From contig CM026432.1 of the NCBI GenBank assembly GCA_014871385.1, positions 6,039,224 to 6,103,223 on the forward strand: a DNA stretch of 64,000 bases, in the 5' to 3' direction. Made by a program: the position numbers and the translations under genes. Positions 1-64,000 of the stretch are shown in pieces; the stretch's first letter is position 1; each line of letters begins with the position of its first letter. This DNA comes from Ceratodon purpureus. Its lineage: Eukaryota; Streptophyta; Bryopsida; Pseudoditrichales; Ditrichaceae. The notes beneath the pieces are model-generated. The model searched no databases. It worked only from the letters and a program-made list of their open reading frames with translations, and was not told the origin of the DNA.

Positions 1-82
1 TTGAAAACTACCTAGTCCAGGACAAGCGTTCTCGGCAGCGAAAACCTCAGGCATTCTTAATGCTGTTTGGTAAGTATCGAAC

Positions 83-96
83 TGGCGCCGGCGCCA
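83..96. repeat. GGCGCC palindrome, perfect copy
   Basis: TGGCGCCGGCGCCA, extended to a 16-bp palindrome by flanking C and G. It is followed by GGTGGGAGGC, an extension shared with the sites at 768 and 1119. Confidence 0.95.
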
Positions 97-767
97 GGTG
101 GGAGGCGGTTCTGAAGTTGACTCAGAATGTAACTAACAGCAACGAGCATAAAGTTGACTAACAACAACAAGCAACAAGCACTTGCTTTCAACGGAGCAAG
201 TGATGGAGTACCGGCGCTATCAATACTTCCAAGCTAACACAGACGAATGTATACTTATAAAAGACTGTTTAAATAAAATTATGTGAAGAGCAAGTTCAAA
301 TGCTAATGAAGATAAACTCTGTGAGACGCTCAATTATGTGAAGAGCAACTCGAGAAAGTGCGACCAAACACCTCACAAGTTGGCTCAAAAAAACAGTTAG
401 CACAAGCGAATTTACGAATAGTTTCCGAAATCCAGCCAATAACGAGAAACGAGAATCTAATCTTTTTGAAGAGCCTCGCTTGCAGGTCCCACTATGCAGA
501 GGCCATCTCACGATAAACGTATACAATCCAATAATCGTATCAGAAAGTTCAAATCAGGAACTAAAATAAAAATCAATCAAGCAGAGGACTAGCATTCTCC
601 GAAGCAATCACAAGCATCAAATCTGGTCCTCGAAATCGATCACTGTAGATTGCAAGTACGAACGCTGAGACATAAATTGACTTCTGCCTCGGACTGAAGG
701 ACCGGGCGTGACTACAAACTTGTAAACATAGAGAAAGGATGGACAAAGGACGGACAAAGGATGGAAA

Positions 768-781
768 TGGCGCCGGCGCCA
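768..781. repeat. GGCGCC palindrome, perfect copy
   Basis: Perfect TGGCGCCGGCGCCA followed by GTTGGAGGC, related to the extension after the site at 83. Confidence 0.95.
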
Positions 782-1118
782 GTTGGAGGCTAGTATGCAA
801 AAGTCATAGAACCTAACAAATATAAGCATTTGCGTTCACTGGAGTATAGAAGGGAAGGCCTAGGGCTCTATTAATATATCGGTGCTAATAGTCATGTATC
901 CAAACACATAAAATTCTATCCAATGCATGCCACACTTGTGGAAAATAATGGAGAATTCAAAACCTGGAATGGGTTTAGTGAAGCACCACTTGTATATGAG
1001 ATTAGAGAATAAGAACGTATGTCCTCCACTTAGATTCCCAAGGTAAGCATGTGAGTATGAGAGCAAAAACTGAAATAGTTGATAGTTAACTCTAAGAAAG
1101 TCTCCATAACCATACAAA

Positions 1119-1132
1119 CGGCGCCGGCGCCA
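1119..1132. repeat. GGCGCC palindrome, one change
   Basis: CGGCGCCGGCGCCA; the first T is replaced by C. It is followed by GGTGTGAGGC, the same extension seen at 83. Confidence 0.95.
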
Positions 1133-1424
1133 GGTGTGAGGCAAATCTGCAAGGAACCAAAATATCCTACGCAGCCAAGTAGACGCAGTTAACAAAGGTT
1201 TTGAGTCACAAATGATAGCGTCAAAATCTCTCACGGGACACAACGCTGGCTCCAGCTGGGTCTGATAAACGGACTCTAAACCGAGATGAGGGCGTAAATC
1301 TGAGATTCACTGATAATAACTTCTGCGGAGTATCACATCCATACGGGATCCGCAAGAAGAGAAATTAATCAAACACGTGAAAGAGTTAGGGTTGAGAGCG
1401 ATGTGACCAAATTACAGTATGTGA

Positions 1425-1438
1425 TGGCGCCGGCGTCA
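1425..1438. repeat. GGCGCC palindrome, one change
   Basis: TGGCGCCGGCGTCA; a C to T change near the right end, as expected from deamination of a methylated cytosine. Confidence 0.9.
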
Positions 1439-1790
1439 CCTCACATGATGGGGGAATTTATGTTGACATCCAATGAAGATTAGACTATCCACATCAAAGA
1501 CTAAGTGATCCAAATCGTGCTCGCATCGGCATCGGCATGCAAAACTACCATGCATCTACTCAGTGAATCCGGGAATGAGTACTGCGATGAGCAGACTTGA
1601 TCAAGCAGCGTAATTTCTATACAAACCATATAGACCTGCAAGTATCCGAGTGCTTTTACAGTCAACAATGCGATGCTAGTTGGACATATCCTCTAGCGGA
1701 TCAAAAAACTCACAACCCCACGCCTCAAAATCCCCCCAACTCAATACAATGTGAATCTCAAGATACAGTCGACGCATTTTCCGCGGCTCG

Positions 1791-1804
1791 TGGCGCCGGC
1801 GCCA
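1791..1804. repeat. GGCGCC palindrome, perfect copy
   Basis: Perfect copy lying just downstream of the stop of the minus-strand ORF that ends at 1820. Confidence 0.95.
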
Positions 1805-1819
1805 GTTCTAAAGGGTACC

Positions 1820-2125
1820 TCACCAATCTGATCGCGAAGAAGAATTCCTAGAGACACAAACATGAAACATAACAATCTGACCTAATTCCGAAAGACCCAA
1901 CAAGCCCATCCACAAAAAACCGACTCTAAGTACCTGGACTTCAGTCTTTCGTTTCTTGCGCCCTCGACCCCCACCATCCTCGTCCTCCCTGGACCTCCTA
2001 CGCCCTCGCGTCCCCGTGCCTTGAGTCATGTTCAAGCCTTCAGGCGCCTCTCCAGCGAGCATGTGATCTAGAAGTCCTCCAACCCTGGCCTTCCTCGACC
2101 TCGACATACTGGTACTGCTCGGCAT
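1820..2125 (-). CDS. Small basic, possibly nuclear protein of unknown function
   Basis: From the ATG at 2125 the ORF gives about 101 residues. It starts MPSSTSMSRSRKARVGG and continues into a strongly charged stretch with GRRRSRED and GRKKRKTE, which looks like a nuclear localisation signal. A TATATA box on the minus strand at 2242-2248 lies about 117 bp upstream. A good splice donor (CAG/GTACTT) directly after the basic stretch, near 1934, could remove the hydrophobic tail seen in the unspliced ORF and join to an exon not identified here. The gene is divergent from the transposase gene and would share its promoter region. No family is recognised. The ORF could be spurious, but composition and promoter position favour a gene. 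Confidence 0.35.
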   Translation of the reverse strand: MPSSTSMSRSRKARVGGLLDHMLAGEAPEGLNMTQGTGTRGRRRSREDEDGGGRGRKKRKTEVQVLRVGFLWMGLLGLSELGQIVMFHVCVSRNSSSRSDW

Positions 2126-2241
2126 TGTGAACACCCACACTGTAAAGTAGATCTGAAGATGAAGTACCACCGTGACTATTTCGGGCGATGGAGTAGTTCG
2201 CAGCTGACAAGTCGTGGATAAGCATGATTGACCCTTGTCCT

Positions 2242-2248
2242 ATATATG
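2242..2248 (-). promoter_or_regulatory. TATA box of the small basic gene
   Basis: TATATA on the minus strand about 117 bp upstream of the ATG at 2125. It lies in the roughly 490-bp region shared with the divergent transposase gene. Confidence 0.35.
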
Positions 2249-2268
2249 GGACACCGGCGAATGCCGTT

Positions 2269-2276
2269 GGCGCCAC
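2269..2276. repeat. Half palindrome TGGCGCCA
   Basis: A single GGCGCC unit with flanking T and A, in the divergent promoter region 345 bp upstream of the transposase ATG. Confidence 0.7.
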
Positions 2277-2542
2277 GGTAATATTTCGACGTAAATTGCA
2301 AGGCTGCAACTACGCGTATTCACAACGTTACAGATTTAAAAGCGTTTCCTTCTGCATATTGGGCAGCGGCTAAACATCCAGTAAATCGTTTATCGGCACA
2401 TAACCCGGTAGTTAAACGGCTTATGAAATGGCGGCACTGGTCACGAATTTTTCCGACCGTTTCAATCGGGCCCCTATTACTTAACGATTAGAATTGGACA
2501 CATGAGTCCGTTGTGAATTCCTAACGACTGATTCACCCCAAA

Positions 2543-2550
2543 TATAAAAG
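2543..2550 (+). promoter_or_regulatory. TATA box of the transposase gene
   Basis: TATAAAAG lies 71 bp upstream of the ATG at 2614. The spacing fits a short 5' leader. Confidence 0.6.
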
Positions 2551-2613
2551 AAAACAACATGGTGTCTGGATATCACATTCCAGAGTACGAATCAAAATAC
2601 GATCAAAGTTACG

Positions 2614-5600
2614 ATGGAGTCCCAATCAGCCATACCGCGATTGTTGAACTTAGAGTTAGCTGGCGGAACTGCAAGATTAGATTGCTCTGGTGTTGGTGAT
2701 TCAGTAGAAGTCTTGGAGTCCAATATAGTACAGGCATTCTGCCTAAGCGTTGGAACAATACATATTAAAAGATTGGACGTTTCTGGAGCTCTTTGCGGGC
2801 GCTTCTGGCCGGAAAAGAGGAATGGCCAAAACATTTTCACGTTGCCTTTCACTGAAGACGGAATTTATATTGTACATGGCGATCCTCAGATGGGGATAGT
2901 TCCTGTAGATGCGCAATTGCAACCCGGAAGAAATGATAATGACCGGCATGTGGACTGGATTCTATTGGAGGACACGTCGTGTGACAGTCCATACAGCGAG
3001 GGTGGGTTTTCGTGTGGAAGTCCTGAATTCGAAGGAGGCTCTGGATCGCGGAGGGCTAATGCGCCAGGGAGACGAAACCTATGTCTCGAAGATTATCCTG
3101 TGGAGCCAATTGGTACCTCGGGTATTCAGGACACGGAGGTTGACAATGCTCCCGGATCACCTGATGTGACAACTCCACAGCACAGTCCGGGACCAGCCAG
3201 TCCAATACAGTGTCCCCCGTGCGATCAGAGTCCACTGGAATCGGTGAGTGCGGATTCGGAGGATGATCTTCTCGCTGAAGCTTACATGACACCGTGCTCT
3301 CCACCAAGGCCAAGGGCAACCGTAGCTGAGGACGACGACTCCCCTTTTCCCGGGGCGTTCTCCATAATGCCAAACTTAATGGATCTGGCTAGCAAAGGTT
3401 GCACGGGTGAGCTCGCTAGTCTCCCGCTTCTCGATTTCCCGCACACTAAATGCAGATATTTGCCAAGGGAATATGACGGAAATCAGCTATACGAAGTTCC
3501 TCCAGTTTCAGATGATGATTACATAACGACTGATATATCGTTCGATGGGCATCCCTGGATAAAGTCCAACAGCTACAATTCTGCGCGCCTTAAGGATGCA
3601 GGGCTGCGTGTTCGAAAGAGCTTGTGTGCTGGAGCTTTCGAGTGTAAAAACATTGATTGCCCCCATATCGATCTCCATGATGGTCCAAACACACTATATT
3701 GGGATGGCCGATGTCACAAAAGGGTAACTCCTGGGAAAACGCCGATAGATAGCGACTGGAGATGTTCCTTCTGTCATCATACACCTTATAACGTTCATCA
3801 GTGTAGTGCAGTTCTTTGGATAATTAGCCATGATTCAGAATTTCTAACGCGGGCGGTTGTGCACGCCGGAACACACTCTCATCCATCAGCTGCAGGGCGA
3901 AGTCGGGGTGCGTATGTCAACATGACGGATACAATCCACAAGTTCCTGGATGACAATCCCTGGCTACTGGCCGCACCGGGGTGGGTAGGATTCCGATGTG
4001 CGCATAAGAACTTCTTTGATTTAATTATGCAGGGCACAACAGTCGAAGAGAGGGAACTGTTGAACGAAGAGGACCTCGTCCGCATTCTAGAGGATGCACC
4101 GCCTTACCATGACAAAACTCGAGTGAAGTACGTAGTTACAAAGTTCAGGTCAGACCAAGAGCGCTGCATCCTAGCATTGAAGCGATACTCCCGGTACTGC
4201 TTCATACAGGAGAGTCATTTTCCTGGTCAGTCCGATGAAGGCATCAAATTTGTTTTCAAGATGTCGACTGTTGGTATTGGAAGCGGGGTGGACCTTGTCA
4301 AGCGAATGACATCAGGTGATTTGCAAGATTCTTTCGTTATGTTTGACCACGTGAAACGAATTCATCACTGGACAACGATGGCAGCGCATGTGTATGACCA
4401 TAATCTCCAGCGGTTGCTGACAATTGCGGTCTGTGAGATGAAGTTAGAGAACACCGAAAACCAAATTAAGTTTTGGAACCTTCTTAACAGTGCGGTACAG
4501 AAACGAGGGATGCCAAAACCAAAATTTAAGGGCTTTATGGCAGACGCGGCCCCCGCAAACTACAACGCTGTAAGGGCTGTTTACGGACTGGTGGAGGGGT
4601 TAGACGGAAATCCAGATGACGTGGAGAAAGATGTTCAAAACCCCGAGAATCCCATCCTAAGGACCTGCTATTTCCACTTCGTACAAAGCATCAGGGATCA
4701 CACCAATAAGTGGATTCTGGAAAAGTATCGAGTTCACCATGTCGAGATGTGCAAACGGTGGGCATCCGCTCCAACTAATCAGGAATTTCGACAAATAGCT
4801 GAAGAACTAGAAGAATGGTGGCAAACGTCTGGAGCAGTTCAGAAATGCAACGTGAAGTTCATGCTTGCTTGGAAGACGTGGTGGATGGCAAGGCGAACAT
4901 TATTTGCGTATCACCATGTGAATGAACTTGATCTGGATCTGGAGAGCGAAGCACTAATTCCAACTACAAATTTATGCGAACCCGTTCACAGCTCAATGTG
5001 GGCAACATCAGCATGTGGATACAAGGTAAAAATGGATTTGTATACAGTGTGTGCAGAGGACATGACCCGGTCACTCCTCCAGCAACAATTTTGTCTCGGG
5101 GCGTCAAGAGGTCAACTGAAGGGCTCCGGACCATCGAAGGCTGACTTGTTGCTGAGAAGTGCAGCTAGGTCGCACCGGCCTGAGAAAGTCGCAATGGCAG
5201 TGAAGGCCGCAGTAAAAGGAACAGAGTTCCACTCCAGAGGCGTCGGATTGGAAGGAGAGCTCGACAGGACTCAAAGCGTTCGAATTGGTGCAAGACTCGG
5301 AAGGCGAACTTCGGCTCGTTCACATCGACCCGATAAAGACAGCCGAACTATCAGAAGACCGCTGAAAGATCAACCTGAATCTGCGCAGCCATCGAGGAAA
5401 CGGAATGCGTCCCAAGTAGAAGAACAAGGATACGGGGCCACATTTGGACCATCTGCAAATCGGTATTCCTACTCGTCTGGGATGGCGCCGGCTCCATTTG
5501 GCACTCAAGCTGCTGCTACATCAGGAGGGCAGCCTAGGTGTTCCTACCAAGTGTGTTCCTCGGAGGGCAACAATCCAAGCGCGAGAGATTTTACTCAAAC

Positions 5601-6957
5601 TCAACGTCAGGGTCAAACCATGGCGCCATTGAACCCAGGCAATCATTGGCAGTATCCGCAAACCGAGTCGCATATATTTAACCCGCTCCCCAAACATGCT
5701 CCATACCCTGACCGATGCCATAATCAGCAAAGCACGATTTGGAGGCCCCCCTCTCTCCCGCTTTCTACCCAAGAGTACCTCACAAATCAGATATTGTCAT
5801 CGTCCATGAATCCTTCCCGTGACCCGTACATGGGGTCCCACCCGCTTTCTACTCAAGAATTCTTGACAAATCAGATTTTGTCACCATCCATTCCCCGTGA
5901 CTCATACATGGAGCAAACAGGGATACGAACCCCGGTCCCTAGGGCAAACATCCCGCATCAAAGTAATGGACATCCCATTCGTGCACCCCATAGTCTCATG
6001 TATCAACCATCCGGTTTATCCGGTCGACCACACTTACCAGGAATTCAACATCAGCAATATGCACCTGCTGACACGGTGTTGCAATTTGGTAACCCTGTTC
6101 TGGAGAGAGAAATCGATCACAACGAATGGGCGATTCGTAGATCATTACCAGGCGAAGACCCAAAATGTTCAGCTTACGTTGATCGAAATGGCAGATGGGA
6201 GTCTTGTGGTCGACCTCTTAAAAGTACTTCGAATCTAAGTGTCGCAGCTCCATCATTCTATGGCACATGTGAAATCCGATTCACAAAGAGCTTCCAAATT
6301 TATTGGTTCTGTCCAAGATCAGCATCAGGGTGTGTGGTTAGCGACCATGTCCTCCACATGAGAGGAGGGAAGCCGCCAAAAATACCAAGGGTTTGGCCGG
6401 TTGACAGAGGTACCAAGTTGAACACCTCCGAGGCTAATGAGCTTGGTAGAGCGGGATTCCTTTTGGTAGACGATGCTTCAGTTGAAGAGCAACTGAAACT
6501 CCAACAAATCGAGTTTGCAAGTAACGTGTCACCAATGAATCCGCTGAGAAGACCCCCGAGAAGGGCCGGGAAGCGAGTAAACAGACGATCTTTGACCGAC
6601 AGTGGAGAATCCCGAAGAGAAAACGGATTACGAATGGCCGCACAGGTTCGGGTTCTGAGTCAATGCAAGGAGGATTCTGTATACACGTTTAATTTGCAAA
6701 CTGTGTCAACAACAACTAACAAGTCTGTAAATTACGTAATCACCATAAGTGAGACGCCGTCTTGTACTTGTCCATTCTTCGTTAACAGCGTATCCGACCA
6801 CAAGCCTGGTCATTTCTACATGACATGTAAGCATATGTACCACATTTACAACCGAGTGCTCGGATTACCGCTTACTGATGAGCGGCCACATCAAGCAACT
6901 TTGAGCCGAGCGGAAGTCGAAGATATAATGAAGACCTGGAGACCTACTCCAACTTGA
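2614..6957 (+). CDS. Mutator-like (MULE) transposase with WRKY/GCM-type zinc finger and SWIM finger
   Basis: This is an intact 1447-aa intronless ORF. Residues 1-110 are a folded-looking N-terminus, and about 110-260 are acidic, Ser/Pro-rich and probably disordered. About 335-425 form a Cys/His domain ending HAGTHSHP, like WRKY/GCM-related fingers of MULE proteins. The MULE DDE core follows: D578 in MFDHVKR, D644 in FMADAAPANYNAV, the C..H stretch CYFHFVQSIRDH, and E789 in TTNLCEPVHS. A basic, low-complexity region (about 870-1130) contains a tandem repeat around LSTQE(Y/F)LTNQIL. A second Cys-rich patch follows. A SWIM finger is C1384-x-C1386-x18-C1405-x-H1407. All catalytic and zinc residues seem present, so the protein may be active or domesticated. 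Terminal inverted repeats were not found within 2 kb on either side. Its length is greater than most plant MULE transposases. Confidence 0.85.
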   Translation: MESQSAIPRLLNLELAGGTARLDCSGVGDSVEVLESNIVQAFCLSVGTIHIKRLDVSGALCGRFWPEKRNGQNIFTLPFTEDGIYIVHGDPQMGIVPVDAQLQPGRNDNDRHVDWILLEDTSCDSPYSEGGFSCGSPEFEGGSGSRRANAPGRRNLCLEDYPVEPIGTSGIQDTEVDNAPGSPDVTTPQHSPGPASPIQCPPCDQSPLESVSADSEDDLLAEAYMTPCSPPRPRATVAEDDDSPFPGAFSIMPNLMDLASKGCTGELASLPLLDFPHTKCRYLPREYDGNQLYEVPPVSDDDYITTDISFDGHPWIKSNSYNSARLKDAGLRVRKSLCAGAFECKNIDCPHIDLHDGPNTLYWDGRCHKRVTPGKTPIDSDWRCSFCHHTPYNVHQCSAVLWIISHDSEFLTRAVVHAGTHSHPSAAGRSRGAYVNMTDTIHKFLDDNPWLLAAPGWVGFRCAHKNFFDLIMQGTTVEERELLNEEDLVRILEDAPPYHDKTRVKYVVTKFRSDQERCILALKRYSRYCFIQESHFPGQSDEGIKFVFKMSTVGIGSGVDLVKRMTSGDLQDSFVMFDHVKRIHHWTTMAAHVYDHNLQRLLTIAVCEMKLENTENQIKFWNLLNSAVQKRGMPKPKFKGFMADAAPANYNAVRAVYGLVEGLDGNPDDVEKDVQNPENPILRTCYFHFVQSIRDHTNKWILEKYRVHHVEMCKRWASAPTNQEFRQIAEELEEWWQTSGAVQKCNVKFMLAWKTWWMARRTLFAYHHVNELDLDLESEALIPTTNLCEPVHSSMWATSACGYKVKMDLYTVCAEDMTRSLLQQQFCLGASRGQLKGSGPSKADLLLRSAARSHRPEKVAMAVKAAVKGTEFHSRGVGLEGELDRTQSVRIGARLGRRTSARSHRPDKDSRTIRRPLKDQPESAQPSRKRNASQVEEQGYGATFGPSANRYSYSSGMAPAPFGTQAAATSGGQPRCSYQVCSSEGNNPSARDFTQTQRQGQTMAPLNPGNHWQYPQTESHIFNPLPKHAPYPDRCHNQQSTIWRPPSLPLSTQEYLTNQILSSSMNPSRDPYMGSHPLSTQEFLTNQILSPSIPRDSYMEQTGIRTPVPRANIPHQSNGHPIRAPHSLMYQPSGLSGRPHLPGIQHQQYAPADTVLQFGNPVLEREIDHNEWAIRRSLPGEDPKCSAYVDRNGRWESCGRPLKSTSNLSVAAPSFYGTCEIRFTKSFQIYWFCPRSASGCVVSDHVLHMRGGKPPKIPRVWPVDRGTKLNTSEANELGRAGFLLVDDASVEEQLKLQQIEFASNVSPMNPLRRPPRRAGKRVNRRSLTDSGESRRENGLRMAAQVRVLSQCKEDSVYTFNLQTVSTTTNKSVNYVITISETPSCTCPFFVNSVSDHKPGHFYMTCKHMYHIYNRVLGLPLTDERPHQATLSRAEVEDIMKTWRPTPT
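5483..5496. repeat. GGCGCC palindrome, one change, inside the transposase CDS
   Basis: TGGCGCCGGCTCCA, encoding part of GMAPAPF in the disordered region of the transposase. Confidence 0.8.
5621..5628. repeat. Half palindrome TGGCGCCA inside the transposase CDS
   Basis: Half site 125 bp after the full site at 5483, in sequence encoding TMAPL. Confidence 0.6.
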
Positions 6958-7271
6958 TAGTGCAATGCAAGCGCCGGCTCAATCATGTTCTATCAAGGTG
7001 ATGGCAACCAAGTTTAGTATATACCACGATCGTGATTACTGATAGCAGATAAGAAGCACAGATGTGCACCCATATTGAGAACGCTTGGCATGCTGCATCC
7101 CCCTAGCACTTACTCGTAGAATCTGTTCAGCTTTCAATTAAGTAATATACAAACGGATTTGCAAATATGTCTTAATTACAAATACTCCTTGTGGCGGCTG
7201 TAACTCAGTCTCGTTACTCCACAAAAATGTGAGTTCAAAATTGAATAACCAACGGACTGATTTCTCTCTGA

Positions 7272-7285
7272 TGGCGCTGGCGCCA
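7272..7285. repeat. GGCGCC palindrome, one change, upstream of RING gene 1
   Basis: TGGCGCTGGCGCCA, 191 bp upstream of the ATG and about 100 bp upstream of the TATA box. Confidence 0.9.
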
Positions 7286-7373
7286 TTCGAACTAGGCACG
7301 GGCGGCGACGCCATTGTTGAATGAACGATTCCACTAGTTGGGATGAATGATTTAACTCGGCCTCAATGCAACC

Positions 7374-7380
7374 TATAAAT
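7374..7380 (+). promoter_or_regulatory. TATA box of RING gene 1
   Basis: TATAAAT lies 89 bp upstream of the ATG at 7463. Confidence 0.6.
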
Positions 7381-7462
7381 CACTTAGCAAATACTCACTC
7401 ACAAGTATTCAGGTTTTAGATCTTCCCTGCTTAGCCGTATTGGAACTATTGCACGCCGCTCC

Positions 7463-8553
7463 ATGATGTCGTCGATGGCTGTTTTCCCCTTTGGTACCCA
7501 CTACTCTAGGATTACGTCCATCTGTTACCACAAGCATTTGATTGCGTCCGAGGCTAAGGGGAAGCTTGATGTCTCAGAGGAGAAGTTAAGGAAACTGAAA
7601 GAGGAATTTGCAATGGAGGAGCCCTCGCTCCCGGAGGAAGGCAGTGGTGTCAACGCGCTTGTGGAGGCGGAGGGAATCCTACGTGACACACATTCACGAT
7701 TTCTACTCTGCTATGAGTCTCTGAAAGATGCAGTTGTGCAGACTGCCATGATTGGTTCCACTACAGCTGACCCAGGAGTGCGATTCGAGACACGGGCGAA
7801 AGTGATTGGCCTCCGGGAGAAGATGAGACAGCTGAAGGATGACCGAGCTCAGGCAGAGTCTACTCTCTGCAACATAGATGGGTATGGTTCTTACCGCTCT
7901 CTCATTGTCTTAGTTCTTGAGGCTGAGCGAGAAACCGATATCCTTCGGGAGGAGTGGCAGGAGAAGGAGGCCGACCAGCAGCTTACCATTGATATTTTAC
8001 GCCGATATAGCGAACACACGCAGTTAACACTTTCGTCCGCAGTTCTTCATCCCAGTAGCATTGCGGAAGGGGACACTCGAAGATGCGAGATGTGCGGAAC
8101 AGGATTTCCGGAAGAGGAAGTGATACGCACACCTTGCGGGCACTTATACCATATGTTCTGTCTCGCAATCCGAGTAGCCGTAGATACGGAGTGCAGCAAT
8201 GCTGAATGCAACCTAGCTTTCCCGACTCCTTGGATGCAAACCTTCGGGTTCCCATCCCTGATGTTGTCCGAGCACAGCACGGAGGCAATTCAAAGTTCCT
8301 CATCTTCCGAGGACGAAATCGCTCCAGGTAAGAACTTATCATACCATCGATATAATTTAAGTTCTATTCATAAGGATTTCAATTTTGAATGTTTGAGTCA
8401 CCAACGCTGATATTGTGCTTAATTTGATTGTGTCATGAAGCATGCGACAGTGGAGATATTGGTGCAAATGAGCTGGGGACCCAAGAGGCAGAAAGTCCTG
8501 CCCAAGGAAATTCCTCACCAACGCCGGTCCAAAAGCGACCACGGGTCCTTTAG
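7463..8553 (+). CDS. Coiled-coil RING-H2 protein 1 (putative E3 ubiquitin ligase)
   Basis: Two exons: 7463-8327 and 8441-8553. The 113-bp phase-1 intron has donor CAG/GTAAGA and acceptor TGAAG. Exon 2 stays open to TAG and ends SPTPVQKRPRVL, a basic nuclear-signal-like tail. The N-terminal two thirds is charged and helical (probable coiled coil) and includes LPEEGSGVNALVEAEGILRD. The RING-H2-like finger is CEMC, then PCGHLYHMFC, then CSNAEC; the last pair is spaced wider (x4) than the usual x2. A Ser/acidic stretch follows. The gene at 11146 is a paralogue with the same intron position and tail. Such proteins usually transfer ubiquitin to bound targets; the substrate is unknown. The unspliced reading would end at 8410 with an unrelated tail. 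Confidence 0.75.
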
Positions 8554-9129
8554 TTTCTATCTGTAGATAATATGAAACTCGGATACGGGTGATAGGAAGC
8601 CGTAGTTTTGGAAAAACTTGATAAGTAGTGCAGAAATCATTTGAAGCTATATAATTGAACTTGATTTACTGTGCTTCATTTTGCTCTAAAATTGTTGATT
8701 TCGACAGTGGTAAAGCTCATATCCGTCAAATCCGTCATATGACGAGTTCGCTCTGTGTGACTAACGGAATCTGCACATATTGCCTCTATGATGTGGGATG
8801 GCGCCGGCGCCGTCTGATCATACTTTGAAAGGAAGCGAAGACAGGAAGTACAGGTTCTTCAAGCAGATTTGCGCCGATGTTAAGTTTTTTATTAGGGACG
8901 AAATTCAGAAGGACACTTAATATTCGTACAATTCATGTAACCGCTGTAATAGATGATGTTATCGAGGGTTAAACGAAAGGCCACAATCGAAACGGCAGAC
9001 ACGAAAAGAGTTTAGTTCGCCGTACTGCATCACATGTGACCGCAAACACTTCGCATTGACAAATTTACGATCGGCACATTCAGAATTCATATAGCTAATA
9101 TCAACGACATACTTAGGGCTCTTTAGACA
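8554..9129. other. Intergenic region between RING gene 1 and the SPH gene
   Basis: Contains one palindrome (8799). No clear TATA box or gene is seen. Confidence 0.5.
8799..8812. repeat. GGCGCC palindrome, one change, upstream of the SPH gene
   Basis: TGGCGCCGGCGCCG, 331 bp upstream of the SPH protein ATG and 246 bp downstream of the RING gene 1 stop. Confidence 0.9.
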
Positions 9130-10134
9130 ATGTTGACCTTTACTCATTCCATGAATACTCTATTAACAATAATCTTAAGTCTTGTAATACAAAACGCCGT
9201 CCACGCTTACCGGCCCGATCCCAAAAGTCCAATTGAAATTGCAAATGTGACGCCAAACAACGTTACAATATATTGCATCGAGAAGGATTCTATAGATGGG
9301 GAGATCCGTCAACAAACCATCATAAACAGTAAAATTTTAAAGAATTCTGTTGTGCAGGTTGGCATTGCAAATCGGGATGACTACGACTTGGCAGACTTTG
9401 GAGAAAGTCAGTACTGTGAGTTTGAGATGATGTATAGAGGATACAATTGTGCAATCTTATGGAGTACTGACAAGCTCTGTGTTTGGGAAAATCCTGAGGT
9501 CGTGCTGAGCCGAAATCGATATTCGGAGCCACACCCCCCAAATTGTCCTATATGTGATGAGAAAGCGAAGCAAGGCCACCAGCAGTGCCGATGGAGAGTT
9601 GAGAAAGATGGAGTCTATGTCTCTCAGTATGACATACATCGAGGACACCATCGATTTATTAGAAAAGCTGATTGGGATGAGGAATTCCTTTCCGAAGAGC
9701 TAGTGAATGAGTACAACATATCAATTCGGAATAATCTTGAGGATGAGCTGATATTATCAGGGCAGACCGCGGAGGGCACTAAAGGATTGCTCACCTTGCC
9801 CCCTCGGAAAACAATCAAATATTCGTTAGTTCGTGGAATCGACGATGAATTTCTATACACCTGGATATGTCATTTCAGAGTTCCCAAAACCGGTGCCTCC
9901 CGCAATGGCGTGGTACTTTGGATTCCACCTCCATACGACAGTCTCTCCCCAATTCGATGTATTGATTGTGCTTGGAAAGCCGACTCCGATGGTATTTGGC
10001 TAGATTCCAGTGGCTGTGGTCGAGTTGGACCAAGCTGGATAAAAATGCATGATTGGCTGTACCATGAGCGCGACTCAGTCGAAAAGTACAGTAAACCAAG
10101 CAAAAGACCGCGACGGGTACACCAAGAATTATAA
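9130..10134 (+). CDS. Secreted protein with two tandem SPH (self-incompatibility S1) domains
   Basis: 334 aa, no intron. Residues 1-26 look like a signal peptide (NTLLTIILSLVIQNAVHA); M8 is an alternative start. Domain 1 (about 34-177) has the S1-type start NVTIYCIEKD and the diagnostic end C-x-W-x4-DGVYV (C153). Domain 2 (about 193-309) starts ISIRNNLEDELIL and ends CAWKADSDGIWL (C280). Both finish on a Trp about 15-20 residues later. S1/SPH proteins are small secreted plant proteins, usually with one domain; Papaver S1 is a pistil signal in self-incompatibility and most others have unknown roles. A tandem fusion is uncommon. The C-terminus (KPSKRPRRVHQEL) is very basic and resembles the tails of the neighbouring RING proteins, which is odd for a secreted protein. 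Family assignment rests on pattern reading, not a search. Confidence 0.65.
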   Translation: MLTFTHSMNTLLTIILSLVIQNAVHAYRPDPKSPIEIANVTPNNVTIYCIEKDSIDGEIRQQTIINSKILKNSVVQVGIANRDDYDLADFGESQYCEFEMMYRGYNCAILWSTDKLCVWENPEVVLSRNRYSEPHPPNCPICDEKAKQGHQQCRWRVEKDGVYVSQYDIHRGHHRFIRKADWDEEFLSEELVNEYNISIRNNLEDELILSGQTAEGTKGLLTLPPRKTIKYSLVRGIDDEFLYTWICHFRVPKTGASRNGVVLWIPPPYDSLSPIRCIDCAWKADSDGIWLDSSGCGRVGPSWIKMHDWLYHERDSVEKYSKPSKRPRRVHQEL

Positions 10135-10242
10135 TACATCGAGGTCTTTCTCGGCAGTGTATTTTTCTATTAAAATCAAATTTCATCACCGGAACAGATC
10201 AGTGAACAAGAATACAGAATGGGAAGCAGTGTGAGTAGATGA

Positions 10243-10256
10243 TGGCGCCGGCGCCA
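10243..10256. repeat. GGCGCC palindrome, perfect copy
   Basis: Perfect TGGCGCCGGCGCCA, 109 bp after the SPH gene stop. Confidence 0.95.
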
Positions 10257-10611
10257 TGTTAACTTCATGTCATCTCAAAAATCTTCAAAATTTATAACTC
10301 AATCACATCCGGCAGTTAGCCAAGATTATTTCCTTCAAAGATAAACGAGTGAGAAGCCAACGTTATAGAATGAAAAAGAAGTGCTTATTTAAAATTGGTA
10401 ATAATTTACTTCAGATACGGCTTGTTTATATAGGAATACTATCAAAGAATCCGGTTGGAGGTTAAACATTCCTGAAAGTGATAAATGAGATCGGGGGACC
10501 TCATAAATATGATAAATTGATAGAACTAAGAGTTTGACAATATGAATATCACAAAATTATTCAGTCTCGAAATCACAAAATCTTGAGTTCATAAATATCT
10601 CCCTCTTCATT

Positions 10612-10625
10612 TGGAGCCGGCGCCA
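10612..10625. repeat. GGCGCC palindrome, one change
   Basis: TGGAGCCGGCGCCA; shares its C to A change with the next site at 10906. Confidence 0.9.
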
Positions 10626-10905
10626 TCACTGCCTCGAAATGGACACCCGAAACAGTTTCTCTGAGGCACTAAAATCTTGTTGCAAATATGCCAACGCATA
10701 CATTAGGATCCGATGGAGTATTAAAGAGCACGAATCATTATTCAATCCTTGGCTGATCTGAAAGATATATTCTCAGTTAGGTTTGTACTTAAAAATATAA
10801 GCCAGATTTTGAATAAAACGGTTAGTACTTCTCGCTGGATTACAACATGCAATTTGTATCTACAGAGAACATGCTGCGTTTAAAGATTTGAAACTAATGG
10901 TCGAA

Positions 10906-10919
10906 TGGAGCCGGCGCCA
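10906..10919. repeat. GGCGCC palindrome, one change, upstream of RING gene 2
   Basis: TGGAGCCGGCGCCA, 240 bp upstream of the RING gene 2 ATG. Confidence 0.9.
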
Positions 10920-11145
10920 ATTGAACTCGGGGAGAATCCCAATGCTCTCGGCCATTTAAAACGAGCCAATGAAATTCATTCATGAAGGTTGCCCATCCCA
11001 GACCAAGACTATATGTAACACTCAACAGAGGACAACTGCACCTCATATTTGAACCGCAAATTGTAGCTTCTTGATATTTCTAGACGCAAATTGTAGCATT
11101 GCACTTCTGAACTTCCGTCACAAGTGAGTCAACTGCATCTCTAGG

Positions 11146-12187
11146 ATGCCACCTTCTCGAATGGCTTCAATACTGGCGCATAAGGCAGATTTAGTAAGCG
11201 ATGCAGGTCGACGCGTTGAGATTGCCCGAATTCGCGAGCGCAATCTATGTGAGGAATACGATTTAGATAGCCCTGAGCTGCCCGAAGAAGGGGCAGAGCG
11301 CAATGCACTCCTTGAGGCAGAAGGGATCTTGCGCGATGTTCATTCTCGTTATCTGCTTTGTGCAGCATCTGTGAACGATGCATTCACTCAGGCCCAGAGG
11401 ATAGATGCCATGACAACCGATGCAGTTATGAGAATGGAAACCCGGGCGAATCTGTTAGAGCTTAGAGAAAAACAGTTAGAACTTCATCACGACCGATTGC
11501 GTGCCGAGCGAAATTTACGCGATCTTCCTGGGTTTGAAGGCTCGATCAGTGTCCTTGCAAAGCTTCTGGAGGCTCAAAGGGAGTTGGAGAAACTTAGAGA
11601 GGAGTACCAAGAACTTCAGGCAGACCGCCGTATGGCGGTCAACACTCTCAATAATTACGGTGAACATACGCAGCTGAGCTTGTCCACGCGAATCCATCTT
11701 CCGCGAGTTCCGCTACCAGATGATGGAAGACGCTGCGAGATGTGCAACACGGGATTCCCGGCAGGTGAAGCGGAGATCTCCCCGTGCGGTCACTTTTACC
11801 ATATCTTCTGCTTGGCAATACGTGTCGCCATGTATCCGGAATGCTGCGGAAGAGGATGCACTGTGCCTTTCCCTCCATGCTGGCTGCACAATTACGGGTT
11901 TCCTTCGCAGGCAGTCGCTGAATCAGACTCGGACAGCACGTCATCAGATAACGACAGTATCAATGGTGTGGTTGCACCGTCTACCTCGTCCTCCTTTTAG
12001 TGTCCTTTAATTCATCATCTCTCATAATGAGAAATCACTAACTATGGGGGGTGTTGCCTATGACATTCATACAGACTTGGAAGAAGTAAACGAGGTGCTG
12101 AGTATTCATGCTGATCAAGTGGTCCCGGGTCCCACCAGTTGTCAATCACCACCAACGCCGCTTTTTAAGCGGCCAAGAGTTTTATAG
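11146..12187 (+). CDS. Coiled-coil RING-H2 protein 2 (paralogue of the gene at 7463)
   Basis: Proposed exons are 11146-11965 and 12075-12187. The 109-bp phase-1 intron has donor ATG/GTGTGG, which is weak, and acceptor CATACAG. Exon 2 then reads to TAG and ends PPTPLFKRPRVL, the same tail as RING protein 1. Without splicing the ORF stops at 12000. Shared features with protein 1 include LPEEGAERNALLEAEGILRD, HSRYLLC, and the finger CEMC / PCGHFYHIFC / CCGRGC followed by FPPCWLHNYGFP. The N-terminal half is charged and helical. The two genes lie in the same orientation with the SPH gene between them, which suggests an old local duplication. Putative E3 ubiquitin ligase; targets unknown. Confidence 0.7.
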
Positions 12188-12630
12188 ACGTTGTTTTTTC
12201 TACATATTAAATTTGCAGGTGTAGATTAGTAATTCATGTGGTCTTCACGACGCCGATAAATATATTATGTTTTTGGTTCTTTTGAGATCAAAGGACGATG
12301 CATATTCTGCCTCTAACACTTCTGCGTAACATCCCCTCAGCTTTATAATGCAATGTGATGTCTTCAAACTTGAATGAATCTGAATATTTTTAGGGCAAGA
12401 TGTCTCACCTGTCTCGCCAACATGTCATACAGCAAAGACTTTCGTGTTGGTCAGTTCATTTGTTTACGGAATAAGTGTGACTTAAAATCATCCCGACGGT
12501 TACTATTAGTATACGATGACCATCAAACTTTTGAAACAGTGCAATTCGAAGATACGATTACATATAACCATGGAGCATCTAAATGAACTCACGTCAACGA
12601 CTCGGACAGATATATCTGCTTCCTGAGAGG

Positions 12631-12644
12631 TGACGCCGGCGCCA
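12631..12644. repeat. GGCGCC palindrome, one change
   Basis: TGACGCCGGCGCCA, 444 bp after the RING gene 2 stop. Confidence 0.9.
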
Positions 12645-13340
12645 TCTGACTAATCGTCGATCCGTACATCTTACCTCCTATACTTTAGATCCCACAACCA
12701 TGGGAAACGAGCATTTCATTTATGTCATTCAGTCATGCTAAATTATCCTGTGTCCCTACTTGTGTCCCTACATACATAATGTATCGAGAAGCGTTTACAT
12801 GATAAACCTCTTCCTACTGAATGTGTGACAATATCCATGTGCACGAACACAAGTACTCCCGTATTTGGCAGCCATTCAGTCAGAATCCACGCCCCACTGA
12901 GTACCCCAACCTTTTGCAACCTGGATCCGGCAGCACAAATCTATGTAAAATTCTGAAACTATATATCAAACTCAACATCACTGACGATTTGCAAATTAAG
13001 TTTGTCAACCACCTGGTAAAAAATCTGAAGTTTTAAGTTGAGTGCATAGAATTGCCAAATGTGCTCTGGAATGATTTGTAGCAAACTGAATCTGCCTTAG
13101 AGTGGAAGTTTCGATGACCGAAACTCTGAGCGAGACGCAATACGCAAATCATATTTGCACAAATACTTAAACTTGCAAATAATAATGGGACAGAGCTTAA
13201 TTTCTTAAATCCATTTTGTTGCGACGAACATATTGATAAATCATTGATCTTGCAAATTTTGATTGTTGGATGCCAGCCCTCATCTTATATAATATCAACA
13301 TGAAAAAACCATATTGAATATCCGTATGAATCCACCCACC

Positions 13341-13354
13341 TGGCGCCGGCGCCA
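13341..13354. repeat. GGCGCC palindrome, perfect copy
   Basis: Perfect copy, 319 bp before the next one at 13660. Confidence 0.95.
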
Positions 13355-13659
13355 TCACCCTACACTGATCCGGGAGGGTTGGTTATGGTGACTTATACGT
13401 TAAATGTTCGACTGATAATTGAAAATTCGAAGACAGATGGGAACTCTGCTGCGGAATCCATGGTTGGTGGCTTCGCTATATTTGGTTTGGAAGATGAGTC
13501 TGAACTTGAAATCTGAAGTTAATAGACAAAAGAGCTACACCGTAAATGATATAATGAAAAAATGGTATTTGTCTCAAACAAAGTGTTGATTAACTCTGAA
13601 TTTTGAATCTCGATCAAAAAAAAAAACTTATGCATTAAAATCATCCTCTTCATTCCTCT

Positions 13660-13673
13660 TGGCGCCGGCGCCA
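13660..13673. repeat. GGCGCC palindrome, perfect copy
   Basis: Perfect copy, extended to TTGGCGCCGGCGCCAA (16-bp palindrome). Confidence 0.95.
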
Positions 13674-14455
13674 ATTGACTCAAATACTTAAATAAGTAAC
13701 GATGGAAATAGTCATTCTTTCATATCTCACTTGAACAGATGATACTTCTCTAGCAACTAAGTCATTGGGGATTGTCACGGCGCGTTCTGATATCCATTAC
13801 ATTGATTTTTCTTATCAAATAGGCATATATGAAGTAGTAAGCCAAGTCGTACGCAATTTCCAAGGATTTTGATACAGGTGCAAGTTCGTGTAAAAATAAA
13901 AGATAATTAAACCTCGACCTGTAGTTCTACATATTTTCAATGATTGAAAACATCGAACCACTTAACTCAACACAATCCATTTGGAGTATTTGGAGCAATA
14001 TTCGAAGTAAAGCAAAAAACACATTTCCGAGAAATCATTTGACAAACAGATATACAAGCTATGATAGAGTAATGAATGACAGGAATTCTGAATATGACTT
14101 CCGTTGCATGTGCAAAACAGAGATACAAAACAAAATTAAATCATTATAGCTTTAATAGTATAAGCACTTGCACGACAAGCCAGCTTCTATGTGGAAGGCC
14201 GTTACTTCAGCTGTGAATTCCAGTTCCCTGCAGTCGAAGGAATTCCAAGTATGCAATATCCGTGCATCCTAAAAAATATCTGCAAAGGACCGCAACTTGT
14301 CCAAAACGTCGTATTTAACCCCTCCTCATAAACTAAGATGCCCTACCGACGGTTACTCTCAGTGATGTAATTAAAATTATGACCTCGCACGCATACTACC
14401 TGGTCTCACAAAATCTCGGCACAGAAATCTCACCGAAAAAAATCAGAGAACACCG

Positions 14456-15112
14456 TCAGACATGGACTGCCGTCACCGTGGGGTTCACGCTCTGCACTCT
14501 TGGACCACTAAGAGAGCCACCACAAATCCAGCATTCCCCCTCGCGCCTCCAGGATGTAATAGTCCTCAGCTCGCCCTGTTCGGTGGACGAGCTGTCAACA
14601 ATGGCAATGACACCGAGCTTGGCATAGGCTTCGTCAAAGTACTCATCTTTCCAGAAGTCGACTCTAAGAAATATCGGACCCAAAGGAGCAAGGGGCTGAG
14701 TGAAGCACATTGCGATGCAGTTTCCACTTGGCCAATTGTTACCTTGACCTCTTGGAGGATCAGAACTACTCGACACAGGCGGCACTTCAGGAGCCAATAT
14801 TCCGCCACCAAGCGCTTCCCTAAATCCATGGCCATTCTCCCAGACATACAGGATCAAACACTTCATTCTTCTCACTGGGCGCTCTGGGACTTCAATCGAC
14901 GGATCCTGGAATCGGACTGGGCAAGAAAGCACTTTGAGCAACCAGGTCTTTAAGGTCCTCGAGAAGTCCTCCGGTCCCTCGTAGAGTGAATAGTCCACAG
15001 CCGTGGAAGCATCCTGCTTCCGAAGCACAATGTCGCCAATTTCTGGCTCATTGAGGGATCTGTTGTATAACGCATACTGGATCGAGCCAGTGACAAGATA
15101 CAACGGGGTCAT
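14456..15112 (-). CDS. Unrecognised 218-aa protein
   Basis: The ORF starts at the ATG at 15112 and stays open for 218 codons. A TATAAAT on the minus strand (15200-15206) lies about 90 bp upstream, which supports a real transcript. The sequence has a globular composition, with a segment MKCLILYVWENGHGFREAL near residue 85, a low-complexity PPVSSSSDPPRGQG, and a C-terminal ECWICGGS. No known domain was recognised. It is divergent from the F-box-like gene at 15923, and a perfect palindrome (15654) lies between them. The 5' end overlaps one copy of a short direct repeat (CGGGGTCATTCTAAGCA) at about 15104 and 15143. Confidence 0.5.
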   Translation of the reverse strand: MTPLYLVTGSIQYALYNRSLNEPEIGDIVLRKQDASTAVDYSLYEGPEDFSRTLKTWLLKVLSCPVRFQDPSIEVPERPVRRMKCLILYVWENGHGFREALGGGILAPEVPPVSSSSDPPRGQGNNWPSGNCIAMCFTQPLAPLGPIFLRVDFWKDEYFDEAYAKLGVIAIVDSSSTEQGELRTITSWRREGECWICGGSLSGPRVQSVNPTVTAVHV

Positions 15113-15199
15113 TCTAAGCAGAGGGGAGATTCACGCATACAGCGGGGTCATTCTAAGCAAGGGGAATAGTCATACAAAAGGATGCCGGGCCTTAGGGTG

Positions 15200-15206
15200 A
15201 TTTATA
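15200..15206 (-). promoter_or_regulatory. TATA box of the minus-strand gene 14456-15112
   Basis: TATAAAT read on the minus strand, about 90 bp upstream of the ATG. Confidence 0.5.
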
Positions 15207-15653
15207 CCTGACCCACAAGTTCCACATTTAGTTGCCCTCGTGTCAAACTACAATTTGACAATGTATAATCAAAAGCCGGTACCAAGAGATCGGACGTAAA
15301 TTAACTATCTAGCTGAACGAAATCGGACGTTCATTATTTAGCCGCAGTCATTTTAACCTCCACTGTGACATTCGGAGGCAAAAAGTACTTTTCCTCTCTG
15401 GGCTAAACCGTCGACAATATTGTCCATTTATTTCGATATCTCTTGTCAGCGGCATTGATATTAAAGCCAACTCTATGGAATGCATGGGTCGCCAACGGCG
15501 ATATACCGCTGACAAATTTGAGTTCTCGTGATAAGCATTCGTTGGAGCGTTCAAATTCGCTTGATGACCAGCAGCCATAATTCTTTCGTTCTTGGTAAAC
15601 ACCAAGGAGATTTAGTGATATATATGTCAAGGACACGTTTTTATGTATCCGTT

Positions 15654-15667
15654 TGGCGCCGGCGCCA
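15654..15667. repeat. GGCGCC palindrome, perfect copy, in a divergent promoter
   Basis: Lies 269 bp upstream of the F-box-like gene. Preceded by TT, so it contains TTTGGCGC, a match to the plant E2F consensus WTTSSCSS. Confidence 0.95.
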
Positions 15668-15694
15668 TTCCATTTCACCAGGCTGACAATTCAA

Positions 15695-15702
15695 ATTCCC
15701 GC
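15695..15702 (+). promoter_or_regulatory. Possible E2F site
   Basis: ATTCCCGC fits WTTSSCSS. It lies 28 bp from the palindrome and 228 bp upstream of the F-box-like ATG. Confidence 0.35.
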
Positions 15703-15838
15703 GACACACACACTGGTTCTAGCTGCTAGGGTTTAGAAGTCCTGTTTCTCGCCACCCTGGACCAGGCTCCGATGAGGGTCGGTTGTTTCGTTCATTACTG
15801 CAATGAAAGTTTTCATTTGCTCCAATAAAAATATATAT

Positions 15839-15846
15839 ATTCCCGC
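15839..15846 (+). promoter_or_regulatory. Possible E2F site
   Basis: A second ATTCCCGC, 23 bp upstream of the TATA box of the F-box-like gene. Confidence 0.35.
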
Positions 15847-15868
15847 GTCACTAAGTAATATCTTTCCG

Positions 15869-15876
15869 TATATATA
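15869..15876 (+). promoter_or_regulatory. TATA box of the F-box-like gene
   Basis: TATATATA lies 54 bp upstream of the ATG at 15923. Confidence 0.6.
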
Positions 15877-15922
15877 GTATGGGACACACCCTCATTGGCA
15901 ACCTTTGGTTAGTTCTGGAATC

Positions 15923-16573
15923 ATGTCGTTCATTGAGGGTCTCCCTGACGAGGTCATACTAGAGAACATCTTCCCGAAGCTCCTGGTTCCATTGAATCGC
16001 AGAAAGCAAATTATCTGTGACCATGGTGCCATCATCATCCTCCTACATCGACTTCGAAGGCTATGGGCAACATCCAACCTCTGGAAATCCCGAATTGAAG
16101 AGACGGTGGAATGGGCAGCGTGGCGATTGGGCAGATGGGAGGCCGACCTCTACGCAGCAGAATCATCCGCCCCAGGTGCGAAATGCATACACGGTGCAAC
16201 TGTCATTGATATTGTGTCGACCATGTTTGATACGGACTCGAACTTGTACCACTTCCCACGATATCTAATTATGAATTCATCTTGTGCAGGGTATTCGTTG
16301 TTGGCTATAGATCCAACACATCATCTTTTCGGGAAGTCGGATCCGGTCCAGAATTTTAAGATGAATGTGAATCACTTCTCCCGTTCAAAAGCGATTTGGG
16401 TTGATTGCAAGAAACACCACAAACTTAGCAAGAGGGAGTTATTATCTCCGTTACAGGATCTATCATTAATCGAGCTGCAGCGACTCCGAAACACTCTACA
16501 GAAAGCGGTAAGGGCTAAGGATAAGTCCTCGGCCGGACAAACCTGGGTTACTCCACAAGATAGGTTGGACTAG
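15923..16573 (+). CDS. F-box-like protein
   Basis: 216 aa from the ATG at 15923; the reading frame is open six codons further upstream but without an ATG. The start, SFIEGLPDEVILENIFPKL, matches the first half of an F-box, and RRLWATSNLWKSRIEE resembles its second half and the following linker. An F-box would link the protein to SKP1 in an SCF ubiquitin ligase. The rest (about 75-216) has no recognised repeats such as LRR or Kelch; it ends in a Lys-rich, helical stretch (LSLIELQRLRNTLQKAVRAK). The inserted NRRKQIICDHGAII between the F-box halves is unusual. The promoter has a TATA box, a palindrome and two ATTCCCGC sites. Confidence 0.6.
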   Translation: MSFIEGLPDEVILENIFPKLLVPLNRRKQIICDHGAIIILLHRLRRLWATSNLWKSRIEETVEWAAWRLGRWEADLYAAESSAPGAKCIHGATVIDIVSTMFDTDSNLYHFPRYLIMNSSCAGYSLLAIDPTHHLFGKSDPVQNFKMNVNHFSRSKAIWVDCKKHHKLSKRELLSPLQDLSLIELQRLRNTLQKAVRAKDKSSAGQTWVTPQDRLD

Positions 16574-17368
16574 ACACACTTTATACTCGATAGTTGAACT
16601 TGCAAGTGCTAGTTATCTGCCGAGTAGAACATCAAATTTTTTTCCATTCGACGTTTACACTTCGGCCTGCTGTTCATTTAGCGTTATTGTCCGAGGTGAA
16701 TCCTAGTGACAATATTGAGATATGTGATCAACTGAACTATGTATTTAATTTGAAAACGACCCCATTAACCGTCCTCTATTGGTTGTATCCGGTCTGCTTT
16801 CTTCATTGTCAACTTGTTCTGAAGTTCATATTTGTGCAAGGCCTCGCTCCATGTCAACCCGGTCAATAGCCTACACGCTAAGATATGTGTTCATAATTAT
16901 GCAAATCTCTACGAATGTTTTGCAGAGGTTTCAGAATGTTACCAATAGCAGAGGACAAAGAGAACAGATGTCGGTTGTAGTCATTTGCTTGCAGTAGAGT
17001 ACATGAGAGGAGGCTACGATACGTGTCAATGTATCGGTTAATACTTTTTATTTAGCACCAGCATCCACGGTTAAATTTTTCAAAAGATGTACTCTCTGGT
17101 TTTATTTATCTTTTAAGTCAAATGTTGCTTGAAATCCATTTCCAATGAAAAAAGTACACCGCTGAACAACCAGGCAAGGGCACGCCCAAGTCAGCGATCC
17201 AAACCAAAACCTGACCTAGCTGTGAGCTCAAGTGCAAGTAAATATAAAATAGTCCACACAAAAATACCATCCGAATATTCAAAAAATCAACAATAATGAA
17301 AAGCATCCAAGCAGATGACAAGCCTTCTCCGCAGAATGAATACTAAGTACTCTAATGCAGCATCATGA

Positions 17369-17376
17369 TGGCGCCA
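17369..17376. repeat. Half palindrome TGGCGCCA
   Basis: Single GGCGCC unit, 168 bp from the next half site. Confidence 0.6.
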
Positions 17377-17536
17377 AAACTCTAGCCATCTTTCTAGTTC
17401 CTCGTGATCTTCTATGCTTCTTTAAATATTTCACATTTCTACCCTTCTTAATCTTTTTTGTTTCCATTTTCAGCCATTCCTATTTTCGAAAATAATGTTG
17501 TCTTCATAAATTTAGCTGCTTTTATCCTCATGGAAC

Positions 17537-17544
17537 TGGCGCCA
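17537..17544. repeat. Half palindrome TGGCGCCA
   Basis: Single GGCGCC unit, 368 bp before the full site at 17905. Confidence 0.6.
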
Positions 17545-17904
17545 TATGAGTCTTATTCTACAGATAATTACGTTATAAACAGTCAATTTACCATCTTGAA
17601 AACTGCTATTTCAATGAATTCTTCTAATCATTATATTTCTTACACTTCACGTCCCTCTGGAATTCTACTAAATATTCTCTTTTCACCCTCATGAAAAACG
17701 CTGCTCACCGATTTCTTATTGAAGGGTGCCCTCTCAAAATTAGCTGCTCGATATATCCAGATATTTTATCAGGTGTCCGAATTCACCCTCGCCAGCAACT
17801 CGGGCCTGTTCGGTTGGCAGGATGTTTTCCTTTGTATTCTAATGGAGTTTTAACACCCTTGTTCCCAATAAAAAAAATGTATATATTTGCTGCTCGAATC
17901 CTCT

Positions 17905-17918
17905 TGGCGCCGGCGCCA
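17905..17918. repeat. GGCGCC palindrome, perfect copy
   Basis: Perfect copy with flanking AA on the right, giving TTTGGCGC on the minus strand. It is the last site before a 12-kb gap. Confidence 0.95.
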
Positions 17919-20532
17919 AAGGAGTCTCAATCTTTTAAGGTTTCAGGTCTTTTAGGTCATTCCTGAAAATCATGATAATTTGATTGGATGGGCATGTTTC
18001 TGAACATGGGGAATAGGTCAGAATGGTTCAGCAAAATGGACAGGATGTGGATACGCCTCGTCTTCTTGTGATGCTTATAGATCGCACTCGAATGAAGCCA
18101 CACAAAGGTCAGAAAACAATTGCCAGAGAAGAGTATACATCAATCATTTATTGAAATTCCTTTAAATGTTATCATTTAGGTAGATTCTGTAAATGTTATC
18201 ATTTATCATTCAGAGTTGTTGCTCCTGTAATAATAGCTTAAGGTCGTCGAATTCCATATTTACTGCATCTAGGTAATTCTTCATTTCTCAAGTGAGTAGT
18301 TCATAAAGTTAAGGCTTTTTCAGCTTTGTTGAGCACGTGGTGGAGCCTTGTATTGGGTTGCCAATCTGAGCCTCAGCTTGATGCTGGTACTGCAGTCTGA
18401 AAGGGAGCGGAATGCTGCTATTTTGCTGGCTAGGCGATTTTCTCGTGATCAAAACGTAACTGTTTTAAAACGCATGTCATATACACTCCACTGCAAATTT
18501 CATCGATCATCACAAACCTCGGTTAACTTGACATATCTTGTTAACATGCATTTGCTTGCCTCATTGGTACTGTAGAATATTTTACTGACTGAAATATATC
18601 TCCTTGGAACAGGTGACACTGTTTGGAACTGAGGATGGAATTTCAATTGCAAGAATACCTTCGACTACTTCTATAAACTGTATCTCATCCAATAGATCTT
18701 GTAGAATATAGCGAAGGTGAGGCACTGAAGTTGTAGCATCTTCTGGAATTCGTTCTTATTCTTTTGCATTTGGACCGGGTATTTTACTCAATTACCACTA
18801 CTCCAAGGATTTTTGTTCATTATTTTCAGGTTATAGAACATATTCTTTACCCTTGGTTTGTATTGCGAAATTATCAAAATTGATAATAGAGAATTTTCCT
18901 GGCAATGTATTAGATTCATATATAAACCAAATACGAACCTCAGAGTCAGCACCCATAGCTCAATATCGTGCAGTGGTGCGCTTGGCCGTTTTATTGCCTG
19001 GTGGCATTTTTATATGGGCATGGAATGATGTTTGCTCACGGGATCAATCAGCTGCGACAGTAGTGGATTTCTCGTCAACTCAAGCATGTGTCTAGTTGTC
19101 AAAGGTAGTTTTACACTTGCTGGTTTTCAAATTGTTGGTGATTCTATCTGAAGATCTCTAGAGCACACTAGCAAATGGAAGTAACATTTGCAAAACGCCA
19201 TTTAGAAGCTCAATCATAGTTATGGCCGTTGCATCTCTGTGCCTATCAAAGTGGTAGAATTTGAAGCCTGCAAAGGGTAACTAGAATCAACTTTGAAACT
19301 CCACCAAAAATTGAGATTTTGATATTTTTGAAAAATAAAAATTTCTATGTATAGAGAAGGCGATAAGAGCATGTTCTTACCGTTTGGATTTCCAATCCAA
19401 GTTTTCTTCATATGCTATTTTTATTGTCCAAAAACGGCCTTTGTTTCTGAATTTCAGTATACCCCCAGCGGAAAATGATTTTTTTTTGCGACTTTACACA
19501 ACTCTTTTAAATATAATTTTCTTAGAACAATTAGCCAGCTTAGTCTTCTTTGACGTGCATCAAAACCACCAAAATCCATAATGCAAAAAAAATGGTTTTT
19601 TGGGCCTTCAAAACTCTGTTATCCCTTTTTTGGCAAGGAATAAAAACTTGTTTTTCTACCTTGAACTTGCAATTGGTAAAGAAATGCGTGTGTGAGATTT
19701 GGTGGACACGTAGACATAGAAGTAAGCTAAATTTAGACTGGATCCTAATATATATTTAAACATAGTTTCAAGTTTTAAAAAAAGGTCAAGACAGTTCAAG
19801 AGTAATTGGGTATCCAATTTTCCTTCATTAAACAATCTTCAATTAATTACTGTTTTACCCTCCGAAGTGTGGTTGTTCCTGCCGAGCAGGACAAAAAAAA
19901 ACTTTTCACTCAAGTTCAAACCTTATGATTGTGCATAAAATTAGGAGTTACAATGTAAAATTTTGTGCACACATACATGTACGAATTAGGTCTTACATCC
20001 TACAACTAGATTCCCCTAAATACGTTGAAGTTTGCATAATTCTAGAGGTAAAGCAAGGTAAACTCGTAATTGGATTTTTGATTTTATGGCAAAATGATTT
20101 ACGCGTTACTTCAATTCTATGGAAGAACTTTTGCATGCGGTTTTGGTGGAATAGCCCACCCCTCTTCTTGTTCATGTTCGTCTTCTATTGTTTTTTAATT
20201 TCATTCAATCATCTCTTGACTACTTCATCATGTCCTTCTTTTACATTTCTAAATGTTTTCTTTCCACCTTTCTTTTTTCATTTCGATTATGTGCCTTTCT
20301 TGAGTGCTTGTTAAAAGTAGTTTGTTGCTGATTACGAGCTTATCGTAGGTGATCTTTGTGTATTTATGATCGAATTAGATATATTTCAACGTAACTTAGA
20401 TATCACATTGTGATTGTGGAGATTCTACGGCACATGCAAGACTATAGAGACGAAAGAATGGATCGTCGAAAAAACAAGTATACCGAAACCCGATTAAATA
20501 CTTTGACTATATGATATTTGAAATGGGGATTA

Positions 20533-20616
20533 AAGGATACATAGTTTAGTAAAATTACATAAGGATACATAATTTTATAGAATTACATAAGGATATATAG
20601 TTTTGTAGAATGTGAT
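20533..20616. repeat. Short tandem repeat, 28 bp x 3
   Basis: Three diverged copies of a 28-bp unit starting AAGGATACATAGTTT at 20533, 20561 and 20589. Confidence 0.85.
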
Positions 20617-23600
20617 ACTGATATTTGAAGATCAATTATCAAATATATCTCCAAAGAAGATATATTGTCCAAGTAGATATGAAAGACATAACCATTCGTA
20701 GAGTAAACAAAATAAGCATTATGATTTTTCAATATAAATAACTTTCTCTCATGATTTTTATAAAGTACCTACTTTAAGTCGTTACTTATTCTTCAATTAT
20801 TGATTTAAGTCTTTTATTCTTCCATGCTTAACATATTAAGACCTTTATTATTCTATAGTAAATGGCTTAAGGTGTTTATTTGTTTCTCCATTCGCTTTTC
20901 ATCTTGTTATTGTTACCCTATAATTTCTGAACTTCGACTTTAACGCATTTGCATTCTTTGCCACGTCTTCTATTATTCAAATATTCACGAAAGCTTTCAT
21001 TGCCCATGTAAGTCTTCTCTCAAATCAATTGAAACATATCTCACACCAAAACACTTTTCAAATGCGGCACACCTTGAACTACCAAACTTCCTACAATATT
21101 TTGCGTCACTTGTGCTGATGCTATTAAGTGAGAATAGCTCTTGGGTGTTGTGTGAGGACATAGGTAAACACAATTCATGGTCAAAAGCATAATTTGATTA
21201 CGTTTACCGTTTGGCCTTTAGCTTCAGGGACGTTCAAATTACCACCAAAGCCTCATCTACTCCATTTCTCGTTTATCGTTATCCTGTAAGGGAGAAGAGA
21301 TTAAATTTTGTGCAATTTATAAACACTGAGTATCTCCACGCTGAAACATACACATCACAAGCTACGATCATAGAGACAAGACGTAACACAGCCAAGGCCG
21401 ACATTTGTACTGGTTTTGCTCGAATTAGAATCTCTAGGCGTCGAAGCACTCTACTCCACCGAACAGTACATGTGTAGCTTTACAGTATAATACAATGTAT
21501 GGAGTAAAACTGAAGAAAAACTCTGCTACTATAAAGGTCTGTTCCGCATGTAAGGTGAGGCCAACCAACCAAGCAACCACAACGAGCATAACATTCGTAC
21601 GAAAATCTCCATCATCGCACACAAAGCTCATCATAGTACCACACGAGCTGACAATTGAGAGCGAGATTGAGCATCCAAAGAGAGCAGTATGGCAATTGCA
21701 ACCGTAATGTATGGTTTTTCCATTAAGGATACCAATATTGGTTGAAGCAATTCCCGCACAGTGGAAGTAAGTATAACAAGATTTTTGGCGTGGTTTATCA
21801 CATGTAAATAATTGGTTATATTCACTTCTAGCATGTAGACCAAAGCATTTAAATAGTATTTTACTAATTTTAAATTTATATAAATGACTTAAATTAATAA
21901 TTGTCTCTAATTTCTTTAGAGTAAAAATTCGAGTCCCTACTTATTGAAGGGTTATTGATTAAAATCCTTTATTCTCCCATTGTAAATATGTCAAGTTTTT
22001 TTTATCTTTAGTAAATGTTAAGAATCCTTTACATTTGTACGGTAAAATTTTTTAATCCATTTATTTTCTTAAAGGACATATGTAAAGACCATTGATTATA
22101 CATATTTAACAATCAAATTTCCTTATATATTTATAATACATGTGTTCAGTTGTTTATTTCTTTATAGTAAATAGGTAAAGTATTTTGTTTTGCTATAATA
22201 AACACTAATTAGATGAAGCTTTAAATTTGATTTGTGGCGATGAATTGTATTTGAATGATAGTAAAAATGAAGGATGTTATTCTCTTTAAGAAAATGAGTA
22301 AAGACCATTAATTTTGTATAATTATTAGTTAAGGTTGTTTAAATTTTTATAAAAAAAAGTGATGAGCCCTTTAATTTTCTATATTGAAGAAGTGATATAT
22401 ATTTTTTTTTTAAATAAACTCTAATCAGATAAAGCTTAATCTGTAGCGGTGAGTTGTAGTTAATTGATAGAGAACGTCAAGAACGAACACGTGTATGGCA
22501 GAACGAGAATCTCGCTCTAAAATGATTCGGAACAACAAACATCCGTTCAACATCAATAGAATTGACAAACACTTTTGTAAATGCACAATTATACACAACA
22601 TTGGAATGTTGTATCTAAGCAACGCATATAAAATCATTTGTTCCACCGTTTTATATGCCTTAATAAAAACGTTTGAATACCTTTGTGGAAGTCTCTATCA
22701 TCAGCGGAAAACTTTATATATATAATCTATCAACCTTTTTCATATTTAAAATGACTTGTTTGCGAAATATGTTTTAAAATGTTTTTAAGATTTGGTTACA
22801 TTTCTTTAAATTGGCTGCAAATTGAGGCTATTTCAATGTTCAGTCCAGTAGAAGTTAAAGTCCAAGGAATTTTCCACGAGTACTGGGTTCGAATAGCAGG
22901 ATTGTCCTGGATTGACAAGGCTCTTAGCCAGACTTTTACAAGCCTTTTTTTGCGGGCTAGATGGAGCAATTTCATGAAGGAGAATAACCTACACGTCTAG
23001 TCAATGAATACATGCAAGAGGTGGACCAATAGTGTTTTAGTGGCCCAATGAATCGTGTGTTGCTTCGTTTTTTGTTGTTCGCGAAGATTGCCAAACTATG
23101 CTCTATTAAAGGATTGGAACTACAACATAATTTTTGAACTTCACCGTATTCTATATTTATGTAACTACGCTTAGAAATGAGTAAATTTTACATAGTTAGT
23201 AGATAAAGTCATTATAGTCTTATAATATATCTGTTGAATATATCATTGCGCTTTATTAGATAAGTAAAGTTTCTTAATTTCATATAATAATTAAGCGAAG
23301 ATAAAATAAAATTTTATATAACAATTAATAACCTCTTTAATATAATTAACCTCTTTAATATATTGAATGACCTCTTTAATAAGTTCTTTAATATAATTAA
23401 TTTCATATAACAATGAATAACTTACTTATAACGACATTTGCAAATATGAAAACCTGGGTTGCAAAAACACTAAAGAGGACAGCCACTTCAAGCCAATGGA
23501 CTACCCAATGCAAGATTGGGCACGTTGATTTAAATGATCAATCTCTTACAGTTAATTCCGTTTTTTAGTGGAATTCGTAATAGTGTGACCACAATTCACC

Positions 23601-26600
23601 GAAAACCGCTAAACAGTACATGAAAGAGTTAAACAATACTTTATTTTGATAGAATTGGTACGCGTTTCAACCTCCTTAGCCATTTCGCAATTTCCATTGA
23701 AACTCATGTGGAATAAAAGACTAAAATTTATTAATTTAAAAGACTTAAAGATCATACTATGTTGTCTTTTTACGTAAAGCAAATGAATTTAGTGCCATTT
23801 GCATACTGAAAAAATACCTAAAACTTGATGATTGACAACCAAATTAATCGAAACATCAAACATCTTGTAGATTTTATTTTTCCATAAACAATTTAAATTT
23901 AAAAAGACATATCTGGTCAATTAAATGTTTGTTAAATATTCTTAACTATTTGGTGCTGATACTTCAATAATACGCATTTGAGATCGATCCATTTAACTAA
24001 TTTGTGTTAATTTTTCATATTCGAAGCAAGAACTTGCATTGTTCGCATAATACATCAATACATTAAATCAAGGTCCTGCATAATTGGCACAGGAACTTTG
24101 ACTAACTGCAACAATGAAAGTTCCTGCTACAAATATGAAGCATAACATAGGTAAATACCCTTCCTGTAGATTTTGATTTTTTTGAGAATGTGCGCCGGAG
24201 AGGCGGTCCAATTTTTTCATTGGTATAGTGGTTTATTGCAGGTACACTTGAAGCTTGAAGCTTTCGAATAAGGTAATAAACTGCAATATGCGAATAATTA
24301 TAATATAATTTTATCATATTAGTTTTGCGCAATTTTTACGTCTTAAAACAGGAAATCTAAAAGACATAAAGATAAAAACTACGGCTAATAGTTTGGTCTT
24401 GCATGTCATTATTATGGCTTCTCTAAGTTTAAAAATAGTAAGGTCGTGCGTTTTGCAACCGCGTTTCCACTCGCCAAGGTGGTCGCTGCCTTTCAAATGT
24501 ATTTAAGGTAATTATAAGAAAATTTCATTGAATGTTTGTTACCTTAAGGCTCACTAAGTTTTGCCATCTTCAAACTGTAGAAGTCGAATTTAAAAGAATT
24601 CGAAGGTCTTCTATTATGCAAGTGCATAATCAGCTGACTTTTTGTAACATTATTATAAATCTAAGAGTTTTTTATGTTGTTTAACATTATTATAAATCTA
24701 ATAAGCTAGTGTTTTTAATGATTGCATATGCAATGTTAAAATTTGAAGCATTTCAAAAGTTAATAACAATATTATGTAGAAATGGAGTCAAGCTAGGACT
24801 AACGATTGCTGTACATGGACAGAACTTTCTAGTACTCTTCAACATTAACTTTCGATTTAATTAAACGATTTTTTGACTATTAGTTGAAGACTTAATTTTT
24901 GAATGTTAACAAGAGATTCCTTGACGTGAGCATTTCAAGGACTACACACGCAAACTGGCTAGGCACATTGAGAGGAATGGTTACCACCTCGCAATATCCT
25001 ATGGTCCCAAATCAGGAGGTATTGATTGAGGATGGATGAGAAGTGAGTGTTCAAACGAATCGGATCTATGTCACAATTTCTTCTTTAAATCATCGAATTT
25101 AAATATAGTTGGTTTATTTACAAGTCGATTCTTTGCAATTGTGACTTCAAATTCATATGCGGTGCATATTTATTTGTCCTCAAATTTATCCATTTCTGGT
25201 AATGGATGCCGGTGATGACATATAATTAGATATCACTTGGATAATGATATACCAGATTGTCTGATGAGTTTGTGCAATTGTTTTTGCTTATCGTGATTCT
25301 TCGGAGAACAATGCCGAGTACATCGAGAGTATAGCGCATAAACTTTTTGGCGATGCTGCGCATGACTGCATGTCATGACTTAACATGATGTTTCTAATCA
25401 TTATACTTATCTTTTTGTAAACAAGAAGTTTCATATAAATTAGACGTATTGAAAGGTTGTGCTGCAATGCACTACCATTATATATTTTTGAATGGAATAT
25501 TGCTCTTTGTGATTAAAGTGACAAATGCAGTGCTTATTTTTTTTCTCTCAAATATTTTGATCTTTACATAATTTTCTTGTTAAAAGAACAAATTTTTAAC
25601 ATTTGATAAACTTTAGAATGATTTACGATTTTTGTGTTTATGAAATATGAATCTATCTATAAATTGTTTTACCTCAAAAATCTCATATAGTTTTGGACCT
25701 AAGCTTGGAAGTTCCTCGAGGGTCTTATTATAAACGGCTTGCGAACGAGATTCCTTTAGATTTGAATTAAATTCAACTGTGTCCAACTGCCTGAGTTATG
25801 TCTTCAAATACTTGGAAAAGGAACACACGTAGTTTTATGTGATAAATAGAGGCATTTATGATTAAATAACATGTATTTATAAATAACGAGTATATTATTA
25901 AATTATGTTCAAATTAAAGAGCATACAAACAGTTTAATTTCATTGATTTCTGTTTGCTCACTCAAATTAGATAAAACGTAATGCATATATCAATCACGAT
26001 GTCGTGAATTAGTCAAAAACATTGCTGAAATTTTCGCATGACAACAAAAGCAGACAATGGAGGGCATTGTAAATATTGTAAAGGTAATTTGTACATAATA
26101 GAATTTATTGCGCAAATACATATATTTTCATGAATTTTACTAGTCGCCAACTTATACTCATAAACGTAAATAAAGTTTTTTTTAAAAAAAAAACTAAACT
26201 TAAAGAAATCAGTTTTAATTTTGTTTGATAATAATTTTAAAAAGGTCGTATTGTTTTTTTGAAGTCCTTTACTTTTAAGAAAAACTCAATATTACAACAT
26301 TTTAATGTCTAGTATTTTTTTTTTTATGACAAATGTGTTATGGCAAAATTTAGGCCACTAGACTGTCGCTTAAGGTTTCACAAGATTTAGTATATTGAGA
26401 ATATAGTGTCATTCAGGAGAATCGAATTGAGTAAATTATTTTTTTAAATGCAAGTCAATTTAAAAATTTAGAAATAAGTCAATTTAAGTAGTACAATGTT
26501 TTTATTAATTTGGCATTGAAATTTGCAAGGTTTTTAGGATTTCTCATATTAGATATTGTGACACTTTTGAAAATTGTCAACAAGTGACATATAAAAGTCG

Positions 26601-28938
26601 ACTTCTACAATATGAAGATGGCGAAAATGAGTGAGGCTTTACAAATGGCGTTCAAGAGTAACACTAAAAAGCTTGTAAATGAATAGATGAAACTAAGGAT
26701 ATATTCGCAAATTTTGTGAAATTATGCAAACAAGACGATTATGAAATTTTTATTCATTAAATGATTAATTAAACGACAATTAAATGATTTCTTGTAAGAA
26801 ACCAAAATTCGATGTTAAATTAGCGTTTTTGTTGTAAGTTTGTAATTTTGTTTCTCACAGATAACTTAGGTCCACATCTAAAGGATCTGTGGCTCATTAC
26901 TATATAAAAGATCTTAATTGTCAATTTGACACCTTTACTTTGAAAAATTGTAGGAAATGACAAGTATTTTAGCAACAACAACGGCGGATAGAGATTAATG
27001 TGAAACTTTAAATTAAACTTCATTATTAAATATTTATAGGCATTATGATGTGAATATATTATATATGTACAAAACATATATGTATTTTTTTCCATAAGTC
27101 CTAGTCGATGTTTTAAAACGCTGTCATTAACGCATGAATTCGATTGCTGTTAATTTACTTTGCAATGTGTAAGAAATTACATTAAATCAAAATTACATGA
27201 AATTGAAACGAGGCATGAGACTCCAAAAAAAAAAAAAAAAAAAAAACGTGGCATGATACTTAAAGTAGGCATAAAAAATGTTTTACAAAAACTCGTTAAA
27301 TCTCTAAATATGATACTCTGAATTATAATTTGATATATAAAAACAATAAATTAGTTACCTGGATATGCGTCTACAACATATAACATGCTTATGCTAGAGA
27401 AATCAACATTGCTAGTAGGTTTTTGTGTTCTTGCTTGGCTTTGCGGTGGTCGTTTTTTTATTTCTCTTATAACGGTGGAATCAATGGTTTCACCTCACTC
27501 AAAAAGAATAAAAATAATAATCAATGTTGTCTTTGGATCGATCACAATGGAAAGCATAAAATGATGAGTGCAAAATTATGACATACGTCTCAAAACTGTC
27601 AAATTTTACTTTAAAAAGAACATTATGCTCTGATCATACTACTTTTATAAATGTTTTAGACGAGTTTGTTATTTAAACTTTTAAAAAACAACATTATGCC
27701 TTGAAAATACAAGATTTTTGAATGTTTGGAACGACTGATCTATTTAAATTTTTAAAAACTCATCATAAAGATAAAAATTAAGACGGTGTACAAATTTGAT
27801 ACATAGAGATAAAAAACTTTAAAATCACAGTACACTATTAACATAAAAAAATAAAATTATAATTTAAATTTAAAAACGATCAAATGGAAACAGCTTAGGT
27901 CCAAATCAGATTAAGGTATTTGTCTTTACGTGGGACATGTGAAATGTGAATATCGCCAAAACTGAGAAAAAAAAAGGAAAGGTAAAAAAGGGAAACGAAT
28001 GAAGATGGGTAATAAGAGAATATTTGAAAAAGTTGTCGTTCGCCAGCTAAGCTCTGCCTGAGTAGGTTCGCAAATTAATGCTTTTTCGGTTTTTAATGAT
28101 TTTCTAACTAAACAAAATGAGAATATATAACAGAAAGGATAGATGAGCATGTAGAACTAGAAAAAAGTCGATTGGAAGAAATTCAAAACAATAAAAAAGG
28201 AACAGGAACAAGAAGAATGGAAAGCCATCTCGTCAAGAGTCATGGGGCTTGAGTTCATGCTAGTGAACTGAATTCTCGAAATTAACTTAATTTAAAACTA
28301 CACCATGAAGTCCTCAAGTTGCCTGCTTACGGTCTCCAGTATTTTACATGGTACTTTTAATAGCAACTAAGTACAGCTAAGATTCCGGGAAATGACTATA
28401 GTTGAAGAAAACCGCATGAACCCTAAAGACGGCTCCAGAACTGGACTGCAACCTACAATTCTATTTTACCTTCGAGACAATACTTGCAGAGCTGTTAGAG
28501 AGTTAGTTTACGGAAGCAGGCCTGCCGACCTAACTCAGTGTTTGCTATGTCTTGAATACTTCGGCGCTTGCATCTCCAATCTCTTACTTCGCTTAAGTCT
28601 GTCGCTTGATGTGGACCCCACATGTTGGGTGTTGAGTACTCTAGCGTCTGAGGTCCCGTCTTTGTGAGAGAGAAATACCGAGTGCAAGGATGGGGAGTGA
28701 AGGATGAGTTGATTTCAGTTACCGATGTGACATCTTGGGTTCTGGTGCATGGTTTTTAGGGTTTGCTCCCGAAATGAATAGCCCTACGTCTTCCTCAGTT
28801 ATCAGACCTGCCGCTATGATACAAGGAAAGTCGAGTTCTTCGTCACTCTATCTTGGTATATGTGTTGTTGTACCTTGAGCTATTGGGGTTGATGGTGTCT
28901 CTTTGAGGGGTTTTTGTTTGGTGAATTCTTGCAGCACA

Positions 28939-29646
28939 ATGGCTGATGGTCGGGGAAATCTTTGTGGATGGCTCTCTCATGTTCATTACGTACTGGAACG
29001 TAAACAGATGCGCTACCCAGCCACCCCTGCTTTGGGCCGCCTGTTGATGACAACCTCTCTTGTCCATCCCCGGTGGAATCCCTCAGTGTGGGAGGACATT
29101 CGCCGTTTGGAAGCCTTAACTGGGGTGAGCTTCCACGAGTATCTGATGAACCGAGTAATTCCAGTGCTTGCTGATCCGGGAACCTGTGTAGTTCGACCTG
29201 GGAATATCTCTAATCAACTCGACCCAGATGCGCACTCCGTGGCTGCTCCACCGACTTCCGGTGACTACCCTCTGGCAAGGAATCGCACCCTTTGTCAAAA
29301 AGGGAAGGGTAAGCTGGTTGAGAGCTCCCCCGAGTCACATGGCCGCAGTGGAGAGCAGCATCGTGGTGGGGATTCTTCTTGCTTCGAAGATCCTGGTGCT
29401 CTTGATGGTTTAGTGGCTGTGGGGGATGGCGTCGGCCCGCTGCGAATTCTCCAGCCTGTGCTTTCTGATGGTACAAGGGTGGTGGCCGTTGCAAAGGATG
29501 TTGAAGCGAAGCCGAAGGCCGAGGATAATTCACCGATCACCCTTGTGCCATATTCCGATACCCCTGATTCTGATGATTTTGCATGCGAACTTGCTCGCTT
29601 GGGCCAAGTGCACTCCACTGCGTCGACTCCAGTCCAGGGAAAGTGA
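28939..29646 (+). CDS. Protein of unknown family (type X, copy 1), left of the tandem array
   Basis: 235 aa from the ATG at 28939. The frame is open 12 codons further upstream, but a splice-acceptor-like TTCTTGCAG sits just before the ATG, so the 5' leader may be spliced. Residues 1-80 (MADGRGNLCGWLSHVHYVL, then a segment with VHPRWNPSVWEDIRRLEAL and GVSFHEYLMN) can be aligned with the start of the gene at 42404. The rest is low-complexity, Ser/Gly/Asp-rich, ending SDTPDSDDFACELARLG. No known domain was recognised. Codon use and GC content are well above the AT-rich flank. Confidence 0.5.
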   Translation: MADGRGNLCGWLSHVHYVLERKQMRYPATPALGRLLMTTSLVHPRWNPSVWEDIRRLEALTGVSFHEYLMNRVIPVLADPGTCVVRPGNISNQLDPDAHSVAAPPTSGDYPLARNRTLCQKGKGKLVESSPESHGRSGEQHRGGDSSCFEDPGALDGLVAVGDGVGPLRILQPVLSDGTRVVAVAKDVEAKPKAEDNSPITLVPYSDTPDSDDFACELARLGQVHSTASTPVQGK

Positions 29647-30183
29647 AGAAGTGAGGGTGATGGCTTGGCTTCTTTGGTTCGGTGCCGAGTTATCATGACC
29701 TAAATGTCGGGTTGCTCAGGTCACAGAGCTCTGAGTGTTACGAGAGTAGAGTAACTTGAGGTACTCTCTCTGAACGGCTAGGTGTTACCAGTCACATTCG
29801 CGCACCAAGGATAAGTCCTCGCGAACCAATTCTCCCGAACTGTGGAATTTTGTAAATATTACCTGGCCGATTCTGCGTGTTGCGGATGTACTTGTGGAGC
29901 CCTCCTGTTAATATGAAGAATGGATGGTTCTTAAAAAAACCTGTTGTATCTTGATGTGAATATGGATTCTTGCGATGTAAATGAGGTGTGGTATTCTCAT
30001 GTCATGTTGTCATCTTGTGATCTGGATGTCGTGTGTTAGTTTTTTCGATGCAGGCATGGGTATGCTTGATCGTGGGTTATGGCTATTTCCTTTCCATCCG
30101 CAGCCATACAATCTGGCATGTCTTAATGATATTGCTCTGATACTGCAAGTTCGATATATATTTGAACCATGTTCCGTGGCATT

Positions 30184-30197
30184 TGGCGCTGGCGTCG
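30184..30197. repeat. GGCGCC palindrome, three changes
   Basis: TGGCGCTGGCGTCG; the changes are all transitions, consistent with decay of a methylated site. Confidence 0.65.
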
Positions 30198-30326
30198 TTG
30201 CTTAGGTCTGCATTTTTTTGTTGTCATCTAACCGGAAATTTCCTGCATAAATGCAGAGAAGCCTGTGCTCACCAATGTCCATAGCGCCATCGCCGTATAT
30301 AAATTTTGAACTGGCATCAAGATACA

Positions 30327-30340
30327 TGGCGCCGGCGCCA
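30327..30340. repeat. GGCGCC palindrome, perfect copy
   Basis: Perfect copy followed by GTTGC, 454 bp before the array. Confidence 0.95.
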
Positions 30341-30648
30341 GTTGCTTGAGAATTAGGGAACCAGTGTATAAGCAGGTAAGTATGTTTTATCATGAACAAG
30401 TGCATTTTCAGTTATTCTTTTCCAAAGAAACCATATATGCGGATGAGAAAGTGGTAAGATCTCCTTCATCTTCGCCTCCATGTTTCCAATATGCACTGAC
30501 GTTGCATAATTGGAGTAAATTAGTAAAGCTTACCTCCCAAGATAAAGAGAATCATTGTTACAGTTCTCTATTATCCCAGATATAACGCACATTAGTTCCA
30601 GGGGAGGGACCTATGAATTACCCTGGTCTAGAGTGTGGCCATCTTTGC

Positions 30649-30718
30649 AAACTCGTCTTTACAATAATCTTTACTTTCTAAACAAACTCATCTTTACAAT
30701 AATCTTTACTTTCTAAAC
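30649..30718. repeat. Direct repeat, 35 bp x 2
   Basis: Two adjacent 35-bp copies starting AAACTC(G/A)TCTTTACAAT, differing at one base. Confidence 0.9.
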
Positions 30719-31387
30719 AAGCAAAAAAATTAACTAACTTATATCACACGTAATTACTGAGCAGTCTTTAGTGATAACTCTGTATTTCAGCCTCACCAAA
30801 AGATTGTTGGCTAAGTATATCTGGTCTCATCAGAATCTACACTGCACCTGATAAAAATACACTTTCCTCGACGGTTTAAAAAAGTGGCCAACTATGCTTT
30901 TAGCCTGTTTAACATAATGGATGGTATCCTATTTATGACATGCCGAGTGAGTGCTATAGATGATAAAGTGAATGCTCTAAATCGTTGATACCGCTATTGA
31001 GGACCCTCTATTTCATTATTCTCATCAGCTGAAATTTTGTATGTATAAGTTCATATTGAAAGCCTCCTATTTCATTCATCAAATTACTGAAAATTGTAAC
31101 ATCTTCCAGATGCACAGAATTTGTTGCATCCACCATATAAGCAAACGATTTTCTGAAAAAGCAAAAGATTTCCGATTCACAAAATTGGTTGCATCCAACA
31201 TATCTCACCCTCCATGGATAGGCCAACGTAGTTAAAAATAGAAATGTGGGACCCTATTCCGAAAATTGAAGTGTACTCAATAAACTAAATTTCTGAATGA
31301 TTTAGCAGAATAATTTTTCACAATAACAATTAAAACTTAAGCCAACTAATTCTTGAATAAGCAAAAGATTTCCTACCACTGGAATCA

Positions 31388-31696
31388 ATGTTCCAGTTTA
31401 GATTTGCCTTATGTCAAGTGGGGCAGGGGAACCCGTCAAGTCTGATAAGGAGTTACGTCGATCCAATTGATTTCACTCGTTACCAGGCTTCAGCCGGGGT
31501 CTTGCTCCCATTGACGAAATTATCTCTACCGAGTGTTCAATATATAAGTGACCGCGGTGTAACTTACAATGACCATGGGGTAAATGAATTCGCAAAACTT
31601 ATCACCGTTGTGTCTTCACCGAAAATTCAATTTCAGACTTTGGAAAAGGGATACTGTCGAAAGCGGAATCCTGATTATTTGATCTTGAATTCTTAA
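31388..31696 (+). other. 102-codon ORF repeated in every array unit; coding status unknown
   Basis: The ORF starts MFQFRFALCQVGQGNPSS and recurs at 32629, 34195, 35761, 37002, 38243, 39484 and 40707. It has only three replacement positions among the copies (P/T in two units; S/V and S/N in the last). Its ATG lies in the loop and arm of the small hairpin. No homology is recognised. Conservation is explained by the recency of the array, so it does not by itself show selection. Confidence 0.25.
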
Positions 31697-33409
31697 ACAT
31701 GAAACTCACTTCAACAACCAGGCGATATGGATTAAAATTCGACCACTGTCGAAAAATTCCCAATAAAGCCGCAACAACGTCAGCATCCAGAAATACCGAG
31801 AGTGACAGTTTCCGAGTTATATATTTTAGAGATCTGTTATGTAGCAAGGACCTTCTTGAGCTCAAACCTTCTTATCATGCAGCAATTTTCCATTAAGAGT
31901 CATTTGGCGCCGGCGCCAAGAGGATTGGAGCAGCAAGTCTTAGGAAGACAGCATTCACCAAAAGAAAGAGAAAAAAAAAAGGCAGAAATTGAATCGAAAG
32001 AAGAAGTGTAAATAGAGAATCTGTATTTCAGCCTCACCAAAAGATTGTTGGCTAAGTATATCTGGTCTCATCAGAATCTACACTGCACCTGATAAAAATA
32101 TACTTTCCTAGACGGTTTACAAAAGTGGCCAACTATGCTTTTAGCCTGTTTAACATAATGGATGGTATCCTATTTATGAGATGCCGAGTGAATGCTATAC
32201 ATGATAAAATGAATGCTCTAAATCGTTGATACCGCTATTGATGACCCTCTATTTCATTATTCTCATCAGCTGAAATTTTGTATGTATAAGTTCATATTGA
32301 AAGCCTCCTGTTTCATTCATCAAATCACTGAAAATTGTAACATTTTCCAGAGGCACAGAATTGGTTGCATCCAACATATAAGCAAACGATTTCCTGAAAA
32401 AGCAAAAGATTTCCGATTCACAAAATTGGTTGCATCCAACATATCTCACCCTCCATGGATAGACCAACGTAGTTAAAAATAGAAATGTGGGACCCTATTG
32501 CGAAAATTGAAGTGTACTCAATAAACTAAATTTCTGAATGAATTAGCAGAATGATTTTTCACAATAAAAATTAAAACTTAAGCCATCTAATTCTTGAATA
32601 AGCAAAAGATTTCCTACCACTGGAATCAATGTTCCAGTTTAGATTTGCCTTATGTCAAGTGGGGCAGGGGAACCCGTCAAGTCTGATAAGGAGTTACGTC
32701 GATCCAATTGATTTCACTCGTTACCAGGCTTCAGCCGGGGTCTTGCTCCCATTGACGAAATTATCTCTACCGAGTGTTCAATATATAAGTGACCGCGGTG
32801 TAACTTACAATGACCATGGGGTAAATGAATTCGCAAAACTTATCACCGTTGTGTCTTCACCGAAAATTCAATTTCAGACTTTGGAAAAGGGATACTGTCG
32901 AAAGCGGAATCCTGATTATTTGATCTTGAATTCTTAAACATGAAACTCACTTCAACAACCAGGCGATATGGATTAAAATTCGACCACTGTCGAAAAATTC
33001 CCAATAAAGCCGCAACAACGTCAGCATCCAGAAATACCGAGAGTGACAGTTTCCGAGTTATATATTTTAGAGATCTGTTATGTTGCAAGGACCTTCTTGA
33101 GCTCAAACCTTCTTATCATGCAGCAATTTTCCATTAAGAGTCATTTGGCGCCGGCGCCAAGAGGATTGGAGCAGCAAGTTCTAGGAAGACAGCATTCACC
33201 AAAAGAAAGAGAAAAATAAAAGGCAGAAATTGAATCGAAAGAAGAAGGGTAAATAGAGAATCTGTATTTAAGCCTCACCAAAATATTGTTGGCTAAGTAT
33301 ATCTGGTCTCATCAGAATCTACACTGCACCTGATAAAAATATACTTTCCTCGACGGTTTACAAAAGTGGCCAACTATGCTTTTAGCCTGTTTCACATAAT
33401 GGATGGTAT

Positions 33410-34059
33410 CCTATTTATGACATGCCGAGTGAGTGCTATAGATGATAAAGTGAATGCTCTAAATCGTTGATACCGCTATTGATGACCCTCTATTTCATTA
33501 TTCTCATCAGCTGAAATTTTGTATGTATAAGTTCATATTGAAAGCCTCCTGTTTCATTCATCAAATCACTGAAAATTGTAACATTTTCCAGAGGCACAGA
33601 ATTGGTTGCATCCAACATATAAGCAAACGATTTCCTGAAAAAGCAAAAGATTTCCGATTCACAAAATTGGTTGCATCCAACATATCTCACCCTCCATGGA
33701 TAGGCCAACGTAGTTAAAAATAGAAATGTGGGACCCTATTTATGACATGCCGAGTGAGTGCTATAGATGATAAAGTGAATGCTCTAAATCGTTGATACCG
33801 CTATTGATGACCCTCTATTTCATTATTCTCATCAGCTGAAATTTTGTATGTATAAGTTCATATTGAAAGCCTCCTATTTCATTCATCAAATTACTGAAAA
33901 TTGTAACATCTTCCAGATGCACAGAATTTGTTGCATCCACCATATAAGCAAACGATTTTCTGAAAAAGCAAAAGATTTCCGATTCACAAAATTGGTTGCA
34001 TCCAACATATCTCACCCTCCATGGATAGGCCAACGTAGTTAAAAATAGAAATGTGGGAC
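33410..34059. repeat. Nested 325-bp tandem duplication in array unit 3
   Basis: Two 325-bp blocks (33410-33734 and 33735-34059) are joined at the hexamer CCTATT, which also marks both outer edges. The first block has the sequence type of unit 2, the second the type of unit 1, so this unit is a recombinant between two unit types. Confidence 0.9.
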
Positions 34060-34975
34060 CCTATTCCGAAAATTGAAGTGTACTCAATAAACTAAATTTC
34101 TGAATGATTTAGCAGAATAATTTTTCACAATAACAATTAAAACTTAAGCCAACTAATTCTTGAATAAGCAAAAGATTTCCTACCACTGGAATCAATGTTC
34201 CAGTTTAGATTTGCCTTATGTCAAGTGGGGCAGGGGAACCCGTCAAGTCTGATAAGGAGTTACGTCGATCCAATTGATTTCACTCGTTACCAGGCTTCAG
34301 CCGGGGTCTTGCTCCCATTGACGAAATTATCTCTACCGAGTGTTCAATATATAAGTGACCGCGGTGTAACTTACAATGACCATGGGGTAAATGAATTCGC
34401 AAAACTTATCACCGTTGTGTCTTCACCGAAAATTCAATTTCAGACTTTGGAAAAGGGATACTGTCGAAAGCGGAATCCTGATTATTTGATCTTGAATTCT
34501 TAAACATGAAACTCACTTCAACAACCAGGCGATATGGATTAAAATTCGACCACTGTCGAAAAATTCCCAATAAAGCCGCAACAACGTCAGCATCCAGAAA
34601 TACCGAGAGTGACAGTTTCCGAGTTATATATTTTAGAGATCTGTTATGTTGCAAGGACCTTCTTGAGCTCAAACCTTCTTATCATGCAGCAATTTTCCAT
34701 TAAGAGTCATTTGGCGCCGGCGCCAAGAGGATTGGAGCAGCAAGTTCTAGGAAGACAGCATTCACCAAAAGAAAGAGAAAAATAAAAGGCAGAAATTGAA
34801 TCGAAAGAAGAAGGGTAAATAGAGAATCTGTATTTAAGCCTCACCAAAATATTGTTGGCTAAGTATATCTGGTCTCATCAGAATCTACACTGCACCTGAT
34901 AAAAATATACTTTCCTCGACGGTTTACAAAAGTGGCCAACTATGCTTTTAGCCTGTTTCACATAATGGATGGTAT

Positions 34976-35625
34976 CCTATTTATGACATGCCGAGTGAGT
35001 GCTATAGATGATAAAGTGAATGCTCTAAATCGTTGATACCGCTATTGATGACCCTCTATTTCATTATTCTCATCAGCTGAAATTTTGTATGTATAAGTTC
35101 ATATTGAAAGCCTCCTGTTTCATTCATCAAATCACTGAAAATTGTAACATTTTCCAGAGGCACAGAATTGGTTGCATCCAACATATAAGCAAACGATTTC
35201 CTGAAAAAGCAAAAGATTTCCGATTCACAAAATTGGTTGCATCCAACATATCTCACCCTCCATGGATAGACCAACGTAGTTAAAAATAGAAATGTGGGAC
35301 CCTATTTATGACATGCCGAGTGAGTGCTATAGATGATAAAGTGAATGCTCTAAATCGTTGATACCGCTATTGATGACCCTCTATTTCATTATTCTCATCA
35401 GCTGAAATTTTGTATGTATAAGTTCATATTGAAAGCCTCCTATTTCATTCATCAAATTACTGAAAATTGTAACATCTTCCAGATGCACAGAATTTGTTGC
35501 ATCCACCATATAAGCAAACGATTTTCTGAAAAAGCAAAAGATTTCCGATTCACAAAATTGGTTGCATCCAACATATCTCACCCTCCATGGATAGGCCAAC
35601 GTAGTTAAAAATAGAAATGTGGGAC
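34976..35625. repeat. Nested 325-bp tandem duplication in array unit 4
   Basis: Same structure and junctions as in unit 3 (blocks 34976-35300 and 35301-35625). The 1566-bp unit was therefore itself copied after the nested duplication arose. Confidence 0.9.
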
Positions 35626-38600
35626 CCTATTCCGAAAATTGAAGTGTACTCAATAAACTAAATTTCTGAATGATTTAGCAGAATAATTTTTCACAATAAC
35701 AATTAAAACTTAAGCCAACTAATTCTTGAATAAGCAAAAGATTTCCTACCACTGGAATCAATGTTCCAGTTTAGATTTGCCTTATGTCAAGTGGGGCAGG
35801 GGAACCCGTCAAGTCTGATAAGGAGTTACGTCGATCCAATTGATTTCACTCGTTACCAGGCTTCAGCCGGGGTCTTGCTCCCATTGACGAAATTATCTCT
35901 ACCGAGTGTTCAATATATAAGTGACCGCGGTGTAACTTACAATGACCATGGGGTAAATGAATTCGCAAAACTTATCACCGTTGTGTCTTCACCGAAAATT
36001 CAATTTCAGACTTTGGAAAAGGGATACTGTCGAAAGCGGAATCCTGATTATTTGATCTTGAATTCTTAAACATGAAACTCACTTCAACAACCAGGCGATA
36101 TGGATTAAAATTCGACCACTGTCGAAAAATTCCCAATAAAGCCGCAACAACGTCAGCATCCAGAAATACCGAGAGTGACAGTTTCCGAGTTATATATTTT
36201 AGAGATCTGTTATGTTGCAAGGACCTTCTTGAGCTCAAACCTTCTTATCATGCAGCAATTTTCCATTAAGAGTCATTTGGCGCCGGCGCCAAGAGGATTG
36301 GAGCAGCAAGTTCTAGGAAGACAGCATTCACCAAAAGAAAGAGAAAAATAAAAGGCAGAAATTGAATCGAAAGAAGAAGGGTAAATAGAGAATCTGTATT
36401 TAAGCCTCACCAAAATATTGTTGGCTAAGTATATCTGGTCTCATCAGAATCTACACTGCACCTGATAAAAATATACTTTCCTCGACGGTTTACAAAAGTG
36501 GCCAACTATGCTTTTAGCCTGTTTCACATAATGGATGGTATCCTATTTATGACATGCCGAGTGAGTGCTATAGATGATAAAGTGAATGCTCTAAATCGTT
36601 GATACCGCTATTGATGACCCTCTATTTCATTATTCTCATCAGCTGAAATTTTGTATGTATAAGTTCATATTGAAAGCCTCCTGTTTCATTCATCAAATCA
36701 CTGAAAATTGTAACATTTTCCAGAGGCACAGAATTGGTTGCATCCAACATATAAGCAAACGATTTCCTGAAAAAGCAAAAGATTTCCGATTCACAAAATT
36801 GGTTGCATCCAACATATCTCACCCTCCATGGATAGACCAACGTAGTTAAAAATAGAAATGTGGGACCCTATTGCGAAAATTGAAGTGTACTCAATAAACT
36901 AAATTTCTGAATGAATTAGCAGAATGATTTTTCACAATAAAAATTAAAACTTAAGCCATCTAATTCTTGAATAAGCAAAAGATTTCCTACCACTGGAATC
37001 AATGTTCCAGTTTAGATTTGCCTTATGTCAAGTGGGGCAGGGGAACCCGTCAAGTCTGATAAGGAGTTACGTCGATCCAATTGATTTCACTCGTTACCAG
37101 GCTTCAGCCGGGGTCTTGCTCCCATTGACGAAATTATCTCTAACGAGTGTTCAATATATAAGTGACCGCGGTGTAACTTACAATGACCATGGGGTAAATG
37201 AATTCGCAAAACTTATCACCGTTGTGTCTTCACCGAAAATTCAATTTCAGACTTTGGAAAAGGGATACTGTCGAAAGCGGAATCCTGATTATTTGATCTT
37301 GAATTCTTAAACATGAAACTCACTTCAACAACCAGGCGATATGGATTAGAATTCGACCACTGTCGAAAAATTCCCAATAAAGCCGCAACAACGTCAGCAT
37401 CCAGAAATACCGAGAGTGACAGTTTCCGAGTTATATATTTTAGAGATCTGTTATGTTGCAAGGACCTTCTTGAGCTCAAACCTTCTTATCATGCAGCAAT
37501 TTTCCATTAAGAGTCATTTGGCGCCGGCGCCAAGAGGATTGGAGCAGCAAGTTCTAGGAAGACAGCATTCACCAAAAGAAAGAGAAAAAAAAAAGGCAGA
37601 AATTGAATCGAAAGAAGAAGGGTAAATAGAGAATCTGTATTTAAGCCTCACCAAAATATTGTTGGCTAAGTATATCTGGTCTCATCAGAATCTACACTGC
37701 ACCTGATAAAAATATACTTTCCTCGACGGTTTACAAAAGTGGCCAACTATGCTTTTAGCCTGTTTCACATAATGGATGGTATCCTATTTATGACATGCCG
37801 AGTGAGTGCTATAGATGATAAAGTGAATGCTCTAAATCGTTGATACCGCTATTGATGACCCTCTATTTCATTATTCTCATCAGCTGAAATTTTGTATGTA
37901 TAAGTTCATATTGAAAGCCTCCTGTTTCATTCATCAAATCACTGAAAATTGTAACATTTTCCAGAGGCACAGAATTGGTTGCATCCAACATATAAGCAAA
38001 CGATTTCCTGAAAAAGCAAAAGATTTCCGATTCACAAAATTGGTTGCATCCAACATATCTCACCCTCCATGGATAGACCAACGTAGTTAAAAATAGAAAT
38101 GTGGGACCCTATTGCGAAAATTGAAGTGTACTCAATAAACTAAATTTCTGAATGAATTAGCAGAATGATTTTTCACAATAAAAATTAAAACTTAAGCCAT
38201 CTAATTCTTGAATAAGCAAAAGATTTCCTACCACTGGAATCAATGTTCCAGTTTAGATTTGCCTTATGTCAAGTGGGGCAGGGGAACCCGTCAAGTCTGA
38301 TAAGGAGTTACGTCGATCCAATTGATTTCACTCGTTACCAGGCTTCAGCCGGGGTCTTGCTCCCATTGACGAAATTATCTCTAACGAGTGTTCAATATAT
38401 AAGTGACCGCGGTGTAACTTACAATGACCATGGGGTAAATGAATTCGCAAAACTTATCACCGTTGTGTCTTCACCGAAAATTCAATTTCAGACTTTGGAA
38501 AAGGGATACTGTCGAAAGCGGAATCCTGATTATTTGATCTTGAATTCTTAAACATGAAACTCACTTCAACAACCAGGCGATATGGATTAGAATTCGACCA

Positions 38601-41339
38601 CTGTCGAAAAATTCCCAATAAAGCCGCAACAACGTCAGCATCCAGAAATACCGAGAGTGACAGTTTCCGAGTTATATATTTTAGAGATCTGTTATGTTGC
38701 AAGGACCTTCTTGAGCTCAAACCTTCTTATCATGCAGCAATTTTCCATTAAGAGTCATTTGGCGCCGGCGCCAAGAGGATTGGAGCAGCAAGTTCTAGGA
38801 AGACAGCATTCACCAAAAGAAAGAGAAAAAAAAAAGGCAGAAATTGAATCGAAAGAAGAAGGGTAAATAGAGAATCTGTATTTAAGCCTCACCAAAATAT
38901 TGTTGGCTAAGTATATCTGGTCTCATCAGAATCTACACTGCACCTGATAAAAATATACTTTCCTCGACGGTTTACAAAAGTGGCCAACTATGCTTTTAGC
39001 CTGTTTCACATAATGGATGGTATCCTATTTATGACATGCCGAGTGAGTGCTATAGATGATAAAGTGAATGCTCTAAATCGTTGATACCGCTATTGATGAC
39101 CCTCTATTTCATTATTCTCATCAGCTGAAATTTTGTATGTATAAGTTCATATTGAAAGCCTCCTGTTTCATTCATCAAATCACTGAAAATTGTAACATTT
39201 TCCAGAGGCACAGAATTGGTTGCATCCAACATATAAGCAAACGATTTCCTGAAAAAGCAAAAGATTTCCGATTCACAAAATTGGTTGCATCCAACATATC
39301 TCACCCTCCATGGATAGACCAACGTAGTTAAAAATAGAAATGTGGGACCCTATTGCGAAAATTGAAGTGTACTCAATAAACTAAATTTCTGAATGAATTA
39401 GCAGAATGATTTTTCACAATAAAAATTAAAACTTAAGCCATCTAATTCTTGAATAAGCAAAAGATTTCCTACCACTGGAATCAATGTTCCAGTTTAGATT
39501 TGCCTTATGTCAAGTGGGGCAGGGGAACCCGTCAAGTCTGATAAGGAGTTACGTCGATCCAATTGATTTCACTCGTTACCAGGCTTCAGCCGGGGTCTTG
39601 CTCCCATTGACGAAATTATCTCTACCGAGTGTTCAATATATAAGTGACCGCGGTGTAACTTACAATGACCATGGGGTAAATGAATTCGCAAAACTTATCA
39701 CCGTTGTGTCTTCACCGAAAATTCAATTTCAGACTTTGGAAAAGGGATACTGTCGAAAGCGGAATCCTGATTATTTGATCTTGAATTCTTAAACATGAAA
39801 CTCACTTCAACAACCAGGCGATATGGATTAAAATTCCCAATAAAGCTGCAACAACGTCAGCATCCAGAAATACCGAGAGTGACAGTTTCCGAGTTATATA
39901 TTTTAGAGATCTGTTATGTTGCAAGGACCTTCTTGAGCTCAAACCTTCTTATCATGCAGCAATTTCCCATTAAGAGTCATTTGGCGCCGGCGCCAAGAGG
40001 ATTGGAGCAGCAAGTTCTAGGAAGACAGCATTCACCAAGAGAAAGAGAAAAAAAAAAAGGCAGAAATTGAATCGAAAGAAGAAGGGTAAATAGAGAATCT
40101 GTATTTCAGCCTCACCAAAATATTGTTGGCTAAGTATATCTGGTCTCATCAGAATCTACACTGCACCTGATAAAAATATACTTTCCTCGACGGTTTACAA
40201 AAGTGGCCAACTATGCTTTTAGCCTGTTTCACATAATGGATGGTATCCTATTTATGACATGCCGAGTGAGTGCTATAGATGATAAAGTGAATGCTCTAAA
40301 TCGTTGATACCGCTATTGATGACCCTCTATTTCATTATTCTCATCAGCTGAAATTTTGTATGTATAAGTTCATATTGAAAGCCTCCTGTTTCATTCATCA
40401 AATCACTGAAAATTGTAACATTTTCCAGAGGCACAGAATTGGTTGCATCCAACATATAAGCAAACGATTTCCTGAAAAAGCAAAAGATTTCCGATTCACA
40501 AAATTGGTTGCATCCAACATATCTCACCCTCCATGGATAGGCCAACGTAGTTAAAAATAGAAATGTGGGACCCTATTGCGAAAATTGAAGTGTACTCAAT
40601 AAACTAAATTTCTGAATGAATTAGCAGAATGATTTTTCACAATAAAAATTAAAACTTAAGCCATCTACTTCTTGAATAAGCAAAAGATTTCCTACCACTG
40701 GAATCAATGTTCCAGTTTAGATTTGCCTTATGTCAAGTGGGGCAGGGGAACCCGTCAAGTCTGATAAGGAGTTACGTCGATCCAATTGATTTCACTCGTT
40801 ACCAGGCTGTAGCCGGGGTCTTGCTCCCATTGACGAAATTATCTCTACCGAGTGTTCAATATATAAATGACCGCGGTGTAACTTACAATGACCATGGGGT
40901 AAATGAATTCGCAAAACTTATCACCGTTGTGTCTTCACCGAAAATTCAATTTCAGACTTTGGAAAAGGGATACTGTCGAAAGCGGAATCCTGATTATTTG
41001 ATCTTGAATTCTTAAACATGAAACTCACTTCAACAACCAGGCGATATGGATTAAAATTCGACCACTGTCGAAAAATTCCCAATAAAGCCGCAACAACGTC
41101 AGCATCCAGAAATACCGAGAGTGACAGTTTCCGAGTTATATATTTTAGAGATCTGTTATGTAGCAAGGACCTTCTTGAGCTCAAACCTTCTTATCATGCA
41201 GCAATTTTCCATTAAGAGTCATTTGGCGCCGGCGCCAAGAGGATTGGAGCAGCAAGTCTTAGGAAGACAGCATTCACCAAAAGCAAGAGAAAAAAAAAGG
41301 CAGAAATTGAATCGAAAGAAGAAGGGTAAATAGAAGGGT

Positions 41340-42262
41340 AAATTGAAGAGCACCCTCCTTCTTTCCTCTTGTTCTTGTTCCTCTTTTATTTTATTTTATT
41401 ATTTTTTTTTTTTTATTTTCTTTTCACTTCTCTTCTTTCTTCTTGTTCCTCTTTCATTCTTTTAATTTTTTTTCACACTTCTTCTTTTTTCTTCTCTCAT
41501 AATTTTTTTCGCCCCCCTTCCCTTTCAGCCTTCCTTGGATTCCTTCATTTATGGGATTTTATCCCCATCGAGGTAATTAATCCATGTAGGACAGTGATTA
41601 TGAAGGAATTAAATATCTCCCTCCCCCACTCCCAGCCGCTCTCCCTCTCCTAGTCTCCCTCTCCACTGTCCCTCTCCCTCTCCACTGTCCCTCTCCCTCT
41701 CCCTCCCTCCCTCCCTCCCACCCACCCTCTCCCTCTCCCTCCCTCTCCCTCTCCACTGTCCCTCTCCCTCTCCCTCCCTCCCTCCCACCGTCGCACCCTC
41801 TCCCTCTCCCTCCCTCTCCCTCTCCACTGTCCCTCTCCCTCTCCCTCCCTCCCTCCCACCGTCGCACCCTCTCCCTCTCCCTCCCTCCCTCCCTCCCTCC
41901 CACCCACCCTCTCCCTCTCCCTCCCTCTCCCTCTCCACTGTCCCTCTCCCTCTCCCTCCCTCCCTCCCACCGTCGCACCCTCTCCCTCTCCCTCCCTCTC
42001 CCTCTCCACTGTCCCTCTCCCTCTCCCTCCCTCCCTCCCACCGTCGCACCCTCTCCCTCTCCCTCCCTCTCCCTCTCCACTGTCCCTCTCCCTCTCCCTC
42101 CCTCCCTCCCACCGTCGCACCCTCTCCCTCTCCCTCCCTCCCTCCCACCGTCCCTCCCTCTCCCTCTCCCTCCCTCTCCCTCTCGACTGTCCCATTCCCT
42201 CTCCTACCTTCCATTTTTTTTTCTTTTCCCTCCCTTCTTCTTTTTTTCTTTCTTCCTCTTCT
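41340..42262. repeat. Polypyrimidine tract with a roughly 70-bp CT minisatellite
   Basis: The + strand is nearly all C and T for about 900 bp: T-rich to about 41520, then CCCTCT-rich. Within about 41640-42200 the marker CACCGTCGCACC recurs at about 69-71-bp steps (41786, 41855, 41968, 42039, 42110). The long minus-strand ORFs here (Glu/Arg/Gly-rich) are products of the simple sequence, not genes. The tract ends about 140 bp before the ATG at 42404 and may be part of that gene's promoter or leader. Confidence 0.9.
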
Positions 42263-42403
42263 TCCCTTCTCCCCAGGGCTGCCGCGATTGTAGCTCTTGT
42301 GGTGGAAGAGGCTGTTGCTGGGGAGCAATTCCTCAGCAAGTGTGTAGTTTTGTTGAGCTGGGGAGCACAGTCGCTGCTGCGGCTGCTGGTGATACTTCAC
42401 CAA

Positions 42404-42880
42404 ATGGATCAGGATCGGGGTTTACTGTTAGCCTGGATGGCTTTGGTTTACATCCGGAGGGGCGCGAAGCATTACAACGATCCTATGGTGAAGCTTCCTG
42501 ATCTTCCCCATTTAAGCCTTCTTTTGTCAAAGTCGTCGGTTTATGACTGGACCGAGGATTGCCGTGATGAGGTGTTCAAGCTTGGGGAGGCCTCTGGATT
42601 TCCATTTACTCGGTTCCTGACCGAGCTTGAGCTGCCCAGCAATGTCCATGGATATTGTTCCGCTGCTCCTATTACAGTTGATACTACATCAGACGAAGTC
42701 TTCACTTCCTCTGCGTCTACTGCGTCCTTGGTATCAGGTGATGGAGTTCGGTCACCTGTTAATTCGGATTCTTATAGCGCTGTCGGAGCTCATATTGGGG
42801 AAGCCCGGGAAGTCAGAGGTGTTGAGAACTACCAGGTGCGGCTCATGGTTGGTACTCGTGGTTTCCGTTGTTTGATCTGA
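42404..42880 (+). CDS. Protein of unknown family (type X, copy 2), right of the tandem array
   Basis: 158 aa from the ATG at 42404 ([17 protein letters not shown]). An in-frame upstream ATG at 42299 exists, but the start at 42404 matches that of the gene at 28939. Similarity to that protein covers the first 80 residues: Trp at position 11, an LLL/RLL stretch, [19 protein letters not shown] against LVHPRWNPSVWEDIRRLEA, and SGFPFTRFL against TGVSFHEYL. The C-terminal half is Ser/Thr-rich. A donor-like CAG/GTGCGG at 42834 could splice out the last 15 codons to an exon not identified. No known domain is recognised. Confidence 0.45.
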
Positions 42881-42958
42881 TTGTGGCTTGGTTGAGTGGT
42901 GTTGATGCTTTTCGCTGGTGGGTTGGCAGGGTGAGGTTGACGGCGTTGCTGCATCCAC

Positions 42959-42972
42959 TGGCGCCGGCGTTG
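42959..42972. repeat. GGCGCC palindrome, three changes
   Basis: TGGCGCCGGCGTTG; the right end is altered only by transitions. Confidence 0.65.
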
Positions 42973-43554
42973 GAAGTGGTGTGGGTGCTGTGGTTTATTG
43001 TTGTTGCCGTTAGTGAGCTCAAAATAGTTCCAGGGATCCATAGCTCGGCTGTTAATTAGGGTTTCCAACAGCTGTAGGGGTTTTGTAGTGGGTTGCAAGT
43101 CGTTGAATCTGCAGATTAGTACATACAGTCCTTAAACACCTTGTGTATCTGGAGAACTGAGGAATTACTAAGACGATGAGCATGCATCTAAACTGACAAT
43201 CCATTTTCCTGGTTGTGTTGGGTGTTTACCCGGATCTCGGATAGGTGAAGGCACTTGGACGGATTCTGTTGACCTAATTTTGTGTGCTGAGTTGATGGTG
43301 CTGATGTCCTTGTTGATGGTTGTGTGTTGTTAAGGCTGAAGAGCATTTGAATCCGTTACTCCTCCAGATGGATGGTCGGGGAACTAGTTGTACCTGTGTT
43401 GTTCGTGTTGTGTCCCCTGTTGTTGCATTGGGATGCCGTGGGGTGTTGGAAAACTATGTGTGCTGACCATTGCGATATTAAACATTGTGTTCTATGAATG
43501 CAGGGGGACGGCGTTATCATCGCTGATGCAACTTGGTAGTTGTGAACCCCCAGC

Positions 43555-43568
43555 TGGCGCCGGCGCCA
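43555..43568. repeat. GGCGCC palindrome, perfect copy
   Basis: Perfect copy; neighbouring sites lie 596 bp left and 431 bp right. Confidence 0.95.
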
Positions 43569-43985
43569 TGACTTCATCAATTTCCACTCTTCCTTTATGC
43601 TTGAACTTTTTATTAACCTAGTCTTGAAGCCCCGGCTCGTGAGAGCTTCGGTCGGATTGATTGCTTTGGTGAGTATGCATTTGGAGTTTTTACTTCATTG
43701 ATGGACGTGCAACTGGTTTGTTATTTTTTTTCCTGCTGTTTTTATCAGTCTTGAATATACAATCCGACTCTTATGAAAGTTCATGCTTTCCATCTTTTGA
43801 TATAATGCTCGTCTCTACTTTTCGGATACGTATTCCTTCATAGAATGATTGATATCTTTTCTTCCCGTAAAGTACCAAATGCTTGCTATGAAGAACCAAG
43901 GCTTGGGGCCGACAGGTTCTCGCGAAATACCAGCACTTTTCAGTTGGGAACCTTTGAGTAGCTTGGGGCGGGTTGAGGGAGGGGT

Positions 43986-43999
43986 TGGCGCCGGCGCCA
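43986..43999. repeat. GGCGCC palindrome, perfect copy, last in the window
   Basis: Perfect copy. No further full site occurs in the remaining 20 kb. Confidence 0.95.
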
Positions 44000-46900
44000 T
44001 CCGCCTCTAACGGCTGTTGACTTCTCCATTGGCCGCTGACGGTTTATTCGATGGATTTATTTGGAGAGGCGACATTAGTTACAGAGCGGAGCCTAAACTT
44101 ACCTCATCATACTCATTTCGCAGTATCTGGTTCATACGACATTCATAGACATACGTTGTCGTTACGTATACTGTACGTATCGGAATTTCGTATTGTTACG
44201 GTATGTATTGTAGTTCTTGTTATTCATCATTCATCGTATGGATGATGTATTTGTATACGTATACGTAGACTCTTCGTATCGTATTTCACTTTGATTTTCG
44301 TTATCTCGCACTGGATGAATGAGAGGCATTTGAGAGTTTTGTCATTACTGGTGACTTTCTCGTCTCTGACAGTTTTTGAGAAGCAGGCCTATCTTTCTAC
44401 AGATTCTGCCTATACACCTACCTGTACACCCTAAACGATGCACTCTCATTAGCTGTCCTCTTCTTCAACCACCCAAATCAAATTCAACACCCTCTTCAAG
44501 AGGAATAATCCCCTCTAGCAATGTATAATTTATTGTGAGATAAGGTCCTGTTAGCAATAGCTGTTACCATTGGCCTATGGTAAAGGCCGCACCACACTGG
44601 GGTGACTGGGCCAAACTCCAAGGACTATCTGTCAAAACTCTAGTCCTATTCAATGGAATTGTCACCATTTCTCTCTGAAAAACAAATAACGAAAAAATAA
44701 TAATAATAGTAATAATAGATAACCTACTCTTAATCATAACTTTAGGCAATGTAAAACAAAGTTTTGGGAACATGTAACTAAAATCAAATGTTTAAATTTT
44801 TCCTTTGAACACTAATAGCTTGTGAAGTCACAAGGCGCTGATATCCGTGAGTTGAATAATTAAAAAATTATGAAATTTTTATAAACCGTGATGGACCGAG
44901 AGACCCAAAACGAGTCTCTACTCATTTTGAACACGTAACTATGATTGTAATTAATTTTTTTAAAGATTTTTTTGTGACAGTAGATATCTATACACCTTCC
45001 AAAATAATAATTTTCTAAGTTCGATAAAAAAAGAAAAATTTATGAGGTTTTAAGATTTCTGTCCTAATCAGGGCAGAAACAGGGCCAAAAAATTCTCAAA
45101 TTATTTTTAATTAATAAATAAATAAAATAGAATCATATCGTGTAGATTTGCATGATTGTAGGAAGCTTCAATTCATTGCATTCTTATAAGTCAAGCAAAT
45201 GATACAAAAAGCCATTTTTTGTAGGCTCTTGCCAAAAATCTCATGGTAAATTGGGAGGCTCTCAGGAAACTCTCAAAGTTGACAGTGTTGAAATTTTTAT
45301 CATTGCAAATTCAAAAACAACATTTTGATTAGTATCCCATTGTACAAAATAAAAGTTATAACACAGAAACTTTGAATCTTTGTTAACATGGTTGAATGCC
45401 ATTAAAATACATAGTAGAGTTATTTAAAATAATATCTTTTTAAAAATTAGAAGATTTATAATAAATTAATTCTGATATCTTTTATTGAATTGTGTTATAT
45501 TTGGTTTAAAGTATGATATTCATACCATGATAGAAAAAGTCATTAGAATTTAAAATTTTCAATTTGCATAAATGATTTTTTCAGATGTATTAATGAAAAA
45601 ACTAGATAAAATGGATATCAAAAATAAAAGAAAATTTAACATAAAATTTTGCATCTTGTCGATTTTTTTGATGTTACTCATTACTCAAATTCAAGAATAA
45701 AAAATTATATTATTAGATGTTGCAATAGCCTATTGACCACCGCATATCATTGGCGCCTTTGGCTCCAATATAAAATCATTTTATAAGCAATTATAAATCC
45801 TAATGATAATATATATAAATTCATAAATCCACTCTACTAAAATATTTTTGCAACAAAAAAAAAAGTAATAGCTTCTAGGTTAGTCACATTATAATAGCAT
45901 TATTTTTATTTTAGTCTTTTATATTTTAACTAAAAATCATTATATGAAAAAAAGTAATTATACATTGAAATTTACTATAAAAAATTGGTATTTGTTTGTC
46001 ACTTTGTCTCTTGGTCATGAGCAAATTTTAGAATAAACCTTTCACGAAACCTAATTTATGTGTCTTTACAAAAAAACAACATTTTTTACTACTTGAAGGA
46101 TTATCTACATGTTGTTTGAAATTGAAGTACATTTTAACACAATCTCTTGTTACATGATTATGTATATCTTTACACAATGCACATTATAAATGCATTAATA
46201 ACTTCTTTAAAAAAACTCAAGAAAAACTTAAAAACAACCTAAAATTGTATATATTTTAAAAAATTTAAAATTTAAACTAATAGTAAATGAAAAAATATTT
46301 TGACACATCATAGAAATTCTATATATATTTATGTGTGTATAATCATTAAATGTACATTTTAACATGAATTTAAATTATAACAATACTTTTTTAAACTCAA
46401 GATAATTTTAAAGATAATTCTATTACCCACCAATTTTCCAGAAATTTAAAATGGTGATGAAGTCTTAAACATCAACACATTTAGATATTAATCCATAAAT
46501 GTCTTCAAACAAGTGAAGCCAAATTAATCAAAAAAGAAATTTAAGAAAGTCGATGAATTTCCAAACCACTTATGCTTCTACAAAGCTCATTTTTCAACAT
46601 TCATAATGAAACCAATGCCAACCTTCTCAACTAGTTCATATCAACATCACAATCATTTACAAATATTGCACCTATATTTTAGCCGCGAGAAATGTTAGAG
46701 TACCAAACTCATGTTCCTTAGTCTCTTATTTTGCTACTCAAAACATGGAGCATGTTCTACAAACCATGGTAAGAAGTCCATTTCTATATTGTTTTAGAAT
46801 CAACTCTATTTTCAAAAGAAATTCACCAACTAACATTTAACCCTGAAACGCCATTTCCCAAATTAGAAAGTCTTGGAAAGATTTGAGTTTTATCATCTAT

Positions 46901-47654
46901 ATATTGAATATTTTAATATTCTAAAAATACATACAAGTACTATTCTTATTAGTGACAATGTTTGAAAAATAAAATTCATAAAATAGTTTTCCTGTTATAG
47001 ACAATTTGTGGTCAAAGTAGTTTGAAAATGACTTGACTTTGATCAGGCTCCTAGTTACTAAATATAGATCGTATGAAGTTGAAATGTTGTATAAATCGTG
47101 GAGTTTTCTCATACATTTCCAACAGCTTGATTCTTGACCATCAATACTTCTAAATTCCTAATACTTTAGGAGATATTTGCAGTCAAAGTTTGAAAACACT
47201 ATGAAGGCATGCTCAAATCTGCCCAAAACTCTGGTGTATGCTCACAAAACACTTCAAATCCATTTTGCAAAAAGGAACAATTTTTTTTCCCCAACTTCAA
47301 ACATCACAATCTCATGAACGATAAGGATGTTAAATCTAAGATTTGAAATTCACATACATGTAAAAGTAAGGTATTACATCCTAAATACATCAAAACTTGA
47401 AAAATTACACCTTGTATTGAAAAAGGCCAGTTTTGAGGCTTTTTAGCAGTACTGAGGCCTGTCGACTTTAGGGGTTAAGGGTTGACTCATTGCCCATGTT
47501 GCCAAAAAAATTAATGCAAACTCCCAACCTAAAAAACAATCATAAGATCTTCATACAGAAAATCCAAAAAACCAACTCAATTTCCACCCTGCAAGGAAAT
47601 CCATTGAAACCGTCAACAGCACACATAAACCTCCCCAAGCTATGAACACTTTGG

Positions 47655-47939
47655 CAGGACATCCCCACGCTGGGACTTACCAACTGCTACAAGCGTTTTT
47701 CGGAGGGGCAGGGTTGATGAGCCCTTAGTTTTTGGTTTTTTATTTTAAAATTCCCAAGACAACCTTTCTGAAGTAATTGGGGGCCGCAGGCTCCATTTTT
47801 GAATTCAAAATTACCAAAAATGGCCTTGGGGAGTCCAAATTGAAAATTTCAGGGTTTTGGAAGAAAAAAGCCAACCAATGGGAGTGGCTCCTAAAAATGC
47901 TCGTAGCACTAGGTAAGTCCCAGCGTGGCGGATGTCCTG
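47655..47939. mobile_element. MITE-like element with roughly 50-bp terminal inverted repeats
   Basis: The left end, CAGGACATCCCCACGCTGGG, continues through CTTACCAACTGCTACAAGCG. It matches the reverse complement of the right end (CAGGACATCCGCCACGCTGG, then CTTACCTAGTGCTACGAGCA) for about 50 bp with a few changes and one indel. The element is 285 bp, with an AT-rich, non-coding centre. A clear target-site duplication was not seen, so the superfamily is undetermined. The 126-codon ORF at 47777-48157 crosses the right end and is not called. Confidence 0.75.
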
Positions 47940-50012
47940 TCCACGCCGGCTATGAATACACACAGCAGCAGACTAGTAACACCATATTGATGTCCAAGAG
48001 GATTGCATGGGAGACGCAGCTGCTTTCGAGGACGCAGAATACTTCGCCATGCCATCGATTCCAGCGAGCATCGCCAATCGACGACGCGCTCCGCACAGGG
48101 AGTGGCGTGAAACATTATCCCAATCATCTCCAGCCATCTCCAACTCGCGTTGACTGATCTCCTTTTCACATCTTTACATCTGGACCTACTCCAACTTGAT
48201 CATTCCGGGGAGCTATATTTATCTCTGTCATTAAATTCCTAGCTACAGTCTTCACTTTAACTTGTAGCTTTTTGCTGTTGTGTGCTCACCTTCAAAGGAG
48301 TCGGACCCTGCCACTTCTGGACGTCGTACAACTTCACTTTGCAGAGATCCATGCATTGTGTTGCAGTTGCAGGAGCTTTGCAGACTCATCACAGCTGTCT
48401 TTCTGTGGCAGTAACTTAGCTTGGTACTGCTCTGATCATTTCAGGTACATAAAAGCTGTTTTTTTTTCGTCGCTGTTAGTTTGACTGGGATGTCATGGGT
48501 CATGTATGAATTCCTAATTTGGAGAGGTTTCGGGGTCGAGAACATGATGGTGCAGTTTGTCTTGGGAAGTAGTAGAGTTGGAGAATTGGTGTTTAGGGTG
48601 AATATTCCGAATCTAGCGTCGTCGAAATGTGTCCGTCATCAAGGTGTGCATTTTCGGTCGGTGTGCTTGTTGGTTTAGGAAGTGGGAGAAAGCTGCTGGT
48701 TTTGGAGTTTCATGGTAGTGACGTGAAGTGGTTTGTCGGTGTATTGAATTTGTCGAGAGTGATGAGTATGGGTATGCATTCTAGATTTCGAGAATGGGAG
48801 GAAGATGAAGCTTACGTTGGCTGGGGGAGATTCTTCCTTCATTGCCAATTGTTTGCGCCAATTTGGAAAGTGGTTAGTTTCTAAATTAGAGGTGGTATTG
48901 CGCTGTGCAGGGGTTGGCTTGGAAGTGCCCGCAAGGGGAAGAAGATGGTGGGTGCGGCCACAATGCTCTCGCGGACTACTCGACCCAGCCATCGCTCGAA
49001 ACATCAGTATTTCGTGGTGAGCCTCTTTCCCTGGTTGCCGATTGTTCCCATCTGCTGATGTGTTGTTGTCCAATTCCGGGTTAGTTGGCGTGGGTTGTAT
49101 TTTTCGTTGAAGTAATGAATCGCTCAGTTGCGGTGTGTCCTAGAGAATGCCGGTTGGTGAAACAACAGAGTTTCCAATCTCCGTACCTCTGTCCCATCTC
49201 AGAATTCCGCTTTCTTCTGCAGTAGTGACACAAAATGGTAGTTAGACCTAATATTGATGCACTCTGCAATAGAGCGTGTAGCATGTATCCGGAGCACCGT
49301 TATGCGAGATAGTTTCTACCGGGTCGAGCGTGCTTATATTTACGAATGAAGCCAAGAAACGCGTGCAAGAAAACAGGAATGCGCCAGAGTATCATCTTGT
49401 ACGCGGAATGCCAGTAGGTTTCAGCAGTGACCCTCGCTTTGGAGGGACAACGTTCGAGACCTACTTGCCTGCTTTAGAGCGGCGCTTACCGCGAAGCCAA
49501 GGTTGCACAGTCAACGAAGGATTCGAAAGGCACTGGTGCAGAAATAGGACACAACTTGCGTAGAGCAATGAGAGGTTCTAAATTCAGAAAAGCCCATAAA
49601 CAGGATTCTGTCAGGCCGGCGCATGCCCGTTATGTTTCGAATCATATTTATGGACTAAAACAAGATAATCTCGTCGTATGTCAGTTTTCGAATTCCATCT
49701 TGAATGCGGCGTGCACACGAAAGGGCGCGTTCGTGGGGACACCTCCTAGCCATAGGCCTGCGACAATACCGGGAAGATAACTGACGTGTGATACATCTCA
49801 GTGGCTCACATCTTGCGTCGCGTCGACATAAATCCCACAACCTCTGTCTCATTCAGTGCTACCACATAGCACACCATCGGTGAGCCTCCCTTTCAATCAT
49901 CTCAAATCAAGGACGCCCATGACTCACCCCGTGAATTCTCTCTGCTCGCCTTGATGGTGTGCAGGAAGAGCGAGTCGGCGGCAACCGTATCAGCCCTGCC
50001 GCCACCCTTGGG
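47940..50012. other. Moderate-GC region without a firmly supported gene
   Basis: GC is higher than in the flanks, and several ORFs of 60-130 codons occur (for example 48675-49073 minus and 49330-49563 plus), none recognisable. It may include leader or promoter of the gene at 50013. Confidence 0.4.
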
Positions 50013-50660
50013 ATGCCACCCCAGGAGTTCGTCGAGGCCATCCAGCATCCCTCGGAGCCTGTAGATCTCGACCAGCCAGCTCGCTGCCCACCTCCCGAAG
50101 GCAACATCATGCGGGTAAACATCAAACTTATCTCTCTTCCCAGCTCATGAACTCCACTCTCCTCTCCACCTCCATAGCTCACTCTCATTCCACTTGTTCC
50201 CACTCCCACTTCTCCAAACCCTAATACACAAACCCTAAACCATATCCACCTCCCTCCAATCCACTTTCCTCCAATTTCATTCACAAGTCTGCAATCCGGA
50301 GTCTGCAATCCTTCTCAACGTCGAAAATTTGCAATGAGTTCCTTTTCGCATGATACCTAGACGATACTATGCCTATACCTATGTGATACCTTCCCGATAA
50401 CCGCCCAATATGACTTGTGAAGCCGAGCCTGTTGTGATTGTTTGCTCATACTGGTAACTGTCCAGGACGGCGAGATATGGCGAGAGATGCTAGCGGGGCG
50501 GAGGCGACACCAGATGGAGAAGGGATGGGACGAGGGGGACGCCGCGGGGTCGCGTACAGGCATCCCGCCGCGCAGGCGAGTGCAGCACAGCCCGCGTGAG
50601 AAGTACCTGTTTATGAAGCACAGTGCGCCGGAGCGCGCGGTGGGGACAATAGTGGAGTGA
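50013..50660 (+). CDS. Probable two-exon gene for a small (98-aa) protein
   Basis: Exon 1 is 50013-50114, from ATGCCACCCCAGGAG to donor CGG/GTAAAC. Exon 2 is 50466-50660, after acceptor TGTCCAG and ending TGA. The 351-bp intron is CT/AT-rich and phase 0. The product starts MPPQEFVEAIQHPSEPVDLD, continues with a Pro-rich CPPPEGNIM and then DGEIWREMLAGRRRHQMEKG, and ends in a basic region. The frame is also open upstream of the ATG, so an earlier exon is possible; an acceptor-like GTGTGCAG occurs at about 49964. High GC in the exons and good splice sites support it. The family is not recognised. Confidence 0.45.
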
Positions 50661-51810
50661 TCGATCCATCGATCGATCGAGCGCGCGCGCGAGCGAGCGA
50701 ACGAGCAATCAATCGACCCACTGACGAGTCACCGCATGCGCGAGCTGGTGCCTAGTGGTGCAGGGTGCACAGATGCATTTGTACAATAGTCCTCTCCCGG
50801 TTAATTCCTGCTTCGATCGAACTCATGAATCTGTCCAGCTCTGGTTGCAGAGCATTCATTTCATGTGGCTGTTTTGAACATGGTAGACCCAGGCCTTTGT
50901 ACATAGTTTAGGTAGAGGTAGTGTATACGCGATGGTGGAGTTTGCTATTGCCCTGGATCATGGGGGCGTGACATGATTTCCTGACATTGTAAGCTGTTGG
51001 GGTGAGTAGTATGGACTGGTAAAGCTTGAGCTTTACATGATATGTTGATCACAGTGGTGTTTTTTCGGTTTGGGAGTGTTTGTTATGTTTGTTTGCAGTT
51101 GTGTTTGTTGGCGCTGGTTATGTCGTTGTATCAGTTTGTTAGTGGGTCATGAGAAGGTAGTAGTGGTGCATTGGAGTTGTGGAGTATCATTGGTTAGTAA
51201 GCTTTCCTTGATCTGGAGAGAGTATTGAGAAAAATAGTCGCAAGGTGAATTGGTAAATATGATGCAGTGCATTCAAAATATAGTTAGAAATGTAGTTGAT
51301 TCTCCTTTGTGTCTTAATTAGTTGATTTTAGCAATTGTAAGGCAAATAAAGTATCAAGGTTTAGGGTATGTCTACTAGTTTGGTTGTGTGTATACCTTTG
51401 CCTACAAGCATAATGGTGGGTTAGAGTTGCCTTAAGTAGGTGGATGTAAATAAAAACATCACTGTGGCACAAATGAACTGAAGATGTTGTAAGGGATAAT
51501 TTCTGCTTGTGGAGTTCATCTCCCACCTTCCCAATCGATTGAAGTCCAAAGCAGCCCTGGCGTTAGGCGAAGGACCTAGGTTATCAGCGAAGTGATGCTA
51601 TGGATGCCCAAAGTGATGTAACAGATGCCCAGACCTGCATATGTGTCGTTCAGCTAGTGGAGACAACAGGAGCAACAAGCTTGAAATGAAGAAGACAAGA
51701 CATACGCAGGCAACCAATGATCCAATGAGGTCACTTGAACCTATTCAAATAAAACAACAAGCTCTGATGCACTCGGAAACATGGAAATTGGGAACCTCAC
51801 TCTTTGATAT

Positions 51811-51859
<49 letters not shown>

Positions 51860-51975
51860 AGCACATTACTTGAATCTTGCACATCACTCGCAAGATCAAC
51901 ACAGCCTATCTACTTCTTCGATCAGGTCCATGTCTTGACAATGACTCCACATTCAGTACTCTGGAATCTGGATAC
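50661..51975. other. Intergenic region with simple repeats
   Basis: A run of ATCGATCG and GCGCGCGAGCGAGCG occurs at about 50660-50705, and an (AT)n microsatellite at about 51815-51852. Nothing else recognisable. Confidence 0.6.
51815..51852. repeat. (AT)n microsatellite
   Basis: About 38 bp of alternating A and T. Confidence 0.95.
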
Positions 51976-52277
51976 GTTAGCCCCAGCTAAACCTGCCTTT
52001 CCTGCAACTTCGGGAAATCTTAGATCCAGCAATGGGACCATTTTGGGGGGCTAAAGTCTAGACCAGATGAAAATCTCTGGGTTTTTGCCGTGTGTATTAG
52101 CCGGCAGTAGAGATTAAGAAGTTTCCAAGAGATTGGCCCCCTCATTAGCCCCCCTAACACAAGCGGCAAAAAGTCAGAGATTTTCTTCTGGTCAAAACTT
52201 TAGCCCCCAAAATGGTCCCATTGCTAAACCTTCGATTTTCCAAAGTAGAAGGAAGGGCAGGTTTAGCGGGGCTAAAC
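51976..52277. mobile_element. Foldback MITE with long inverted arms
   Basis: The left arm (GTTAGCCCCAGCTAAACCTG, then TTCGGGAAATCTTAG, AGCAATGGGACCATTTTGGG and CTAAAG.. to TTTTTGCCG near 52094) matches the reverse complement of the right arm (about 52166-52277) over roughly 115-120 bp with scattered changes. The spacer is about 70 bp. Sequence to the right (TTTAGCCCCGAGGGCAAACA) may extend the right end to about 52330. Non-coding; superfamily undetermined, though the ends resemble GGGCTAAA-type plant MITEs. Confidence 0.75.
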
Positions 52278-53202
52278 AACTAAGGATTAGCCCTCGCCGG
52301 TTTAGCCCCGAGGGCAAACACCTCCAAAACTTCCAATGAATATGTTGGGAGTCCTACTAAATGGAGCGACTCCATGACACTAGAAAGTTCTAGACATCAC
52401 TCTTTTCTCAAGTTGCAGGTGATCAAACCAAAACTTGTAAACCACTAGAGCAGTGAACTTCCATTCCATGATCAATTGAGCCGCATGACAGACCTGCACA
52501 TACAGGGAGTGATGATCAACATTGTTCACAACCTGTGCAAGCTGGAAGCACTATTGTGTGCAAGAATAGATTGAAGTCAGTTGTCTACTCACTAACAAAC
52601 CTAACATAATTAGTTTTTCCCCAAAACTTTGCCATGATGATCAGATAGCTTCTTTACCGCAACATTTGGTGGTTGGGCTGAAATCTCCGATGATACTTCA
52701 CTGTGGTATGAAGTTCAGCAAGATGTTTTTAACAGTTGTGCCCGGCATGATTCAACTCCATTCATGCTACCAGCATCCATTGGATCATACCTAACCTGCA
52801 AGATACAGACATACCACACATCTAGTCTTCAGCTCACTCACACTTGACACTTGTACAACAACCTGATGAACTCACTACAAGAACTAGACTCTGCAATATA
52901 TTACACCTCTGTGATTTGCTACAAGCTGTTAGATATCCCAAAACTGGCATCCCACACATGGCCTCTTTAGAACCATCATGTATGTCTTGGAGAGTCTGGA
53001 AAGAGATCTATCCCATGACAACCAGACGCTACCTCAAGCAAGTACAAGAAGAGTATTGAGAGTTTTTGGAAGGACCATGTTGCTATGATCTCTGGATAGT
53101 AAGCACAGCAAATACGCCATAGCCACCATACATGAGGAATTGATTCAGACAAGTTTAAATGAAGAAGGATGATACAATGCATAAGTTCAGTACTCACCAT
53201 GG

Positions 53203-53264
53203 CCAAGTAGAGAAACCAAGTTGGGTTTGCACACCAAGTAGAGAAACCAAGCTGGGTTTGCACA
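53203..53264. repeat. Direct repeat, 31 bp x 2
   Basis: Two adjacent copies of CCAAGTAGAGAAACCAAG followed by (T/C)TGGGTTTGCACA, with one base different. Confidence 0.9.
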
Positions 53265-53295
53265 CCAAGATAAGTGAACATTGTCTTCATCACCA

Positions 53296-53411
53296 CACTC
53301 CAAAGCTTTCTTCTAGAATATCTACTAAACACTCATAAACTGAAAATTTATCTCACTCCAAAGCTTTCCTCTAGAATAACTACTAAACACTCACAAACTG
53401 AAAATCTGTAT
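53296..53411. repeat. Direct repeat, 58 bp x 2
   Basis: Two adjacent copies starting CACTCCAAAGCTTTC, with a few base changes. Confidence 0.85.
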
Positions 53412-56400
53412 GCATAAATAGCATGCTCTGCCTACAAGCAGAGCACCTAGAAAGGGTAAGCAGCACTCTGTGTTCTAATGCTGAGGGAAGTCCAGGGTTC
53501 CTTATTTATAGTTTAGGCAGAGGACGGCAAGAAATCTCACAACATCTTCAAACCCTAAAAATTAACCTAAATTTTTGAGACTTCAAATGCGGACCTCATA
53601 TCTACACATGAAGCCCATGTGAATGGCATATTGGATCATGCTACAGACATTCATGTCAGCAATGTCTTAGGTGTTTAGATAGTAGATTTATATGTACACT
53701 ACATCCTAATTTTGTCACTGCGAGGAGCCTAAGTTATGTACAGTTTACCAAGGCACCAACGTCCTTATCAAGTATGACCACTAATTTTAGAAATCAAAAT
53801 CAAATGCCCAACTTTAAGTCAAGTACATTGGACCATGCAAAGAATGACATGGTTCTTGTAAATTGTATATCTAATAAATCTAGAACTCATAGTTCCACTT
53901 GTTCACATAGTATGATAATCATTTAAAATGCATATTCTACATAGGCATCTATTTGGTGAGCCAAATTCTAGCTACAACTACTAGCAACTATAAAAATAGC
54001 CTTGTTGCTAGCCAAAATTCATTATTTGGGCTATACATTCAAGTGTTAGTCAGAAGCATTCATTTTATGTTCATTTCTTGTATTAGACTTTATCAAAAGC
54101 AACCTTTGATACCTTTTAAATTTCTAAATGCATATCAATTTGTATACTTATAACTAGATAAAATTAAATGTTATAACTTTATTGATGAAAGTTTGTGTTA
54201 GTTGTGTATTATAAAATGGTTATGCATATGGGAGTAACCATCTTAATATGTTACAATGTTCATAGAAAAAATTCATCCAAATCAAGATATATATTAAATA
54301 TATCATGATAAGTGGATGTTGCTATTCTATTGTGGTTGTTACTAGGAAACATGTCATAGCAATAAGATTCTTAAATATTTAGAACGTTCCAAATTTCAAT
54401 AAAATCATTTGTAATGAAGCTTTATTTTATTAATTGAATTCAAATGCATTATAAAGTCATTATGATGGATTAACCTCTACTAAGAGGCCGCTAATGTAGT
54501 GTATTTGGCATGTGCTACCAATGAGAAGCTTTAAATTGAAATTCCAATGGCTCATTAGAACCACATTGACTAGAACTCCAACCATACTTTTGACCTCAAT
54601 TCCATCAAGGTTGTTGATCCATTTTAAATACAAGCAAAGTAGACTATATCCTACAGTTTGCATGTAAGGCATGCTATGACATTCAGAGGCTAAATTGAAT
54701 GATTCATGGAAAAATTAAAAACCAAAAATTCATAATATATTATTATTACGATAATACATTTTTATTGCTCATTTTGAAGGGGAGACTCCATTTTAGGTCC
54801 AAAATTAAGGATAACCATTTACAAGATGAAGAAATGATAGATACCATTTGTCCTACATGTTGAAATAGATAGAAAGTGTCTTTGAGATGCGACAAGATGG
54901 TGTTGCAAACAAATTGGAACCAACAAGGGGGAGAGCACAATAAAGTGGACCACAAAGTGCAATATGTGATCACTAAGAAGTGAATTTGAAGTGTGCTGTT
55001 TTTTAAATACACTGCGTTCCAAATACACTACATTCCACGACCACAATTCACGAACGGAGGGCACCATCTGCTCGAAAGTGTTTTCTAACAAAGTTTGCAC
55101 TCTTTTCTAGCCACTTTTTCAAATGACTGAATTCACTTTGTCGCACTTTGAGGTATTCGTAGGGCATCGTAAACACCTTACCTTCTTATGCAAATTTCCA
55201 GGACTCAAGATGACCAAGTCTATTTTCTATATCCCATCCCGCTTTCAACATATCAAAAACTTATATGGCACTTTTCTTAGTGTTTACAACAATGGCTGAA
55301 ATTGGCAATGAGCTAAGCACTTTTGTGGTTCACTTTATTGTGCTTCCCCCCACAAGAAAATAAGATTCATAAAGAAGTAGCCATTTTCATACACAAATGT
55401 TCCAATACACCACACTTAGTCTTCTTTTTGGTGTTTTAATGTCTTTAAGCATAAAAATAGTGAGTGTTCAAGATGAATTTACAATTTTTTCTTGGTCACT
55501 CTAAAATCCTCAAATAATGATGCTAATTGATTGTTAAAAGTATTATTCTTAGCTATTTTCATAATTTTATCAAAGTAAATTTTCCATGTCTACATACTTG
55601 AATGGATTGGAAGCAAGAAATATTTTGTCCTCACACTAATCTTACTATCATACACCTAATTCATTTTTTACGCACTCACTAAATATATTCCTCGTTCTTC
55701 ATGAAATAAAGTCAAAGATTATGCTTTAAAAGCAAAGTCCAACGATAATAATATAAATTGCATTTATGCACATATCATGCATGATTCTATGATGAAAATG
55801 ATCTCAACCATTATAAATCAAAATATGACATCAACTTGGTTCACTAACAAGATCAAAGCATTTTTTACAATAAGACAAATTTATAACAAAGTGATTTATT
55901 TGAGCAATGATAAACAATTGATAAGCATTAGAGTTGCTATGCACATAAGGCGACAATAAAATAGAAGTTGAAAAAGTCTTAAACAAAAATAGACATTGAA
56001 TCACAACTTCATTAATTGACATTCTTCACAAATTTGAATGGCTCCGTTCATAGTTGAGTGCACCTTCCCTATACTATCACCAATGAATTCATATTTTCAA
56101 TTTGGAACATAAGAAACTAATTTCTAAAACATTTCCACCAACTTGAAGGAATATTGTTGTTTCACTTACCACCTTGCCTTCTATCAATTATATTTTACTT
56201 GTTTTAAGGCAATAATAAAGAAAGTCTTTTACTTACAATCACAATGTTAGATAGAAACAAATGCCAATACAATAGTCAACAAGATCTTCACTTCGATGAT
56301 GCATCACATGTAACTTATATGGTTTGATCATTCAACTTGGTCATTCAAGGAGTCTCTTCTATTAGTATTAAAATCCATGGATTTATTTTCTGTTTGCAAT

Positions 56401-58600
56401 ACAATTGCCAATGCCAATCTTATAATGAATACACTTAATCAAAAATACTAAAAATTTGTGTTGAAACATTTGAATTGATAAAAAACCATATTAGTTTTTC
56501 ACAAAATGTTGTATTATATGTCAATATCCTCTGTATAGAGTCTTGATTGTTTAAATACCATTTGCAAAGAATGTACCTTCAACATTGCATAATTGTAGCT
56601 CTAATAATTCCATACAAAATCATTCTTTCAAAACCTTAATCCCTAAAAATCCAAGCGTTTTTTGGACCTCCAAAACCAAAAACTGCGATTTTCTACCACC
56701 TTGTTGCAATTGAGGTATGGTCAAAGTTTTTCTATTTTATTGTACTTTCAACAGCATGATCTTAAACCTAGCTACTATTGAAATTTCCATGTACAATTTC
56801 AGCCATTGGATCTGCACCATTTGTGAGATCGTAATGTTCAAAGTTGATGCAAAATGTTTTTTGGACAATATATTGAAAAGCATAGTCTACTTTGTGCAAA
56901 AGAGGACTTCATGATTGTTACTTCAAAGACTTTTCCATATTTTTTTCCATGTAAATAACTAAGTTGAGAATGACCATGCAACTTTTGAAGACTCGTTTGA
57001 CTTTTTGTACCTTCATGCAAATTACTTTCCAGAACGAGGTATAAAAACAATGATTTGATCAAATATGAATCACCTCAATAGTATTAACTTTACCTAAAAA
57101 AATGAACGGTGATTCGGTACCTGTGTAAGTTTTTGAATTTCAAGCAAATTTATTTTTGAAAAATTCTTAAATCTTAAATTAAAAAAAGGAAAAAATTACG
57201 AGAAAAATGGAAGCTTGGCCTTGTAAATTTTGAAGGCTGCCCTTGTGCAATTCATAAAATATCCAACTTGGGTCACTTGGAATATGAGAAGGAATTTGGT
57301 TATGAAAAGAAAAAAAATAATAAATAAAAATTAAAAATCATAAAAAATTAAAAGTTCTTTTCTGCCCGTTTTGGACTTGAAAAACTAAAATTTCAAGATG
57401 AAGGTTTTAAAATTAGAATTTGACTTTGCATTTTTTACCACATATACTTTGTAGTATAAGGAACATCCGGTAAAAACCTTAGGCAAAAATATAAATTTAA
57501 CCCCCTCATCTAGACTGTCCGAAATAGCTAAAAGTTGTTTTGGCTTTCTTGGATTTTTAGGGGTTAAACAAACTCCAAGTTTTTGCTTCAAACATCTTAT
57601 TGAATTCCACTATTTGAAATCCAATTCCAAACCATTTTAGCAAGCAACCAGGCTAATGGATTTGGAAGAATCCATCAATGATCAATTGATGATTGTTTTC
57701 TCATTTGCTTTACTAGTCCCTCTGTCAACTTTTGTTTTTGTATTAAATGATCTCCATTCCTACAATCAAAGAAAGACCAGGTTGCCCACTTGTACACTTG
57801 AGCATGTGCACACTTAGAAGAATTCTTTTGCCAAAATCTAATTACAATAAAGAAATAGGCTTAATAGAAAAAGAATACTTCTATATTCCTTTAAAGATTG
57901 TATAGTTTTATATATCCAAATTTTCATTTCAAAAATTCCCATCTAAAATTGGCATTTTAAAAACCTTTGTAAAATCCCAATTGTTCATATAAACATCAAG
58001 GACAATGTTAATATATGGAAATTAACATTGTACACTTGAGCATGATGGTACAATTCTTTTGCCAAAATCTAATTACAATAAAGAAATATCTATTTTACAA
58101 AATTATTTGCATAATAACTTTTCATTGAATTCTTCATAGAGGAAAACTTTGTTACTCAATGGAGTGATTTTAAATGCAAAAGATGTGTGTATGTATATTC
58201 TTTACATATCTTTGCAATCAAATTTTAAAAAGTCACCACCAATTATTTTCAATAAAATATATTGTAAATTCATAAAAATTGGCTTTAAAAATCCACCAAA
58301 AATTAGAATTTTACTTTTTTCAAATTGAAACTTCGTATGCTTAAGTGGGATTGGCTAAGAATTGAGTGATAATTTTGCAAAATAACACGGACCAATTTTA
58401 TTGTACAAATATTTGAATGCCTCAAAAAAGCATCACGTATCTTTGTTGTAGGCAAATGTACATTGATAGCAAGTTTGTTCATCCTTAAACAAATATTTTT
58501 TTTTTGGAAAAATAAGGATCATCTTTTAAAAATTTGGTTTTTTTGTTTTTTCAAAAATAATAAAAATAGCCTTAAATAGACTAAAAATAGAAAAGTATCA

Positions 58601-59689
58601 CGAAACATATTTTGTCTATTTTTTCTATTTTTTCTATTTTTAGAACCATTTATGAACTAACCAACTTCACACACCTCCAGACGCAGATCGCCGGACGCTG
58701 CCCCCGACGCCGACGCGCGTCGGAGGCGCGGCTGCTTGCGCCGAAGAAGCCATGGCCGATGGCTGGCTCCTCCCTCACAGTTCACACCCACGAGCCCACG
58801 CCGCCATCGTCGCACCATCGCCCTCCCTCGCGCATTTGCTGCCTCCCTCCCCCACATGCCCACATCCCCAGATCCCCCTTCGTAGCACCCACCAAAAAAA
58901 ACCGCACCGAAATCCACACCCTGTGCAGAAAATTCTCCTCCATCAAACCACCTTCACAACCTACCTCACTCCTGCTCCTTCCTCCCTCTCACCGTCCTCT
59001 CCCAATTCCATCCTCTGCAAGACCACCTTCCTCACAAGCAGAACGCCGGGGTAAACCATCACCCCTCTTCGAGACCTCTCTGGTAGTGGATTAGGTTTGC
59101 AAGCCGTTCCATCTGCGGACTGTTTTTTTTTGGGGGCTTTCCCTCGGTGTAGTGTCTGAATTCGATTCCCCACATGGGCCACCGTTTTGCTGCATCCCAC
59201 TAAGCTTGAAAGGCAGAAGGAAAAGTTTCATCGGGTTTTGGAGAGTATTTGCCACTAGGTTAGGTTCACGAGCTGCGTGAGAGTACTTTGTTTTTGTTTT
59301 TCTCTTGCTTCGTCCAATCTATTCTCCTTAGGGAGCTTGCAAAGCTAGAAAGGTAGGAGCAATTCGGAGCGTTTTCAGAGAAGTCGCTGCTGTTAGGGTT
59401 TACAGTAGCTGGTTTGTCGTGTTTTTTGTGGTACTGTGTTTGTTTGTTTGGGTTTTCAGGGATTGCATGAGGTGGGATATGGTTACTGGATGTTAGTGTG
59501 CTGCTGGAGAGAGAGAGAGAGAGAGCATGCCAGCTGATGATCAATTTTGAGTGTAGAGCGTTTGAGAGGACATTGTGAAGCGTGGGCGTGGGCGTGGGCG
59601 TGGGCGGAGGGATGGGGTATTGGCGTGGTACTGGTTTGAGGGAGTGTTGAGGTGTGGAAGAGAGGGAGGTGGGTTTGGTTTTAGATTTG
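58601..59689 (+). promoter_or_regulatory. Promoter and leader region of the IPUT1-like gene
   Basis: GC rises sharply at 58670. A C-rich stretch (58800-59060), a GA microsatellite (59511-59526) and a GTGGGC repeat (about 59580-59610) precede the ATG. The 160-codon ORF at 58612-59094 is Pro/Ser-rich, unlike a protein, and is read as leader sequence. Confidence 0.45.
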
Positions 59690-61378
59690 ATGCAAGGAGC
59701 GTTAGTGAGGAGGACTAGAGCTTGCACGATGGTTAGGGGATGGGTTTCATGTGCGCTATGTGTCCTGATGCTGTGCACGAGTGTGTGCGCTTCGCCAATT
59801 TCGCGAGGTTTGCCTGCGGAGAGTGTGATTCGGAAGAGTCGGACTGAGCAGGCGTATGCGACGCTTTTGTACGGGGATGAGTTTCTACTTGGGGTGAGGG
59901 TTTTAGGGAAGTCGCTGCGGGACACAGGCGTGACGAAGGATATGGTTGCGCTGGTTTCGGATGGGGTCTCGGACGGTGGGATCCGGCTTTTAGAAGCGGA
60001 TGGGTGGATTGTGGAGCGCATTGAGCTGCTTGCGAACCCTAATTCCAAGCGCCCCACGCGGTTCTGGGGCGTTTACACGAAGCTCAAGATTTTCAACATG
60101 ACTGACTACAGGCGCGTCGTGTACCTCGATGCTGATACGATCGTCACTCGCAGCATCGAGGATCTTTTTGAATGCCAGGGGTTCTGCGCGAACCTGAAGC
60201 ACTCCGAGCGGTTAAACTCTGGGGTCATGGTTGTTGAGCCCTCTAGTCGTCTCTTTGAGGACATGATATCGAAGGTGCAAACCACGTACTCCTACACTGG
60301 TGGAGATCAGGGTTTTCTGAACTCATACTATGTGGGTTTCGCTGACGCTGAGCTTTTCAACCCGGACCTTTCACCTGAAATTCGCAAAGCTCTTCCCAAG
60401 AAAATGGAGCGTCTTAGCACGCTTTACAATGCCGATGTTGGTCTGTTCGCGTTGGCGAACAAGTGGATGGTCGACGCCAGTGAGCTTCGAGTGATTCATT
60501 ATACACTCGGACCCCTCAAGCCGTGGGATTGGTACACGGCATGGCTTCTGGAGCCCGTGAAGATGTGGCAAGACATTAGGGTAACCCTAGAGGAAAATCT
60601 CCCTGGAACAGGTCAAGGCCGCGATCCGCACACGAGCCTTATCACATGGTCTCTCTTCCTGATTCCGTTTCTGGTATTGTGCTACATCAAGCGAACATTC
60701 CTCGTTCAAATCCAGAAAGACCTCTTCGGTCTTCTGTGCAGCGGCTCTGTGTTCTGCACATACGCTCGCCAGCTTTGGTACAAGTACAAGCCGGGAGCGA
60801 CTTTACCCAGCTACTCTGCCCTCGCTGCGGCCATTCCCAATGGCTGTAAGCACCAGGGATGTCCGAAGGACTCAAATGTGTCCTGCCGAGTTCCCAAGCA
60901 CCTGGGAATCTCTGCCATTTCTGTCTGTTTCTTCTCATTGTTTTTCTCTCTCGGATTAGCTGCCTTTCTAGTTCCCAGACAAGTGATGCCCTGGACGGGA
61001 TTACTCCTGACCTACGAGTGGACGTTCTTCACATTCTTCATGCTGTTCTGGAAGTATCTCGATCATGTGTACTCTTTGGGAAGGAACTCGGCTACCAAGT
61101 CTCTGACTGTAGCCGAAGAGATTATGTATAGTGCAGACAAACTGCATTCGAAGAACTCGGTTTCGTGGGATACCGAGACGTGCTTATATGGTATTGTCAC
61201 AGCATTTGTTGCTCTTCTCATCCCTGCTCTCCCTCATATTGTGGGAACCACTGCCATTTTCGGCAGAGCTGGTCTTATGGTGTCAGGTGGATTTCTGCTC
61301 GCTATAGTGGCCACTTACTCTGCTGAGCATCTTGCTACCCACTGGTTTCTCAAGGGCCATGATGATTGTAGTCACTAG
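59690..61378 (+). CDS. IPUT1: GT8 glucuronosyltransferase, IPUT1/PGSIP6-like (inositol phosphorylceramide)
   Basis: 562 aa from the first ATG (59690); the ATG at 59729 is equally possible and places a signal sequence (MVRGWVSCALCVLMLCTSVC) at the very start. The GT8 domain covers about residues 45-285. It begins AYATLLYGDEFLLGVRVLGK and has the metal-binding D147-A-D149 in VYLDADTIV. It also has LNSGVMVV, TGGDQGFLN, and the H270-x3-G-P-L-KPW motif. The C-terminal half has about five hydrophobic segments (near SLFLIPFLVLCYI, ISVCFFSLFFSLGLAAF, WTFFTFFMLFW, IVTAFVALLIPALP and FLLAIVATYSAEH), typical of IPUT1 and unlike xylan GUX enzymes. In Arabidopsis IPUT1 adds glucuronic acid to inositol phosphorylceramide in the Golgi, the first step of GIPC sphingolipid head-group building. 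Intronless. Length fits the family (about 540 aa). Confidence 0.85.
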   Translation: MQGALVRRTRACTMVRGWVSCALCVLMLCTSVCASPISRGLPAESVIRKSRTEQAYATLLYGDEFLLGVRVLGKSLRDTGVTKDMVALVSDGVSDGGIRLLEADGWIVERIELLANPNSKRPTRFWGVYTKLKIFNMTDYRRVVYLDADTIVTRSIEDLFECQGFCANLKHSERLNSGVMVVEPSSRLFEDMISKVQTTYSYTGGDQGFLNSYYVGFADAELFNPDLSPEIRKALPKKMERLSTLYNADVGLFALANKWMVDASELRVIHYTLGPLKPWDWYTAWLLEPVKMWQDIRVTLEENLPGTGQGRDPHTSLITWSLFLIPFLVLCYIKRTFLVQIQKDLFGLLCSGSVFCTYARQLWYKYKPGATLPSYSALAAAIPNGCKHQGCPKDSNVSCRVPKHLGISAISVCFFSLFFSLGLAAFLVPRQVMPWTGLLLTYEWTFFTFFMLFWKYLDHVYSLGRNSATKSLTVAEEIMYSADKLHSKNSVSWDTETCLYGIVTAFVALLIPALPHIVGTTAIFGRAGLMVSGGFLLAIVATYSAEHLATHWFLKGHDDCSH

Positions 61379-62293
61379 GAGAATACGTCACTCTTGTTTC
61401 ATGGATACCACCTATCAACCTTCTCTTCGCTTCTGTCAACTTGACCGGATTCATCAGAGCATGCTTACGTCGTGGATAGAACTGGAAGGCAGATCGTTCG
61501 GAGCAGGCAACAAGTGTTTCTGTAGTGGCAGCTTGTTTCGGTTTGATGAGTCATGGATCTCCTGAGGAGATGCTTGCTGTATAGGGTCTCTGTGGACCAT
61601 TCGGAGGTTGTCAGGAATAGAAATATTGTGATGTTCATATCAAAAGAACTTCAAAATTCAGTGGATTATGGTGGGCTATGATTGATAAATTTGATTTTAG
61701 TTTGGATGGAAGGAAATGTGCCTTTGCTAATGCCTGATTGCTGTGACTGGTAGACGATATTCACTTAGGACATGTATAGTCACTTAGAATATGTATAACA
61801 CCTTGTTCACATTGAGTTTTAATGAGATGAAGCTCAATAGGACTGAAATTTTCCATTGATTTGGCATAACGAGCACCAGCACCAGCACTATGAGTACTCT
61901 CAGGCATTGGCAGCTGGAAGGTATCCAGCCTTATACCAATTGTTCGTAATAGTTCTGCGTCTAATTATGTCTCAATCCTGTGACGAAAAGACTCCAATCT
62001 TGAGTTCAGGATTAAATGCACATTTCATGAATATAGAGTGAAAGCTGACTTGCTTGTGAATGGTCTGCAAACCATTTGGTACCAGGGAGAAAAGGGAGAC
62101 TTCGAAATTTCAACAAGAACATGAGTAAATAAATGTTCACAAGCACAAATTGCAGGAAAGCCGGCAAGAAGGAAAGTGACAACTGCAGGACCCCCGTAAC
62201 GCAATATGATCTTGTAAAGAATAGTACTAGACTGAGATTGCACAGGCCCTAAGCTCATATCTATGTAGCTGTTCACTTCATCTGTGGAATGTT
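61379..62293. other. Convergent 3' region between the IPUT1-like gene and the kinase-like gene
   Basis: The two genes are transcribed toward each other. Only short, unrecognisable ORFs occur; the stretch probably holds both 3' UTRs. Confidence 0.6.
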
Positions 62294-63955
62294 TTAGATA
62301 CATCTGGCTACAATCGTGTCGTCAATCTGGTAGCTAAACAAGTTAGAATTCTCGTTTATTAGACCTTGTTTCCGAAGCTTAGAATTCTCGTGTATTAGAC
62401 CTAGGCTCCGAAGCTTTGCAAACCTAAGCATCCTCCACATATCTGAGAAATTTGGCCGGTCAAGGACGTTGGACTTCAAACCGCTGGTTATACAGAACTT
62501 CAAATAGTCCGGACAAGTATTTGGTATTCTCGGTCTTATGGCTCTCTTCTTTATCGCTTCCAGATCTTCACCGGAAGGTGATCGTCCACTTAAAACTTCA
62601 ACACACATGATGCTAAAGTCAAATGAGTCTTCGGAAAACAGTTCTTGATTTGAGCTCATTACTTTATCTTTCGCAAGTCCAAAGTCTCCCACTTTCACCT
62701 GCAAGAAACCCTCAGCAGAAAGCTCAGGCAACTCATCTTTAGGCAGAGATCTTACGAGAATATTTTTGGTTTTCAAATTGTTGTGAACAACATTTTTGCT
62801 GTGCATGTGCCACACGGCCTTAGCCACTTGCAGCATAATATCAATAGCGACTGAGTTCGAAAATGGCAAGCTCGTTTTTCCATCCTTTGCAGCTGCAATG
62901 TGATCCCCTAGATTTGAAGACATGCGCTCCATGAGTATGTAAGATTTTGAGTCCGATTCGTCCTCCAAATAAGTCTCCTCCAAATCTGATCCTGCTTCAA
63001 CGTATGATTCATCCTCCGATGGTGGTGCAGGGTCCCGATATAAATCAACCTCGGAATCAACAATTTCAGCCTCCCAATAGCCGAAGGACTGAACAATGTG
63101 AGGATGGTGAAGACTTTTCACAATTCTGGTTTCCCGTTGGTTATCAAAACCTTTATCGTAAGTGTGGACCATTTTGAGCGCACAATCATAACCGCACCAT
63201 TCTACTTGACTCACACCTCCACTCACACCAACCCCAATATTGGCTTTCATGGTTTTAATTTCATTCAGCTCCCGCTTGGATGCTATCTCATCTGGAAGCT
63301 TCGGGAAGTCCTTGGTTGGTACCTCATCTCTCAATACAGAATGTATATGAATAGAGAGCAGATAAGCACGATGCTCCCTCGTTCCAAGTTCACTGGTAGT
63401 GTAGCATTTCTGAAATTCCTCAGCCTTGCTCAGTAGAAGTTTTTTGTCTTTTAGAGCCGCTTCCTCAAGTTCATTATTGCTTGAAGTCAGATCCTTCAAC
63501 TTCGTCTCAAATTCTCGATCGATACGTTTCAAAGAATCTATTTCTTCGTCTACCATTTTTATATAATATTCCAGGTTCCGTTTACTCTGCGCAGAATCAC
63601 TCACAATTTTCAAGATCGATGTCCACCACCGTAGGTGGAGAATAAGATCCAGGATGTCCTCCTTGATCGCCAGCAGGATGAATGCTGTTTCAGGCCACAG
63701 CGAATCCGGACTTCTGCAGCACTTTTGCACTAGGATTTCAGCTTGCTTGATCACATAGTAGAGTTGTACCAATGTCACCCGCCTGCTCTCGCACACATCT
63801 GGCCATCCGGTAAGAAGGCAACTGTTTGTTTCTGAAAGCTCACGAGTTAGATGCATACAGAGATTTTCGTTGAATTCAAGTGCACCACCTTCCACCAAGT
63901 CTACTGCTCGGTCAATAGAAGCCACTGAATATTTAAGGTAGGTAGCTTGGTCCAT
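62294..63955 (-). CDS. MLKL/DUF1221-like protein with a probable pseudokinase domain
   Basis: 553 aa, single exon, ATG at 63955. Residues 1-130 form a helical N-terminal domain (LVQLYYVIKQAEILVQKCC, then W at the DUF1221-like position), followed by a coiled-coil-like linker (about 145-190). The kinase-like domain is about 235-520: a Gly-rich loop GVGVSGGVSQVEW, K261 in CALKMV, an acidic insertion (about 290-325), HNNLKTKN at 391-398, and D424 in GDFGLAK. The catalytic loop has Asn in place of both Arg and Asp of HRD. The activation segment after DFG is short and lacks a recognisable APE motif before FDFSIMCVEVLSGRSP. Both losses point to a pseudokinase. Arabidopsis proteins with this layout are plant MLKL proteins, immune-related pseudokinases; the link here is inference from architecture. 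The C-terminus has a short repeat (GL(I)-x-ENS-x-L). Confidence 0.65.
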   Translation of the reverse strand: MDQATYLKYSVASIDRAVDLVEGGALEFNENLCMHLTRELSETNSCLLTGWPDVCESRRVTLVQLYYVIKQAEILVQKCCRSPDSLWPETAFILLAIKEDILDLILHLRWWTSILKIVSDSAQSKRNLEYYIKMVDEEIDSLKRIDREFETKLKDLTSSNNELEEAALKDKKLLLSKAEEFQKCYTTSELGTREHRAYLLSIHIHSVLRDEVPTKDFPKLPDEIASKRELNEIKTMKANIGVGVSGGVSQVEWCGYDCALKMVHTYDKGFDNQRETRIVKSLHHPHIVQSFGYWEAEIVDSEVDLYRDPAPPSEDESYVEAGSDLEETYLEDESDSKSYILMERMSSNLGDHIAAAKDGKTSLPFSNSVAIDIMLQVAKAVWHMHSKNVVHNNLKTKNILVRSLPKDELPELSAEGFLQVKVGDFGLAKDKVMSSNQELFSEDSFDFSIMCVEVLSGRSPSGEDLEAIKKRAIRPRIPNTCPDYLKFCITSGLKSNVLDRPNFSDMWRMLRFAKLRSLGLIHENSKLRKQGLINENSNLFSYQIDDTIVARCI

Positions 63956-64000
63956 CCTGCACGAAAATAGTTGACCATTTCATCAATTAATCGAAGGTTG

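Follow-up and report, generated by a model that had tools for sequence, protein, structure and literature searches.

To our knowledge, few cases of sequence-specific self-recognition by transposons have been described. VANDAL elements are MULE-type DNA transposons of plants, and in Arabidopsis their VANC proteins counteract silencing and cause loss of methylation. MULEs generate target-site duplications of 7 to 11 bp and have terminal inverted repeats; their transposases carry a DDE triad, CxxH, a WRKY/FLYWCH-like finger and a SWIM pattern. In bacteria, ParB spreads from parS sites. According to the accessible parts of the reports on Arabidopsis VANDAL elements, the motif targeted by VANC is enriched in the element family, in non-coding DNA and in tandem repeats (PMC5735166; PMC10398659). 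The motif of VANC21, YAGTATTAY, is described there as short, non-palindromic, held in one orientation and present at high density (PMC5735166; PMC10398659), and VANC motifs evolve fast, differing from one VANDAL family to the next (PMC5735166). In the accessible portions of two further reports, the Pack-MULEs discussed measure at most 7 kb (PMC6431247), and fungal DNA transposons carry TET/JBP dioxygenases (PMC12730594).

The window analyzed here is a 64-kb stretch of moss DNA in which the original prediction had counted 29 copies of a 14-bp palindrome, TGGCGCCGGCGCCA. By exact search, the window contains 19 sites, 11 outside a tandem array and 8 within it, the same numbers as predicted; none occurred in 100 dinucleotide-preserving shuffles, in keeping with the claim that far fewer than one is expected by chance. 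Allowing one mismatch raised the count to 27, and allowing three raised it to 32 (shuffles: mean 0.53, largest 3); the recurrence is real, and the predicted total falls between these two values. The half sites claimed earlier are also present as matches to the half-like sequence TGGCGCCA, for example at 5621, 17369 and 17537. Across the 362-Mb genome there are 793 exact sites, and the reversed pattern is found 0 times. Together, the window shuffles and the reversed-pattern genome scan rule out chance or base composition as the source of the sites.

The true unit is TGGCGC-N2-GCGCCA with fixed spacing. In 234 kb of element-island DNA, facing TGGCGC and GCGCCA half-sites stand 2 bp apart 101 times, and all other spacings from 0 to 12 together occur once. 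The two central bases are not fixed (CG 67, TG 12, CA 10, GG 4, CT 3, AG 3, CC 2), which rules out the earlier description of each site as two abutting GGCGCC palindromes. Around the core lies a weaker outer palindrome, about TC[A/G]NA on either side, and this flank preference is common to three element lineages (islands W and D, islands B and C, and island A, where W is the island of the window). The 8-, 10- and 12-mers most common to the five islands are pieces of the palindrome. In literature largely outside subscription journals, the 14-mer TGGCGCCGGCGCCA was not found, and the 12-mer GGCGCCGGCGCC was found, with none of the matches listed concerning transposons. FLYWCH proteins were considered as candidates that might recognize GGCGCC, but this sequence was absent among the matches listed from FLYWCH-related literature.

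All 32 sites in the window lie inside one mobile element of 57 kb, and none lies in the 19.5 kb of the window to the right of it; the earlier view of sites scattered among unrelated genes does not hold. The features are as follows, with the strand given where one was assigned.

1 to 44460: the giant transposon except for its left 12.8 kb (evidence: sharp ends, and a 9-bp target-site duplication without mismatch)
83 to 1804: five sites upstream of the transposase gene, at 83, 768, 1119 (one mismatch), 1425 (one mismatch) and 1791 (motif search)
2548 to 6957, plus strand: transposase-like ORF, 1447 aa from the ATG at 2614 (DDE-like residues, finger-like and SWIM-like patterns)
5483 to 5496: in-frame site (one mismatch) in the transposase linker, coding for MAPAP
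7272 to 7285: site differing from the 14-mer by one mismatch, 191 bp upstream of the first RING-like gene (7463)
7463 to 8410, plus strand: RING-like element gene with relatives in all five islands (RING matches below cut-off)
8799 to 8812: site (one mismatch), 331 bp upstream of the next ORF (9130)
9130 to 10134, plus strand: Self-incompatibility-S1-like ORF (PF05938, E = 1.8e-5), matched among the five islands only between W and D
10243 to 10919: sites at 10243, 10612 (one mismatch) and 10906 (one mismatch), 5′ of the second RING-like gene
11146 to 12000, plus strand: second RING-like element gene (RING matches below cut-off; island comparison)
12631 to 13673: sites at 12631 (one mismatch), 13341 and 13660
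14456 to 15112, minus strand: conserved element ORF, 218 aa, matched in W, D and C
15654 to 15667: exact site flanked by two conserved ORFs that point away from each other
15905 to 16573, plus strand: conserved element ORF, matched in A, B, C and W
17905 to 17918: exact site (motif search)
28903 to 29646, plus strand: conserved element ORF, matched in W and B
30327 to 30340: exact site left of the array, present in island B too
31000 to 41330 (borders approximate), plus strand: tandem array with 8 exact sites 1222 to 1566 bp apart
31905, 33146, 34712, 36278, 37519, 38760, 39982 and 41224: array sites (exact search)
43555 to 43999: subterminal pair of exact sites, with 461 bp between the second of them and the right end
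44430 to 44460, minus strand: right terminal inverted repeat, imperfect, beginning GAGG and sharing AGAGTGCA with the left end
44461 to 44469: 9-bp target-site duplication, right-hand copy (TTCTTCAAC); the same 9 bp stand directly left of C12:6026423

The element spans C12:6026423-6083683 (57,261 bp). Its left end, 12.8 kb before the window, is sharp and common to other copies, and its right end, at window position 44460, is equally sharp and common to five other copies. Both ends start with GAGG and carry AGAGTGCA, the remainder of the inverted repeat being imperfect; the copy on C6 has AAGG in place of GAGG at its left end. Three other copies, of 52.8, 72.1 and 110.3 kb, are likewise bounded by exact 9-bp duplications, so that the duplication was exact in all four end pairs tested (TTCTTCAAC, GTAATTAGG, CAAGGGAGG and CCAAGTAAC). 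The copies on C1 and C8 are ~100% identical over 5 kb. The family is best explained as giant cut-and-paste DNA transposons of 50 to 110 kb with a MULE-like transposase and 9-bp target-site duplications. Viral contigs searched with the transposase gave no match, and the duplications together with the putative transposase favor a transposon over an endogenous giant virus. In a search largely confined to journals outside subscription, the family was absent among the titles listed on giant, moss or Mutator-like elements; its size, its gene content and the unvarying palindrome dispersed through it appear to be new.

The genome-wide scan proposed with the original prediction showed that the sites cluster in islands, and the gene content of these islands matches. 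We sampled sites by the presence of CA 18 bases after the site (96 rows, two sites appearing twice, hence 94 sites, array repeats on C5 and C8 included). The 60-kb surroundings of 55 transposase loci, which cover 1.8% of the genome, took in 77 of the 94; with element ends added, 84 lay within 60 kb of one of 83 anchors (2.3% of the genome), a measure of proximity rather than proof of lying inside an element. For four more sites, the 20-base tails differ by 1 to 4 mismatches from those of known element sites (by 3 to 4 in two of them). Altogether, 88 of 94 sampled sites were assigned to the element, 84 because of where they lie and 4 because their flanks are similar; for the other six, not tied to the element, BLAST similarity in ~400 bp was weak for three and absent for three. 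Regular runs of sites occur on C5 and C8. Genome searches scored a capped number of candidates, so that the copy numbers given here are minimum values. The original prediction had named confinement of the motif to a single dispersed repeat family as counting against a binding site, and such confinement is largely the case; belonging to one repeat family is, however, no argument against protein binding. The differing flanks noted earlier were borne out, but the accompanying claim that the sites are not copies of one larger repeat needs correcting: all belong to one larger element. Copies of one short repeat they are not, as of 34 W sites a single one aligned to island B and none to A or C.

Of the islands compared, A, B and C were retrieved in part and D without its right half; L014 contains 3,136 N. 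Between B and C, 11 of 24 non-coding sites are identical and 15 remain within one mismatch of the consensus, while among background 14-mers 490 of 27,555 are identical (1.8%); between W and D, 14 of 22 are identical and 17 are still sites, against 1,501 of 22,381 background 14-mers, where in both comparisons alignments were local (BLAST), unaligned sites were scored as lost and the array was left out. The counts of a broader W-D alignment comparison include array units and internal repeats. Conserved ORFs make up 55.0 of 234.3 kb and hold 9 of 134 sites, all 9 in one transposase linker; there, all nine such sites, from five copies, are in frame alike. Sites avoid conserved reading frames apart from this linker and are kept by purifying selection, which does not tell an activator from a silencer. 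The same palindrome occurs in lineages whose transposases are ~55 to 63% identical in matched parts. Inside the element, CpG transitions exceed GpC transitions (11.0% versus 5.0% in W/D; 19.1% versus 11.3% in B/C), and because CpG decay is raised in this way, the element has not been methylation-free throughout.

At least 55 transposase-related loci, fragments included, occur in the genome. In 14 aligned sequences, the residues D273, D339, E484, C380/H383 and C79..H118 are invariant by eye, as are, in pattern, a finger-like WRC..C..HxH (14 of 14 copies) and CxxH; a SWIM-like CxC..CxH (CTC..CKH) stands at the C terminus. None of the 14 members matched a Pfam family, the MULE domain PF10551 included, and hhalign with thin profiles found no match to three canonical MULEs of the same genome. 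The AlphaFold model of the transposase core (pLDDT 40) is too weak for fold comparison, and PDB sequence searches with the element proteins returned no informative relative. To the left of the transposase, a multi-exon gene encodes methyltransferase-like and weakly ParB-like parts; we infer that the methyltransferase-like exons form one gene, with approximate joins. Parts of it were found in four of five islands, those whose left part was retrieved. The methyltransferase-like part matches PF01555 (N6_N4_Mtase; E = 2e-5, 25.1 bits, under the cut-off of 26.7), a PHROG DNA methyltransferase (E = 6e-6) and phage methyltransferases (E = 2e-6); the PDB gave only DpnA (E = 0.33) and two chance-level others, and NCBIfam gave only CcrM (E = 0.038). 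N4/N6 methyltransferases carry the catalytic motif (D/N/S)PP(Y/F/W). All four copies seen (C, D, B and W) have DTPD, not DPPY. A ParB-like PHROG match over a DGNHR motif is not significant (E = 0.093), ParB was not matched by PDB profile search or in phages, and the model of this exon (pLDDT 41) is too weak for fold comparison. Ten conserved element proteins scanned against Pfam all lacked a match.

Restricted to the element, symmetrical, fixed in spacing, rare in coding sequence and under purifying selection, the palindrome is, on its sequence features, probably the recognition site of a dimeric factor dedicated to this giant transposon family. The dimeric site originally proposed is still the best reading, because of the strict half-site spacing, the flank preference in three lineages and the conservation in decayed non-coding DNA; its supposed dispersal among unrelated genes has fallen away. 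Its two identical 6-bp half-sites face each other across 2 bp. Since sites lie across intergenic DNA, putative introns, subterminal DNA and the array, a factor binding them would cover the element from end to end but hardly any other DNA. By analogy with VANC, the factor would be encoded by the element and serve self-recognition, so that the element could be transcribed and would escape silencing. Within this reading, element-specific anti-silencing or activation is somewhat favored, plain promoter elements are a weaker candidate, and a role in transposase loading or synapsis is rather unlikely. Candidate binders are the transposase, with its finger-like WRC..C..HxH, and the product of the methyltransferase-like, ParB-like gene. 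It is doubtful, though conceivable, that the catalytically altered methyltransferase-like and ParB-like protein itself binds the palindromes and marks or shields the element from host silencing.

Among other explanations, the sites may be plain promoters or enhancers through which a host or element transcription factor switches on each element gene without recognizing the whole element. A site with at most one mismatch stands 799 to 860 bp 5′ of the transposase ATG, and another 191 to 461 bp 5′ of the neighboring RING-like gene, in five of five islands; 23 of 34 ORFs of ~200 aa or more, some of which may be internal exons, have a site within 1 kb upstream (16.8 expected; P = 0.02). However, enrichment of upstream sites is weak (31 versus 23.5 expected; P = 0.06), many sites stand downstream of ORFs, near the element ends or within the array, and four occupy an inferred intron between two methyltransferase-gene exons in island C; we regard this explanation as unlikely. 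Placement near the ends (the outermost W sites are 291 and 461 bp from them) and the presence of the transposase, its finger invariant, in all five islands would suit binding by the transposase finger, loading the enzyme onto a very long element and joining its ends. Sites nevertheless cover the entire element and are amplified in an internal array, and the terminal sequences compared lack the palindrome, making this improbable. Similarly improbable, and somewhat more so, is that the sites are targets or anchors of the methyltransferase-like, perhaps ParB-carrying protein, which would modify the palindromes or spread as ParB does from parS: its methyltransferase-like matches speak for it, whereas the Pfam match under cut-off, the DTPD motif, the non-significant ParB-like match and the poor predicted fold speak against it.

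The E2F consensus is TTTGGCGC, with TTT before GGCGC. The palindrome shares TGGCGC with the E2F core, but TT occupies positions −2 and −1 in just 15 of 239 distinct half-site flanks (A is at −1 in 114), and most sampled sites are in or near the element; a site for E2F or another known host regulator is very unlikely. Hardly credible is hitchhiking, in which a functionless short repeat is copied along with a recent repeat family: some element copies are nearly identical, such as those on C1 and C8, yet sites outlast their non-coding neighbors (11 of 24 unchanged versus 1.8%), and diverged lineages with mostly unalignable flanks have the same motif, spacing and flank preference.

If the methyltransferase-like and ParB-like protein does bind these sites, hundreds of selected CpG-rich palindromes spread through the element and its relatives would form part of a transposon's own epigenetic self-recognition system, and, if the protein marks or shields 50 to 110 kb of foreign DNA from silencing, this could explain how a cut-and-paste element reaches such a size. 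The family combines recent near-identical copies, exact target-site duplications and a single palindrome that strong selection has kept in non-coding DNA throughout deep lineages. It therefore offers direct tests of how a transposon distinguishes itself from the host, how a cut-and-paste transposase moves 50 to 110 kb and whether modification-type proteins serve anti-silencing. The palindrome is also a ready marker for annotating such elements, since without it they might be mistaken for ordinary gene islands.

Compared with known systems, the moss element resembles VANDAL and VANC in having an element-specific motif that lies in non-coding DNA (putative introns, intergenic stretches and terminal parts) and is multiplied in tandem repeats (the W array and the runs on C5 and C8). 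In contrast to VANC motifs, its motif is a 14-bp palindrome, constant in the W/D, B/C and A lineages; the element is also far larger than VANDAL, and no VANC-like protein was recognized among its Pfam-scanned proteins. The exact 9-bp duplication is MULE-like, and the imperfect inverted repeats and the DDE-like, CxxH and SWIM-like patterns read by eye may be so too, whereas a length of 52.8 to 110 kb, many extra genes and the lack of a match to the Pfam MULE domain or, by profile comparison, to three MULEs of the same genome set it apart from MULEs and Pack-MULEs. As far as the available account of the fungal TET/JBP transposons goes, they too are DNA transposons with a gene of a DNA-modification family, but the moss element has a methyltransferase-like gene, a plant host and dispersed palindromes. 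Dispersed palindromes together with methyltransferase-like and weakly ParB-like parts recall ParB-parS and phage methyltransferases; unlike these, the ParB-like part is putative, the catalytic motif is altered, and the element is eukaryotic, with inferred introns.

The 14-bp palindrome recurred in the window as the original prediction had claimed, with 19 exact sites (0 in shuffled sequence) and 32 sites at three or fewer mismatches (0.53 in shuffled sequence), and the reported split of perfect sites into 11 outside the tandem array and 8 inside it was correct. The motif itself, described as two abutting GGCGCC palindromes, required redefinition: the half-sites TGGCGC and GCGCCA lie 2 bases apart, and the two central bases are variable (TGGCGC-N2-GCGCCA). 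Across 234 kb of element-island DNA, TGGCGC faced GCGCCA at a spacing of 2 in 101 cases and at other spacings from 0 to 12 once; no facing half-sites were found in 49.7 kb of neighbouring DNA. Beyond the 14-mer we detected a weak flank preference, approximately TC[A/G]NA, separately in each of three element lineages. No other 8-, 10- or 12-mer was comparably common to the five islands.

We then scanned the genome (362 Mb, 151 contigs) and found 793 exact sites, compared to 0 for the reversed pattern. The first 50 sites listed were all on contig C1, in four islands (A to D) and three singles. Two of the singles matched element DNA (C1:130006 over 300 bp and C1:24172808 over nearly 400 bp), and the third did not. 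In a genome-wide sample drawn by pattern (96 rows, 94 distinct sites), 77/94 sites lay within 60 kb of one of 55 transposase loci, a zone covering 1.8% of the genome. With matches to the left or right element end included (83 anchors; 2.3% of the genome), this rose to 84/94. Four further sampled sites had 20-base tails resembling those of known element sites, two with 1 to 2 mismatches and two, mutually identical, with 3 to 4. The remaining six could not be tied to the element; BLAST of about 400 bp around each against element DNA gave three weak matches and three with none. The sites cluster in islands with matching gene content, which the original prediction had named as support; the islands are collinear copies of one multigene element. 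They are not dispersed among unrelated genes, as the original prediction had it, since all sites in the window sit inside the ends of this element. Taken together with the selection analysis below, these sequence data indicate that the palindrome is real, selected and restricted to a family of giant DNA transposons.

Over the parts compared, the copy at the window (W) and islands A, B, C and D were collinear. DNA identity over aligned parts was 84% for W versus D and 74 to 75% for B versus C; between lineages (W/D, B/C and A) it was 64 to 71%, with a far smaller share alignable. A transposase-like gene was present in 5/5 islands, and several other open reading frames (ORFs) were common to 2 to 5 of the 5. 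At the left end, W-D homology begins sharply at C12:6026423; among 29 other matches to a left-end query, 18 started at precisely this position, 5 no more than 6 bases from it and 6 further in. The right end at window 44460 was common to six copies, W included. The 9 bp outside both ends were identical in W (TTCTTCAAC; 57,261 bp), D (GTAATTAGG; 52,811 bp), a copy on C9 (CAAGGGAGG; 110,316 bp) and a copy on C6 (CCAAGTAAC; 72,082 bp; left end AAGG, not GAGG), giving an exact 9-bp target-site duplication in 4/4 end pairs, which are all the pairs for which both sides were available. These shared sharp ends and identical 9-bp flanks indicate that the whole element transposes, or once transposed, as one piece. 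The C9 copy (C9:16088333-16198648; 110 kb, exact 9-bp duplication) includes another right-part segment at 16151574; this copy is perhaps nested or internally duplicated. Transposase loci numbered at least 55, fragments counted, across 12 contigs. Of the 55 counted, 20 were on C6 (110.5 Mb), which we presume may be a sex chromosome, and several carried stop codons. Copies on C1 and C8 were ~100% identical over 5 kb, indicating recent movement or duplication. Palindrome positions and the transposase gene recur at a period of ~46 kb at C1:20.28-20.36 Mb, suggesting a tandem duplication of island B.

Several other features were observed in and around the element. W, A, B and C each contain a palindrome-free block of ~9 to 12 kb, mostly AT rich (27 to 37% GC at window 18 to 28 kb), across which B-C alignment is absent though the flanks align. 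These and the remaining features are as follows.
Window 18000-30000: palindrome-free block in W.
Window 41654-42204: CT-rich imperfect tandem repeat near the right end of the element (units of 12, 71, 182 and 253 bp).
Window 42268-43465: ~1.2-kb segment, oriented opposite to its counterpart in the right ends of the C1 and C9 copies.
Window 47647-47947: ~300-bp repeat outside the element, 92 to 96% identical at at least 31 other places; short pieces of it have further matches that are inverted.
Window 48000-50000: 2-kb segment, of which C11:4870656-4872635 is a copy at 89% identity.
Window 59654-61378 and 62294-63955: two host-like genes beyond the right end of the element, encoding a GT8 glycosyltransferase and a protein kinase.

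We next compared site conservation with background in non-coding DNA, scoring unaligned sites as lost. Between B and C, 11/24 sites were unchanged and 15/24 were still sites at one or fewer mismatches, compared to 490/27,555 background 14-mers unchanged (1.8%). Between W and D, 14/22 were unchanged and 17/22 were still sites (background, 1,501/22,381; 6.7%). The difference held when the comparison was with 14-mers from aligned DNA that contain three or more CpGs: for B and C, 14/18 and 15/18 sites were unchanged versus ~9% of such 14-mers, as were 23/30 sites, including those of the array, from W to D versus 38% and 15/20 from D to W versus 35%. In element DNA, transitions were more frequent at CpG than at GpC (11.0% versus 5.0% for W/D; 19.1% versus 11.3% for B/C). 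With CpG transitions at about twice the GpC rate, the retention of three CpGs per site is unexpected without constraint. The CpG transition excess points to some methylation of the element, while its lower CpG depletion relative to neighbouring DNA (observed/expected 0.84 to 0.90 versus 0.70 overall, 0.53 to 0.79 by stretch) would fit a low level.

Only 9/134 sites fell inside conserved ORFs, though such ORFs make up 55.0 of 234.3 kb; all nine are found within a single transposase linker of poor conservation, where they share a reading frame and encode MAPAP. A site lay within 1 kb upstream of 23/34 ORFs (expected, 16.8), with 31 sites in these regions (expected, 23.5). This enrichment is weak, which argues against a promoter-only role. 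Most likely, judging from sequence, the palindrome serves recognition of the whole element by a dimeric factor. Such a dimer would read the 6-bp half-sites at fixed spacing, and sites spread through the non-coding parts and amplified in the array are what whole-element recognition would require.

Two element-encoded products are candidate binders. The transposase carries a finger-like pattern invariant in 14 aligned copies; profile tests gave no placement among MULEs, and we therefore call it MULE-like from the length of the target-site duplication and patterns read by eye. The other candidate, putatively a single protein, is encoded by conserved minus-strand exons left of the transposase. These include a methyltransferase-like region (PF01555, E = 2e-5, under the cut-off; PHROG, E = 6e-6) that aligns with a Flavobacterium phage methyltransferase and has the catalytic motif DTPD in 4/4 copies seen. 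An upstream exon contains a DGNHR motif, with a nonsignificant ParB-like match (E = 0.093).

By analogy with the VANC anti-silencing proteins of Arabidopsis VANDAL transposons, we infer that the putative factor is encoded by the element and counters silencing. As described in two reports, VANC21 binds a short motif that occurs in introns of VANDAL21 and in its intergenic and terminal non-coding DNA; there the motif has been multiplied by tandem repeats, and binding lifts silencing (PMC5735166; PMC10398659). If our main inference is right, the present element would represent a new variant of transposon self-recognition: it resembles VANDAL21, as portrayed there, in its non-coding motif distribution and arrays, but its motif, unlike that described for VANC21, is symmetrical and constant between lineages whose transposases are ~55 to 63% identical.
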